Positions 1 through 64,000 of a stretch of 64,000 bases of DNA are shown one piece after another. A program made the translations under genes and the position numbers. Source of the stretch: Muscardinus avellanarius (taxonomy: Eukaryota > Chordata > Mammalia > Rodentia > Gliridae); assembly GCA_963383645.1 (NCBI GenBank), contig OY726567.1, positions 67,831,575 through 67,895,574 on the forward strand, given 5' to 3'. The notes under the pieces were generated by a model that was given only the letters and a program-made list of their open reading frames with translations, was not told the origin of the DNA and did not search any database. Position 1 is the first letter of the stretch. Each line of letters begins with the position of its first letter.

Positions 1-7
1 GTTAGTA

Positions 8-236
8 GCCGCCGTGGCACATGATTGTAATCCCCGCGCTTGGGAGGCTGAGACAGGAGGATCGCACAGGTTCGAAGCCAGCCTCAGCTACTTAGTGAGG
101 CTCTCAGCAACTTAGTGAGACCCTATTTCCAAGTAAAATATAAAATAGGTCTGGGAGTATAGCCCAGAGGTAGAAAGCCTCTGGGTTCCACCCCAGTACC
201 ACCAAAAAATAAAAAAATAAAAAAAATTATATTAGT
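8..236 (+). mobile_element. B1-dID dimeric SINE
   Basis: Left half begins with the 7SL-like head, contains the B1-type internal duplication (two 'cttagtgag' blocks) and ends in an A-rich linker. The right half is the tRNA-like tail ending 'ccccagtaccacc' plus poly-A. It is flanked by TTAGTAG on both sides, a plausible target-site duplication (TSD). Confidence 0.85.
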
Positions 237-868
237 AGCTAGGCATGGTGGTGCATGCTTGAAATCTCAAGACTTGAGAGGCTGAGACAGGAGGATTGTA
301 GGTTCAAGGCCAGTCTCACCAACTTAGGGAGACTCTCAGCAGCAACCTAGAAAGACCTTGTTTCAAAAGTGGTGGCGCACGCGTGTAATCCCAGCATTCG
401 GGAGGCTGAGACCTGGAGGATCACGGTTCGAGGACAGCCTCAGCTACTTAGTGAGGCCCTCCGCAACTCAGTGAGACCCGGTTTCAAAATAAAGAATAAA
501 AAATAGGGCAGGGGGTGTAGCTCAGAGGTCAAATGCCCCTGGGTTCCATCCCCAGACCCGCCAAAAAAATAAAATAAAATAAAAATTAAAAATTAAAAGG
601 GCCATGCCGGGCGTGGTGGCACACGCTTGTAATCCCCGTGCTTGGGAGGCTGAGACAGGAGGATCTCTCAGCTGGCTTAAGAGAGAGAGACCCTGTTTCC
701 AAATAAAAAATATAAAATAGGTCTGAGAGTGTAGCCCAGAGGTGGAAGACCCCTGGATTCCATCCCCAGTACCACCAAAAATTAAAATAAAATAAATAAA
801 ATAAATAAAAAGGGCCAAGCTATAGCTAGAAGATAGAATGCCCGTGGTTCAATCCCCAGTACCACACA
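237..868 (+). mobile_element. Nested cluster of three B1-dID SINEs
   Basis: The host SINE is split into 237-368 (left half), about 590-604 and 807-868 (tail). A second copy (369-589) interrupts its linker. A third copy (605-806) interrupts its tail, with the TSD AAAAGGGCCA at 595-604 and 807-816. The third copy has the 'gagagaccc' short-linker form lacking the internal duplication. Confidence 0.75.
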
Positions 869-940
869 CAAAAATATATTAAATAATTAAGTCACGTAAT
901 AAATTATACACTGAATCTCTAAAGTATATATTATATGTAA

Positions 941-1127
941 GCCAGCCATGGTGGCACACGCCTGTGATTCCAGGGCTTGGGAGGCTGAGACAGGAGGATC
1001 ACAGATTTGAAGCCAGCCTCAACAATTTAGTAAGACCCTGTTTCCAAGTAAAAATAATAAAATGGGCTGAGGATGTAACTCAGAGGTAGAATGCCCCTGA
1101 GTACAATCCCCAGCACCACAAAAATAT
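941..1127 (+). mobile_element. B1-dID SINE
   Basis: Complete but diverged copy: 'gccagccatggtggcacac' head, tRNA-like tail 'ccccagcacca' and A-rich end. Confidence 0.8.
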
Positions 1128-1137
1128 AAGTATATAT

Positions 1138-1455
1138 TTATGCTCGTAACATCATTTGGTCTGGTTCTTTCTCTATACCTCTTTTCCCTCCTCTCCTCCC
1201 CTCCTGACCCCCTTTCTTTACTCTACTGGTCTCACTCCTAATTTTCATGAGGTCCTTTTTTTCCCCTTTTTTTCTCTCTAGCTTCCACATATGGATAAAA
1301 CATGTATATATGAATGTATCACTATGGTTCTCACTACCATGTACTTGGAAGAAGAAGGGGAAGGGTAGGGGAAAGAAACATAAAATAATACTGTGTACAC
1401 AGAGGAAAGTATCACTACCTACTGCCTATCAAGTTCAATTACAATAGACTAAAAA
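1138..1455 (-). mobile_element. LINE-1 3' end fragment, antisense
   Basis: Pyrimidine-rich tract (C/T-rich about 1180-1270), then 'agcttccacatatgga', the usual antisense signature of the end of L1 ORF2 and its polypurine 3' UTR. The second half (1310-1455) is poorly recognisable. No open frame is preserved. Confidence 0.55.
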
Positions 1456-1469
1456 TTGTTTTTTTAAAT

Positions 1470-1660
1470 AAGCCAGGTGTGGTGGTGGCATGCCTATAAT
1501 CTTGGTACTTGGGAGGCTGAAATAGTAGGATCGCTAGTTTGAGGCTAACCTCAGTAATATAGTGAGACTCGGTTTTAAAATAGAAAATAAAAAGGGCCGG
1601 GGTGTAGCTCAAAGGTAGAATGCTCCCCTGGGTTCAATCCCCAGCAACACACAGAAAGAG
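1470..1660 (+). mobile_element. B1-dID SINE
   Basis: Diverged copy with head 'agccaggtgtggtggtggc' and tail 'ggttcaatccccagcaac'. Confidence 0.75.
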
Positions 1661-1669
1661 GGAAAGATA

Positions 1670-1840
1670 GCCGGGCGTGGTGGCGCACGCTTGTAATGCC
1701 CGTGCTTGGGAGGTGGAGACAGGAGGATAGCGCAGGTTCGAAGCTAGCCGCGCTGGCTTAAGAGACCCTGTTTCAAAAATATAAAATAGGTCTGGAAGTG
1801 TAGCCCGGAGGTAGAAGGGCTTCCAGGAACCCCAGTATCA

Positions 1841-1872
<32 letters not shown>

Positions 1873-1890
1873 AAAAAAGAGGGAGAGATA
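1670..1890 (+). mobile_element. B1-dID SINE, young short subfamily, with AAAT tail repeat
   Basis: This copy has the low-divergence head 'gccgggcgtggtggcgcac', lacks the internal duplication and carries the diagnostic tail 'gaagggcttccaggaacccc'. Its 3' tail has expanded to an (AAAT)n repeat at about 1840-1875. Confidence 0.8.
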
Positions 1891-1952
1891 AGAGAAAGGG
1901 GGGGGACCTGAAAGAAATTTCACATATTTGCACTGCACTAAATATCAAGTAA

Positions 1953-2150
1953 TGAGCTGGGCATGGTGGTGCATGCTTGTAATCCCAGTATTTGGGAGGC
2001 TGAGACAGGAAGATTGCAGGTTTGAAGAGAGCCTCAGTAAGTAGTGAGATTGCCATGAACCTAGAGAAACCCGTTTCCAAATAAAAATAAGACTGAGGGT
2101 GTAGCTCAGAGGCAGAATGCCCCTGGGTTCAATCCTCAGTAGCCCCCAAA
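1953..2150 (+). mobile_element. B1-dID SINE
   Basis: Complete dimer, head 'gctgggcatggtggtgcat', tail 'gggttcaatcctcagtag'. Confidence 0.8.
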
Positions 2151-2249
2151 ATACCAAATGATAATATGATATATGGATACATGGTGGAATGACTGAAAAA
2201 ATCATTAACACAACTGTCACCTCCCATACTTATTTTTTATTTATTTTAT

Positions 2250-2322
2250 GCTTTTTGCTTGTGGTGCTTGGTATTGAACCCAGGGGCATTTATCTTCAAA
2301 CCACAGCCCCCCTCCCCAGCCT

Positions 2323-2374
<52 letters not shown>

Positions 2375-2640
2375 GGGGATGGAAGCCAGGGGAATTCAAC
2401 CTCCGAGTTACAGCCCCAGCCTTATTTTTTTATTCTTTATTTTTGAAACAGAATCTCACTGAGTTGCAAAGGGCCTTGCTAAGTAGCTGAGGCTGTCCAT
2501 GAACCACCATCCTCCTGTCTCAGCCTCCCAAGTGCTGGGATTACAAGCATGTGCCACCACACCACTGGCTTCGATTTTTTATTTTTTATTTTGAAACAGG
2601 GTCTCGCTAAGTTGTGGAAGGCCCTGCTAAGTACATGCCA
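2250..2640 (-). mobile_element. Nested antisense B1-dID pair with (GT)n
   Basis: The host antisense copy is represented by its tail (2254-2322) and part of its left half (2569-2640). A second antisense copy (2371-2568) lies between them, and its A-rich tail has become a GT microsatellite (2323-2370). Confidence 0.7.
2323..2370. repeat. (GT)n microsatellite
   Basis: About 24 uninterrupted GT units at the tail of an antisense SINE. Confidence 0.95.
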
Positions 2641-2787
2641 AGTATACATGATAAAAGTGATACAGTAATAAATGCACACATCATTCAGTGTATTTCCCTT
2701 CATATCCCATCCCATCCCACTCCCTCTTCCCCTATCTCCATATGTATTAGTGAGATTGGTAGTGATACCTTCATATAAGGATATAAC

Positions 2788-2827
<40 letters not shown>

Positions 2828-3280
2828 TTTGGTGGTGCTAAGGGTGGAACCCAGGGGCTTTTCTACCTCTGGGCTATACTCCCAGACCCATATTATAGTT
2901 TATTTGGAAACAGGTCTCACTAAGTTGCTGAGTTACTTAGTGAGTAACCTGGCTTCAAACCTGCGCAATCCTCCTGTGTCAGCTGCCCAAATGCGGGGAT
3001 TACAAGTGTGCGCCACCACGACTGGCTAGGACATAACATTATTTAAACTGTTCCCTTCCTCGATTCTCCTTTTATTCCTTCTTACCTCCGCCCTCTCCCA
3101 GTGCCCTTCCACTATTCTACTGATCTCTCTCCTCATTCATCTGAAGTTCCTTTGGTTTCCTATTTTCTCTCTCACTTCCACATATGAGAGAAAATACTTT
3201 GGCACTTGACTTGCTGAGACTGGCTGGTCTTACTTAGCATAATATTCCTCATTTTTATCCATTTTCCTGCAAATGAAATT
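2636..3280 (-). mobile_element. LINE-1 3' end, antisense, interrupted by a SINE
   Basis: 2636-2790 and 3027-3280 are two halves of one antisense L1 3' end (pyrimidine-rich 3' UTR complement, then the 'cacttccacatatgagag...cttagcataat' signature). The break holds an antisense SINE. 'gatataacatt' before and 'gacataacatt' after the SINE are its slightly diverged TSD. Confidence 0.75.
2790..3027 (-). mobile_element. B1-dID SINE, antisense, with (TTTA)n
   Basis: Reads from an expanded TTTA tail (2790-2829) through the complemented tRNA-like tail to 'cgccaccacgactggct'. It is inserted into the L1 fragment around it. Confidence 0.85.
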
Positions 3281-3284
3281 TTGT

Positions 3285-3578
3285 TTGACTGATACTGGAG
3301 ATGGAACCCAGGAGCATTCTGCCTCTGAGCTATATTTCCAACCTTTGTTTTCTATTTTTTTTTATTTTAAAACAGGGTCTCAGCTGGGCATGGTGGCGCA
3401 CGCTTGTAATCCCAGCATTTGGGAGGCTGAGACCAGAGGATCATGGTTCGCAGACAGCCTCGGCTCCTTAGTGAGGCCCTCTGCAACTCAGTGAGACTGT
3501 TTCAAAATAAAGAATAAAAAATAGGTCTGGGGATGTAGCTCAGAGGTAGAATGCCCCTAGGTTCCATCCCCAGACCCG

Positions 3579-3614
<36 letters not shown>

Positions 3615-3726
3615 AGGGTCTCACTAAGTCACCAAGGCTGGCCTTGAACCTGTGATCTTTCGATCTTCTTCCAGGTTCAGCCTCCCAAGTACTGCGGTTA
3701 CAGGCATGCACCACCACACCCAGCTC
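3285..3726 (-). mobile_element. Antisense B1-dID host with sense SINE nested inside
   Basis: The host antisense copy occupies 3285-3375 and 3612-3726. A sense copy (3376-3611), ending in about 34 A, sits in its linker. The repeated motif AAAACAGGGTCTCA at both edges is a clean TSD. Confidence 0.85.
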
Positions 3727-3768
3727 ACACAATGGAATCAGCTGGCTAAGTAAAATTTCCTTGTGTGA

Positions 3769-3965
3769 GCCAGGTATGGTGGCATATACCTGTAATTTCA
3801 GTGCTTGGGAGGACTGCAGGTTTAAAACCAGCCTTGGCAATTTAACAAGACTCTGCAACCTAGCAAGACCCTGTTTAAAAAATAATAATAATAAATAAAT
3901 AGGGTTGGTGGTGTAGCTTGAAGGTAGAATACCTCTGGGTTCAATCCTCAGTACTCAAAAAAATT
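3769..3965 (+). mobile_element. B1-dID SINE
   Basis: Diverged complete copy: 'gagccaggtatggtggcat' head and 'gggttcaatcctcagtact' tail. Confidence 0.8.
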
Positions 3966-4380
3966 CATCATGTATGTGTATGTATTATATTTTCTTTACC
4001 CAATCATCTATTGATGTAGGTTGTTTCCATAATTTGACTACTGTAAATCTCCACACTTATTTTCTTTGTAATGAAACGTAACAATCTTCTCAGCCATGTG
4101 AGGATACAATACACTGAGATTAGCTAAAATCGCCATGTTGTGCTGATCAGGAAGCTGGAGGTCCTATGTATCGGGTCATGGCCTGTGGCGGCTAAGGACT
4201 CACATCCTCAAAGTCCGTATACGCCATAGCATGTGTCCAATTGCCTTTTTAAGATGGAATATTATTTCATTGTATTTTCATATCACATTTCATTTATGAA
4301 CTCATCTGTCAATGGGCACTCAGGTTGTTTCACCTTTTGGCTGAGAATATAGATGGGAAATAAAATTTCTCTGGGCCCAA
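3966..4380 (-). mobile_element. LINE-1 ORF2 fragment(s), antisense, with an unexplained island
   Basis: 3966-4060 ('aatcatctattgatgtagg') and 4245-4370 ('aagatggaatattattt', 'gaactcatctgtcaatggg') match antisense L1 ORF2 3' sequence. The intervening 185 bp (about 4060-4245) does not look like L1. Confidence 0.55.
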
Positions 4381-4386
4381 TCCAGA

Positions 4387-4430
4387 AGGAAGGAAGGAAG
4401 GAAGGAAGGAAGGAAAGAAAAGAAAAGAAA
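4387..4430. repeat. (GGAA)n/(AAAAG)n simple repeat
   Basis: Seven GGAA units followed by AAAAG units. This may be the tail of a decayed retroposon. Confidence 0.9.
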
Positions 4431-5129
4431 AACAGTGTGCTGGCCCTCCCCTCTGAGTTCCTAGTTTAAGAGACCTGGGAATTTACCTTGAGAATCCCCT
4501 GTGATAAACAAGAGTTCTCAAGGTGCAGAGAAGCATTAATGCCAGCAATATAAGGAGGTGAGTCAAATAGCCCATCAGGGGAATGTGCATTTTTCTAAGC
4601 TTTTAATGAAAGAACAATAACTGCATTCCTGAAAACACAACAATCTCCTTCGATTATTTTATTGTATTGCCTTAAAAGTGTGAGAGCCTGCCTGCGAATT
4701 TCTGGAATTTCTGTGGCAGTTGCTACTTATCGCCACTAGATGATGGTATAAGCCACATAATAAAGTTGATTTTTTTGGTGTTTTTTTTTTTAATCTTGGT
4801 ACTTAAAATTGTAAAGTTGTATATTTTTATGGCATAGATGGTTAAATATGCATAAATATTGTGGAATCATTGAATCAAGCTCCTTTGCATATGTACTACC
4901 TCACATATGTTATGATGAAAATAGTTACCCCTTTTAGAGACTTTTTTTCTCAAAGACAAAATCAAAGATTTATTTAGAAAAGAGAATACATGTTCAAGGA
5001 AGAAGCACACCACTCAAGAGTGTGAGAACCTAGAGACTTTTGAGTGTCCTTTTCCCCTCTAAAGTCACTGCTTGCTTGCTTTTTCTCTTCTTCTCTCCCT
5101 CCTTTCTTTCATTTCTTTCATTTTTCCTT
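4431..5129. other. Single-copy island, no gene recognised
   Basis: Mostly non-repetitive sequence. No ORF with recognisable homology and no convincing exon signals are visible. A short CT-rich stretch (5080-5130) precedes the next SINE. Confidence 0.5.
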
Positions 5130-5440
5130 TGTGGTAGTGGGAATGGTAGTGGGGATAGAACAGGGGCATTCTATCTCTGAGCAACACCCCCAGCCCTATT
5201 TTTTATTCTTTATCTTGAAACAGAGTCTCACTGAGTTGCAGAGGGCCTGAGGCTGGCTCCAAACCGGCAGGATCCTCCTGTCTTGGCCTCCCAAATGCTG
5301 GGGTTACAAGTGTGTGCCACCACACCTGGCTTGTTCTTTTTTCTTTGGTACTGGGGATTGCACCCAGAAGCATTCTACTTCTGGGGTGTAGATCAGAAGT
5401 AGGACACCACTGGTTTCAATCCCTAGTTCTTCCAAAACCA
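5130..5440 (-). mobile_element. Antisense B1-dID SINE plus two inverted ID-like tail fragments
   Basis: 5130-5331 is a full antisense dimer. 5338-5383 is an antisense tRNA-like tail and 5384-5440 is a sense tail, so the two tail fragments face each other as a small imperfect inverted repeat. Confidence 0.7.
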
Positions 5441-5502
5441 AAAACAAGTTTACACTAAAATGGAATGCTGTGTTATGCCAGCAGCAGCTCCATGAATGTT
5501 GG

Positions 5503-5505
<3 letters not shown>

Positions 5506-5547
<42 letters not shown>
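5506..5547. repeat. (GT)n microsatellite
   Basis: About 20 GT units at the 3' tail of the antisense SINE that follows. Confidence 0.95.
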
Positions 5548-5548
<1 letters not shown>

Positions 5549-5752
5549 TTTTGTTTTTTGTGGTACTTGGAATTCAACTCAGGGGTGTTCTGCTTCAGAG
5601 CTACACCCTATCCTTTATTAGTATTTGTTTTGAAACAGGATCTAAGTTGCTGAAAGTTTCACTACACTACTGAAGTTTTCCTCCAACCTGCCATCCTTCT
5701 GTCTCAGCCTCCCAAGTACTGGGATTGTAGGCATGCACCACCATGCCTGGGA
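5548..5752 (-). mobile_element. B1-dID SINE, antisense
   Basis: Complemented tail 'gtggtacttggaattcaac' through to 'gcaccaccatgcctggg'. Confidence 0.8.
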
Positions 5753-5792
5753 CTTTGATCTTGTTTTTACCATGTGTCTCTTTTGAGGAAGG

Positions 5793-6325
5793 GGTACTAG
5801 GGATGGAACCCAGGAGTACTTTACCTCTGAGCTATACTCCTAGCCCGTTTTATTTTTATTTATTTTTTTGGGCAGGTCTGGGGTTGGAACCCAGGGGCAT
5901 TTGACCTCCGAGCTACACCCTGCCCGATTTTTTATTTTATTTATTTATTTTTTTTGGTGGTACTGGGATTCCTGGAAGCCCTTCTACCTCCGGGCTACAC
6001 TCCCAGACCTATTTTTTTATACTTTTTTATTTGGAAACAGGGTCTCCTAAACCAGCGCGCGCAGCTGGCTTCGAACTTGCGCGATCCTCCTGTCTCCGCC
6101 TCCCAAGCGGGGGGATTGCAAGCATGCGCCACCACGCCCGGCCTATTCCTTTTTTTTTGAAACCGGGTCTCACTGAGTTGCAGAGGGCTTCACTGAGTAA
6201 CTGAGGCTGTCTGTGAACCGCAATCCTCCAGTTTCAGCCTCCCGAATCCTGAGATTACAAGCGTGTGCCACCACGCCCAGCTTTATTTGTATTTTGAAAC
6301 AGGGTCTCTCTAGGTTACTGAGAGG
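5793..6325 (-). mobile_element. Three B1-dID SINEs nested in series, antisense
   Basis: Outer copy: tail 5793-5868, left-half remnant 6286-6325. Middle copy: tail 5870-5945 and left half 6150-6285. Inner, youngest copy: 5950-6147, of the 'ttcctggaagccc' subfamily. Each inner copy sits in the A-rich linker of the one around it. Confidence 0.75.
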
Positions 6326-6560
6326 CTGAGACAGAAGGATTGCAGGTTCGAAGCCAGCTCCAGCAGTTTAGCAAGACCCTGTTTCCAAATAAAAAATAAA
6401 ATAGGGCTAGGGGCATAGCTCAAAGGAAGAAGATAAAAAAGAGGAGGAAAAGAAGGAGGAGGAAGAGGAGGAGGAGGAGGAGGAGGAGGAGGAGGAGGAG
6501 GCAGCTGGAGATGTAGCTTGGAGCTAGAATGCCCTTGTGTTCACTTTCTAGTAACACACA
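6318..6560 (+). mobile_element. B1-dID SINE fragments with (GGA)n
   Basis: A sense 5'-truncated left half (6318-6400) and tRNA-like tail (6403-6432). A GGA-rich repeat at 6440-6501 follows, then a second sense tail (6502-6560). Confidence 0.6.
6440..6501. repeat. (GGA)n / purine-rich simple repeat
   Basis: GGA/GAGGAA units covering about 60 bp. Confidence 0.9.
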
Positions 6561-6664
6561 CACCACACAGAAAATATTTATTTTGATCCTAGTTAGCAGA
6601 AGTTACTATTTTTAATGATACATGAAATTTTAGGCATCTTTTTTTTTGTGTGTGGAGGGGGTTG

Positions 6665-6862
6665 GTATTGGGGACTAAACTGACAGCCTTCTAGCTCTGA
6701 GCTACACTCCCAACCCTGTTATATATATTTTTTGGAAACAGGATCTCCCTATGTTACTGAGACCCTCACTTTCTTGCTGAAGCTGTCCTACAATCTGTGA
6801 TCCTCCTGTCTCAGCCTCCCAAGTATTGGGATTGCAGGTGTGGGCCACCATGCTTGGCTCAG
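6665..6862 (-). mobile_element. B1-dID SINE, antisense
   Basis: Complete antisense dimer. The flanks 'aggcatcttt' (about 6632 and 6862) look like a TSD. Confidence 0.8.
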
Positions 6863-6935
6863 GCATCTTTCTATGCAAATATACTAAAAGAGCTGAGAGG
6901 AGAGGTAAGTAGTACATGTAAATATTTTAAAATTG

Positions 6936-7112
6936 AATGTGGCTAGCATATGCCTTTGGGAGGCTGAGACAGGATGATAGGTTTGAGGCCAACCTCAGCA
7001 ACTTAGTGAGACCCTGTTTCAAAACAAAAAAAGATAAAAGGGGCTTGGGATATAGCTTGGAGGTCGAATGCCCCTGGGTTCCATCCCCAGTACTGAAAGA
7101 AAAAAAAAAAGT
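6936..7112 (+). mobile_element. B1-dID SINE
   Basis: Head partly deleted ('gtggctagcatatgccttt'), complete tail 'ggttccatccccagtactg' and poly-A. Confidence 0.75.
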
Positions 7113-7687
7113 TCAATAGATGCAATGTTGGGTATATTAAAGAGCTGGGAAATAGAGGCAAACTTAAAAGTAAAACAAATCTCATCTAGGTTTTTAATCA
7201 ATTCCACTTCTCCAGACAGGGCAGAAACCTGAGGAGTAAGTCTGGAAAAACCCAGCAGAGTGGGGGAAAAAAGGTCGGCCCTGCTCCCTACCCTGTAGTC
7301 AGTTCCAGAATTCCACATTACCTGACAGGGTCACACGGAAGTCTTCTGAAAGACAGGGTGGGCCATGCTGAGGCAGGGCCAACTTGCCTACAGGTGAGTC
7401 AAGAAAATTCTGTTAAGTTCAGCCACAGTAAACAAACATGATGTGTACAAGGATTTCCATGAGGCCACTTTTCATGGGATTGATTTAATTCAAGCGACAT
7501 TAACAAAAAACCAAAAATTGGTGAAAAAAATTATGGCACATTTGTACAACTTGCTCGTCAAGAAACCAACGAATGACACTCCCCAGGTAATGCAAAGTCT
7601 ACAAGATCCAAAGATGACCTGGATGTCATCCTTTACAGTACAAACACCCTTAATACTGGGAAGCCCAAGAAACAGTTCGAGGCGGTT
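7113..7687. other. Single-copy stretch, no gene recognised
   Basis: Non-SINE sequence. An 87-codon + ORF at 7443-7706 has no recognisable motif and runs into the MIR, so I do not call it a gene. Confidence 0.5.
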
Positions 7688-7910
7688 TACACATTATCTC
7701 ATTTAATGCTCACAATAACACCTTAGAACAGGTAGTATTTATCATCTTGGCTCTAATGAGAAGGAAAGGGATGTACAGAGGTTTCAGGCACCTCGCCAGG
7801 GTCACCCAGCTAGGTCGTGCTGAAGCCAGAGCTGGAACCCACACAACGTGGCTCCAGGGTTTGTGTGTAAGAGCAATGAGCGCAGGACCCGGGCCACACC
7901 ATCTGCTAAG
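7688..7910 (+). mobile_element. MIR (ancient tRNA-derived SINE)
   Basis: The sequence 'attatctcatttaatgctca', then 'gaaagggatgtacagaggtt', 'gccagggtcacccagctag' and 'agccagagctggaaccca' follows the MIR consensus in order. It is much more diverged than the B1-dID copies. Confidence 0.8.
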
Positions 7911-7959
7911 GCGTCGTGCAGGGCTGGTGGCTGCTCACTCGGCTGTAGCTCCCACATGT

Positions 7960-8764
7960 ACATTAATAAAGCGCCTTCGGTGGAGACATGAGAGCACCGT
8001 GCTCAGGAGCCTGGCGTTCATGGCCTACTGGAGCCTCCGAACCCCCAGAAGCTGAGCTGGACGCCAGGCCGCGGAACTCCAACTTCACACCCGCCAGCCA
8101 TCCTGAGCGCCAAGACCTTGTACAGGTGGCGGGATACTCAGCCCAAGAAGCAAGGCAAAGACCCGCACTGCGCCTGCGCACAGCACCAGCCATGACCTGG
8201 GGCACCACCTTTCCCATAAGGCCTCGCGGTGCGTCCCTCGCAAGCCCTGCTGGAAAGACTTGTTGCGACGGTAGCCATTGTTTAAATTTTCCTTGAGGAT
8301 ACAGGGGTGGTTAAAACAAATATACTTGGCAGCGTATAAATAGGTATTAATTCCTGGCACCTGTACGGCACCAGCAGACCTGCCCTATACTCCACCTTGA
8401 GATTCAGTAGATAAACTGGATGAAAATGGGCTGTTTTTTTTTTTTTTTTTTTTTTTTTCTGAACTCAGATTCCCGGATTTCCTCCCGTGCACTTCCGGCC
8501 AACAACTTCCGCCTCCCGGCCAGTCACAGCTGCGCGCATGCGTCCTAGTTAAGCCTTAGCCGGAAACCGCGGCGCTGGCCTATCTGGGAAGAGGCCGTGC
8601 GCGGCGCAACGCAGGCGCAGTGAGTGTGCACCCCCCCCCCCAATCCCTGCCCTGGCGCCGCCGGAAAAGGCGGGTCTAGGATGCACTTCCTGTAGTGCGG
8701 AGAAGGAGGAGCTGCTGCTCCTGCTGCGTCCTTTCTACTCCGTGGGCTGAAGACCTTTTCGGTC
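7960..8764. promoter_or_regulatory. CpG-rich promoter-like block with NRF1 and ETS motifs
   Basis: The only long GC/CpG-rich non-repeat segment outside the half-L1 5' UTRs. It contains two NRF1-like palindromes ('ctgcgcctgcgcac' near 8170, 'gcgcgcatgcgt' near 8531), several ETS-type CCGGAAGT motifs in antisense (about 8491, 8505) and another 'cacttcct' near 8684. It has no clear TATA box. This is the usual composition of a housekeeping or testis CpG promoter, possibly bidirectional. A T-run (8434-8458) and a C-run (8630-8641) interrupt it. The gene it would serve is not identified. Confidence 0.5.
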
Positions 8765-8899
8765 ATGAGTGGTCCTTATAAAAATGTCAAGCTCGTTGAT
8801 AGCTCTTGTACCAAGAACACTCAGAAAAAGTCAAAGCAGAAAATGCACTGTAATTTTTTTAAAATGCCATGCACAAACAGTCGCTACAAGGACTAGAAC
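8765..8899 (+). CDS. Hypothetical 44-codon ORF downstream of the CpG block
   Basis: ATG at 8765, directly after the GC-rich block, opens a lysine-rich frame (starts MSGPYKNVKLVDSSCTKNTQ) that stops at TAG 8897-8899. I do not recognise the product. The AT-rich sequence after it and the lack of a clear intron signal make it equally possible that this is a truncated first coding exon or chance. Confidence 0.2.
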
Positions 8900-8940
8900 T
8901 TTTTTAGCCATTTTTTTTAAAACAAGGCACAAGAGTTTAT

Positions 8941-9162
8941 TTATTTATTTAATTGAAAGTAAATGTGTACATTTAATCTGTATTTGGTGCCCTCCCCCCC
9001 TCGTTTCCCTTCCCCCCTCCCGATACTTAATACCCAGGCTAACCTTGCTATATTCGTACTTTTACACCTATTTGGAAATAGCCGCTCATCAATCAAGTTC
9101 ACCCTAGTTTTCCATTCAAACTTTGCTGAGGTTTCCCTTCCATTATGAGCATTGGGGATAAT
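8941..9162 (-). mobile_element. 5'-truncated LINE-1 3' UTR insertion, antisense, with TSD
   Basis: On the - strand this reads as an L1 3' UTR (purine-rich 'gggaggggggaaggg', then 'gcaccaaatac') ending in an AAAT-rich tail. It resembles the 3' UTR of the L1 at 47880-48115. AAGGCACAAGAGTTTA flanks it at about 8925-8940 and 9163-9178, a 16-bp TSD. Confidence 0.75.
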
Positions 9163-9178
9163 AAGGCACAAGAGTTTA

Positions 9179-9860
9179 AAAAAATAGGAAATAATTTATG
9201 TATACGGGTACAGCCACATAAACACGTGTACGTGAAATCGGATGTAAATGTGTTTGTATGAGAGAAATGCTATAAGAGAATGCACAAATAAAATCCAGTA
9301 TTACCCATGATAGAGTTAATTTATAATCCCCCCCCCCACCCAGGGGAAATATAAGGGCTTTATTTAGAGAAGAGGGTACAGTTTAAGAGCAGGCTATGGC
9401 TAAGGGGTTACTTCCCAGAAGAATGGTCTGGAATAGTATGCTGTGACTTTTAAATGAAAACTCAAAAACCGAGTCAGTGAAAGATATTGATGTTAGGTTT
9501 TGGCGCAGTAAAAAGGCGAGAGAGACCAGTGCGCCGAATTAACACTAAGCTGAGTTTTTACATGAAACAGGTAGTTAGTAAACATTAATTAGAGTAAAAA
9601 GATACATTAAAGCTAGGAAAAAAGTATTACTATCATCCTCATTCCACACACTATTTGGGGATTACTGATTGTCCTTATCATTTGTGACTATTTTTTGCAT
9701 TTTACTTTCTAATATATACAAGTATATATTCCATCTGCTTGACATTTATGGAAATGGCATCTTCCTACATACATTTGGTAATATTTTCACCCCAAAATAT
9801 GCCTTTTACAACATTAACAACTTTGTAAACTTACATAAGCATACTTTAAAATATCTTGGA
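9179..9860. other. Single-copy, AT-rich stretch
   Basis: No recognised gene or repeat apart from a C-run near 9331. The 97-codon ORF at 9669-9962 runs into a SINE and has no recognisable motif. Confidence 0.5.
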
Positions 9861-9862
9861 AA

Positions 9863-10150
9863 AACTAGCTGGGCAGGGTGGCATATGTTTGTAATTCCAG
9901 TACTTGAGAGGCTGAGCGAGGAGGGCCTCAGGCTGGAAGCCAGTTCAATTACTTGGCCTTAGTTAATCCAAGTTATTTAGTTAATTAATCCAAGTTACTT
10001 AGTAACTTGGCCTTGCTAAGTTGCTAACAAGCCTACCATTTCTAGTAACTTAGCAAGGTCCTCCACAATTTAGGGAGATGGTTTTAAAAAATGGGACTGA
10101 AGGTGTAATTCAGAGAATGGCCCTGAGTTCAATCCCTAATACCATCCATA
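9863..10150 (+). mobile_element. B1-dID SINE with internal duplication
   Basis: Recognisable head and tail, but the left half carries extra repeats of the 'ccaagttatttag'/'ccaagttacttag' block (9968-10045), a local tandem duplication. Confidence 0.65.
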
Positions 10151-10179
10151 AAATAAAATACCTTATAAAAATATATCAC

Positions 10180-10390
10180 AGGGTAAGTAAAATGGTGCAC
10201 ACTTGTAATCCAAGTACTTGGAAGGCTGAGACAGGAGGATCACAGGTTCCAAACCAGCCTTAGAAATTTAGTGGAGATTATCAGCAACCTAGTGATACCC
10301 TGTTTCAAATTTTTAAAAAAAGGGCTGGGGGCTTGAGGGGTGTAGATCTGAGGTAGAATGCCACTGAGTTCATTCCCCAGTACAAAATAA
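10180..10390 (+). mobile_element. B1-dID SINE
   Basis: Diverged copy, from 'gcacacttgtaatccaagta' to 'gttcattccccagtac'. Confidence 0.75.
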
Positions 10391-10431
10391 TCATCACAGG
10401 ATAAACTGATACTCAATTACCTAGGAATTGT

Positions 10432-10686
10432 AATCTTATGGTACTAGGAATTGAACCCAAGAGCATTCTTTTTTTTTTTTTTTTTTTGCGGGTTTCCAGA
10501 TGGAACCCAGGGGTATTCGACCTCTCAGATACACCCCTGCCCTATATTTTATTCTTTATTTTGAAACAGGGTCTCACTAAGTTGCAGAGGGCCTCACTAA
10601 GTAGCTGAGGCTGTCAGCGAACCGTGATCCTCTAGTCTCAGCCTCTCGAATGCTGTGATTACAAGCCTGTGTCACCATGCCCGGCT
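10432..10686 (-). mobile_element. Antisense B1-dID SINE inserted in an antisense SINE fragment
   Basis: An older antisense tail fragment (10432-10468) is followed by poly-T and a complete younger antisense dimer (10488-10686). Confidence 0.7.
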
Positions 10687-10967
10687 CTGGAGGTAATTAT
10701 AAATTTTAACTTTTCATCCATTTAACCCAGGAAATACACATAGGGAGGTGTATCCCACAAAAATGATGATATAAACTTGTGATAAAGTGAGCCTAGGCCT
10801 TAGCATCAGTAACTCCCTGATGTTACCATAGGTGACCCTCAAGGCACTAATGTTTCTTGCTAGTCACACATAGCTGCCTGTTTGGCTTCTGTAACTCCTT
10901 CTTAGCTTACACTTACAGAGAAACAAAGGCCATTAGGAACTTTCTACCCTAAAAACAATCAAAAGAA

Positions 10968-11350
10968 TCCGGGCTTGGTGGCACATGCTTATAATCTCAG
11001 CATTTGGGAGGCTACAAGAGGATCGCGGTTCGCAGACAGCCTCAGCTACTTAGTGAGACCCTTTGCAACTCAGTGAGACCCTGTTTCAAAATAAAGAATA
11101 AGCCAGGCGTGGTGGCGCACACTTGTAATCTCCGCGCTTGGGAGGCTGAGACAGGAGGATCGCACAGGTTCAAAGCCAGCCTCAGCTACTTAGTGAGGCT
11201 CTCAGCAACTTAGCAAGACCCTGTTTCCAAATAAAATATAAAAAAGGTCTGGGAGTATAGCCCGGAGGTAGAAAGCCTCTGGGTTCCACCCCTAGTACCA
11301 CAAAAAAAAAGAATAAAAAATAGGGCTGGGGGTAGCTCAGAGGTAGTTGA
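10968..11350 (+). mobile_element. Two nested B1-dID SINEs
   Basis: Host copy 10968-11100 plus tail 11315-11350. The inner copy (11101-11309) sits in the host linker with AAAGAATA repeated on both sides. Confidence 0.8.
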
Positions 11351-11515
11351 ACTCCTGTACAATGTGGTTCCTGATATCTGTACTTTCTGCTTGAGTTGCA
11401 CACCTACTGGAAAAAAAACTGTTGATTGTCCATTCTGTGGAAACCTAAATTCTTCACTCCTGAGCTTCTGATGTTGACATATAAAAAGAGCCCTGAGAAG
11501 TAGTTTGGGACAAAC

Positions 11516-11735
11516 TGGGCCTGGTGGCGCATGCTTGTAATCCCAGCATTTGGGAGGCTGAGACAGGAGGATCGCAGTTCGCGGACAGCCTCAGCTACTT
11601 AGGCCCTCTGCAACTCAGTGAGACCCTGTTTCAAAATAAAGAATAAATAATAGGGCAGGGGATGTAGCCCGGAGGTTGAATGTTTTTGGGTTCCAGACCT
11701 GCAAGAAAGGAAGAAAGAAAGAAAGAAAGAAAGGC
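11516..11735 (+). mobile_element. B1-dID SINE with (GAAA)n tail
   Basis: Complete copy of the 'cagcatttgggaggctg' subfamily. The tail is an AAAG repeat (11704-11733). Confidence 0.8.
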
Positions 11736-11905
11736 AGGCTCGCTCGGGGATGATGCACTCAGGACTAAACACCCTGCAGTGTAGTTGTCAGCTGGCTAAT
11801 AAAGACTTTCTATTTGGCTTAAACTAAGTCTTCTCTGGTGGTTGCCCTATAACAAACTAAGATGTTCATTGAGTGTCTTGTTAAATGATACTATTTAAAA
11901 CTTCT

Positions 11906-12102
11906 AGCCGAGCGTGGTGGTGCACGCTTGTAATCCCAGTGCTTGGGAGGCTGAGACAGGAGGATCACACAGACTTGAAGCCAGCTTCAGCTACTTAATG
12001 ATGGTCTCAGCAACTTAGTGAGACCCTGTTTCCAAATAAAATATAAAATAGGTCTAGGAGTGTAGCTCAGAGGTAGAAAGCCCCTGCCTTCCACACCCAG
12101 TA

Positions 12103-12148
<46 letters not shown>
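11906..12148 (+). mobile_element. B1-dID SINE with (CA)n tail
   Basis: Complete dimer. The 3' tail is a CA repeat of about 22 units (12105-12148). Confidence 0.85.
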
Positions 12149-12152
<4 letters not shown>

Positions 12153-12160
12153 TCTAAACC

Positions 12161-12445
12161 AGGTGGTGGTGCATGACTGCAATCCCAGTATTTGGGAGGC
12201 TGAGACAGAAAAATTGCAGATTCAAGACCAACCTCAACAGGTAGTGAGACTCTTCATCCACCTAGTGAGACCTAGTTTCAAAATAAAAATAAAGTAGGGC
12301 TCAAGATGTAGCTTAGAAGCATAATGCCCCTGGTTCAATCCACAGTTTCACAAAAAATAAAAATTAATAAAAATAAAACACTGGGAATGTAGCTCAGTGG
12401 TAAGGTGCCTGGATCTAATACAAAGCACCATACACAAAAATTATT
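12161..12445 (+). mobile_element. B1-dID SINE followed by an ID-like monomer
   Basis: 12161-12372 is a full dimer. 12373-12445 is a separate tRNA-like monomer ('gggaatgtagctcagtggta'), closer to free-standing ID. Confidence 0.7.
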
Positions 12446-12514
12446 AGAAAAACCTAACTTGGGGACTAGTCTATAAAATTTGTTTAAGGGCTAATTTGTT
12501 TATGGGGTTTGGGG

Positions 12515-12580
12515 TCCATACCAGTGGTACAGAATGCCTTGGGTTCAATTCTCAGTACTACAAAAACAAAACAAAACAAA
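12515..12580 (+). mobile_element. ID-like tail fragment
   Basis: Degenerate tRNA-like sequence, 'accagtggtacagaatgcc' and 'gggttcaattctcagtact', without a left half. Confidence 0.5.
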
Positions 12581-12663
12581 AAACTAAACTAATTCTTCAA
12601 AAATGTCGATACTGCTATCAAAGGTAGAGAAAGATTTAAGACTTTAGAATATTCAAAAAACAT

Positions 12664-12890
12664 AAGCCGGGCATTGTGGCGCACGCTTATAATCCCAGCA
12701 TTCAGGAGGGGAGGTGGAGACTAGAGGATCGCGGTTCACAAACAGCCTCAGCCACTTAGCAAGGCCCTTCACAACTAAGTGAGATCCTGTTTAAAAAATA
12801 AAAAGACTAAAATATAGGGCTTGGGATGTAGATCAGAGTTACAATGACCCTGGGTTACATTCCTAGTACTGCAAAAGAACAAACAAGAAA
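12664..12890 (+). mobile_element. B1-dID SINE
   Basis: Complete dimer with a small insertion in the left half ('caggaggggaggtggagac'). Confidence 0.8.
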
Positions 12891-12895
12891 AAAAG

Positions 12896-13115
12896 CCCGG
12901 CGTGGTGGCACGTGCTTGTAATCCCAGCATTTGGGAGGCTGAGACCTGGAGGATCGCAATTTGTGGACAGCCTCAGCTACTTAGTGAGGCCCTTTGCAAC
13001 TCAGGAAGACCCGGTTTCAAAATAAAGAATAAAAACAAGGCAAGGGGTGTAGCTCGGAGGTCAAATGCCCCTGAGTTCCATCCCCAGACCCACAAAAAAA
13101 CAAAAACAAAAAACC
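12896..13115 (+). mobile_element. B1-dID SINE
   Basis: Complete dimer with the 'ccccagacccac' tail variant. Confidence 0.85.
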
Positions 13116-13126
13116 CTCCATAAAGC

Positions 13127-13335
13127 CAGCCGGGCATTGTGGTACATGTCCATAACCCCCGCACTTGGGAGGCTGATACAGGAGGATTGCAGGTTTGATG
13201 CCCATCTCAGCTACTTAGTGAAGCCCTCTGCAATTTAGTGAGACCTTGTTTCAAAATAAGGAATAAAAAAATAGGGCTGGGGTGTGTATCTCAGAAATGG
13301 AATGCACCTAGGTTTAATCTAGCAAAAAAATAAAA
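13127..13335 (+). mobile_element. B1-dID SINE
   Basis: Complete dimer; head 'agccgggcattgtggtaca', short degraded tail. Confidence 0.75.
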
Positions 13336-13344
13336 AATAAAAAG

Positions 13345-13690
13345 AATTATGAGTTGGGTGTTGTGGCACATGCTTTTAATCCCAGTAATTTGGGAGGTTG
13401 AGATGGGAGGAGGGAGAATTTCAGGTTTGTAGCCAGCCTCAGCTACTTAGTGAGGCCCTCTGCAACTTAGTGAGACCCTCTTTCAAAATAAAGAATAAAA
13501 AAAAAATAGGGCAGGGGGTGTAGCTTGGAGGTCGAATGCCACTGGGTTCCATCCCTAGACCCGCAAACAAACAAAAACAAACAAACAAAAAAACCCAAAA
13601 TAATAAAATAGGGCTGAGGGTGGGGGTGGAGGTGTAGCTTAGAGGTAGAATGACTCTGGTTTTAATCCCCAGTACCACAAAAACAGACAT
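13345..13690 (+). mobile_element. B1-dID SINE with a second tRNA-like tail
   Basis: One left half is followed by two tRNA-like tails (13508-13565 and 13610-13680), best explained by one SINE inserted into another with loss of one left half. Confidence 0.6.
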
Positions 13691-13827
13691 TACAACAGAA
13701 TGCATTATATAATTCTGGATTGGATTTGATCCTTTACTGGAAAAATGTTCTCTCCAGGATTTTATTGGTAGTCAATTAATTTGAATATGGAGAGTGAAAT
13801 AACAATATTATATTAAATATAAAACAT

Positions 13828-14014
13828 CGCCGGGCGTGGTGGCACAGGTTTATAATCCCCGCGCTTGGGAGGCGGAGACAGGAGGATCGCACTGGTTCGG
13901 AGCCAGCCTCACTGGCTTAAGAGACCCTGTTTCCAAATTATAAAATAGGTCAATAGGTCTGGGAGTGTAGCCCGGTGGTAGAAGGGCTTCCAGGAACCCC
14001 AGTACCACCAAAAA

Positions 14015-14062
<48 letters not shown>
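13828..14062 (+). mobile_element. B1-dID SINE, young short subfamily, with (AT)n tail
   Basis: Carries the 'gaagggcttccaggaacccc' tail. The poly-A passes into an AT microsatellite (about 14023-14062). Confidence 0.85.
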
Positions 14063-14063
<1 letters not shown>

Positions 14064-14226
14064 CAATACTATATTAATTTTAAGATATTATGATAATGGC
14101 TGAAAATACCAATAATATATAGTATTGTATATAGTATTAATGGTAAGTTTCTTGAATTTGATGACATTGTGGTTATGTAAGACAATAGCTATATTCTTAG
14201 TAAATATACAATGAAGAACTAGAGGT

Positions 14227-14505
14227 AAGCAGGGTGTGTTGGTACACACCTGTAATCCCATTACTTGAGAGGCTGAAGCAGGGTGGTCAAAAGTTCAAGA
14301 GCAGCCTCAGCAATTTACCAAGACTCTCATCAACTTAGTGAGACTCTGTAGGGTCACAGGTTCGAAGCCAGCCTCGGCAATTTAGCAAGCCCATCAATAA
14401 TTTAGTGAGACCCTGTTTCAAAATAATTTTAGTGATGATAAAGATGAGTTGGGGGTGTAGCTAAGAGGTAGAATGCTTCTGGATTCAACATCCAGTAAAA
14501 AAGAA
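14227..14505 (+). mobile_element. B1-dID SINE with duplicated left-half segment
   Basis: The 'gttcgaagccagcctcggca' block occurs twice in variant form (14290s and 14358s) before the tRNA-like tail ending 'ttcaacatccagt'. Confidence 0.65.
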
Positions 14506-14525
14506 GGAAGTTTGAAAGAAGTAAA

Positions 14526-14850
14526 GAAACATCTGTGCACACCTGTAATCCCAGAGACTCAACATCCTGAAGCAAGAGGATCACAAGTTTGAGACTGGCC
14601 TAGACAATATAACAAGACTCCTATCTCAAAATAAAGAATGATAGCCAGGCGTGGTAGCGCACACTTGTAATCCCAGCATTTGGGAGGCTGAGATGGGAGG
14701 ATCGTGGTTCTTGGACAGCTTCAACTACTTTGTGAGGCCCTTTGCAACTCACTGAGACCTGTTTCAAAAAGAAGAATAAAAAATAGGGCTAGGGGTGTAT
14801 CTCGGAGGTAGAATGCTCCTGGGTTCCATCCCCAGTACTGCAAAATAAGA
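14526..14850 (+). mobile_element. B1-like monomer followed by complete B1-dID SINE
   Basis: 14526-14640 is a left half only. 14643-14850 is a complete dimer ending 'ccccagtactgc'. Confidence 0.7.
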
Positions 14851-15124
14851 AAAAGAAAAAGAAAAAAAGAGCTGGGATGCAGTTGTGTGTTAGTACCCCA
14901 CCCCTGCCAAGATCACTCTCCAGTCCCACAGGGTGGGAGTGGGGTGAAGAGGTACAGGAACATGGTGCCTGAGACCTGCTTTCTGTTTGTTCAGGATACA
15001 TGTAGAGAGAAACAATAGACAAATATGAAAAAATGTACATGACTTTTGAATTGAGGTGAAGGATCAGCTACTTAGTGAGGCCCATGTAACTCAGTGAGAC
15101 TCTGTTTCCAAAAAGTATAGTATA

Positions 15125-15918
15125 GAACTTCCGGGAAGATGGCGACCGAGAAAAGCGGGGCTTAAGAGTCCCGCTAACAACCAATCTCCATTACCACAAA
15201 ACCAGCGCCTTTCATAGCCAGAAAACACCATCACCAGAAAAACAAAAAAACCCACCAGGCTCCAGAGAGAAAGCGGACTGAGAATAGAGCTCAGGGCCAC
15301 AGAGGAGACACACGCGCCCGAGGACGCGGCAGCAGCGCCATACTGCCGGCTGCAGCGGCGAACTCAACGGACGGCTACAGCAAGCCGAGGTGAGCCACTG
15401 CGGAAGAGCCAGGCGGGATTTCTCCACGCAGAGAGCGTCTAAAGCTCCCAGTGGCCAAGCTCAGCACACGCTGCAGGGATTCAGAGTGGAAATCAAAACC
15501 AGAGAAGAAAAAATATGCCAGCCTCACGGCCGAGGGCATAGCAGAGGCGCCATATTGCCACCGGCGGCGGCAGCAGCAGTGAATTCACCGAGTCCAGTAC
15601 AGCTACATCTGCGTACTCAAGAACAGTGAGTCAAATTGCGGGCCACAGAGGAGAAATCCCAGTACTGTACCTCCTGGGACTTGACCCAGTGAGGGAGTGA
15701 TGGTGGCAGAGATATTACACCATAGGAGAACGTGCAACCTGGCATCCCCCATAGTTAAAAGCAGCCTCTATCGACTCCCTGGGTCGGAGACTCTGTGATA
15801 CAACCCAGTAAAGGAGTAGTGGGGTCTGAGATAATACAGACTCGAGATCCAGAGCACCTTAAGTGAAGCCATAGTGACCTAAGGGAAGAACCCAGAGAAG
15901 GCACAAACCTCCGAAATC
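15125..15918 (+). promoter_or_regulatory. 5' UTR/internal promoter of half-L1 copy A
   Basis: GC-rich leader of 794 nt. A YY1-type AAGATGGCG lies a few bases from the 5' end, where L1 families often place a YY1 site that positions initiation. Two related blocks, 'agcgccatactgcc' (about 15334) and 'ggcgccatattgcc' (about 15546), each precede CGG/CAG-rich runs and look like diverged copies of one module. Promoter function is inferred. Confidence 0.55.
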
Positions 15919-16836
15919 ATGGGAAAGAGGAATAACACTGGAGTAATGAATGAGCACAACCCCACAACATCAGAACCCGATAAAACAGAAAATCAGAGAT
16001 TTCTAGAAGATCAAATCAGGAAAATAACTGTAGAAATAATAGAGGTGCTTCGAAAAGAACTCAGAGAGAGCCAAAAAGAGATAAAGGATGCAATTAATGA
16101 AGTAAAGGCCTCAATTCAAAGCACAAACAACCGATTAGAACACATGGAGAACAGAATCTCGCTCTTAGAAGATGAGCAATCCAAAAATGAACGCATAGTT
16201 TCTAATCTAGAAAAAGATATCCAACAGCAGGAATCTGATATTGAAGAAATATGGGCCCATCTTAAGAGAGCTAACCTAAGAATAATTGGAATAGAGGAGG
16301 GAAAAGAAAGTGAAACCAAAGGGATCAACAATCTCTTCAAGGAAGTAATAGCAGAAAATTTTCCAAATATAGAGCAAGAGGTTGATACACAGATCCAGGA
16401 AACTTATAGAACTCCCTCTAGACAGGATCGGAGAAGAGGATCCCCACGCCACATAATTGTCAAAATGACCAATGTGGAAGCCAAGCAGAGAATCTTAAAG
16501 GCAACAAAAACAAAGGGCCAAGTGACATTCAGAGGCAAACCAATTAGAATCACTCCAGACTTCCCAAACCAAGTCATGAGAGCCAGAAGGGCTTGGAGTA
16601 ACATATTCCAAACTCTGAAAGAAAACAACTTCCAGCCAAAAATTTCCTATCCAGCAAAACTTTCTATCAAATTAGATGGAGAAATAAGAAGCTTCCATGA
16701 CAAACAGAAACTCAAGGAATTTATGTCTTCAAAACCAGCGCTAGAGAAAATACTCAAAGAGATTAACTACAAAGAAGAAATAGGTAACACTCACCAGAAC
16801 CAGAGAAACAAGATTTTCCATCCAACAGACAACTAA
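15919..16836 (+). CDS. LINE-1 ORF1 protein (305 aa), half-L1 copy A
   Basis: L1 ORF1p is a trimeric RNA-binding, nucleic-acid-chaperone protein that coats L1 RNA in cytoplasmic particles. Here the frame is intact with ATG in good context (A at -3, G at +4). Residues about 22-115 are heptad-rich and Glu/Lys-rich (coiled coil). Residues about 118-215 fit the RRM, starting at 'LRIIGIEEGKES' and including 'PRHIIVKMTNVEAKQRI'. Residues 215-285 fit the C-terminal domain, with the conserved 'NFQPKISYPAKLS' and 'DKQKLKEF' segments. Length is slightly below the usual 330-380 aa because the N-terminal arm is short. No ORF2 follows, so mobilisation needs ORF2p in trans. It differs from copies B and C at only a handful of residues. 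Confidence 0.9.
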   Translation: MGKRNNTGVMNEHNPTTSEPDKTENQRFLEDQIRKITVEIIEVLRKELRESQKEIKDAINEVKASIQSTNNRLEHMENRISLLEDEQSKNERIVSNLEKDIQQQESDIEEIWAHLKRANLRIIGIEEGKESETKGINNLFKEVIAENFPNIEQEVDTQIQETYRTPSRQDRRRGSPRHIIVKMTNVEAKQRILKATKTKGQVTFRGKPIRITPDFPNQVMRARRAWSNIFQTLKENNFQPKISYPAKLSIKLDGEIRSFHDKQKLKEFMSSKPALEKILKEINYKEEIGNTHQNQRNKIFHPTDN

Positions 16837-16929
16837 GATTGGTTATCTGTGGAGATTCATTATTTTTGTTAGTCTTTACCTATCTCTAAATTGTATTGTT
16901 TGCCTTTATTGTTAATTTTTAGGATTTCT

Positions 16930-17540
16930 AGTTGGAATATTAATATACCTACAGATATAGCATTTGGAAATATTTTATCCAATTCTATTAGTAACTTTTA
17001 ACTCTGTTTACATTGTCTTTGGATATACAATATTTTTTTTTATTTTCTAGGGAGTTTGTATATTCTTCTGTTGCCTGTGCCATTGAAATCATAACCAAGA
17101 AATCACTGCCAATTTCAATGTTGTGAGGTTTTATGACCCAGATTTTCTTCTAAAAGTTTATAGTCTTAAGATTTATATTTAGGTCTTTTATCTATTTTGA
17201 GTTAATACTTGTATGTGGGATTAGGTAAGGGTCCAATTTTATTCTTTTCCATGTAATTATTATTTTTCAACAATATTTAGTTAAAAGATTATTATTTCCA
17301 CCACCAAATGTTCGTGGAAACCTTGTCAAAAATAACTTGACAATATAGGGAAGAATTTAGCTCTAGGCCTGTATTTAACTCCAATGGTTTATATATCTGC
17401 CTTTAGAACAGTATTACACTGTTTCAATTATTGTAGCTTTATATGGTTTGAAATCAGAAAATATATATCTGCTAGCTTTGTTCTTTTTCAAGATCGTTTT
17501 GGGTATCTAGAATTCATATTCCATATTAGGATAGATTTTT
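16930..17540 (-). mobile_element. Antisense LINE-1 ORF2 segment inside half-L1 copy A
   Basis: Read on the + strand, the order of motifs ('atagcatttggaaatatttt', 'gaaatcactgcc', 'aggtcttttatctattttga', 'gggtccaattttattctttt', 'tgtagctttatatgg', 'ctttgttctttttc') is the familiar antisense version of the 3' half of L1 ORF2. It is not open. The same segment occurs at the same place in copies B and C, so it belongs to the master element rather than to a later insertion. Confidence 0.8.
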
Positions 17541-17934
17541 TTCTGAAAAATAAATATATGAATATATGATAGTTTCACCTAAAAAAACAGAAAAAAATAT
17601 GCTCTGGTAAGAAAGAAAGCAAAAAGAAATATTGAAATGTTATCTTTAAGTTATCAAAAGCTTGGTATCAGACAAATGAAACTGTTATGTGAGATTAACA
17701 TTTTTAATTTTGGATAAATTGCTATAATACTAGATGTCAACCACTAAGCCAAGCATGGGAAGGAGGGATGGGGAGGGAATGGGGTGGGGATCGGGTGGGG
17801 GCTGACTGGGCGATGTGTGCATGTATGTCTACAAAAGTATGTATCCCACTATGATGTATGAATACAGTGCACCAATAAAATAAAATTTAAAAAAAAGTTA
17901 AAAAAAAGTATAGTATAAAAAATAGCCTGGGTGG

Positions 17935-18153
17935 CCAGGCATGGTGGTGCACGCTTGTAATCCCAGCACTTGGTAGACTGAGACAGCAGGATCGCACAGG
18001 TTCAAAGCCATCATCAGCTACTTAATGAAAATCTCAGCAACTTAGTGAGACCCTGTTTCCAAATAAAATATAAAATAGGTCTGCGAGTATAGCCCAGAGG
18101 TAGAAAGCCTCTGGGTTCCACCCCCAGTACCATCAAAAATAAAAAAATTTTAA
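17935..18153 (+). mobile_element. B1-dID SINE
   Basis: Complete dimer ('ggccaggcatggtggtgcac' to 'cccccagtaccatc') inserted in the host SINE tail. Confidence 0.85.
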
Positions 18154-18202
18154 AAAGCCTGGGTGTAACTCAGAAGTAAAATGCCCCTGGGTTCAATCCC
18201 AC

Positions 18203-18205
<3 letters not shown>

Positions 18206-18241
<36 letters not shown>

Positions 18242-18242
18242 A
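18206..18242. repeat. (AAAT)n repeat
   Basis: A-rich tail of the host SINE expanded to about nine AAAT units. Confidence 0.9.
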
Positions 18243-18324
18243 TGTTAAATTATATCACAAATTGAAATAACAAAATATGTGCACTTTTCTAGACAAACAT
18301 TTTAAATTCTTACTCTAGGAGGTT

Positions 18325-18649
18325 ATTTATGGGAATTGAAATTAGGAGCATTCTACCCCTAATCCCTTTTAGTTTTTTAGTTTATTTATTCATTTATTTG
18401 TTGTGGTACTGGAGATTGAATCCAGGGGCATTCTACCTCTGAGCTACACCCCCCAGACCTGTTTTATCTTTTATTTTTGAAAAAGGGTCTCACTAAGTTG
18501 CTAAAACTGGCCTAGAACCTGCGGTATTTCTCTCTCAGCCTTCCTAGTTCTGGAATTGCAAAGGCTGGGTCACTATGCCCAACTTACTTTTCTTTTTGAA
18601 ACAGGTAGCCCTAAATTGCTAAGAGACTTGCTCGGTTTTTTTCTTTTCC

Positions 18650-18703
<54 letters not shown>

Positions 18704-18985
18704 CTTTCTTTTTTGTGGTACTGGGGATGGAAGCCAGCGGCATTATACCTCTGAGCTACACTCCCAGCCCTATTTTTTATTCTTTATTTTGAAACAGGGT
18801 CTCACTGAGTTGCAGAGGGCCTCACTAAGTAGCTGAAGCTGTCCGCGAACCTCGATCCTCCTGTCTCAACCTCCCAAATGCTAAGATTACAAGCGTGGGC
18901 CACCACACCCGGCTTCTAAATTTCTTAAACTTTCCTTCAACCTAGGATGCTCCAGTGTTAGCCTCCCAAATACCGGATTACAGTT
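18325..18985 (-). mobile_element. Antisense B1-dID cluster with (TTTC)n
   Basis: Tail fragment 18325-18356; dimer 18395-18590; left-half fragment 18592-18640 and 18916-18985. Between the two pieces lies an inserted young dimer (18711-18915) whose tail is a TTTC repeat (18650-18705). Confidence 0.65.
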
Positions 18986-19067
18986 CACACCCTTATAGCT
19001 AGGAGATTATGTAATTAAGGAAAGTATTGGAAAGGACCTGTGAAGTGGGTGGATCCTCCCAGGGCAG

Positions 19068-19142
19068 ATAAATACCAAGCCAGTCAGTGTCAGACTCAAC
19101 CATCGAGCGCTCGCCTTCTCTCCCTGGGCCTCTCTCCAAGCT
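19068..19142 (+). other. Candidate promoter and first exon
   Basis: Non-SINE island. A TATA-like 'gataaata' (19068-19075) is followed by about 65 bp and a consensus donor GTAAGT at 19143. A possible second exon lies at 23696-23800 on the same strand, 9 kb upstream of the USP29 coding region, whose relatives have noncoding 5' exons. The link is inference. Confidence 0.3.
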
Positions 19143-19399
19143 GTAAGTTTTCTTCAGTCCCGTTTGAAGTTTACTTGTTTGGTTGGTGAGATGTGTGCAT
19201 ATGTTTATTGGGGAAGGTTTGGCATTCTTAATGCCCAGGGATATTGTTAGATATTGTGGTAAGGGTGTTTCATTTTCTACCCATTGTGTGGGTGCACTGG
19301 AGATTAGGAAGCCCTGATTCTAGTTTTAATTTGCGTCTAGTTTTCCGTGACTTTATATACTGGCAGTTTGGGAAAGAAGCATTTATTTATTTATGTATT

Positions 19400-20440
19400 T
19401 ATTTTGTGGTAGTGGGGATTGAACCCAGGGCCATTCATTCTACTTCTGAGTTATACCCCCAGCCCTTTATTACTTTTTTTGTGGTAATGAGGATGGAACC
19501 CAGGGGCATTCTACCTCTGAGTTACACCCCTATCTGGGTCTCACTGAGTTGCAAAGGGCCTCACCGAGTAGCTGAGGCTGTCTGCGAACTGCAATCTTTC
19601 TATCTCAGCCTCCCAAATGCTGGGATTACACATGTGCACCACCACGCCCAGCTCCTATATTAATTTTTTGAAGTAAGGTCTCCATAAGTTGCTGAGAATC
19701 TCCCTATGTTACTGAAGGAGGCGTTGAACTTGTGGTCCTCCTGTCTCAGCTTTTGCTTTTATTTATTCATTTATTTATTTATTTTGGTACTGGGGATGAA
19801 ACTCAGGGGCATCCTACCTCTGAGCTACACCCCTAACCCTATTTTTATTCTTTATATTAAAACAGGGTCTCACTAAGTTGTAAAAGGCCTCACTAAATAG
19901 ATTCAGAGGCTGTTTGGGAATTGCAATCCTCCTGTCTCAGCCTCCCAAATGCTGGGATTACAAATGTGCACCACCACGTCCAGCTCCTATATTAATTTTT
20001 TGAAATAAGGTCTCCATAAGTTGCTGAGAATCTCCTTAAGTTACTGGAGCAGGCGTTGAACTTGCGGTCCTCCTATCTCAGCTTCTATTTATTTATTTTT
20101 GTGGTACTGGGAATGAGACCCAGGAGCATCCTAGCTCTGAGCTACACCCCTAAACCTATTTTTATTCTTTATATACAGGGTCTCACTGAGTTGTAAAAGT
20201 CCTCACTAAGTAGATGCTGAGGCTGTCCTGGAAATGCAATCCTCCTGTTTCAGCCTCCCAAATGCTGGGATTACAAGCCGCACCACCACGCCCAGGCTAA
20301 AATTGTTTTGTTTTGAAACAGGGTCTTGCTAAGTTGCTGGGGATCTTCCTAGGTTGCTGAGTTTGGCCTCAAACTGCAACCCTCCTAGTTCAACCTCCCA
20401 AGTACTGAGATTACATGCGTGTGCCGCCATTCCTGGCTCA
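19400..20440 (-). mobile_element. Antisense B1-dID cluster with a roughly 325-bp tandem duplication
   Basis: Dimers at 19477-19660, 19775-19985 and 20097-20300 alternate with left-half segments at 19661-19763 and 19986-20085. The last two share the unusual 'cctatattaattttttga' start and 'ggcgttgaacttg', so SINE plus segment was duplicated in tandem. A further left half occupies 20301-20440. Confidence 0.7.
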
Positions 20441-20650
20441 CAGACCATTTTGACTCATAGGAAATTAACACTTTGTAAGACTGAGTTTAAGTCTGATGTT
20501 ATAGAAACGGTGAATGGTGAAGCTAGGTTTGACTCCTGGCAGTTTCAATGTTTAATGATCTTAATGCGTCCTTTTTTCTGTTTCTTAGTAACAGGAGAGG
20601 GAAGAAAGTAAACATACTTGGCATTCTAGGCTGAGCAAAGCTATAACTAG
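20441..20650. other. Short single-copy stretch
   Basis: No gene or repeat recognised. It ends at a GT/GC-rich simple repeat (20652-20685). Confidence 0.45.
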
Positions 20651-20685
20651 GTGTGTGCGTGCATGCGTGCGTGCGTGTGCGTGTT

Positions 20686-20877
20686 ACTGGTGGTTTAATC
20701 CAGGGGCATTATACCTTCGAGGCACACCCCAGACCTATTTTTTAATTCTTATTTTGAAACAGGGACTTGTTAGGTTGATCAAAGTATCACTACTTGCTGA
20801 GGCTGTCCTCGAACCTGCAATCCTCCTGTCTCAGCCTCCCAAGCACTGGGATTACAGGCATGTGTCACTGCATCCTG
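20686..20877 (-). mobile_element. B1-dID SINE, antisense
   Basis: Complete antisense dimer preceded by a (GCGT/GT)n tail. Confidence 0.8.
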
Positions 20878-20984
20878 ATCATAACTAGCTTTTATTTAGT
20901 ACAAAGTATAAGGTTTCTCAAAGAATAAATGTTGTTAATTGTTAGAAGATACAGCAGTGGCAGAGTTCCAAGAAAACGAAAGAG

Positions 20985-21385
20985 GAGCCAGGCATGGTGA
21001 TACCTGTCTGTAATCCCAGCTGCTTGGGAGAATGAGGCAGAAGGATCTCGAGTCTGAGGCCAGCCTGAGCAACTTGGTGAGACTGGCTCAAGAGAGTTTT
21101 TTTGTTTGTTTTTGTTTTGTACTGAGGTAGAACCCAGGGTCTTTCTACCTATGAGCTACACCCCCAGCCCTATTTTATTAAAACGGTATCTCACTAAATT
21201 GCACAAGGTCTCATTAAGTTGTACAATGCCTCACTAAATTGCTGAGTCTGGCTTTAAACCTCAGTCCTTTATCAGCCTCCCAAGTACTGGATTACAACCC
21301 ATCTCCTCAAAAAAAACATTTTAAAAGAGTCGGGGATGTAGCTTAGTGGTAGATTATCCCTGGATTCAATCCCCAGTACTGGGGA
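20985..21385 (+). mobile_element. Sense B1-dID host with antisense SINE inside
   Basis: Host left half 20985-21092 and tail 21299-21385; the antisense copy occupies 21105-21298. Confidence 0.75.
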
Positions 21386-21447
21386 GGGGGGTAAGAATAA
21401 TCAATCTTAAATTTCAAAATCTAATATTAGACTCTGCTTATTTATTT

Positions 21448-21505
21448 ATTTGGTGGTACTGGGGATGGAACCCAGGGGCCTTCTACCTCTGGGCTACACT
21501 CCCAG

Positions 21506-21561
<56 letters not shown>

Positions 21562-21630
21562 TTTTTTAATTTGGAAACCTGTGCAATCCTCCTGTCTCAG
21601 CCTCCCAAGCATGTGCCACCACGCCCAAGT
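21448..21630 (-). mobile_element. B1-dID SINE, antisense, with internal (CA)n/(TA)n
   Basis: The tRNA-like tail (21450-21507) is separated from a shortened left half (21575-21630) by CA (21508-21548) and TA repeats replacing the linker. Confidence 0.75.
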
Positions 21631-21639
21631 AGACTCTTT

Positions 21640-22044
21640 TTTTTTTTTTTTGGTGATACTGGGGTTCCTGGAAAGCCTTCTACCTCCTGGCTACACTCCC
21701 AGACCTATTTTATATATAATTTTTATTTGGTTTAATTTTCTTTTGGTGGTACTGAGGTTCCTGGAAACCCTTCTACCTCTGGGCTACACTCCCAGCCCCA
21801 TTTTTATATTTTTATTTGGAAACAGGGTCTCTTAAGCTAGCGAGGCTGGCTACGAACCTGCACGATCCTCCTGTCTCTGCCTCCCAAGCATGGGGATTAT
21901 AAGCATGCACCACCACGCCCGGCTATATTTTTATTTAGAAGCAGGGTCTCTTAAGACAGCGAGGCTGGCTTCCAACCTGTGCAATCCTCCTGTCTCTGCC
22001 TCCCAAGCGCAGGGATTACAAGCATGTGCCACCACGCCTGGCTA
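21640..22044 (-). mobile_element. Two nested antisense B1-dID SINEs, young short subfamily
   Basis: Host tail 21640-21730 and left half 21925-22044; inner copy 21733-21924. Both have the 'ttcctggaa' tail signature. Confidence 0.8.
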
Positions 22045-22209
22045 GACTCTGTATTTTTAGTCTAATCTTTATTAGGGAAGGATGTTTTATGGATCATTAA
22101 CACAGCAGGTTTTCTCCTAGATTAAAGTCATTGATAGGACCCTGTAATGGAGTTGACTTTTTAACCTTTATCCCCTAAGAGATTATATGATTAAAAGGGT
22201 GGGTCTAAA

Positions 22210-23612
22210 GCACACACTTGGCCGGGCGTTGTGGGGCACTCTTGTAATCCCAGCGCTTGGGAGGCTGAGACAGGAGGATCGCACAGGTTCGAAGCTAGCC
22301 TCAGCTACTGAGTGAGACTCTCAGAACTTAGTGAGACTCTGTTTCCAAATAAAAATATAAACAATAGGTCTGGGAGTATAGCCCGGAGGTAGAAAGCCCC
22401 TAGGTTCCACCCCCAGTACCACCAAAAATAAAAAATAAAAAATAAAGCACACACTTGTAATCGCAGTTGTTAGGAGGCTGAGACCCGAGGATCAAAGGTT
22501 CTTGGCCAGCCTCGGCTACTTAGTGAGGCCTTCTGCAACTCATTGAGGCCCTGCTTCAAAACAAAGTATAACATATAGGACTAGGGATGTAGCTCGTAGG
22601 TAGAATACCCCTAGGTTCCATCCCCAATACTGAAATGGGGGTTTCTTGAGAGGAAACCCGGCGTTTCCTCAAGATGAAATGGAGTTTCCTAAGAAGGAAC
22701 TTGACGTTTCCTTACCGGGTTCTTGTCTACGGTGAGTGAAGAATGACACCCACAGACCTCAGGAAGGGGAGTAAAAGGTTTATTGGAAGCAGCAGGGAAT
22801 GGGGGAGGGTGGCTGAACACCCCAAAGGGGCTAGAACTCTGGGTCCAGCAGCTGCCTTCAGGACAACACTTGAGAAATAGCCCAAGCCGAATCGCCTTCA
22901 GGTGCAGGCTTTCTTCCAGAGTCCACGTGATCTGCCAGAAGGGAATAGAGAAAAGTGGCCGAACACCCCAAAGGGGCTGTCAGGTCTCTGTTGTCCTGTA
23001 GCTGTCTTCAGGTCACTACCCGAGTGTCGCCCGAGCCAAGTGCCATCAATTACAAACTACTTTCTCCCACAGTCCATGCGATCCACCAGAAAAGAGGTGC
23101 AGGTCACCCCTAGGGGCCTGGTCAGCCTTGATGTCCAGCAGAGGCCTTCAGGTCACTACTCGAGAGTCGCCCGAGCCACGTGCCCTCAGATGCACTCTGC
23201 CTTCTCTCAGGGCCAACACAACCTGTGAGAGAAAGAACAGCTCCCAAACAGGGGAGAGAGTCCTGAGAGGGAAAATCCCATTTGCCGCCCGACTAAGGCA
23301 AATGCCTGACCACTTGCAAGTCCTCTTTTGATTAGGGTGACTTTGGAAATTCTGGGAAGCAGCTCTCAGAATTTGCATAGGGTATTTGCAAGTCCTTGAA
23401 GAATCTCCTTTCAGTAATGTCAGACTTGTTTGGTGGGTTTGTTGATTAGTAAACAGATGGCTTTGTGAAGCTCTGGCCTTCTTATCTCTGAGCCTTTGGA
23501 ATTTCAGGTATTTGTCACCTCTCAGGAAACTCAGGAAATTAACTTTTTTCTACTGAGGCCTTTTCCCTATCTGCCTATTTCCTTTCTATCTCCTCAATAC
23601 CACGCACACACA
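22210..23612 (+). mobile_element. B1-dID host split by another SINE and a solo LTR
   Basis: Host pieces: 22207-22221, 22441-22630 and 23597-23612. The inner SINE (22222-22440) is flanked by TAAAGCACACACTTG on both sides. The LTR (22631-23596) interrupts the tail. Confidence 0.75.
22631..23596 (-). mobile_element. Solo ERV1-type LTR, antisense
   Basis: 966 bp bounded by TG/CA with the 4-bp repeat ATAC at 22627-22630 and 23597-23600. An antisense polyadenylation signal (TTTATT, about 22779) places U5 at the low-coordinate side, which on the - strand ends 'cccccatttca'. The middle contains about three diverged repeats of 140-150 bp, each starting with 'cttcagg' (about 22855, 23005, 23145) and containing 'gcccgagcca'-like motifs. 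There are no viral genes. Confidence 0.7.
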
Positions 23613-23695
23613 CACAAAAATAAGGATGGGTCTATAAGTAGTGTAGGCTGATTGAGTTAAGCTCTGGTTTGAGACTGGTCTTTTTTTTTTATTAG

Positions 23696-23800
23696 GAATA
23701 TCTTTGGTTCAAGACTCTATCTGCAAGGAGAACAAGTACGAGTTCCTACAGCATATATTTCCTTGAATTTGGACAGAAGTTTCTTTGCAAAGAACTTTGG
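23696..23800 (+). other. Candidate 105-nt internal exon
   Basis: A ten-T tract and ATTAG acceptor precede 23696, and the donor GTGAGT follows 23800. One frame is open for all 35 codons but I recognise no homology. It lies outside SINEs and on the USP29 strand, so a USP29 5' exon is possible but unproven. Confidence 0.3.
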
Positions 23801-23949
23801 GTGAGTAAAAGACATTGTTGTTGGTGATTTCATTGAAGAGTGGCAGAGGCAATAGGCTCTGCCTGAAGAGAAATTGGTCAATAAATGAGGGGAATGAACA
23901 AAATTAGGAGCTATCCTGAAACCATCTTTCTTCCTTTTATTCTTCTTAT

Positions 23950-24420
23950 TTATTTATTTGCTGGGGATTGAGTCGAGGGACATTCTACCTCTGAGCTAAA
24001 CCCCTAGACATATTTATTTGTTCATTCATTCATTCATTCATTCATGCATGCATGCATTTATTGTGGTACTGGGGATCGAACCCAGGGGCATTCTACTTCT
24101 GAGCAGCATCCCCAGCCTTATTTAATTTTTAGTTTTAAACAGGGTCTCACTAAGTTGCAAAGGGCCTCAGAGGGTTGCTAAGGCTGCCGTCCTCCTGTCT
24201 CACCCTTCCTAGTACTGGGATAACAGGTGTGTGCCACCAAACTTGGCTATTTAACTTTTTTGAAATCTGTTTTCTGTTTTGAGATGCATGTCTCCTTCAT
24301 GCCTCTCAAAAAAATATTTCTTTCTGTCCCGGGGATTGAACCTAGGGGCATTCTACCTCTTAGCTACACCCCTAGTCCTTTAGTTTGAAACATGGTCTCA
24401 TCAAGTTGCTGAGGACTTAT
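23950..24420 (-). mobile_element. Antisense B1-dID fragments and dimer
   Basis: Tail fragment 23957-24020, complete dimer 24060-24248 and a truncated tail 24326-24420. An (ATTC)n/(ATGC)n repeat lies at 24024-24058. Confidence 0.7.
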
Positions 24421-24959
24421 CTATATTTCTGAGGATGGCTGGTAGATAATACATGCATTACTATGGTAGCCTGGTTCTCCCTAGCTTCCACATATATCCA
24501 ACCTTTCACTTTTTGTGGCCAACTAATCTCACTTAGCATAGTACTCTCCAACCCATCCATTTCCCTGCAAATTACATAATTTTGTTCTTTATGGGTGAGT
24601 AGAATTCCGTTCATTGTGTATATATCTCATAATTTTGTAATCTATTTATCTGCTAGTGGACATCTTGGCTGGTTCCATAGTTTGGCAATTATGACTTGTA
24701 GATCTATAAAAATAGATAATACATGCATTACTATGGTAGCCTGGTTTCAGTTCTTTTGGGCAGACACCCAGAAGTAGCATAGGTGGGTAATATGGTAGAT
24801 ACATTCCCATTATTCTGAAGAATCTCCAGTTTTCCAAAATTATTGCACTAATTTGCAATCCCACCAAAAATGTGTCAGCATTTCTACTTCTTCACATCCT
24901 TCCCAGCATTTATTATTATTGTTTGTGTTTTTTTATTTTTTATTTTATTTTGTTATTAT

Positions 24960-25150
24960 TTTTTGTGTGGTACTGGGGTTCCTGGAAGCCCTTCTACCTC
25001 TGGGCTACACTCCCAGACCTATTTTTACATTTTTATTTGGAAACAGGGTCTCCTAAACCAGCACACTCGGCTGGCTTCGAACCTGCAGGATCCTCCCGTC
25101 TCTGCCTCCCAAGCGCGGGGATTACAAGCATGCACCATCATGCCCGACTA
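24960..25150 (-). mobile_element. B1-dID SINE, antisense, young short subfamily
   Basis: Complete copy inside the antisense L1, with a repeated ATTGTTTGTGTTT flank. Confidence 0.85.
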
Positions 25151-25296
25151 TTGTTTGTGTTTTAAATGATTGCCATTCTAATTGGAGTTAGGTAAAATCT
25201 CAGGGTAGTTTTGTTTTACATCTCTGATTGCTAATGATGTCAAAAAATTCTCATATATTTTATTAGCCATAGTTCACTTACTACCCTTTTTTAATT

Positions 25297-25490
25297 TTTT
25301 TAGTGGTACTGGGGATGGACCCAGGGGCCTTCTACTTCCAGGCTACACTCCCAGACCTATTTTATATTTTTTATTTGGAAACAGGGTCTCTTAAGCCAGC
25401 TGAGGCTGGCTTCAAACCTGCGTGATCCTCCTGTCTCAGCCTCCCAAGTGCGGGGATTACAAGCGTGCGCCCCCACGCCCGGTTTACCCA
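25297..25490 (-). mobile_element. B1-dID SINE, antisense
   Basis: Complete antisense dimer, 'gtggtactggggatggaccc' to 'gcgcccccacgcccggt'. Confidence 0.85.
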
Positions 25491-25511
25491 TTTTTTAAAT
25501 TGGGTTATTTG

Positions 25512-25765
25512 AGCCGGGCATGGTGGCGCACGCTTGTAATCCCAGCATCCGCTTGTAATCCCAGCATCCGGGAAGCAGACACCAAACCAGAGGATTGAGG
25601 TTCATGGACAGCTTCAGCTACTTAGCGAGGCCCTTTGCAACTGAGTGAGACCCTGTCTCAAAAAATATAAAGACTAAAAAATAGGGCCGGGGGGTGTAGC
25701 TCGGAGATGGAATGCACCTGGGTTCCATTCCCAGTACTGCAATAAATAAGTAAATAAATAAATAA
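25512..25765 (+). mobile_element. B1-dID SINE with 19-bp internal duplication
   Basis: The segment 'gcttgtaatcccagcatcc' occurs twice in a row (from about 25533). The rest of the dimer is normal and ends in an AAAT repeat. Confidence 0.85.
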
Positions 25766-26257
25766 GGTTATTTCGGAGAGGGGCAGTGTCTTAAGTTCTT
25801 CATATATAAGTTCTTCATATATTCTAGATATTAATCTTCTATCAGAGGAGGAGCTGGCAAAAATCTTCACCCATTCTGTTGACTCTCGAAGTTCTTGTTA
25901 CTTTTGCCGTACAGAGGCTGTTCCGTGTATTGACCCACCCTTTAGTTTCTTATGCCTTTGGGGTCTTGTTGAATTGACTCTTGTGCTGGGTGAAACAGTG
26001 GGATTTATTTCCATTTTTTTTCAAATGAATAACCAGTTTTGCCAACACCATTTGTTGAACAGGCTGTCTTTTTTCCAGTGTATGTTTTTTTGCCCCTTTG
26101 TTAAGTATCAACTGGCTGAATTGGCTGTAAGTTTCTTTGTGTAAATACCCAGCAGTGGGAGAACTGAATCAGATGGTCATACAATTTTAACTTTTCTTGG
26201 GGAAACTTTATACTGTTTTCTTCCTGGCATCAACAATCTATAATCCCATCAATACTG

Positions 26258-26327
<70 letters not shown>
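26258..26327. repeat. (AT)n-(GT)n compound microsatellite
   Basis: About 20 AT units followed directly by about 14 GT units. Confidence 0.95.
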
Positions 26328-26329
<2 letters not shown>

Positions 26330-26886
26330 TACTGGAGGTGGACTATACTCCCAGACCCATTTTATATTTTATTTGGAAACAGGGTCTCATTAAGTTGCCG
26401 AGAGCCTCACTAAGTAGCTGAGGCTGGCTTTGAACCTGCGCGATCCTCCTGTCTCAGCCTCCCAAGCGCAGGGATTACAAGCGTGCACCACCACGCCCGG
26501 CTTATTCTTTATTTTGAAACAGGTTCTCACTGAATTGCAAAGTTAAGGCTGTCTGCAAAGTGCAATCCTCCTATCTCAGCCTCTCAAATGCTGGGATTAC
26601 AAGCATGTGCCACCAGGCCTGACTTATTCTTTATTTTTAAACAGGGTCTTACTAAGATGTAAAGGGCCTCACTAAGTAGCTGAGGCTGGCTGTGAATCTG
26701 CAATCTTTGTCTCAGTGTCTCAAGTACAGGGATTATAAGTGTGAGTCTCCATGTCTGTCTGGTTTATTTTTTATTTTGAAACAAGGCCTTGCTAAGTTGC
26801 TGAGGCTGGCTTTGAATCCATGCACCTCCCATGTCTCAGCCTCCCAAATATTGAGATTATAGGCATGTGCCACTACCCCCAGCTGA
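26325..26886 (-). mobile_element. Antisense B1-dID followed by three B1-like left halves
   Basis: One dimer with a shortened tail (26325-26501), then left halves at 26505-26623, 26627-26755 and 26760-26886, all in the same orientation. Confidence 0.7.
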
Positions 26887-27284
26887 GCTGACTTCTCTTT
26901 CTGGGTTTGATTTACATTTCCCAGAGAATGAGTGGCGTTGAGCACCTTTTCAGATACCCGTTGGTCATTTATATGTCTTCTACTTTGATCTTTCTTTCCA
27001 CCTACAGCTCCTCGGAACACTTCCTAAGCACACACAAACATGCCCTCCCATGTGAAGTTGCTCTACCTTAGGGCCCTGCCGCTCAGGCCAACACCAAGTA
27101 TGACCACTTGACCCCGCACCTCTAAAAGTGTTGTGTGAAACTGGGACATGTCCAGATAACCAGACCTTGCATTCTCTTGAACCCATCAGAAGGCAAATTA
27201 TGTCTTCCCAAGATGATGCTAGTCACTAGAGGATGAGAAGAGCAGGAGTACCAGTAAAAGACTCTTTTGTTTTATATTATACTT
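26887..27284. other. Single-copy stretch, no gene recognised
   Basis: No repeat or convincing exon seen; 26887-26990 may still be L1-derived. Confidence 0.4.
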
Positions 27285-27680
27285 TTCTTAGTGAATTATA
27301 AGCATATAATAACATAGTAGAACCCAAAGTGATGCTAACATATGTGCGCACAGCACTTGGTGTGTTCCCCCTAGATTCCACCCTCCTCCCCACTCCTCCT
27401 CCACACACGCTACTGACATCAATATGGATACCTTCATATACGGACATAACATTGTTCGAACTGTTCCCCTTCCTGCCTCTCTCCCTCAACCCCTCTCCAC
27501 TATTCAATCGATGTCACTCGTCCATCATTTGAAGTTCTTTTTGTTTCCTATTTTCTCTCCAGCTTCCCAATATGAGAGGAAATATACGGCCCTTGACTTT
27601 CTAGATCACCTGACCTCACTTAGCATAATAGGCTCAAGTTCTATCCATCAAAAATCCGTTATAATCACAATTTAATTAAG
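27285..27680 (-). mobile_element. LINE-1 3' end, antisense
   Basis: Pyrimidine-rich 3' UTR complement, then 'tttctctccagcttccc' and 'cctcacttagcataatagg', the usual antisense L1 order. Confidence 0.7.
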
Positions 27681-27896
27681 ATACTAGAAATGCAAAGGTA
27701 AGAAAGAGTACATGTCTTCTGGAAAACAGCACAGCGTCAGGATAATAAGCACTTGAGGCAAACAGTAGTTCCCCCTAAAAGCAAGTTATTACATAGAGTT
27801 TAACATAAGGCATCACGGTTAATACATTTTTGGTTAAAACGTATGTGTGTACTTTTCTGCTTAGTTAACATGTATTTTATTTGTAAAGAATGACTT

Positions 27897-28106
27897 TACT
27901 AGCTGAGGGTGATGGCACACTCCTGTAATCCCAGTACTTGTGAATCTGAGACAGGAGGATCGCGGGTTTGAAGGCAACTTCAGCAACTTAGTGAGACTCT
28001 GTGCAAACTAGCAAGATCGTGTATCAGTATACAAAATAAAACAGGGCTACGGATATAACTCAGAGGTAGAATGCCCCTGGGTTCAATCTCCAGTAAAACA
28101 CACACA

Positions 28107-28145
<39 letters not shown>
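27897..28145 (+). mobile_element. B1-dID SINE with (CA)n tail
   Basis: Dimer 27897-28098, then a CA repeat to 28145. It ends just before the first USP29-like codons. Confidence 0.85.
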
Positions 28146-28148
<3 letters not shown>

Positions 28149-28204
28149 AGTCTCTAAGGACACATCAAGAGGTCTGGGATAACTAAGTTAAAAGAAGCAG
28201 TCAA

Positions 28205-28636
28205 GCCAGGTGTGGTGGCACATGCTTATAATCCTTATAGTAATTGGGAAGCTGAGACAGGAGGATCACAGGTTCAAAGCCAGCCTCAGCAACTTAGTGA
28301 GGCCCCCTATTTTTTTCTTTTGGCAACACTGGGGATTGAACCCAAGAGCATTCTACCTCCAAGCTACACCCCCAGCCCTATTTTTTGTTATTTTTTTATT
28401 TTTATTTTGAAATAGGCTCTCACGAGGTTGATGAGAGACTCACTAGTTACTGAGGCTGTCCTTGAACCTGTGATCCTCCTCTCTCAGCCTCCCAAGTACT
28501 GAGATTACAAGTATGTGCCACCATGACTGGCAACGAGACCTTGTTTCTAAGTAAGAAATAGGCTGCGGGTATAACTTGGAGGTAGAATGCCTCTAGGTTC
28601 AATCTCTAGTGCCAAAAAGAAAAGAAAAAAAGCATT
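28205..28636 (+). mobile_element. B1-dID SINE in USP29 exon, with antisense SINE inside
   Basis: Host 28205-28305 and 28536-28625; antisense dimer 28306-28535. It interrupts the codons for 'KEA-FIE'. Confidence 0.75.
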
Positions 28637-28822
28637 CATTGCTTATGGCCTGAATTTCAGGACTTGGGAGGCTGAGAGGAGGGTAGCAGGTTTAAGGCCA
28701 GCCTCAGCAACTTAGCAAAACTCTGTTACAGAATAAAAATAGAGCTGACGAGTGTAACTCAGAGGTAGAAAACCCCTTGATTCAATCCCCAGGCCCACCC
28801 ACCCCCTAAAAAAAAAATAGCA
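28637..28822 (+). mobile_element. Second SINE at the same USP29 site
   Basis: Diverged dimer flanked by 'agcattcattg' and 'agccttcattg', the same target sequence used by the preceding SINE. Confidence 0.75.
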
Positions 28823-29940
28823 AAAAACAAGCCTTCATTGAAATAGTGGAAGGAGAAAAGGAAATTAAACTGTTACTTACTTTTGATTCTGAAGAATGTA
28901 TAACCATTTTGTTAGCTTCGTAATACTATTCCAAGTGTGGTCCTTAGACATCATGGAGAAAACCAATATCACCTTTTAACTTTGAAAAATATTACCTGGC
29001 AAGCGTGGTGGTGCGCGCTTATAATTCTAGTACTTGGGAGACTGAGATAGGAGGATTGCAAGTTTGCATCAAAAGTTTGCGGCCAACCTCAACTACTTAG
29101 TGAGACCCTATGCATCTTAGTGAAACCCTGTTTCAAAATAAAGAATAAGACTTCCGGGAAGATGGCGACCGAGAAAAGCGGGGCTTAAGAGTCCCGCTAA
29201 CAACCAATCTCCATTACCACAAAAAGAGCGCCTTTCATAGCCAGAAAACACCATCACCAGAAAAACAAAAAAACCACCAGGCTCCAGAGAGAAAGCGGAC
29301 TGAGAACAGAGCTCAGGGCCACAGAGGAGACACACACGCCCGAGGACGCGGCAGCAGCACCATACTGCCGGCGGCAGCGGCGAACTCAGCGGACAGCTAC
29401 AGCAAGCCGAGGTGAGCCGATGCGGAACAGCCAGGCGGGATCTTTCGGTGCAGACAGCATTTAAAGCTCCCAGTGGCTGAGCTCAGCACACGCTGCAGGG
29501 ATTCAGAGTGGAAATCAAAACCAGAGAAGAAAAAATACGCCAGCCTCATGGCCGAGGGCGTGGCAGAGGCGCCATATTGCCACCGGCGGCGGCAGCAGCA
29601 GTAAATTCACCGAGTCCAGTACAGCTACATCTACGTACTCAAGAACAGTGAGTCAAATTGCGGGCCACAGAGGAGAAATCCCAGTATTGTGCCTCCTGGG
29701 ACTTGACCCAGTGAGGGAGTGGTGGTGGCAGAGATATCACACCATAGGAGAGCGTGCAACCTGGCACCCCCCATAGTTTAAAGCAGCCTCTATCGACTCC
29801 CTGGGTCGGAGACTCTGTGATACAACCCAGTAAAGGAGTAGTAGGGTCTGAGATAATACAGACTCGAGATCCAGAGCACCTTAACTGAAGCCATAGTGAC
29901 CCAAGGGAAGAACCCAGAGAAGGCACAAACCTCCGAAATC

Positions 29941-30858
29941 ATGGGAAAGAGGAATAACACTGAAGTAATGAATGTGCACAACCCCACAGCATCAGAACCT
30001 GATAAAACAGAAAATCAGAGATTTCTAGAAGATCAAATCAGGAAAATAACTGTAGAAATAATAGAGGTGCTTCGAAAAGAACTCAGAGAGAGCCAAAAAG
30101 AGATAAAGGATGCAATTAATGAAGTAAAGGCCTCAATTCAAAGCACAAACAACCGATTAGACCACATGGAGAACAGAATCTCGCTCTTAGAAGATGAGCA
30201 ATCCAAAAATGAATGCATAGTTTCTAATCTAGAAAAAGATATCCAACAGCAGGAATCTGACATTGAAGAAATATGGGCCCATCTTAAGAGAGCTAACCTA
30301 AGAATAATTGGAATAGAGGAGGGAAAAGAAAGTGATACCAAAGGGATCAACAATCTCTTCAAGGAAGTAATAGCAGAAAATTTTCCAAATATAGAGCAAG
30401 AGGTTGATACACAGATCCAGGAAACTTATAGAACTCCCTTTAGACAGGATCCGAGAAGAGGATCCCCACGCCATATAATTGTCAAAATGACCAATGTGGA
30501 AGCCAAGCAGAGAATCTTAAAGGCAACAAAAACAAAGGGCCAAGTGACATTCAGAGGCAAACCAATTAGAATCACTCCAGACTTCCCAAACCAAGTCATG
30601 AGAGCCAGAAGGGCTTGGAGTAACATATTCCAAACTCTGAAAGAAAACAACTTCCAGCCAAAAATTTCCTATCCAGCAAAACTTTCTATCAAATTAGATG
30701 GAGAAATAAGAAGCTTCCATGACAAACAGAAACTGAAGGAATTTATGTCTTCAAAACCAGCGCTAGAGAAAATACTCAAAGAGATTAACTACAAAGAAGA
30801 AATAGGTAACACTCACCAGAACCAGAGAAACAAGAGTTTCCATCCAACAGACAACTAA
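29941..30858 (+). CDS. LINE-1 ORF1 protein (305 aa), half-L1 copy B
   Basis: Intact ORF1 with the same coiled coil, RRM and C-terminal domain as copy A. The frame is also open upstream to a GTG at 29896, but the first ATG in good context is 29941, matching the start in copy A, so I use that. It differs from copy A at few positions (for example residue 9 G to E, 75 E to D/H region, 91 E-R to E-C, 167 S to F). Premature stops are absent, consistent with recent activity. No ORF2 follows. Confidence 0.9.
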   Translation: MGKRNNTEVMNVHNPTASEPDKTENQRFLEDQIRKITVEIIEVLRKELRESQKEIKDAINEVKASIQSTNNRLDHMENRISLLEDEQSKNECIVSNLEKDIQQQESDIEEIWAHLKRANLRIIGIEEGKESDTKGINNLFKEVIAENFPNIEQEVDTQIQETYRTPFRQDPRRGSPRHIIVKMTNVEAKQRILKATKTKGQVTFRGKPIRITPDFPNQVMRARRAWSNIFQTLKENNFQPKISYPAKLSIKLDGEIRSFHDKQKLKEFMSSKPALEKILKEINYKEEIGNTHQNQRNKSFHPTDN

Positions 30859-30949
30859 GATTGGTTATCTGTGGAGATTCATTATTTATGTTAGTCTTTT
30901 ACCTATCTCTAAATTGTATTGTTTGCTTTTATTGTTGTTAATTTTTAGG

Positions 30950-31565
30950 ATTTCTAGTTGGAATACTAATATACCTTCAGATATAGCATTTGGAAATATT
31001 TTATCCAATTCTATTAGTAACTTTTAACTCTGTTTACATTGTCTTTGGATATACAATATTTTCTTTTATTTTTTAGGGAGTTTGTATATTCTTCTGTTGC
31101 CTGTGCCATTGAAATCATATCCAAGAAATCACTGCCAATTTCAATGTTGTGAGGTTTTATGACCCAGATTTTCTCCTAAAAGTTTATAGTCTTAAGATTT
31201 ATATTTAGGTCTTTTATCTAGTTTGAGTTAATACTTGTATGTGGGATTAGGTAAGGGTCCAATTTTATTCTTTTCCATGTAATTATTATTTTTCAACAAT
31301 ATTTAGTTAAAAGATTATTATTTCCACCACCAAATGTTCGTGGAAACCTTGTCAAAAATAACTTGACAATATAGGGAAGAAGTTAGCTCTAGGCTTGTAT
31401 TTAACTCCAATGGTCTATATATCTGCCTTTAGAACAGTACTACACTGTTTCAATTATTGTAGCTTTATATGGTTTGAAATCAGAAAATATACATCTTCTA
31501 GCTTTGTTTTTGCTCCGAGATTGTTTTGGGTATCTAGAGTCCATATTCCATAACAGGATAGATTT
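30950..31565 (-). mobile_element. Antisense LINE-1 ORF2 segment inside half-L1 copy B
   Basis: Position and sequence are equivalent to the segment in copy A, with identical relative junctions. Confidence 0.8.
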
Positions 31566-32434
31566 TTTTCTGAAAAATAAATATATGATGGTTTCACCTA
31601 AAAAAAAGAAAAAAATATTCTCTGGTAAGAAAGAAAGCAAAAAGAAATATTGAAATGTTATCTTTAAGTCATCAAAAGCTTGGTATCAGACAAATGAAAC
31701 TGTTATGTGAGATTATCATTTTTAATTTTGGATAAATTGCTATAATACTAGATGTCAACCACTAAGCCAAGCATGGGAGGGAGGGATGGGGAGAGAATGG
31801 GGTGGGGATCGGGTGGGGGCTGACTGGGCGATGTGTGCATGTATGACTACAAAAGTTTGTATCCCACTATGATGTATGAATACAGTGCACCAATAAAATA
31901 AAAAAAAAATAAAGAATAAAAAATATAAGCCAGTTGTGGTGGCACACGCTTGTAATCCCAGCATTTGGGAGGCTGAGATAGGAGTATCCCGGTTCCAGGA
32001 CAGTCTCAGCTACTTACTGAAGCCAATTGTAACTCAATGAGACCCTGTTTCAAAATAAATTAAAGCCGGGCGTGGTGGCGCACGCTTGTAATCCCCGCGC
32101 TTGGGAGGCAGAGACAGGAGGATCGCGCAGGTTCGAAGCCAGCCGCGCGCGCTGGTTTAGGAGACCCTGTTTCCAAAATGAAAATGTAAAAAATAGGTCT
32201 GGGAGTGTAGCCCGGAGGTAGAAGGGCTTCCAGGAACCCCAGTACCACCAAAAAAAAAAAAAAACCAAAAAAAAATAAATTTAAAAATAGAGCTACGGGT
32301 GTCGCTTGGAGGTAGAATGCCCCTGAGTTCCATTGCCAGTGCTGCAAAAAAAAAAAAAAAAATAGGGCTGGGGATGTAACTCAGGTAGAATGCCCCTGGG
32401 TTCCATCCACAGTACCACACACACAAATATTACC

Positions 32435-32705
32435 TCCTTTTTTGTGGTATTAGGGAACTGAACCTAGAGGCATTCTACCTCCAAACTACACCCCAGCTTG
32501 TTTTTATGTTTTTTAATTTTTTGTTTGTGTGGTACTGGGGATTAAACCTACGGCCATTCTACCTTCAAGCTACATCCCCCATCTTATTTTTTATTCTTTA
32601 TTTTGAAACAGGGGCTAAGTAACTTAGGTGGGCCACAGACCCATGATTTTCCTGTTTTAGCCTCCCAAGTACTGGGATTGTGTGTGCGCCACCACCCCTG
32701 GTCCC
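32435..32705 (-). mobile_element. Antisense SINE fragment and dimer in USP29 exon
   Basis: Tail fragment 32440-32522 and dimer 32526-32700, between USP29-like codons for 'LKNIT' and 'SIFIDKL'. CCTCC repeats at both edges. Confidence 0.75.
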
Positions 32706-32795
32706 CAGCCCTCCTCCATTTTTATTGACAAATTATCTTGCCTAGATGCTGGGCAGTCAGAAATCTTCTGGGTCATTTTTTATCAAAACAAATTT

Positions 32796-33010
32796 CAGCC
32801 AGGCATGGTGGCTCATGCTTGTAATCCCAGCATTTGGAAGGCTAAGACAGGAGGATTGCAATTCATGGACTACCTCAGCTACTTAGCGAGGCCCTTCCAA
32901 CTCAATGAGACCCTGTTTCAAAATAAAGAATAAAAAAATAGGGCTGGGGGTGTAGCTCGGAGGTAGAATGCCCCTGGGGTCCATCCCCAGTACCAAAAAA
33001 AAAAAAAATG
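32796..33010 (+). mobile_element. B1-dID SINE in USP29 exon
   Basis: Complete low-divergence dimer between codons matching 'FYQNKF' and 'EHLMKLESDW'. Confidence 0.85.
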
Positions 33011-33213
33011 GAACATCTTATGAAACTTGAGAGTGATTGGAATGAATTGGAAAGCGGGAATATACAGGATGGAAATGACAAAATTCTCCTTTTCAATGTT
33101 TGCTACAGGTCAAGTTGTGGATTCTTCAATAAGTGGGACATCAATTCTTCAGGAGATTTTGTTTATATCAAAATCACCAAGACTTGTTTAAACATTGCTT
33201 ATTAGAAAATCAA

Positions 33214-33363
33214 CCAGGTGTAGTGACCCATACCTGTAATCCCAGTACTTGGGAGGCTGAAAGAAGGATCACAAGTTTGAGGCCAGATTCAGAAATTTAG
33301 TGAGGCTCTCAGCACTGAAGTTCCATCTCTAGTACCACCAAAAAAAAAAGAGAAGAAGAAAAA
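33214..33363 (+). mobile_element. Shortened B1-dID SINE in USP29 exon
   Basis: Left half with a shortened tail. AGAAAATCAA at both edges (33204-33213, 33364-33373) is the TSD and recreates a USP29 'LENQ'-like segment. Confidence 0.85.
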
Positions 33364-33391
33364 GAAAATCAAGGCAAAAAGAGGAAGAAAA

Positions 33392-35374
33392 ATGCTATCA
33401 TCTGGTCTCAAGATGAATAAGGACTCCCAGGAAGAAAATAATCCCAAACAAAACAAGAAATTCAATACAAATGCCAGGAAATCTGTAAGAAGTGATAATG
33501 AGAAACCATTAGGTTTAAAAAATCGAGAAAAGGATAAACATTCAAAACCCAGACCTCCATTCAAGACCAATCATAATATAAGTCCTAACTTAGCGAAGAT
33601 TGTTCTTGCAAACCAGGCTCTCTCTTCCAGAGAAAACTTGGCTTTTCCAATGGAATCAAAACTTGTGCAGGACAACTCAATGCAGAATAAAGCCCAGGAT
33701 TCCCTTGGCTCTCACCCAGGGCAACAATCAGAAGGCCACCCAGAGCAACGATGGGAAGGCTTTCCAAATTTGGGAAATACCTGTTACATGAATGCAATTT
33801 TGCAATCCCTGTTTGCAATTCCATCGTTTGCTGATGACTTACTCAAGCCAGGTCTCCCACTGGAGGACTTCTGCTCAGAAGCTCTTATTATACCCTTGAG
33901 CCACTTGCTCATCTTAAAGGACATCTCTAAGGTAGAGACAAAGGGAGAGCTACTCTTAAGTGTCAAAAATGCCATTTCTGCAGTTTCGGAAATATTTTCT
34001 GGCAACATGCAGAATGATGCCCATGAATTCTTAAGCCAGTGTCTATATCAGTTGAAAGAGGACATTGAATATTTAAATATCATTTCGAATTCTGAGCGAG
34101 AACGTGGGGATGCAAACTTGCCTCCACAGATGTATGCTGGTAACGGTGCCACCAAAGTATTAATTTGTCCTGTGGCCGCTAATTTTGAGTTTGAAACGCA
34201 GACCTCCATTTTTTGCAAAGGGTGTGGTCAGGTCATTCTCAAGAAAGAACCAAATAATTATCTCTCCATCAACCTGCACCAAGAAGCACTACCCCTGCCC
34301 ATGTCTATTCAAAGATATTTTGATAATTTCTTTCAACCAGAAGAATTTGAGTATAACTGTAATAAGTGTCAGCACAAGAGTTCAATTTTAAGCTGCAAGT
34401 TTAGTAGGCTCCCTAGAGTCCTTATTGTTCACCTGAAACGCTATAGCTTTAACAGTGCTTTGTTACTGGTAAAGAACAGCCAAAAAGTTGAGATTTCCAA
34501 GTATTTAACTTTATCTTCACATTGCAACGAAGACACAGAACCGCCACACCCCTTGTACAGTAATGAACCTGTCGGGAATGATGATGTCTTGAACTTCTCT
34601 CAAGAGATGATTTCTACCAAGTTGATCTCAGAACCCCATGATTCCCTGGCTCTACACATTGAACCAGACATGGGTGCCGAACTACAAAAATTCCAGAGCA
34701 TCTATGAAGAAGTAAGTCTAAAAAATTCTTCTAAACTGGAACCAGAGCTGGATAACTCAATAAATAGGCCCCTCGGGGAAAAGAGGCAGCCAAGAGCTGA
34801 CTGGGCGATGGATGAGAGACCATCTTTTGGCATTCCGGATACAGGTCTTACTGAGGCTCACTTTCAAGAGGTGCCTGAATATACAGAACTTAAGAATGAT
34901 GAGGAAATGAATGTATTGGGAATCTGGGAACACACAGACAAGGAACTGAGTACAGTGACAGAATTAAGACTTGAGAAAACAGACCTAAATTTTGTTGATG
35001 CATCAGGATCTGATAAGAACCTTGAAAACAAAAGCAGTTCAGATGGGGAAAGTACAGTAGATAGGGCCAAGGGGCCCAAACATGTGGAGACAGAACCTAT
35101 CGAGGCGTACAGGCTCATCAGTATTGTCAGCCACATTGGGCTATCCCAAGATTCAGGCCACTACGTCAGCGATACTTACGACTTTAGAAAGCAGGCATGG
35201 CTCACGTATAATGATATGAAGGTGTCAGAAATCCCAGAGGCCATGATTCAGAAGATGAGGGCTTGTACTGGCTACATTTTTTTTTACATGCACAATGAGA
35301 TTTTTGAGGCACTGTTGCAAAAGGCGGCAAGTTCTGAGGTACTGGGTGCACAGGCTGCAGTAGTTTCCCAGTGA
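33392..35374 (+). CDS. USP29: Ubiquitin carboxyl-terminal hydrolase 29, catalytic-core ORF (660 aa)
   Basis: Deubiquitinase of the USP26/USP29/USP37 group, which removes ubiquitin from substrates by cysteine-protease chemistry. The frame is open for 660 codons. Residues 123-139 carry the Cys box (GFPNLGNTCYMNAILQ, Cys131). 'NMQNDAHEFL' follows at 205-214. CxxC pairs at 275/278 and 323/326 form the fingers zinc site. 'VLIVHLKRYSF' is at 343-353. The His box has His590 (SGHYV) and Asn607 (TYND). It ends in 'TGYIFFYMHNEIFE', typical of USP26/29. Known USP29 is about 870-920 aa in one coding exon. This ORF starts about 165 residues in, lacks the PH-like domain and has a shortened linker before the His box. 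The Met at 33392 is the first in frame, and a one-base frameshift lies just before it. It may be translated as a core-only enzyme or be a recently inactivated gene. Confidence 0.85.
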   Translation: MLSSGLKMNKDSQEENNPKQNKKFNTNARKSVRSDNEKPLGLKNREKDKHSKPRPPFKTNHNISPNLAKIVLANQALSSRENLAFPMESKLVQDNSMQNKAQDSLGSHPGQQSEGHPEQRWEGFPNLGNTCYMNAILQSLFAIPSFADDLLKPGLPLEDFCSEALIIPLSHLLILKDISKVETKGELLLSVKNAISAVSEIFSGNMQNDAHEFLSQCLYQLKEDIEYLNIISNSERERGDANLPPQMYAGNGATKVLICPVAANFEFETQTSIFCKGCGQVILKKEPNNYLSINLHQEALPLPMSIQRYFDNFFQPEEFEYNCNKCQHKSSILSCKFSRLPRVLIVHLKRYSFNSALLLVKNSQKVEISKYLTLSSHCNEDTEPPHPLYSNEPVGNDDVLNFSQEMISTKLISEPHDSLALHIEPDMGAELQKFQSIYEEVSLKNSSKLEPELDNSINRPLGEKRQPRADWAMDERPSFGIPDTGLTEAHFQEVPEYTELKNDEEMNVLGIWEHTDKELSTVTELRLEKTDLNFVDASGSDKNLENKSSSDGESTVDRAKGPKHVETEPIEAYRLISIVSHIGLSQDSGHYVSDTYDFRKQAWLTYNDMKVSEIPEAMIQKMRACTGYIFFYMHNEIFEALLQKAASSEVLGAQAAVVSQ

Positions 35375-35502
35375 AAATAGAGGACGGCATCTTTCACGGG
35401 CCCCCTTGGTCACATCACTCCATCCCATTTTCTCTATAGAAGAAAAACTGAATTTGCCCAGAAACAAATAGCTCAAAATGAAAGCTTAATGAAAAATATT
35501 TA
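35375..35502 (+). other. Region after USP29 stop
   Basis: About 130 bp of non-repeat sequence, probably 3' UTR. No AATAAA is seen before the next SINE. Confidence 0.4.
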
Positions 35503-36435
35503 TTATAAGCTGGGCATAGTGGTGCACGCTTGTAATCCCAGTACTCGGGAGGCTGAGACAAGAGGATTGCAGTTCGTGGCCAGCCTCAGCTACTTAGTGA
35601 GGCCCTCTGCAACTTAGTGAGAGCTGGTTTCAAAATAAAGAATAAAAAATAGGATGCGGGGTGGGGCTCGGAGGTAGATTGCCCCTGGCCTCCATCCCTA
35701 GTACTGCAAAAAAAAATATAGATGTATAATAAGAGATCTAGATCTCATAACTCAGGCTGATAGAGTTTTATGGTTGTTTTTTCCATTTTGTTTTGTTTTA
35801 GTTTTGGGACTGGGGGTTGAACCCAGGGTTATTTACATCTGAGCTACATCCTCAGACCTTTTTATTTTTACTTTAAAACAATCTTGCTAAGTGGTTGAAG
35901 TTGGCCTTGAACCAACGATCCTCCTGCCTTTGCCTGTCTAGCAAGGCTCTCAGCAACCCAGCAAGACCCAGTCAGTTTCCAAATAAAAAATAAATTAAGG
36001 CTGGAGATAGGGATTTATCTTGGAGGTAGAATGTCTCTGGGTTCAATCCCCAGCACCCCTCAAAAAACTTATTTTAGCATTTAAGAAAAGGAGAAAATTA
36101 TAAACAAATAGAAATAGATATACATAATTCTACTCCTGATGGTTTGGTGTGTTTTCCTTTCAAGATGGCACACATAATGAAATAAATGTGTTCATTTATG
36201 TACATAAAATTTGTAAATTATAATTTGAAATATTTTTTGCAGTTGGCATGGTGGCGCACCCTTCTAATCCCAGTATTTGGGAGGCTAATACAGGAGGATC
36301 TTAGGTTTGAGGACAGCCTCAGCAAGTAGTGAGACTCTCATCTACCTAATAAGATCCTGTTTCAAAATATAAAAAAATAGAGCTGGGTGTGTCGCTTAGT
36401 GGTAGAATGCCTCTGAGTTCAATTCCCAGACCAAA
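35503..36435 (+). mobile_element. B1-dID SINEs (three sense, one antisense)
   Basis: Sense dimer 35503-35718; antisense dimer fragment 35803-35941 fused to a sense fragment 35942-36062; sense dimer 36240-36435. AT-rich single-copy sequence lies between. Confidence 0.7.
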
Positions 36436-36890
36436 AAAGCATATTCATATAACGTATGGGAACTTGGTGACTACTCCATGGGAACTACCAAGTTCAAAGT
36501 CTCTTCTTGGGGTTGGGGGAGAATCTGAACTCTACCCGGGACCATTCCAATTAGGAGCCTGAAGGTTGGCTGCCTGTAGCGACTTCTCAGCCCAGGAAGC
36601 CCAAAGTTGTTTACCCTGATTTGGGGAGTGTATATACTGTATATGCCATGCTGTAGTTTGATATTATTGTTCATTTTTATTTCTATGCTGGCTCCTATAA
36701 TCTATTTTCCTTCCTAATAAATCACTCTTGTTTCTGACAAGTGAAGTCTTGTGAGCTGCTTCTTTTTGCAAGCAAAATAAATATGTTACCCACCTACCTC
36801 TCTGTGTGCCACCTACATGTATGTTTGACCTTTCTGAGCATTAACCAGGGGCAGGGGAAATAATAAAGATAACAACCTCTAAAATTGAAG
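36436..36890. other. Non-SINE stretch, possibly an old LTR
   Basis: Two AATAAA signals (about 36716 and 36776) and a U5-like CT-rich end suggest an LTR remnant, but I cannot place TG/CA ends or a TSD. Confidence 0.35.
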
Positions 36891-37725
36891 GCATTATCGA
36901 TTGGAGGACTGAAGGTTTAAGGCTAGAGTGTCCACCGTTGAGGGAGGCCCCTAGCAACTTAATAGACCCTGTTTCAAAATAAATAAAATAGGGATGGGGT
37001 GTAGCACAGAGGTAGTATGCCTCCGGGTTCAATCCCCAATACCACAATAAAATAAAATAAAAAGGGCTTTGGGTGTAGCTCAGAGGTAGAATACTCGGGT
37101 TCAATCCCCAGTACCACAATAAATAATAAATAATAGAATGAACATTCAGAATATACAAAGACTCAAAGCCAGCGCTATGGCACACAATTATATTCCCAAC
37201 ACCTGGGAGGTTGAGACTGGAGGATTGTGGGTTATAGGCCAGCATGTGGTACTTTAGCTAGACTTTATTTCATAATAAATAAGCTAGGTGCAGTGGTACA
37301 TGCCTGTAGTACCAGTACTTGGGAGGCTGAGATAGGATTGCGGGTTTGAGGACAGCCTCAACAAGTAGTAAGACTTTGATCAACCTACCAAGTCCCTGTT
37401 TCAAAATAAATAAAAAAATAGGGCTGGGGGCTGGATGTGGTGGCACACATTTGTAATTCCAATACTTGGGAGGCTGAGACAGGAGAATCACAGGTTCACG
37501 GCCAGCCTCAACAACTTGTGAGGCCCTCTGCAACTTAGTGAGACCCTGTTTCAAAGTAAAGAATAAAAACAAAGGGCCGGGGGTGTAGTTCGGAGGTAGA
37601 ATGCCTCTGAGTTCGATCCTCAATACCACACACAAAATAAAATAAAAATAATTTAGAATGGGGTTTGGGTTTAGCTCAAAGAATGTCCCTGGGTTCAAAC
37701 CCCAGCAACAACACACACATACACA
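36891..37725 (+). mobile_element. Sense B1-dID cluster
   Basis: Dimer 36897-37053, second tail 37060-37125, left half 37165-37270, then a host at 37281-37428 with tail 37655-37725. A dimer (37429-37640) lies inside that host. Confidence 0.65.
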
Positions 37726-37783
37726 CAAACACAACTCAAAAACGCCAAATACACAGATAACCTAATCAATAAATGCAAAATTG

Positions 37784-38095
37784 AATGCCGGGCATAGTGG
37801 CACACGCTTGTAATCCCAGCATTTGGGAGGCTGAGACCAGAGGATCATGGTTTGTGGACAGCCTCAGCTACCTTGTGAGGTCCTCTGCAACTCAGTGAGA
37901 CCCTGTTTCAAAAATAAAGAATAAAAAACAGGGAAGGGGGTCAAATGCCTCTGGGTTCCATCTCCAGACCCGCAAAAAAAAATAAAAATAAAAATAAATA
38001 AAAAGACTAAGAAAATCGGGCTGGGGATGTAGTTTGGAGGTATAATGCCCCTGGGTTCTAACCCCAGTACCAAAAAAATAAAAAGTAAAAAAAAA
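37784..38095 (+). mobile_element. Sense B1-dID SINE with two tails
   Basis: Dimer 37784-37985 and a second tRNA-like tail at 38015-38075. Confidence 0.7.
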
Positions 38096-38889
38096 AATGC
38101 AAAGTTGAACTAAATAGACACATCTCAAAAGAAAATGTAAGGGAAGCCACAGACCCCCAGATCCTCTCTAGTTTTGGAGTTGTAGCTGCAGGCAGTTTGG
38201 CAGCAGCAGGAAAACAGGTGGCAGGGACTCAGCTCTAAATTCTATCTAGAAAAAGTATGTAGATTCCAGTCTTTCAATGGCTACAAGATAACCCGAAGTG
38301 ACTGGTAGAAGAAGCAGAGGCCAATGTACCCCCTGCTGCCATAACCCTGTCAACGGTCACTGACAGTACAGACAAGGTCCCAATGGTGAAGACTAAAGCT
38401 ACCCATGTCATTATGCATTTTCTGATCACGATACAGAACCACGTCAGCGTTAATCATTTTGAGCAACAGGAAGGGATGAGAGATGCTGGCTGCACACCTC
38501 ACAAGGGCCTTACCACCCAGGAGACCAAGTACCTCCGAGTGGCAGAAGCGTTCCAGTCTAAAGCTGCAGAGTGTAGAGACAAGAAAAGAGCAGCAGCTGC
38601 ATCAGCCCAGTCTACCCCAAGCAGCACCCCTCACTCTTCCCCGAAGCAGAGCCCCTGAGGCTGGCTCACTTCTGTTTCCTCTACAGCATTCCCTGGCCCA
38701 CATCTTAGAACCATGGATAAGGATAGAAACTCATCAGGCAAATGAAGCCTATTTGGACTGAGACCCCCCTTCAGAAGTTGATTCTAGAGGTTTGGCCACC
38801 CAGGCCTACAAAGGAGCCCAGGGGTTGGGACTGAAGAATGGAGAGAGAGGAAGACAAAGAAAGTAAAGAAGGACATGGGGGACCCGAGG

Positions 38890-39465
38890 CTTGGAAGTAC
38901 AACAGATATTTATTATGTAGTCCTGCAGCATATTTTTTTTGAGGGTCTGGGGATGGAACCCAGGGGCATTTGACCTCTGAGCTACACCCACTGCCCTATT
39001 TTTTATTCTTTATTTTGAAACCGGGTCTCACTGAGTTGCAGAGGACCTCACTAAGTAGCTGAGGCTGTCCGTGAACCATGATCCTCCAGGTCTCCGCCTC
39101 CTGAATGCTGGGATTACAAGCGTGCGCCACCACGCCCGGCTCTGCAGCATATTTATATCATACAGAAATACCAAGAATTCTTTAACCCATGTCAGCAATT
39201 CACATCAGGCATGCACAGCACATAACCTATGTTAAAGCATACCTGGCGCCACAAAGTCTTCTCAAAGCTCGAGCAAGAATAGGAGTCCTTCTGGGAGAGT
39301 TAACAGCTGGGAGCTTATCAGGCAGAATATGCACAGAACTTAAGGACGTGACCAGTCATAGACAAAGCAATGGGGAGGTGAAAGGAGACATGCACTAAAA
39401 TTAGCCTGAGTAACAAGACTGAAGATGAACTCCTGAGAGCAGCTTGCTGTTCTTCACACACCAAA
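38890..39465 (-). mobile_element. Probable antisense LTR in the KIAA1191 pseudogene
   Basis: Read on the - strand, it has AATAAA close to its end (about 38903) and no coding sequence, and it separates two parts of the pseudogene. Ends are not fixed. The SINE at 38936-39143 is inserted in it. Confidence 0.4.
38936..39143 (-). mobile_element. B1-dID SINE, antisense
   Basis: Complete dimer with CTGCAGCATAT on both sides (38924-38934, 39142-39152). Confidence 0.85.
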
Positions 39466-40204
39466 GGGCTTAGGGAGTGACCTCAGACTCTCATGACTGG
39501 ACTGTCAGCACTCTGTCCCTCAACATCCATGGACCTGATCTGTGCCCAGGCTACCAGGATGGCGAAGATCCAGCATCTTTCAAACCTCCTGAGATGGACA
39601 TCCCAGTGATAAAAGGGAAGAACTATCGCCACAAACCCATAATCTCAAACCCAGAGACCTGAATGTGCCCAGTGGCTTCTATAGGCTTTCCATCCCTGGG
39701 ATTCTGGATGAAGAGTTTCTTGGGCCTTACTTCCCCTTTACTTTTGGCTCTGAAATAGGAATGATACATTAGAAGAAAACCTTTATGAGGCTAGTGCTGA
39801 ACACGTAATTGATTTTGAGAAACAATGCCAAGGTTGTCCTTGTGTGGAAGAAACCATTTTGTACTGGTTTAAAGTCAGACTAAAACCATGTGAGCGTTGA
39901 CATGTTGTGGCATAGCTAGGTGACTGCTGACAAGCTTGAGTGACTGTGCTTGTGCTATGCTCCAGCTCTGTCCAGAGGACCTAAGACTCATTTGAGATCC
40001 AAGCACAGTCAACAGCAAGGCTTAGCAAGACTCCCATCTTTCTAGGCTGAAACTGGAGTCTTTTTGCTTTTTACTCAACCCAGTGAAGTGCTCTGTCCTG
40101 CAGCCAGTTTTTCATGTCTCTCTGGCCACTGCTGTTGGAGGGATGCTTCTCTTTTATATATCACAGAACAAATAAATACTAGTCTTGCATATCCTTTCTT
40201 GCAT

Positions 40205-40206
40205 AT

Positions 40207-40253
<47 letters not shown>

Positions 40254-40684
40254 TTTGCAGTACTGGGGACAGAACCCAGGGGCATTCTACCTCCTAGAGA
40301 CATTCCCAGCCCTATTTTTTATTCTTTCTTTATTTATATTTTTTATTTTTTGCATGTCTGGGAATGGAACCGAGGGGCATTCGAACTCTGAGCTATACCC
40401 GCTGCCCTATATTTTATTCTTTATTTTGAAACAGGGTCTCACTAAGATGCGGAGGGTCTCGCTAAGTAGCTGAGGCTGTCCACGAACTGTGATCCTCCTG
40501 TCTCAGCCTCCTGAATGCTGTGATTACAAGCATGCACCACCACACCCAGCTCTTATTCTTTATTTTTGAAACAGGGTCTCACTGAGTTGCAGAAGGCCTC
40601 CACTAAGTACCTGAGGTTGGCTGCGAACCTCCTGTCTCAGCCTCCCAAATGCTGGGATTATAAGCATGTGCCACCACGCCCTGC
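40205..40684 (-). mobile_element. Antisense B1-dID cluster with (TTTA)n
   Basis: TTTA repeat 40205-40256, tail 40257-40330, inserted dimer 40355-40552 and remaining left half 40553-40684. Confidence 0.75.
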
Positions 40685-40867
40685 ATGATCTCTTATTTGA
40701 TAATAAAAAGTCCTGGCCACTGGCGGGGGGGAAGAAAATGCAAATGGCCAACAAATCAAAGTAAACTTAGGTATCTCTCACTTTGGAGATGGCCTGCATT
40801 CTCTCTTGGAGGTATATTCCTTGCTTTCCTAAATAAATCTGTCTCTGGAAGTAAAAAAAAAAAAATT

Positions 40868-41540
40868 CACTAAGATTCCATCTCACTCCAGTTAAGGAAC
40901 ATTTGTACAATGTTGTCAAAATTATAAATTAGTACAACCACTATGGGGATATGTACGGGGGTTCCTTAAAAGACTAGGAATGGAACCACCATATGACTTA
41001 GGTATACCACTCCATGGTACTTTTCCAAAGGAATTCAGAATACTGCAGTGATACATGCACACCCATGTTTATAGCTGCATAATATACAATGGAAAAGTTA
41101 TGGAACCAACCTAGGTATCCATCAACAGATGAATGGATAAAGAATGGCTAATAGACACAATGGAGTTGGGTTAATAAAACTCAAAAAACAAAAAAGCCAT
41201 AAAAAACAAATTCCGTTTGCAGAAAAATGGATGAAGTGGAGAACACCACACCAGGATCAGCCAGGCTCAAAAAATCAAGTGTGGCATCTTGTTCCTCATG
41301 TGTCCAAGCTAGAGAGACTAAAGAAAAGGGACCTCCAGAAAATTAGGAGAGAGGCTAGTAGAGTAAGTAGCACAAGGAGATTAGGGGAGAGAGGACAAGG
41401 GGAGGGGAGGCCTGTGGAAGGAAACAGACCAAATGATGTTATGATGTTATGTACGTATATGAATGCATGACTACTAATATGTCATGCATGGGAAGAGGAG
41501 AAGAGGGCAAGGAGAGATATGGGAAAGTGAATATACCAAA
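40868..41540 (+). mobile_element. LINE-1 ORF2 end and 3' UTR, sense, 5'-truncated
   Basis: 'aagattccatctcactccag', 'ccatatgacttaggtatacc' and 'ccatcaacagatgaatgga' are the usual L1 ORF2 3' sequences, followed by a purine-rich 3' UTR. Frame broken. Confidence 0.75.
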
Positions 41541-42060
41541 TAGTCAGCATGGTGACATACACTTGTAATCACAGTACTTGGGAGGCTGAGACAGGAGGAT
41601 TGCAGGTTTGCAGCCAACCTCAGCTACTTAGTGAGGCCTTTGCAACTTAATGAGACCCTGTTTCAAAATAAAGAATAAAAAATAGGGCTGCAGGTAGAGC
41701 TCAGAGGTAGAATGTCCCTAGTTTCAATCCCATTACCACCAGTACCAAAAAAAGATCAACAGTATGTGCACGTATGAATTTATTTCTATGCATCTCCCTA
41801 TTATGTGTAGTTGCGATGAAGCAATAAAGATTGTAAAAATATAGTCAGCCAGGCATGGTGGTCCATGCTTGTAATCTCAGCATTCAGGAGGCTGACACTG
41901 AAGGATCGCGGTTCGCGGACAGCCTCAGCTACTTAGTGAGACCCTCTGCAACTTAGTGAGACCCTGTTTCAAAATAAAGAATAAAAAATAGGGCAGGGGG
42001 TGTAGCTCGGAGGTCGAATGCTCCTGGGTTCCATCCCTAGACCTACAAAAAATAAATAAA
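41541..42060 (+). mobile_element. Two sense B1-dID SINEs
   Basis: Dimers at 41541-41755 and 41843-42060, separated by about 85 bp that looks like L1 3' UTR. Confidence 0.8.
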
Positions 42061-42076
42061 ATAAAAATAAACATAT

Positions 42077-42292
42077 AGCCCAACCGTCTCACTACTGGAT
42101 TTATATTCAATGGAAACAAAATCAGTACATTGATGAGAAATCTGCATTCCCATATTTATTGCTGCACTATTCACAAGAACCAAGAAATCAAATCAACTTA
42201 TGTGCCTATCAACTGAAGGGTGGATAAAAAAATGTAGAGTGGATTACACAGTGGAATGCCATTTCAGCCATATAAAAGGATGGAATCCTAGA
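42077..42292 (+). mobile_element. LINE-1 ORF2 3' fragment, sense
   Basis: 'tgctgcactattcacaagaa' and 'tatcaactgaagggtggata' fit L1 ORF2. Interrupted by the SINE that follows. Confidence 0.65.
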
Positions 42293-42485
42293 CAGATGCC
42301 TTGGCACATACCTGTTATCCAAGCACTTAGAGGGTGAGATAGGAGGATAACAGGTTTGAGGCCAGCCCTAGCAACTTAGAAAGACCATCAGAAACTTGGC
42401 GGGAACTTGTTTCAAAATATAAATAAAAAGGTCTGGGATTTAGCTTGGAGGTAGGATGCTCCATGTTTAATTCCCATACCAAATA
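42293..42485 (+). mobile_element. B1-dID SINE
   Basis: Diverged sense dimer ending 'gtttaattcccatacc'. Confidence 0.7.
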
Positions 42486-42507
42486 CAAAAAAAGCAGAAA
42501 TCCTGTT

Positions 42508-42510
42508 TTT

Positions 42511-42594
<84 letters not shown>

Positions 42595-42597
42595 TCA
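42508..42597. repeat. (TTTC)n microsatellite
   Basis: More than 20 uninterrupted TTTC units at the tail of an antisense SINE. Confidence 0.95.
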
Positions 42598-42880
42598 CAG
42601 CACTGGGGATAGAACCCAGGGGCATTCAACCTTCGAGCTACCCCCCTAACCCTATTTTTAATTTTTTTTTTTTTTTTTTTTTGCGGATCTGGGGATGGAA
42701 CCCAGGGGCATTCAACCTCCGAGCTACACCTCCTGCCCTATTTTTTATTCTTTATTTTAAAACCAGGTCTCATTGAGTTGCAGAGGGCCTCACTAAGTCG
42801 CTGGGGCTGTCCGCGAACCGCGATTCTCCAGTCTCAGCCTCCTGAATGCTGGGATTACAAGCGTGCACCACCACACCTGG
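42598..42880 (-). mobile_element. Antisense SINE tail and complete antisense B1-dID
   Basis: Tail 42598-42660, poly-T, then dimer 42684-42880. Confidence 0.75.
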
Positions 42881-43085
42881 TTGAAATCCTGTTATTTGAA
42901 GCAATGTGATAGACTGGAGGTCAATATAGTTTTTGAAGTAACTCAGGCACAGAAAAAAATGTATTACCATACTTCTACATGAAATCTCAAGAAGTTGATC
43001 TTGTAGAGGTTGAGAATAGAATGGTGGTCTATGGCCTTACCACACTGAACATGCTGGATCTCAACTGATTTCAGAAGCAGGGTTC

Positions 43086-43290
43086 TGGTGGGCATGGTGG
43101 TGCACGCTTGTAATCCCAGCACTTGGGAGGCAGAGACAGGAGGATCATGCAGGTTTGAAGCCAGCCGTGCGCGCTGGCTTAGGAGACCCTGTTTCCAAAT
43201 AAAAATGTAAAAATAGGTCTGGGAGTGTAGCCTGGAGGTAGAAGGGCTTCCAGGAACCCCAGTACCACCAAAAAAAAAAAAAAAAAAAAA
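43086..43290 (+). mobile_element. B1-dID SINE, young short subfamily
   Basis: Complete copy with 'ggcttccaggaaccccagta' and 20 A. Confidence 0.85.
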
Positions 43291-43607
43291 GACGAAGAAG
43301 AAGCAGGGTTGTGCCTGGTTAGAACATGGATGGAAAAGTAGGAAGATGGACAGTGGAGAATGGGGAGAGTAACAGGAAAAAGGAGACACATAAAAATATT
43401 GGTCAATTCAGAGTAGGAGAAATAAGTTATGGTATTTTATTATACAGCATAGTGATTATAGATTATACACTGCTTATTTTTCCAAAAAATCTAGAGGAAA
43501 GGATATTGCATATTTTGCCACAAGATGATGAATGTTTAAGAAGATAGATATGCTTACCTTAACTTGAACATTACACAGCATATACATGTATTGAAATATT
43601 ACATGGT

Positions 43608-43715
43608 AAGCCGGGCATGGTGGCGCACGCTTGTAATCCCCGTGCTTGGTTGGCAGAGACAGGAGGATTGCACTGGTTCGGAGCTAGCCTTGCTGGCTTA
43701 AGAGACCCTGTTTCA

Positions 43716-43773
<58 letters not shown>

Positions 43774-43835
43774 GTCTGGGAGTGTAGCCCAGCAGTAGAA
43801 GGGCTCCCAGGAACCCCAGTACCACCACACACAAA
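43608..43835 (+). mobile_element. B1-dID SINE with (AT)n in the linker
   Basis: The A-rich linker between the halves has become poly-A plus an AT repeat (about 43734-43770). Confidence 0.85.
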
Positions 43836-43850
43836 AATAAATATTACATG

Positions 43851-44156
43851 GTAGCCAGGCATGGTGGTGCATGCTTGCAATCCCAGCATTTCAGAGGCTG
43901 AGACAGGAGGACTGCAGTTTGCGGACAGCATCAGCTACTTAGTGAGCCCTCAAAATAAAGTATAAGCCGGGCATGGTGGCACATGCTTGTAATCCCCACT
44001 CTTAGGAGGCTGAGACAGGAGAATTGCGCAGATTTGAAGCCAGCCTCAGCTGGTATAAGAGACCCTGTTTCCAAATAAAACATAAAATAGGTCTGGGAGT
44101 GTAACCCGGAGGTAGAAGGCCCCTGGGTTCCATCCCCATCACCACGAAAGAAAGGA

Positions 44157-44212
<56 letters not shown>

Positions 44213-44360
44213 GAGAAAGAAAGAAAGAGAAAGAAAGAAAGGAAGAAAGAAAAAAACATAGGGCTGGGGGTGTAGCTCAGAGGTAGAATGCCCCTGAGTT
44301 CCATCCCTGGTTCTGCAAAAAAAAAAAAAAAAGAAAAAGAAAAAGAAAGAAAGAAATATT
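43851..44360 (+). mobile_element. Two nested sense B1-dID SINEs with (AAAG)n
   Basis: Host 43851-43966 and tail 44256-44325; inner copy 43967-44145 followed by an AAAG repeat (44146-44250). Confidence 0.8.
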
Positions 44361-44477
44361 ACCTGGTACCCCATAAATATATACAATTTTATGTGTCAAC
44401 TAACCAAACATATGGGTAAGGAGATGATGGTACATATTTTGTTCTTCAAACTTTCACTTCAGGTTTCTTTGTGTGTT

Positions 44478-44680
44478 GGTACTGGGGGTGGAACCCAGGG
44501 GCTTTTCTACCTCCGGGATATACTCTCAGACCTATTTTTTATACTTTATTTGGAAACAGGTTCTCACTAATTTGCTGAGAGCATCACTAAGTAGCTGAGG
44601 CTGGGTTCAAACTTGTGCGATTCTCCTGTCTCAGCCTCCCAAGCGCTAGGATTACAAGCGTGAGACACCATGCTTGGCCA
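44478..44680 (-). mobile_element. B1-dID SINE, antisense
   Basis: Complete dimer, 'ggtactgggggtggaaccca' to 'gagacaccatgcttggc'. Confidence 0.85.
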
Positions 44681-44811
44681 CTTCAGGGTTTTAACACCAA
44701 TTAATTTTTTTCCTCAATCAATCATTACTATAACTGAAAAAATGATTATTACTAAGTTTATTTTTATCTTCTCAAGGTCTACTGAACTTTTTATAGTATT
44801 GAGTGCCCACA

Positions 44812-47800
44812 TTAAGAAAAGAAAGTTGCCAAGTAAACAACCTAATGACATATCTCAAAGACCTAGAAAAACTGCAAAGGTATAATCCCAAAGCCAGCAG
44901 AAGGCAGGAAATAATTAAAACCATATCAGAAATAAAAAATTCAAAGAATCAACAAAATAAAAAGCTGGTTCTCTGAAAAGATTAATAAGATTGACAAACC
45001 CCTGGCCAACCAAACAAAACAAAAGGGAAAACCAACTCAAATCATTAAAATTAGAAATTAAAAAGGGAATATCACCACAGACAATGAGGTAATTCAAAGG
45101 ACTATCAGAAACTATTTTGAAAATTTATACTCCAATAGACTAGAAAACATGGAAGAAATTGATAGATTTTTAAGCACATATAACCTACCTAGATTGAGCC
45201 AAGAGGCCATAGGAAACCTAAACCAACAAATAGCAAGCAAAGAAATAGAAATGGCAATAAAAATTCTGCATCAAAGAAAATCTCAGGCCCTAACAGGTTT
45301 CTAGGTGAATTCTACAAAATCTTCAGTGAAGAACTAATCCTAATACTTCACAACTTGTTCCAGGAAATTTAAAGAGATTAAATTCTCCCAAACTCCTTCT
45401 ACAAGGCCAGTATTACATTAATCCCCAAACCAAAAAAGATAACCTCAAGAAAAGAAAATTACAGACCAATATCCTTGATGAACATAGATGCAAAAATTCT
45501 AAACAAAATACCAGCTATACACATTCAAAACCATATCAAGAGAATTGTACACCATGACTAAGTTGGTTTCATCCCAGAAAATCAAGGCTGGTTCAACATA
45601 TGCAAATCAACACATGTTATTCAACACATAAATAGAATGGAGAATAAAATCCACAAGAGCACATCAATAGATGCTATTAAAAGCTTTTGACAAAATCCAG
45701 CACCCAATCATGTTAAAAACACTGCAGAAAATTGGAATAGAAGGAACGTATTGCAACAATCATTAAGGCAATATACAATAAACCCAAAGCCAACATCATA
45801 TTAAATAGGGAAAAACTGTAAGAATTTCCTCTAAAATCAGAAACAGAAAAGAATGCCCACTATCACCAGTCTTTTTCAATATAGTCCTTGAGACTCTTGC
45901 CACAGCAATAAGAAAAGAGAAGGATATCAAAGGAATTCAAATAGGAAGAGAGGAATTAAAACTATCCTTGTTTGCAGATGACATGATCCTTTTTCTAAAA
46001 GACCCAAAGAACTCAACCAAAACACTAATGGAGATGATTAACCAATTCAGCAAAGTTTCAGGATTATAAAATCAACCTAAAGAAATCAGTTGCTTTTCTT
46101 TTTTTGGTGGTACTGGGGTTACACTCCCAGATCTATTATTTTTTTATATTTTTATTTGGAAACAGGGTCTCCTAAGCCAGTGTGGCTGGCTTCGAACCTG
46201 CGCAAACCTCCTGTCTCTACCTCCCAAGTGGGGGGATTATAAGCATGTGCCACCACGCCCAACAAAATCAGTTGCTTTTCTATTTCATTCTATGAATGAA
46301 ATAAAGAAAACAATCCCATTCACTATAACCTCAAAACCAATAAAATACCTAGGAATAAACCTAACCAAAGATGTAAAAGATCTCTACAATGGAAACTATA
46401 AAACATTAAAGAAATTGAGGAAGACCTTGGAAGATGGTAAGATCTTCCGTGCTCATGGATAGGCAGAATAAATATCATCAAAATGGCCATCCTGAAAAAA
46501 ATGATCTACAGATTTAATGCAATTCCTATCAAAATACCAACGACATTTTTCATAGACCTAGAAAGATCAGTCATGAATTTTATATGGAGAAAGAAAAGAC
46601 CCAGAATAGCCAAAGCAATCCTCAGCAATAAGAACCATGCAGAAACATCACAATCCCAGCTTCAAATTATGCTATAGAGTAATAGTAGTAAAAACAGCAT
46701 GGTATTGGCACAACAACAGGCATACAGACCAATGGAACATAATAGAAGATACAGAAACAAACCCACACATTTATAGTCAATTGATCTTTGACTAAGGTGC
46801 CAAACTCATGCACTGGAGAAAAGACAGCCTTTTCAACAAATGGTGCTGGTAGACCTGGCTATCCATTTGTAGAAAGATGGAACTAAATCCTTACCTCTCA
46901 CCGTGCACAGGAATCAACTCAACATGGATCAAAGACTTGGAAATTAGACCCGAGACTGTGAAGCTATTAGAGGAGGACAGAGGCTCAACACTCCAACATA
47001 TAGGCACAGGTAGTAACTTTCTTAACAAGACCTCCAAAGCACAAGAAACTAAAGCAAGAATTAACAAGTGGGATGGCATCAAAGTAAAAAGTTTCTGCTC
47101 ATCAATGGAAACCATTAAGAACCTAACAAGAAAGCCTACAGAATGGGAGATCTTTACCAGCCACCATATCCAGAATATACAAAGAGCTCAAAAGACCCTA
47201 CACTAGCGAAAAACAAATAACCCAATCAAGGAATGGGCAACTGAATTGAATAGACACTTCACAAAAGAATAGAAACAAATGGCCGATAGATACCTGAAAG
47301 AATGTTCAACATCATTAGCCATTAGGGAGATGCAAATCAAAGCTACACTAAGATTCCATCTAATCCCAATCAGAGTGGCAAACATAAAGAAGTCAAATAA
47401 TAACAAATGCTGGTGAGAATGTGGGGAAAGAGGAACTCTTTTATACTGTTAGTGGGAGTGAAAACTAGTTCAGCCCCTATGAAAACTAGTTCAATGTGGA
47501 GATTCCTTTAAACTGGGAATAGATCCACTATTTGATCTGGCTCTACCTCTCCTGAGTATCTGTCTAAAGGGATTGAAATAGGAGAACTACAGTAAAATAT
47601 GCATACCCATGTTCATAGCAGCACAATTCGTAATAGCCAAAATATGGAACCAACCTAGGTCTCCATTAATAGATGAATGGGTTGCAAAATTATGGGAAAT
47701 ACACAAATTGGAATCCTTCTCAGTTATAAAAAAAAACACAAAATCACGTCCTTCACAAGAAGCTGGAAAGACATGGAGAACATTATGTTAAGTGAGATCA

Positions 47801-48118
47801 GCCAAGCACAGAAAGAGAAGGGACATATGTTTTCTCTAATATGCCCAAACTAGGAAGTATTAGGAATACCAAAGGGACCCTAGATAATGGAGGGGAAACC
47901 TCAGCAAAAATTGAAAGGAAGGGTAGGAGAGGAAGAAGGCCGAGGTTGATTAATGGAGGAGCTACATTCAAATATATATAAGTGTGAATATAGCATGGTC
48001 AACCTGGACACTCATTGTTGGGAGGGGGGAAATGGGAAGTGTGGGAGGAAGAGCACCAAGCAGTGTGTGAATGTATGCCATTTTCAATATGATCCACGTA
48101 AAAATAAAATATTAAAAC
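44812..48118 (+). mobile_element. LINE-1, sense, 5'-truncated, decayed ORF2 and 3' UTR
   Basis: Begins in the middle of ORF2, before the reverse-transcriptase domain. The RT motif 'FADDMILFL' is encoded at 45971-45997. The ORF2 end reads through to about 47790, followed by a purine-rich 3' UTR (47875-48060) and AATAAAATATTAAA. Frameshifts and stops are frequent, so it makes no working protein. An antisense SINE interrupts it at 46099-46262. Its 3' UTR differs from that of the half-L1 family. Confidence 0.85.
46099..46263 (-). mobile_element. B1-dID SINE, antisense, in the L1
   Basis: Short copy with a truncated tail; AAATCAGTTGCTTTTCT repeated on both sides is the TSD. Confidence 0.85.
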
Positions 48119-48349
48119 ATTTTATTTATTTATTATCATAAGGGATTAAAAACTGTGGACTCAGAAGTTGATGTCATTCTATGTGGCTTTCATGCCTAAA
48201 GAGGAAAGACAGGAGAAAAAAAACAATGAAAGGCCAGTTTACATCCACAGATAGAAGTCAACCATTCCTTGCCATTCCACTCCAATATGGAACTCATTAC
48301 TACCTTAGAAAGCCATACCCTGGCTCGCCCCTAGCAAAGCACATCTAAG

Positions 48350-48470
48350 GATTCATTCCTCCCTTCATTCAGTCTCACCTTCAACAAGATTTAGTGGATG
48401 TTTACTATGCATCAGGTACTATGCATCAGGAGACATTAGTGAGAACAAAATTCATATTCTAATAGGGTTG
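48350..48470 (+). mobile_element. Possible L2 fragment
   Basis: 'ttcattcagtctcacc', 'tggatgtttactatgcatca' and 'agtgagaacaaaattcatat' follow the order of the L2 3' region, with strong divergence. Confidence 0.45.
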
Positions 48471-48702
48471 CCAGGCTCATTGGAGAAGTGGACGGTAGAA
48501 TTCCTTGGAAGGCCCACAGACTTGGAAAGTCTTTTGAGTCTGTGACCAACCTCGTGACTGAGGAGCCTGAGAAGACACTGGGACTGGGGTAGATGGGAAA
48601 GTCCTCCATCTCCAAGAAGAGCCCTTGATTCCACCACAAGGAAGCCCAGAACACAAGAGTGGACAGAACTGGGCCCAACAGGCCGGTTACCTTGTGCTTA
48701 TG

Positions 48703-48795
48703 TCAGATACTTTGTTCCTGGTCTTTTTCTAGTGATTCATCAGGTTCTCTTTTTCTCTGTTTATGAAATTTAGATCTTCTATTTTGAAACCAAAT
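48703..48795 (-). CDS. DUXA: DUXA exon 5 (homeodomain 2 recognition helix and C-terminus)
   Basis: Acceptor ACTCAG, then IWFQNRRSKFHKQRKREPDE and a stop TGA at 48705-48703. A GTAACC that could be an ancestral donor lies 12 bases past the stop. Confidence 0.8.
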   Translation of the reverse strand: MWFQNRRSKFHKQRKREPDESLEKDQEQSI

Positions 48796-48961
48796 CTGAG
48801 TGAGTAAAATAAAGAGATTTAATTAAAACAATGGCTGTCATATCAAACTAATCATTACTTTTTAAAAATTATTATTTTTGGTACTGGATATTAAACCCAG
48901 GGATATTCTACCTCTGTTTTGCACCTCTTTTCTATTTTTTATTTTGAAACAGGGTCTTGCT

Positions 48962-48995
<34 letters not shown>

Positions 48996-51900
48996 TACTG
49001 AGAATGGAACCCAGGGGCATTCTACCTCCAAGCTACACTCCTAGCCCTATTTTTCATTCTTTTTTAAATTTTTAAATTAAAATTTTTTTGGTGGTACTGG
49101 GGTTCCTGGAAGCCCTTCTACCTCCGGGCTACACTCCCAGACCTATTTTTACATTTTTATTTGGAAACAGGGTCTCCTAAGCCAGCGCACGTGGCTGGCT
49201 TCGAACCTGTGCGATCCTCCTGTCTCTGCCTCCCAAGTGCGGGGATTACAAGCGTGCGCCACCACGCCCGGCCACTAAATTTAAATTTTTTATATTATTA
49301 AAGGCAGACTGCCATGTGCAGAGCCTCATTTGGATGTGTCTGGGGTTTTGGAAGCTTGACTATACTCGTATACCCTTGACCAAAGACCCGTCCTCTTCTA
49401 TTTGGGGAAGGTCGCCCTCTTCGACCGAGCATGCAGCTTTGGGAGGGACGCACATGGAATGGTGAGGGAGGAAGGGGACACCTGCCTAGCCAGCCAGATC
49501 AGCCAAATCAATCTTGGCGATCAATGGAGTGACAGATGTCTCAGCCAGATTGCCCTCATATCCTTCATTCTTTATTTTGAAACAGTGTCTCACTGAGTTG
49601 CAAAGGTCCTCACTAAGTAGCTGAGGCTGTCTGTGAACCACAATCCTCCTGTCTCAGTCTCCCCAATTCTGGGATTTCAAGCATGTGCCAACATTCAGCT
49701 GTCTTGCTAAATTTCTGAGTTTAACTTCAAACCTTCTATCCTCTCTCAGGCAGGCGTGGTGGCACACACCTGTCCCTCTCTCTTCCCTCTTCCTCTTCTT
49801 CCTTTTCTTCCTCTTCTTCCTTTTCTCTCTCTCTCTTTTTTTTCTGGTATTGGGTACCAAGTCCAGGGGCGTTGTACCTCCAAGCTATAACCTCAATCCT
49901 TTTTTTCTATTTTATTTTGAAAAAAAATCTCACTAAGTTGCTAAAGGTCTTGCCAAATTCTGAGGCTGGCTTTGAATCTGTGATCCTCCAGTCTCAGACT
50001 CCCATGTATTGGGATTATAGGCATGTGTAATCACAACTGGCTTTTTTCCCCTTAAGACAAAGGAGAAGGAGCCAAGTATACGGTGATACATGCCTGTAAT
50101 ATCACTTGGGGGGCTAAGATAGGAGGATCACAGGTTCAAGACCAGTCTCAGAAATTTAATGAAATCCTGCTTCAAATAAAAACATTTTTTAAAGGGCTCT
50201 GGGTTTCACTCATATGTAAAATCCCTCCAGGTTAATTCTCAGTCCAAAAATAAAATAAAGTAGATATAAGCTGGGCATGGTGGTGCATGCCTGTAATCTC
50301 AGGAGTTGGGAGGCTGAGACAGGAGTATTGCAGGTTCTGGGATAGCCTCAAAAACATAGCTAGGAGCCGAGCATGGTGGTGCATACTTGTAATCCCAGTT
50401 CAAAGCCAGCCTCAGATACTTAGTGAGGCTTTTTGCAACTCAGTGAGACCCCGTTTCAAAATAAAGAATACAAAATAGGGATGGGGGTGTAGCTCAGAGG
50501 TAGAATGCCCTTGGATTCCATCCCTACTACCAAAAAAAAAAAAAAATAGGGCTGGGGATATAGCTCAAAGGTAGAATGCCCCTGGGTTCAATCTCCAGTA
50601 CCACCAAAAAATAAAGTAGACATAACGATCCCATCCTCAGGTTATAATCAGAAGGGATAAAAGATATGACAGATATAAAGATTTTGCCAGTACTTGGGAG
50701 GCTGACAAGGTTTAAGGACAACATCAGCAACCTGATGAGACCCTGTTTCAAAATAAAAATATAAAATAGGGTTGGGGGTGTAGCTCAGGTAGAATGCCCC
50801 TGGGTTAAATTCCCAGTACCACAAAAATAATAAATGAATGAATGTTTAGCCAAGTGCCTACTTATATTCAATGTTAATTAATATTCATCCACTTAGTCAA
50901 CAAATGCCTAATGTACAAGAGAAACAACACTGATCATGACAGACAGAAAGAACTAGCTGGGGATGAGAGAATGAGCCCTGTGGACACCTGTGCTAGACAC
51001 TGCCAGACAGAGAAGCTCACCAAGGAGGCCTTGACATAGAAGTGTGCCAGGGCTCCGTGTGGCTCCCCTCCCTGTACATCTCATTCCCTAGGAATGAGAG
51101 CACAACTTTAAAAAAAAATTTATTAGTGCATTATAGTCATACTAGACATACATCTGCAACACAACTTCTCATCACATACCTGGACTTTTGACTCAGGAAC
51201 CCCGATTTCCTTGGCTAGGAGTTCTCTGGAGTTGACCCCAGGATAAGGGTTGTTGGTAAATGCCTTGAGGAGCACCTGCAGTTGGGCAGAACTGTACCTG
51301 ATGCGGCTCTGTCTAACTTTACCTGGGGAGGGCAGAGATTGGAGAGCATCCAGGAACATTTCAGGGGTTAGTTTCTATATTCAAACACAGAACCCAAACA
51401 TGGCCCTCCATCTCTTTCTAATCTGGAACCTATTACCTCTTCCTGAGAGGACTGTGGACCAAGTCATTCCAGAAAGAAGGTTCTAGAGACCAGAAAATGT
51501 CCAGGCTTTTGGATTCCAGCAGAGAGAAGGTATATCAGAGGAAAATCTCAGATGCTCAATGGACAGGACTGATGACAATGTCTGGGCTCAGCAGAACCCT
51601 TGCTACCAGTAGACCCTGAACAGGGAGCCAGGGAAGAGAGAAGTTTTTGTTTTATTTCATTTTTATAGTGCTAGGGATAAAAACCAGGGCCTTAAGAATG
51701 TGCTATACCACTGAACTACATCTCCAGCTCTTATTCTTTTTTTTTGTGTGTGTGTGTGGTGCTATGGATGAAACCCAGAGGCATTCTCACTAAGTTGCAG
51801 AGGACCTCATGACGTAGCTGAGGCAAGCAGCGAACACAGATCTTCTTGTCTCAGCCTCCCAAGTACTGGAATTACAAGTGTGCGCCATCACACCTGGCCC

Positions 51901-52627
51901 CTTATTTTATTTTGGTATGGGGTAGTTGAAGCCAGAGGTATTCTACATCCAAGTTATACCCCAGTCCTTATTTTTATCTATCTATTTAGCTAGTAGGCAA
52001 ATAGATATGTTTATGGTACTAGAGATGGAATTCAGGGACATTCTACCTTTTTATTTATTTACTTTTTTAGAGCTGGGCATAGTGGCACACACTTGTAATC
52101 CCACTTATTAGGAGTCTGAGGCAGGAAGATCACAGGTTTGAGGGTAGTCTCAAGCAAGTAGTGAGACTCCTCAACCTAGAGAGACCCTGTTTCAAAATAA
52201 AAGAAAAATAGGGCTGGGGGTGTAGCTTGGGGGTAGAATGTCCTGGATTCCATCTCCAATGCCACACACACAAAATAAATAAATAAATTGATTAACTTTG
52301 GAACACTGTTTCATCAAGTTGTTTAGAGTCTCATTAAATTGCTGAGGTTGATCTCCAACCTGTGATCCTCCCATTTTGGCCTCCCAAATATGAGATTACA
52401 GGCCTGCATCACCACATCAGTTTATTTTTTATTTTGAAACAGTCTAGCAGGGTATGGTGGTGCATGCCTGTAATCCTGGTATTTGGGAAGCTGAGACAGG
52501 AGGATCACAAGTTCAGAGTCAGCCTCAGCAATTTAGTGAGGCCTTTAACAGCTTAGCGAGATTCTGTTTCCAAATTAAAAAATAAATTAGGACTCAGAGG
52601 TAGAATGCCCCTGAATTCAATCCCTAG

Positions 52628-52670
<43 letters not shown>

Positions 52671-52681
52671 GGCGGGGGGGG

Positions 52682-52744
<63 letters not shown>

Positions 52745-53438
52745 GATACAGAGATACAGGATCTCCCTAAATTGCTAAGACTGGCCTTAAATTTGCAATC
52801 TTTCTGTCTCCTCTGGGATTAGAGGTATGCACCACTGCATCCAGCTGTGGAAGGAACCATTGTTTTTTGTTTGTTTGTTTGTTTTTTTACTTAAAGAAGC
52901 AGTTAGCTCCATTATGATACATTTTTTATGGGAAACAGAAGTGGAGAAGGCTATTTACCTTGCATCTGTTCTAGACTGTCATCTTGTTCCTGGCCTTGGC
53001 TAGATTCTGTTTTTATCTGCAATTTGTACCGAGCTCTTCGATTCTGAAACCAAACCTACATGGAGAAAGAAAGTGAGAAACTAGCCAGGTGTGGTAGCGC
53101 ATGCTTGTAATCTCAGCATTTGGGAGTCTGAGACAGGAGGATCGCAGTTCCAGGACAGTCTCAGCTACTTCGTGAGGCCCTTTGCAACTCAATGAGACCA
53201 TGTTTTAAAATAAATAAGCCGGGCATGGTGACGCACGCTTGTAATCCCTGCGCTTGGGAGGCGGAGACAGGAGGATCGCGCAGGTTCGAAGCCAGCCGCG
53301 CTGGCTTAAGAGACCCTGTTTCCAAATAAAAAAACATAAAATAAAAATAGATCTGGGAGTGTAGCCCGGAGGTAGAATGTCCCTGGGTTCCACCCCCAAT
53401 ACTGCAAAACAAAAAGAAAAGAAAAAGAAAGAAAGGAA

Positions 53439-53480
<42 letters not shown>

Positions 53481-56400
53481 GTGAGAAACTTAAGGATAGT
53501 AGAAAGTTCATCATTAGTATATCCTTTATTGGTCCAAGCTCAAATAAACTAAGCAGAGCTTCTCTCCGCTTAAGCCATCTTAATTTCAATGCTAATTCCT
53601 TCACAAGTAGAGGGATAAAATCCATTCAATCTTGAGAAAAAAATATGTTTTTTTTACAGTACTGGGGGTGGAACCCATGGGTATTCTACCTTCAGGCTAC
53701 ACCCCCAGCCCTGCTTTTTATTCTTTATTTTACAACAGGGTCTCACTGAGTTGCAAAGGGCCTCACTAAGTAGCTGAGGTTGTCCACAAACTGCGATCCC
53801 CCTGTCTCAGCCTCCCAAATGCTGGGATTACACGTTTGCCGACCATGCCTGGCTGGGAAAGAAAAACTTTTCCTTCCTTCCTTCCTTCCTTTCTGTTGTT
53901 GGGGATTGAACCCAGGGATTTTCTACCTCTGCGATACCTATTAGCCCTATTTTATATTTTAAATTTTGAAACAGGGTTTCCCTAAGTTGCTGAGAGCCAT
54001 GCTAAATTGCTGAGGCTGGCCTTGAACCTTTGATCCCACTATTTCAGCCTCCCAACTACTGGGATTACAATTGCACCACCACACCTGGCTACTTACCTGG
54101 ATTCTTGACTCTTCAATGTTGATTTCCATAGCAAGTTTTTGTTTAGTAGAATAACTTGGGTAAGGAGATTTGTCAAAGGTGTTGATAAGTATTTTCAATT
54201 GCTCGCTTGTGAATATGGTACGATTGCGCCTATGGTATATTGGCACAGGCTCTGGAAAGATTAGAAAACAAGAAGCATTTCGTAGGCTTATTTAGGAATT
54301 TAAACTTCAGGTTCAATTGAGTCTCTCATTTTGTTTTCCCATTGGTAATCCACCAGAACCCCCTGGAGAACTATTCTGATTCAACTATAAACCCTTAAAC
54401 ACACAAGGTGGTTTCCCAACCTCTACAACTGTTCTAAAGGCCATGATTCAAGAGCAAAGGTCCTATGGTTTCATAAATAATGGGAAACTGATAAGTTGTG
54501 TTCACGTGGGTCAGGAACAAAATAATTTGGGAGAATGCCTGAACACAGGTGTGGGGGTACACACCTGTGATCCCAGTACTTGGGAGACTGAGACAGGAGG
54601 ATTGTAGTTTCAAAGCCAGCCTTAATAACTTAGTGAGGCTGTTGGCCATTTAGTGAGACCCTGTTTACAAATAAAAAATAAAAATGGAATTAGGGATGTA
54701 GCTTGGAAGTAGAATGACCCTGGACTTAATTACCAGTACCTCAAACAAAACAAAACACTCAGTTTATCTTTGGCTCTAGGCACAGTGACTGGTTCAGAAC
54801 AGGTTGGTGATTCCTAAGTCAACACCAGAGAAGCTCCAACACTTGTGCATAGGGGTGATGTAAATAGATATTCCCTGCCACCATGTTTGTGATAGTAAAA
54901 CTTTTTTGGGGGGTGGTGGTAATGGGAATTGAAACTCAAAGGTCTCTACCTTTGAGCTGCATCCCAGCCTTATTCTATTTTTTATTTTGAAACAAGGTCT
55001 TACTAAGTTGCTGAGAGACTCACTAAATTGCTGAACCTGACCTCAAACCTACGATCCCCCAGTCTCAGCCTCCCAAGTACTTCATGTGCCACCACGCTCA
55101 ACTTCGACTTCTTTTCCAAACTCACAACAAAAATTTCATTTTAATTAATTGACTAATTAATTATTGCAGCACTAGGGATCAAATCCAGGGGCATTCTACG
55201 TCTGAGCTATACCCCTAGACCATTTTTTTTTCTTTTTTGCAGTATTGGGAATGGAATTGAGGGGGGCATTCTACCTCTGAAGCTATGCCCTCAGCCCTAT
55301 TTTGTATTTTATTTTTTTTTTGAACTAGGGTCTCACTAAGTTGCAGAAGGCCTAAGGAGCTGAGGCTGTCCGTGAACCACAATCCTCCTGTCTGCCTCCC
55401 AAGTACTGGGATTACCACTACGCCTGGAAACAACAAAAAAAATTTTTTTTGGGGGGGTCTGGGGATGGAACCCAGGGGCATTTGACATCTCAGCTACACC
55501 TCCTACCCTATTTTTTATTCTTTATTTTTTATTCTTTATTTTTTTGAAACCGGGTCTCACTGAGTTGCAGAGGGCCTCACTAAGTAGCTGAGGCTGTCCG
55601 CGAACCGCAATCCTCCTGTCTCAGCCTCCCGAATGCTGGGATTACAAGCGTGCGCCACCACGCCCAGCACAACAAAAATTTTAAATGCATAAATTTTTTT
55701 TCTTGTGGTGCTGGGCCTGGAACCCAGGGCCTCACACATGCCATGTAAGTGCTCTACCACTGAGTTACACCTGCAGCCAGGAATGTTTTTATATTTATAG
55801 AGAAGATGCAACGAGAGTAATAGGATGTGAAGTGCCTGTATATGCCGCACCAGCTTTCCCTACTAACTTTAGTAGTACATACACATCCCATCTAAATAAT
55901 TCATATTGACTTCCGGGAAGATGGCGACCGAGAAAAGCGGGGCTTAAGAGTCCCGCTAACAACCAATCTCCATTACCACAAAAAGAGCGCCTTTCATAGC
56001 CAGAAAACACCATCACCAGAAAAACAAAAAAAAAACACCAGGCTCCAGAGAGAAAGCGGACTGAGAACAGAACTCAGGGCCACAGAGGAGACACACGCGC
56101 CCGAGGACGCGGCAGCAGCGCCATACTGCCGGCGGCAGCGGCGAACTCAACGGATGGCTACAGCAAGCCAGGTGAGCCGCTGCGGAACAGCCAGGCGGGA
56201 TCTTTCAGCGCAGACAGCATTTAAAGCTCCCAGTGGCTGAGCTCAGCACACGCTACAGGGATTCAGAGTGGAAATCAAAACCAGAGAAGAAAAAATACGC
56301 CAGCCTCATGGCCGAGGGCGTGGCAGAGGCGCCATATTGCCACCGGCAGCGGCAGCAGCAGTGAATTCACCGAGTCCAGTACAGCTACATCTGCGTACTC

Positions 56401-59400
56401 AAGAACAGTGAGTCAAATTGCGGGCCACAGAGGAGAAATCGCAGTATTGGGCCTCCTGGGACTTGACCCAGTGAGGGAGTGGTGGTGGCAGAGATATCAC
56501 ACCATAGGAGAACGTGCAACCTGGCACCCCCCATAGTTTAAAGCAGCCTCTATCGACTCCCTGGGTCGGAGACTCTGTGATACAACCCAGTAAAGGAGTA
56601 GTGGGGTCTGAGATAATACAGACTTGAGATCCAGAGCACCTTAAGTGAAGCCATAGTGACCCAAGGGAAGAACCCAGAGAAGGCACAAACCTCCGAAATC
56701 ATGGGAAAGAGGAATAACACTGGAGTAATGAATGTGCACAACCCCACAACATCAGAACCTGATAAAACAGAAAATCAGAGATTTCTAGAAGATCAAATCA
56801 GGAAAATAACTGTAGAAATAATAGAGGTGCTTCGAAAAGAACTCAGAGAGAGCCAAAAAGAGATAAAGGATGCAATTAATGAAGTAAAGGCCTCAATTCA
56901 AAGCACAAACAACCGATTAGACCACACGGAGAACAGAATCTCGCTCTTAGAAGATGAGCAATCCAAAAATGAATGCATAGTTTCTAATCTAGAAAAAAAT
57001 ATCCAACAGCAGGAATCTGACATTGAAGAAATATGGGCCCATCTTAAGAGAGCTAACCTAAGAATAATTGGAATAGAGGAGGGAAAAGAAAGTGATACCA
57101 AAGGGATCAACAATCTCTTCAAGGAAGTAATAGCAGAAAATTTTCCAAATATAGAGCAAGAGGTTGATACACAGATCCAGGAAACTTATAGAACTCCCTT
57201 TAGACAGGATCGGAGAAGAGGATCCCCACGCCATATAATTGTCAAAATGACCAATGTGGAGGCCAAGCAGAGAATCTTAAAGGCAACAAAAACAAAGGGC
57301 CAAGTGACATTCAGAGGCAAGCCAATTAGAATCACTCCAGACTTCCCAAACCAAGTTATGAGAGCCAGAAGGGCTTGGAGTAACATATTCCAAACTCTGA
57401 AAGAAAACAACTTCCAGCCAAAAATTTCCTATCCAGCAAAACTTTCTATCAAATTAGATGGAGAAATAAGAAGCTTCCATGACAAACAGAAACTGAAGGA
57501 ATTTATGTCTTCAAAACCAGCGCTAGAGAAAATACTCAAAGAGATTAACTACAAAGAAGAAATAGGTAACACTCACCAGAACCAGAGAAACAAGAGTTTC
57601 CATCCAACAGACAACTAAGATTGGTTATCTGTGGAGATTCATTATTTATGTTAGTCTTTTACCTATCTCTAAGTTGTATTGTTTGCCTTTATTGTTGTTA
57701 ATTTTTAGGATTTCTAGTTGGAATATTAATATACCTTCAGATATAGCATTTGGAAATATTTTATCCAATTCTATTAGTAACTTTTAACTCTGTTTACATT
57801 GTCTTTGGATATACAATATTTTCTTTTATTTTTTAGGGAGTTTGTATATTCTTCTGTTGCCTGTGCCATTGAAATCATATCCGAGAAATCACTGCCAATT
57901 TCAATGTTGTGAGGTTTTATGACCCAGATTTTCTCCTAAAAGTTTATAGTCTTAAGATTTATATTTAGGTCTTTTATCTATTTTGAGTTAATACTTGTAT
58001 ATAGGATTAGGTAAAGGTCCAATTTTATTCTTTTCCATGTAATTATTATTTTTCAACAATATTTAGTTAAAAGATTATTATTTCCACCACCAAATGTTCG
58101 TGGAAACCTTGTCAAAAATAACTTGACAATATAGGGAAGAATTTAGCTCTAGGCTTTTATTTAACTCCAATGGTCTATATATCTGCCTTTAGAACAGTAC
58201 TACACTGTTTCAATTATTGTAGCTTTATATGGTTTGAAATCAGAAAATATATATCTGCTAGCTTTGTTCTTTTTCAAGATCTTTTTGGGTATCTAGAATT
58301 CATATTCCATATTAGGTTAGATTTTTTTCTGAAAAATAAATATATAAATATATGATAGTTTCACCTAAAAAAACAGAAAAAAATATGCTCTAGTAAGAAA
58401 GAAAGCAAAAAGAAATATTGAAATGCTATCTTTAAATCATCAAACGCTTGGTATCAGACAAATGAAACTGTTATGTGAGATTATCATTTTTAATTTTGGA
58501 TAAATTGCTATAATACTAGATGTCAACCACTAAGCCAAGCATGGGAAGGAGGGATGGGGAGAGAATGGGGTGGGGATCGGGTGGGGGCTGACTGGGCGAT
58601 GTGTGCATGTATGTCTACAAAAGTTTGTATCCCACTATGATGTATGAATACAGTGCACCAATAAAATAAAATTAAAAAAAATAAATAAATAATTCATATT
58701 GATAGCTTATTAGTAACAAATGCCAAAACTTTTAATTAATTTATTTATTCTGTGTGTGGGGAGGTGGTATGGGGGATTGAAACCAGGGACATTCTACCTC
58801 TGAGCTACACTCCCAGCCCTATTTTATTTTTATTTATTTTTATTTATTTTTCTGTGGTACTGGGTATGAAACCCAGGGGCTTTCTACCTCCAGGTTACAC
58901 TCCCAGACCTATTTTTTCTTGGAAACAGGGCCTCGCTAAGTTGTGGAGGCCTCACTATGTAGCTGGGGATGGCTTTCAACCTGAGTGATCCTCCTGTCTT
59001 AGCCTCCCAAGTATTGGAACTACAAGCATGCACCTCCATACCCGGCTATTTTTATTTTTGAAACAGTCTCACTAGCTGGGCATGGTATCACACACTTGTA
59101 ATCTTAGTACTCAGACCTGTGATCCTCCTGTCTCAGCCTCCCAAGTACAAGGATTATAGGTGTGCACCATCATGACTGGCTTATTTGGATTTTTCTTATG
59201 TTTTTACTGATACCCTTTTTCTGTTCTAGAATCCCATGTAACATAACACTAATTTAGTCATTGTGACTATGTAGGCTCTTGGTGGCTCTGACAGTTTCTC
59301 ATACTTTGAGGTTTAAGGAGTACTGGTTGGGCATTTTGTACCATCTTAATTGGGAGTTATCAGATGTTTTTCTCATAATTACATTATTATTTTGGAAAAG

Positions 59401-59691
59401 GATATTATTTTGGAAAAGGATTCCAGTGAGACAGAGTAATCTGGCAGGGTGTGGTGGCACACGTCTATAATCCTATTTCTTGAGAGGCTGAGACAAGAGG
59501 ATCACTGGTTTGAGGACAGCTTCAGCAAGTAGTAAAACTCTCAACAACTTACCTAGACGCTGTTTCCAAAAACTACCATGGGACTGGATGGCGGGTATAG
59601 CCTGGAGGTAGAAGCTCCCCATGTTCCACCCCCAGTTAGACACACAAAAAGTAGGGCTGCGGGTATAGCTTAAGGGGTTCAATCTCTAGAA

Positions 59692-59741
<50 letters not shown>

Positions 59742-60220
59742 ACCTGAAATCTTTTTAAAGTCTACATGGGAGAATAAAGGTCTTCAAAGTAGATATTTTG
59801 TTAGAGAACGCTTACAATAAGAACTGAGATCTGGGGATGGCAGCGCATACCTGTAATCCAAGTACTTAGAAGGCTGAGACCCAAAGATCACAGGTTCGAG
59901 TCTAGCCTCAGCAATTTATTGAGACTATCAGCAACTTAGTGAGACTGTTTCTAAACAAAAAATAAAATAGAGATGGGGGTATGGCTCGGAGGTAGCATTA
60001 CCCTGGCATAAGTTGCTTATACCAGGCATGGTGACTCATACCTGTAATTCTAGTACTTGGGAGACTGAGAGAGGAGGATTGCAGGTTTGAGGCCAGCCTC
60101 AGCAACTGAGGGTGAACCTCGATAACTTAGTGAGATCCTGTTTCAAATAAGAAGTAAAACGGTACACTGGGAGTGTAGCTTGGGAGTAGAATACCTCTGG
60201 GTTCAATCCCTAATATCCTC

Positions 60221-60268
<48 letters not shown>

Positions 60269-60719
60269 GATATCATTGGCCTGAAGATCCAGGGGATAAA
60301 AAGTGAACTGACTAAATATATAGCCATTTTTCTTCAATTTCTTTCTTTAGTGTTCTATAATTTTCATTGTAGAGCTCCTTTATATCAGATGATGATTTTT
60401 TTTTTGCGGTATGGGGGATGGAACCCAGGGGCATTCTAACTCCCAGCTACTCCCCTGGCCTTATTTTTTACTCTTTATTTTGAAACAGGGTCTCACTAAG
60501 TTGCAAAGGGCCTCACTAAGTAGCTGAGGCTGTCCACAAACCACGATCCTCCTGTCTCAGCCTCCCAAATGCTGGGATTACAAGCATACACCGCCACACC
60601 TGGCCTTTCCCACCACTTTTAACAAACCCATTAGGTTTTTACCTCAATACCCTTCCCAAATCAAATAATACCAGTCATGTGGAGGTGAACTTACTTTCTG
60701 AAGTGTTGTCTTGAGCCAT
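48703..60719 (-). CDS. DUXA: Double homeobox A, five coding exons, 170 aa
   Basis: DUXA is a nuclear transcription factor with two homeodomains, known from early-embryo genome activation. Five exons join in phase: 60719-60695, 54251-54097, 53055-52959, 51322-51180, 48795-48703. All introns have GT-AG ends. Homeodomain 1 is built from exons 2+3 ('RRNRTIFTSEQLKILI', then VWFQNRRARYK). Homeodomain 2 comes from exons 4+5 ('SRIRYSSAQLQVLLKAF', then IWFQNRRSKFH). Both are split by an intron just before the WFQNRR recognition helix, the diagnostic gene structure of intron-bearing DUX genes. The tail after homeodomain 2 is about 20 residues, shorter than in human DUXA (about 204 aa in total). No frameshift or stop occurs in either homeodomain. 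Location beside USP29 supports orthology. Confidence 0.85.
48872..49275 (-). mobile_element. Antisense B1-dID cluster
   Basis: Host tail 48872-48965, poly-T and second tail 48994-49062, then complete young short-subfamily copy 49085-49274. Confidence 0.75.
49276..49560. other. Non-SINE stretch, LTR-like in part
   Basis: Contains the inverted motif GGTCGccctcttCGACC (about 49409) and GC-rich sequence reminiscent of LTRs, but ends cannot be placed. Confidence 0.35.
49562..50043 (-). mobile_element. Antisense B1-dID fragments and dimer
   Basis: Left half 49562-49700, fragment 49700-49775, CT-rich repeat 49775-49840 and dimer 49842-50043. Confidence 0.65.
50060..50830 (+). mobile_element. Sense B1-dID cluster
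   Basis: Dimer 50060-50250; left half 50266-50365; dimer 50367-50532; extra tail 50548-50610; 5'-truncated dimer 50690-50825. Confidence 0.65.
51180..51322 (-). CDS. DUXA: DUXA exon 4 (homeodomain 2, N-terminal part)
   Basis: 143 nt with acceptor CCCCAG and donor GTATGT. Encodes 'NPYPGVNSRELLAKEIGVPE'. Confidence 0.9.
51655..52280 (-). mobile_element. Mixed SINE cluster in DUXA intron 3
   Basis: ID-like antisense monomer 51660-51735, antisense dimer 51745-51898, antisense tails 51905-51965 and 52012-52050, sense dimer 52070-52280. Confidence 0.6.
52295..52665 (+). mobile_element. Antisense left half and sense B1-dID with (CA)n
   Basis: Antisense left half 52295-52430; sense dimer 52440-52625 whose tail is a CA repeat (52629-52665). 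Confidence 0.65.
52629..52740. repeat. (CA)n - G run - (GA)n compound microsatellite
   Basis: CA repeat, a run of nine or more G, then about 28 GA units. Lies within DUXA intron 3. Confidence 0.95.
52959..53055 (-). CDS. DUXA: DUXA exon 3 (homeodomain 1 recognition helix)
   Basis: 97 nt, starting VWFQNRRARYKLQ and ending in a Gln/Asp-rich linker. Donor GTAAAT. Confidence 0.9.
53083..53480 (+). mobile_element. Sense left half and B1-dID SINE with (GAAA)n
   Basis: Left half 53083-53215, complete dimer 53216-53405 in its linker, and an AAAG-rich tail to 53480. Confidence 0.75.
53660..54090 (-). mobile_element. Two antisense B1-dID SINEs
   Basis: Dimers 53660-53855 and 53893-54090; a TTCC repeat (53868-53890) separates them. 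The second ends directly before the exon-2 donor of DUXA. Confidence 0.8.
54097..54251 (-). CDS. DUXA: DUXA exon 2 (homeodomain 1, N-terminal part)
   Basis: 155 nt between acceptor CCAG and donor GTAAGT. Encodes helices 1-2 of homeodomain 1, ending 'EESRIQ'. Confidence 0.9.
54545..54755 (+). mobile_element. B1-dID SINE
   Basis: Sense dimer; head degraded ('gaacacaggtgtgggggtac'). Confidence 0.75.
54912..55672 (-). mobile_element. Antisense B1-dID cluster
   Basis: Dimer 54912-55103, tail fragment 55160-55222, dimer 55235-55425 with shortened left half, and young dimer 55450-55670. Confidence 0.75.
55698..55780 (-). mobile_element. Full-length ID element (monomer)
   Basis: Antisense tRNA-Ala-like monomer that keeps the anticodon-arm region ('tgtaagtgctctaccactga'), which is deleted in the dimer tails. 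Confidence 0.7.
56701..57618 (+). CDS. LINE-1 ORF1 protein (305 aa), half-L1 copy C
   Basis: Intact frame with the same ATG context and domains as copies A and B. The frame extends upstream without a stop to a GTG at 56656, not used here. Differences from copy B are few (for example Met to Thr at residue 76, Asp to Asn at 100). No ORF2 follows. Confidence 0.9.
   Translation: MGKRNNTGVMNVHNPTTSEPDKTENQRFLEDQIRKITVEIIEVLRKELRESQKEIKDAINEVKASIQSTNNRLDHTENRISLLEDEQSKNECIVSNLEKNIQQQESDIEEIWAHLKRANLRIIGIEEGKESDTKGINNLFKEVIAENFPNIEQEVDTQIQETYRTPFRQDRRRGSPRHIIVKMTNVEAKQRILKATKTKGQVTFRGKPIRITPDFPNQVMRARRAWSNIFQTLKENNFQPKISYPAKLSIKLDGEIRSFHDKQKLKEFMSSKPALEKILKEINYKEEIGNTHQNQRNKSFHPTDN
57715..58330 (-). 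mobile_element. Antisense LINE-1 ORF2 segment inside half-L1 copy C
   Basis: Same position and junctions as in copies A and B. Confidence 0.8.
58765..59180 (-). mobile_element. Antisense B1-dID cluster
   Basis: Host tail 58765-58830; dimer 58852-59048; left half 59049-59180, itself carrying a short sense-oriented SINE head (59072-59115). Confidence 0.7.
59181..59440. mobile_element. Ancient L1M-like remnant
   Basis: 'aaggagtactggttgggcat', 'cttaattgggagttatcaga' and 'tgtttttctcataatta' recall the 3' end of old mammalian L1M elements. Confidence 0.4.
59443..59735 (+). mobile_element. B1-dID SINE with extra tail and (CA)n
   Basis: Dimer 59443-59638, short second tail 59650-59690, CA repeat 59694-59735. 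Confidence 0.75.
59831..60268 (+). mobile_element. Two sense B1-dID SINEs, second with (CA)n tail
   Basis: Diverged dimer 59831-60005; dimer 60027-60218 with CA repeat to 60268. Confidence 0.75.
60402..60605 (-). mobile_element. B1-dID SINE, antisense
   Basis: Complete dimer about 85 bp inside intron 1 from DUXA exon 1. Confidence 0.85.
60695..60719 (-). CDS. DUXA: DUXA exon 1 (start codon)
   Basis: ATG at 60719-60717 encodes MAQDNTSE plus one base, then donor GTAAGT (60694-60689). The Met-Ala-acidic start matches the short first exon of DUXA. Confidence 0.7.
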
Positions 60720-60830
60720 GTTGGAAGAGAGTCCTGGTATCCAAGCACCTATCTGCCAGAAAAAACCTTGGACCCTGGCTGAGGCTGCCTTTTATCTAAT
60801 TGTCCTAAGAGATCCTACCCTTATTTCATT
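60720..60830 (-). promoter_or_regulatory. DUXA: Putative DUXA core promoter
   Basis: Upstream of the exon-1 ATG the - strand reads 'ttagataaaaggcagcc' (about 60785-60801), a TATA-like element about 70-80 bases before the start codon. It is not in a SINE. Function is inferred. Confidence 0.4.
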
Positions 60831-60989
60831 ATTTAGGTAAAAAGGGTCCACCTTTGACAACTTCATCATTTCAGATAAACACAGTCACTCTTAATCTAAG
60901 GACTAGATAGGATTTCTTGTCTTCATTTAATCTCTTATACCAACTTCTACACTTAAACCATCCCAAGGTGAACCTTTTAGGGGAAATGG

Positions 60990-61170
60990 GGGGTACTAGA
61001 GATTGAACCAAGGGCTGTTCTGTCTCCAAGCTGTACCTCTAGTCCTTTTTTAGTTTTTATTTTGAAACAGGGTCTCATTAAGTTGCTGAGGCTGGCCTTG
61101 AACCTATGATCTTCCTATCTCAGCCTTCCAAGTACTGGGACTACAGCCATGTGCTACCATGTGTCTGGCT
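60990..61170 (-). mobile_element. B1-dID SINE, antisense
   Basis: Diverged complete dimer. Confidence 0.75.
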
Positions 61171-61179
61171 ACAAGCATT

Positions 61180-62115
61180 CTTGAATATTTTGTATTTCCA
61201 TATTTTAAAATGTTTATTATATACAAACAACTCAACCAGAAGCATTCTAGAGCTGATAAACTGTGTATAGTAGCCAGATACAAAATCAACTTATATAAAC
61301 CAAAATCTATACAGCAACCATGAATCTACTGAAAAAGAAAACTTAGTAAGACCCTGTTTCAAAGGAAAATAATTCCATTCTCTATAATCCCTCTAAAACC
61401 TTAAGCTGGGCATGGTGGTACATGCCTGTAATCCCAGTACTTGAGAGGCTGAAACAGGAGGATTACATGTTCAAGGACAGCCTCAGTAAGTAGATATACT
61501 CTCATTAACCTAGTGAGACCCTATTTCAAAATAAAAATAAAAGCCAGGCATGGTGGCACACGCTTGTAATCCCAGTACTTGGGAGGCTGAGACAGGAGGA
61601 TCGCACATTCACAGCCAGCTCCAGCTACTTAGTGAGGTCCTCCACAACTTAGTGAGACCCTGTTTCAAAATAAAGAATAAAAAATAGGAATGGGATGTAG
61701 CTCAGAGGTAGAATGCCCCTAAATTCAATTCCCAGTACCACCATTACACACATGTGCATGTGCACACACACACAAATCTTAGAGTTGGGCATATAACACG
61801 TGTTTATAATTCCAGTGCTGGGGAAAATGAGACAGGAGTATCACAGATTTCAGGTAAGCCTCAGAAATTTAGTGAGACTCGTTTCAAAATAAAACATAAA
61901 ATAGGGCTAAAGGCATTGCTCAGAGGTAGAATGCCTCTGGGCAGTACTGCAGGAAAAAAAAGTCTTAGGAATAAATGTAACCAAAAAGTTGTAAAAGACT
62001 TCTACCATGAAAATTATAGAACGCCAAAGAAAGAAACTGAAGAAAAAATTTTAAGATGAAAAGACCTCTCATGTTCTTATATAGGCAGAATAAATATTTT
62101 CAAAATGGGTATATT
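61180..62115 (+). mobile_element. LINE-1 ORF2 fragment, sense, interrupted by SINEs
   Basis: 61200-61400 ('agccagatacaaaatcaact', 'aataattccattctctataa') and 61960-62115 ('taggaataaatgtaaccaaa', 'ataggcagaataaatatttt') are consecutive parts of L1 ORF2; SINEs fill 61405-61955. Confidence 0.75.
61405..61955 (+). mobile_element. Sense B1-dID cluster within L1
   Basis: 5' left half 61405-61545, complete dimer 61546-61745, diverged dimer 61775-61950. Confidence 0.7.
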
Positions 62116-62119
62116 AAAC

Positions 62120-62475
62120 CAAAGCATGGTGGCTCACACCTATAATCCCAGTACTTGGGAAGCTGAGAAAGAAGAATCACAGATTTGAGGACGGCATCTG
62201 CAAATAATGAGATTCAGCAACTTAGTGAAACTGTTTCAAAACAAACAAACAAAATTAAAAAAAAAAAAAAACTAGGGGTGAAGCCGGCTGTGGTGGCACA
62301 TGCTTGTAATTCCAGCATTCGGGAGGCTGAGACAGGAGGATTGCAGTTCGCAGACAGCCTCAGCTACTACTTAGTGAGGCCCTCTGCACCTTAGTGAGAC
62401 CCTGTTTCAAAATAAAGATTTAAAAATAGGACAGGGGGTGTAGCTCAGAGGTCGAATACCCCTGGGTTCGACCTT
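62120..62475 (+). mobile_element. Sense B1-dID SINEs
   Basis: Left half 62120-62270 and dimer 62283-62475; the second is cut short at 'gggttcgacc' by LTR-like sequence. Confidence 0.75.
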
Positions 62476-62477
62476 TA

Positions 62478-62925
62478 AGAAATGAGTACAAAGCCACCTG
62501 GAAACTCACTAACAAACCCAACCAGGGCAACAAACCCAACCAGGGCAACGAGCCTTAACTGACCAAATGGCTTAACCATGCTGACGGTTTGGGGAGTATG
62601 GGGCCATTCTGATCAATCAACCACGAAGCCTGTACATGTTTTTGTTGCCCCAGCAACTGCAGGTTAAAACTTTACACTGCAAGATGAGATGTAACTTTAA
62701 CTTCACCTTTTCAGCTAGCCAGTCAACAAGTTACAAGTCTGCTATCTGCTTCAGCCTCCTGCGAGGGGTATAAAACTAGCCCAAGCCTTTTGTTCGGGGC
62801 TCTCGTTCCTCACAGCTGTGTGTGTTGATCCGAGAGACGGGACTCCAGTCTGTAACAAAGCTTCTTTCAAATGCACTATTGGCTACTGGTGTTTCTCTCC
62901 TGGAGGTGACCCGTAACAAATAGCT
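62478..62925 (+). mobile_element. Probable solo LTR
   Basis: TATA box 'ggtataaaac' (about 62768), then 'cggggctctcgttcc' (R/U5 start) and a U5-like end 'ggtgacccgtaaca'. A short internal duplication, 'acaaacccaaccagggcaac', repeats at 62512-62550. It sits between pieces of SINE tail. Outer ends and TSD could not be fixed. Confidence 0.55.
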
Positions 62926-62975
62926 CGGAGACAGAATACCCCTGGGTTCAATCCCCAGCACCACACATACCAAAA
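62926..62975 (+). mobile_element. tRNA-like SINE tail after the LTR
   Basis: 'tagctcggagacagaatacc' and 'gggttcaatccccagcacca' form a SINE tail. Confidence 0.65.
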
Positions 62976-63647
62976 ATGGCTATACTACCAAACACAATTC
63001 ATTAACTGCAATCACTACTGAAATATCAATGCCATTCTTTTTATATAATAATAGTTATATTGGTGAATTGTAACCATATATCATAATAAAGCTTTTTGTG
63101 CTAGAAACATAAACATCCCACTGGATGAAATCCTCTGGATCCACTTCACTCCTCCCTCTCTGTTCATAATATTGAAATTGATGCTGATAGTTTCACATTG
63201 TACATAGAGAAGTAGCCTCACTTTGTTTTCTCCACCATTTTGCAACTGCGGAGTCGATTGTGCAAGGTTTAAAACATGTAGTTCTTGTTAAGCAAGATCT
63301 AGCTGATTGCAAGATTCTGTTTGGCCTCAGGAATCACCATATATGGCTCCTGGATATATGTTCCCGCTCTTGCCCACTGCTAATTGGCTTCTGTACTTGG
63401 CTTGTTTGCAGTATCTCTCATGGTGATTGGATTAATATAAAATGTGTAAGAATTTGATTGGTTCCTTGCTATTATAAAAGGTTACTGTTGCCTGGCCTCG
63501 GCGTACTCCTCCAGTCAAACTTCTGGGTTGAGGGTATCGCTGCCTCCTCTCATGGTTCTTTGGGCTGGCCAAGTAGGGTTGAGGGGTGGTCCTAAGAAGA
63601 TGTTCCTCAGTCTCACTCTCTGATGCCACCCAAATCCTGTCATTCCT
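62976..63647. other. Non-SINE stretch, LTR-like in its second half
   Basis: 63230-63647 has 'attataaaagg' (about 63470) and a U5-like sequence, suggesting another LTR, without placeable ends. No gene recognised. Confidence 0.35.
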
Positions 63648-63648
63648 G

Positions 63649-63838
63649 CCGGGCGTGGTGGCGTATGCTTGTAATCCCCGTGCTTGGGAGGCGGAGACAG
63701 GAGGATCGCACAGGTTCGAAGCCAGCATTTCTGGCTTAAGAGACCCTGTTTCCAAATAAAATGTATAAAATAGGTCTGGGAGTGTAGCCCGGAGGTAAAA
63801 GGGTTTCCAGGAACCCCAGTACCACAAGAAAAAAAAAA
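63649..63838 (+). mobile_element. B1-dID SINE, young short subfamily
   Basis: Low-divergence copy with head 'gccgggcgtggtggcgtatg' and 'ccaggaaccccagtacca' tail. Confidence 0.9.
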
Positions 63839-64000
63839 AGTCCACTTATTCTGGCTTAGTGTTGGTCGACCTTGTGGTTAAAAAAAAAACTGCTTAAAGT
63901 GTACTTTGTTTGAATCTCTTGTTCTGCATTTTAGATCACTTGCATGCATGTTTTTGCAATCGTCAGGTAAAAAGTTTAAAATCTAGAGCTATCTGATTTG

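Follow-up and report, generated by a model that had tools for sequence, protein, structure and literature searches.

Three full-length HAL1 copies in one window

The analysed window, which is the whole stretch of 64 kb of DNA, carries three full-length HAL1 copies on the plus strand, designated A (15125..17902), B (29149..31905) and C (55910..58685), each 2.76-2.78 kb long and ending in an A-rich tail. Coordinates, ends and TSDs were re-checked. The lengths and ends given in the initial annotation were correct, and each copy has its own exact TSD of 14-17 bp as described there, namely 15 bp for A (AAAAAGTATAGTATA; 5′ 15110..15124, 3′ 17903..17917), 14 bp for B (5′ 29135..29148, 3′ 31906-31919) and 17 bp for C (5′ 55893..55909, 3′ 58686-58702). 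The pairwise divergence is 3.05% for A-B, 2.78% for A-C and 2.14% for B-C, and a search of the 64-kb window for a further HAL1 copy did not reveal a fourth one.

Copy A begins with a 5′-UTR of 794 bp (15125..15918, plus strand, CpG o/e 0.65) carrying, 12 bp from its start, a motif that we take to be YY1-like. This 5′-UTR is homologous to the 5′-UTRs of two L1s of the same genome, L040 and L041. Also, the window contains a sense ORF2 at about 44.8-48.1 kb. It is decayed and has a different 3′-UTR, as had been proposed; aligned locally to the HAL1 3′ end, its own 3′ end matched over only 14 bases.

ORF1 of the three copies

ORF1 was found to be open over 305 codons in A (15919..16836), B (29941..30858) and C (56701..57618), all on the plus strand, so that the earlier description of an intact ORF1 in all three copies holds. 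The 320-codon frames listed for B and C begin at an in-frame GTG further upstream, ORF1 itself comprising 305 codons. The ORF1 of all three copies matches Pfam PF02994 and PF17490 (L1 RRM and C-terminal domain), and a structure-database search with that of copy A retrieved solved L1 ORF1p structures. In a tree, HAL1 ORF1p adjoins the host's own L1 ORF1p. Comparison of ORF1 with viral contigs yielded seven matched stretches with no relative among them.

The variation in ORF1 and its flanks was compared using the window copies A, B and C, which had not been selected through ORF1. Variable non-CpG columns numbered 13/891 in ORF1 vs 38/1017 in the 3′-UTR (Fisher p 0.002) and 25/662 in the 5′-UTR (p 0.004). 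Among the same copies, pN/pS was weakly below 1, with 11 of 18 changes being non-synonymous (one-sided p 0.048 for an assumed site share of 0.80); among older HAL1 copy pairs, it reached up to 0.6-0.95.

The 3′ region contains an inverted ORF2 piece

A sense ORF2 had been reported to be absent from the three copies. In agreement with this, an L1 ORF2 profile gave no match in the plus frames of their 3′ regions (best E 0.98), and a sense ORF2 with endonuclease and reverse transcriptase, as present in autonomous L1s, was thus not found in A, B or C. On the minus strand, L1 ORF2 was detected within the 3′-UTR of all three copies using 20 full-length ORF2 proteins (E 2.9e-22 to 4.9e-21). This inverted piece is located at 16967..17506 in A (about codons 870-1053; 16846-17551 in a looser DNA alignment), 30993..31637 in B and 57753..58292 in C. 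A protein search of solved structures with the antisense piece of copy A gave no match. The sense 3′ end of copy A (17733..17896, plus strand) is G-rich and shows about 77% similarity to the 3′-UTR of older L1s (L024, L041). With the inverted ORF2 piece, which the initial annotation had missed, and this L1-related end, the 3′-UTR is not a plain one.

In copy A, a stretch of about 150 bp (16837..16986, plus strand) separates the ORF1 stop from the 3′-UTR that L040 also has, and its source was not recognised by ORF2 comparison. It scored 128 against ORF2, compared with an average of 124 after shuffling (a score this high was reached in 161 of 500 shuffles), and the profile test likewise gave no significant ORF2 match for this part. 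The assumption that the inverted ORF2 reaches the ORF1 stop, by which HAL1 would represent the older state, was dropped after these 150 bp failed both tests.

Twin-priming leaves an inverted 5′ part followed by a sense 3′ end. HAL1 might accordingly have been made in one step, by insertion of a twin-primed, partly inverted L1 just past the ORF1 of another L1. ORF1 would then be followed by ORF2 in reverse orientation and by a sense 3′ end that supplies a new poly(A) site. The order and direction of the parts fit: the inverted ORF2 descends from about codon 1053 (or 1082 by the looser alignment) to about 835 and is succeeded by a sense L1 3′ end. We nevertheless regard this one-step event as unlikely, since in L040 the inverted piece lies behind a sense ORF2 that is intact, and the first 150 bp past the ORF1 stop do not significantly resemble ORF2.

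The HAL1 family in the host genome

The host is a mammal and probably a rodent, judging by SINE features and by the nearest neighbours of its ORF1p. SINE-like sequence had first suggested a squirrel, but this idea was rejected, as the USP29-like protein of the host has 43-47% identity to the squirrel USP29 proteins listed and, in a tree weakly supported at its deep nodes, branches outside squirrels, murids and heteromyids. The genome contains at least 129 ORF1 matches. Among the matches listed, which were ranked by ORF1 similarity and do not include the window copies B and C, all 129 are of full length with 97-100% identity, and 124 are free of stops. All eight genomic ORF1 loci that were retrieved turned out to be full-length HAL1s. 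Altogether 17 full-length copies were examined, with element lengths of 2757-2864 bp, beginning within about 15 bases of one point. TSDs of 12-17 bp were present in 14 of them; for L027a, L033 and L047, the exact-match search found none or a T run alone. The 305-codon ORF1 is open in 15/17 copies, most of these having been found through ORF1.

Autonomous L1s could have lost ORF2 by chance in independent internal deletions, and the genome indeed has an autonomous lineage whose 5′-UTR and ORF1 are homologous to those of HAL1. This explanation of the three copies is extremely improbable, because one and the same ORF1/3′-UTR junction is common to 17/17 copies, which argues for one family. Furthermore, the 17 copies form a tree with shared branches, most have their own TSDs, and the eight HAL1 copies compared diverge by up to about 5%, whereas the nearest L1 found, a distinct ORF2-bearing lineage related to HAL1, is 7-8% away in ORF1. 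Copies normally containing a sense ORF2, or deletions made separately, were not encountered among the 17.

One copy, L049, holds the 3′ TSD and flank of another, L045, followed by a new A run and then its own TSD; the two differ at 25/2777 bases (0.9%). They appear to be a parent-daughter copy pair that arose by 3′ transduction. Taken together, the separate TSDs, the common internal junction and this pair support the earlier view that each copy moved as a unit.

In the tree, A, B and C each end in a branch of about 1%, compared with a median pairwise divergence of 0.4% in a very young, active L1 type of the same genome (L010 type). The copies could therefore be relics that no longer move and whose ORF1 is open merely through youth. 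We consider this possible, though somewhat doubtful, in view of the lower variation in ORF1 than in the non-coding flanks of A, B and C and of the high share of ORF1s without stops among the matches listed by ORF1 similarity. The L045/L049 pair also speaks against it. All of these observations would fit recent, not necessarily present-day, movement.

Autonomous L1s in the same genome

A search for an autonomous L1 with the HAL1 5′-UTR or 3′ end, as proposed along with the initial annotation, identified L040, which shares both ends; one copy of this type was seen. In L040, ORF1 (305 codons) and a sense ORF2 (1275 codons) are open. Its homology to HAL1 extends across 5′-UTR and ORF1 as far as base 1713, and its 3′-UTR matches HAL1 1863-2772 at 91%, including the inverted ORF2 piece, here downstream of the intact sense ORF2. 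Unlike HAL1, it has that ORF2 and about 640 bp more 5′-UTR, and it lacks the 150 bp seen after ORF1 in HAL1. In the L010 type, 13/17 retrieved loci have ORF1 (325 codons) and ORF2 (1275 codons) open, and comparison of its 5′-UTR with that of HAL1 found no similarity, the two being unrelated.

As L040 shares 5′-UTR, ORF1 and 3′-UTR with HAL1, the latter likely descends from an L1 of this kind that lost its ORF2. The model would comprise a single origin from an L040-like L1 whose 3′-UTR already contained the inverted ORF2 piece, and loss of everything between just past the ORF1 stop and a point within that 3′-UTR. Relative to the deep HAL1 copies L026 and L007, the distance of L040 from copy A is 1.7-1.8 fold in the 5′-UTR, 1.8-2.0 fold in ORF1 and 1.4-1.7 fold in the 3′-UTR. 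These values would roughly match the prediction of common descent; the lowest one, in the 3′-UTR, would rather point to a later exchange there.

L041 is 96% like L040 from the 5′-UTR through ORF2, but has an ordinary 3′-UTR, so either L040 or L041 exchanged its 3′ end and the model of origin by ORF2 loss needs an extra step. With the inverted-ORF2 3′-UTR on HAL1 and on intact L040 and absent from near-identical L041, HAL1s and autonomous L1s may trade 3′ ends, an idea that we put forward tentatively and hold to be rather doubtful. The direction could also have been the reverse, with L040 gaining its 3′-UTR from HAL1 by template switching and HAL1 being donor, not heir. L041 and the smaller relative divergence of the L040 3′-UTR would fit this course, yet it seems rather unlikely to us: the ratios differ little, and both the ORF1 and the 3′-UTR tree place L040 with L038, an old copy, apart from the young HAL1s, the root of these trees being uncertain.

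Proposed mode of movement

From the sequence data, the copies are very probably HAL1 elements with intact ORF1 and no sense ORF2 that likely moved via their own ORF1p on their own RNA and the ORF2p of an autonomous L1. As the family encodes ORF1 alone, it likely relies on a complete L1 for the copying enzyme. Since the copies begin at nearly the same point (to within about 15 bases, see above), HAL1 RNA would be transcribed from the 5′-UTR of the element itself. HAL1 ORF1p would bind this RNA, and presumably this action on the RNA that encodes it explains why ORF1p has been retained. One of two L1 lineages would supply the ORF2 nuclease and reverse transcriptase in trans, either the very young L010 type, which could provide ORF2p, or the L040 type sharing the HAL1 ends. 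If 3′ ends are indeed traded, a 3′ module common to the parasite and a possible helper could steer ORF2p to HAL1 RNA.

The puzzle of HAL1 is that it retains an ORF1 of its own despite dependence on the enzyme of another element. One genome here offers young HAL1s, an open-ORF L1 sharing both ends and a very young L1 with unrelated ends, together with an apparent HAL1 parent-daughter copy pair. Such matched natural elements would allow tests of helper choice and of the role of ORF1p in cis.

Comparison with known HAL1 systems

By their sequence features, the copies belong to the HAL1 class, having an L1-type ORF1, no sense ORF2, an A-rich tail with TSD and a dispersed family of one structure. 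Human HAL1 and HAL1B are old, whereas the family described here is young. They have the same ORF1-only build, the likeness being one of description and not of sequence: the relevant parts of PMC5322556 and PMC5753468 describe nearly 2,100 copies of these L1-derived elements, which have ORF1 only, a poly(A) tail and TSDs. Young like the present family, in a different host, are the guinea pig families HAL1-1H_Cpo, -3D, -1G and -1E, listed in Table 2 of PMC3183009 with <1% divergence from consensus and 37-106 copies each. For guinea pig HAL1s, the pertinent section of PMC3627910 states that ORF1 coding was kept for about 29-44 Myr and that ORF2p is thought to be supplied in trans. The marmoset HAL1-1C_Cja, with 32 copies below 1% divergence in the same Table 2 of PMC3183009, is also young but resides in a primate, and again it is likened by description, not by sequence. 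The initial annotation had contrasted recently mobile copies with mostly old HAL1s; the present family has spread recently, but with young families published for guinea pig and marmoset, youth itself is not new. The HAL1 kind is thus already known, and what was found here is an L1 in the same genome sharing both ends and an apparent parent-daughter pair.

HAL1 copies and other features of the window

Three full-length HAL1 (half-L1, ORF1-only) elements were detected in the window, namely copy A at 15125-17902 (2778 bp), copy B at 29149-31905 (2757 bp) and copy C at 55910-58685 (2776 bp), and no fourth copy was found within the 64 kb. They differ by 3.05% (A-B), 2.78% (A-C) and 2.14% (B-C). The initial annotation had assigned to each copy its own target-site duplication (TSD) of 14-17 bp, an intact 305-codon ORF1 and no sense ORF2, and all of this held: TSDs of 15, 14 and 17 bp are exact in A, B and C, respectively, ORF1 is open with 305 codons in all three, and the best plus frame of their 3′ regions reached only E 0.98 against an ORF2 profile built on 20 full-length proteins. 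The three ORF1s match the L1 RRM (E ~1e-27) and C-terminal domain (E ~1e-22) models, and copy A ORF1 also matched solved L1 ORF1p structures. The HAL1 5′ UTR comprises 794 bp, is CpG-rich and starts near ACTTCCGGGAAGATGGCG; 12 bp into it lies a YY1-like motif.

The window also contains a decayed L1 with a sense ORF2 (44800-48115, plus strand), interrupted near 46.1-46.26 kb by a SINE-like insertion. As annotated initially, its 3′ UTR is different, being unlike those of HAL1 and of the active L1, the very young autonomous L1 of this genome. A 7SK RNA model matched end to end at 49296-49563 on the minus strand (245.6 bits), possibly a retrocopy. An intact ORF of 660 codons (33392-35374, plus strand) encodes a USP29-like ubiquitin protease with at most about 57% identity to any of 24 relatives compared; the protein tree, whose deep support is weak, places it outside squirrels, murids and heteromyids. 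It lacks the N-terminal domain PF16674 found in primate USP29, and USP29 of two ground squirrels is likewise short (655-657 aa).

HAL1 family across the genome

The genome (2.497 Gb, 104 contigs) was searched with copy A ORF1p, and 129 of 69,505 first-look candidates were scored. All 129 cover 305/305 residues at 97-100% identity and 124 are without a stop; since B and C are missing from them, 129 is a lower bound. Eight of these loci, taken mainly from the best-ranked ones, were fetched; all are full-length HAL1s, 96.7-98.1% identical to A, seven with TSDs of 13-16 bp. Together with A, B, C, L007, L026, L027a, L027b, L028 and L033, they form a set of 17 full-length copies. Instead of independent deletions with different junctions, part of the refuting case named initially, one common junction following ORF1 was found in 17/17 copies. 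ORF1 is intact in 15/17 (broken in L007 and L033), an intactness partly selected because all copies except A, B and C were found via ORF1. TSDs of 12-17 bp are present in 14 copies and were not found in L027a, L033 and L047. Pairwise divergence among 11 young copies was 0.9-3.2% (median 2.4%).

Further HAL1 loci were the partial L012 and L023 and the old, 5′-truncated L038 (86%). In L023, read as its reverse complement, a young L1 inserted within ORF1 separates the HAL1 part at 3-473 from that at 7777-9011; HAL1 bases ~1544-1561 flank this L1 on both sides, as a TSD would give, and HAL1 bases ~557-1453 are also missing. L027 (~1251-8191 after reverse complement) carries two copies 4.15 kb apart, with identical 5′ UTRs, nearly identical ORF1s and 3′ parts 5-10% apart. 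These two, L027a and L027b, share the left flank and differ in their 3′ halves; they constitute a local duplication in which exchange or else unequal crossing over took place.

Inverted ORF2 piece in the 3′ region

With the same ORF2 profile, one minus frame per copy revealed antisense L1 ORF2 (E 2.9e-22 in B, 3.4e-21 in A, 4.9e-21 in C), and tblastn gave E values down to 2.8e-17. In the DNA alignment, window positions 16846-17551 correspond in antisense to active L1 codons ~835-1082, with 447/753 columns identical. Against the decayed window L1 the antisense piece scored 642 (shuffles: mean 500, s.d. 30, 0/200 as high), and nothing was found in sense direction (107/200 shuffles as high). Searched as protein against solved structures, the piece had no match. 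ORF2 likeness was not significant in the 150 bp directly after the ORF1 stop (16837-16986 in A, same place in B and C), a stretch of which the 3′ UTR of L040 is free. The last 160 bp of HAL1 resemble, at ~77%, both the 3′ end of L041 and the 3′ UTR located 3′ of the ORF2 end in L024, where an older autonomous L1 survives as a fragment.

Autonomous L1s and proposed origin of HAL1

Seventeen active L1s were chosen among 150 genome matches listed (open frame of 329 residues in 16, 331 in one). ORF1 has 325 codons in 17/17 and ORF2 1275 codons in 13/17. Judged by its pairwise divergence of 0.1-4.6% (median 0.4%), for which the aligned stretch takes in flank in 5′-shorter copies, the active L1 is very young. 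Its ORF1 is only ~70% identical to that of HAL1 over the alignable part, and its UTRs are unrelated to the HAL1 UTRs. Eleven further loci among the 150 matches comprised seven active-type L1s (93-99% to L010), two HAL1s and two other-lineage L1s. In the midpoint-rooted ORF1p tree, HAL1 groups with three further proteins (ENA); the sister group is the host active L1 ORF1p plus one more protein, and a group of ten has 100/99 support, with squirrel L1s outside.

L040 is an autonomous L1 with both ORFs open (305 and 1275 codons). Its homology to HAL1 covers the 5′ UTR and ORF1 and stops at base 1713, a single base beyond the ORF1 stop; it resumes at HAL1 base 1863 and continues at 91% as far as the 3′ end. 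L041 is 96% like L040 from 5′ UTR to ORF2 end, but its ORFs are broken and its 3′ UTR is ordinary, a difference read as an exchange of the 3′ end between L1 lineages. HAL1 would have descended from an L040-like L1 by ORF2 loss, L041 then being the one of the two with an exchanged 3′ end. The distance of L040 to copy A, relative to the deep HAL1 copies L026/L007, was 1.7-1.8 fold in the 5′ UTR, 1.8-2.0 fold in ORF1 and 1.4-1.7 fold in the 3′ UTR, and both gene trees placed L040 with L038, apart from the young HAL1s, with a root uncertain owing to a distant or missing outgroup. Ratios and trees roughly match what such descent predicts; the somewhat smaller 3′ UTR ratio leans the opposite way, towards a transfer in which a HAL1 may have donated the L040 3′ end.

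Movement and selection

In L049 (on C23), the HAL1 3′ end is followed by ~63 bases that, one difference aside, reproduce the 3′ TSD of L045 (on C6) and its adjoining flank; an A run and a separate TSD of L049 come next. Between the two elements, 25/2777 bases differ. L049 is a 3′ transduction descended from RNA of L045 or an L045 allele.

Outside CpG columns, A, B and C vary at 13/891 ORF1 columns versus 38/1017 in the 3′ UTR (p 0.002) and 25/662 in the 5′ UTR (p 0.004). Eleven of 18 ORF1 changes are non-synonymous (one-sided p 0.048, assumed site share 0.80); as pN/pS reaches 0.95 in older HAL1 pairs, codon-level support for ORF1 selection is modest.

HAL1 displays A-rich tails, TSDs, transduction, an open ORF1 and full-length copies that begin close to a common point. 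Its RNA would be transcribed from its own 5′ UTR, bound by its own ORF1p and copied through target-primed reverse transcription, with ORF2p supplied by an autonomous L1. Two papers lend support to this. In a cell assay described in PMC2666806, ORF1p was needed besides ORF2p by processed pseudogenes and by an Alu transcript driven by polymerase II. PMC3627910 states that guinea pig HAL1s kept ORF1 coding for ~29-44 Myr, read there as ORF1p being needed in cis and ORF2p in trans.

Comparison with known HAL1 families

Parts deserving a second look are the inverted ORF2 piece, the same piece on an open-ORF L1 and the transduction pair. Several HAL1 origins in mammals are described in PMC5753468. 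Table 2 of PMC3183009 lists families of <1% divergence, four in guinea pig and one in marmoset, and none for the thirteen-lined ground squirrel. With young families thus already on record, the HAL1 described here belongs to a known kind.
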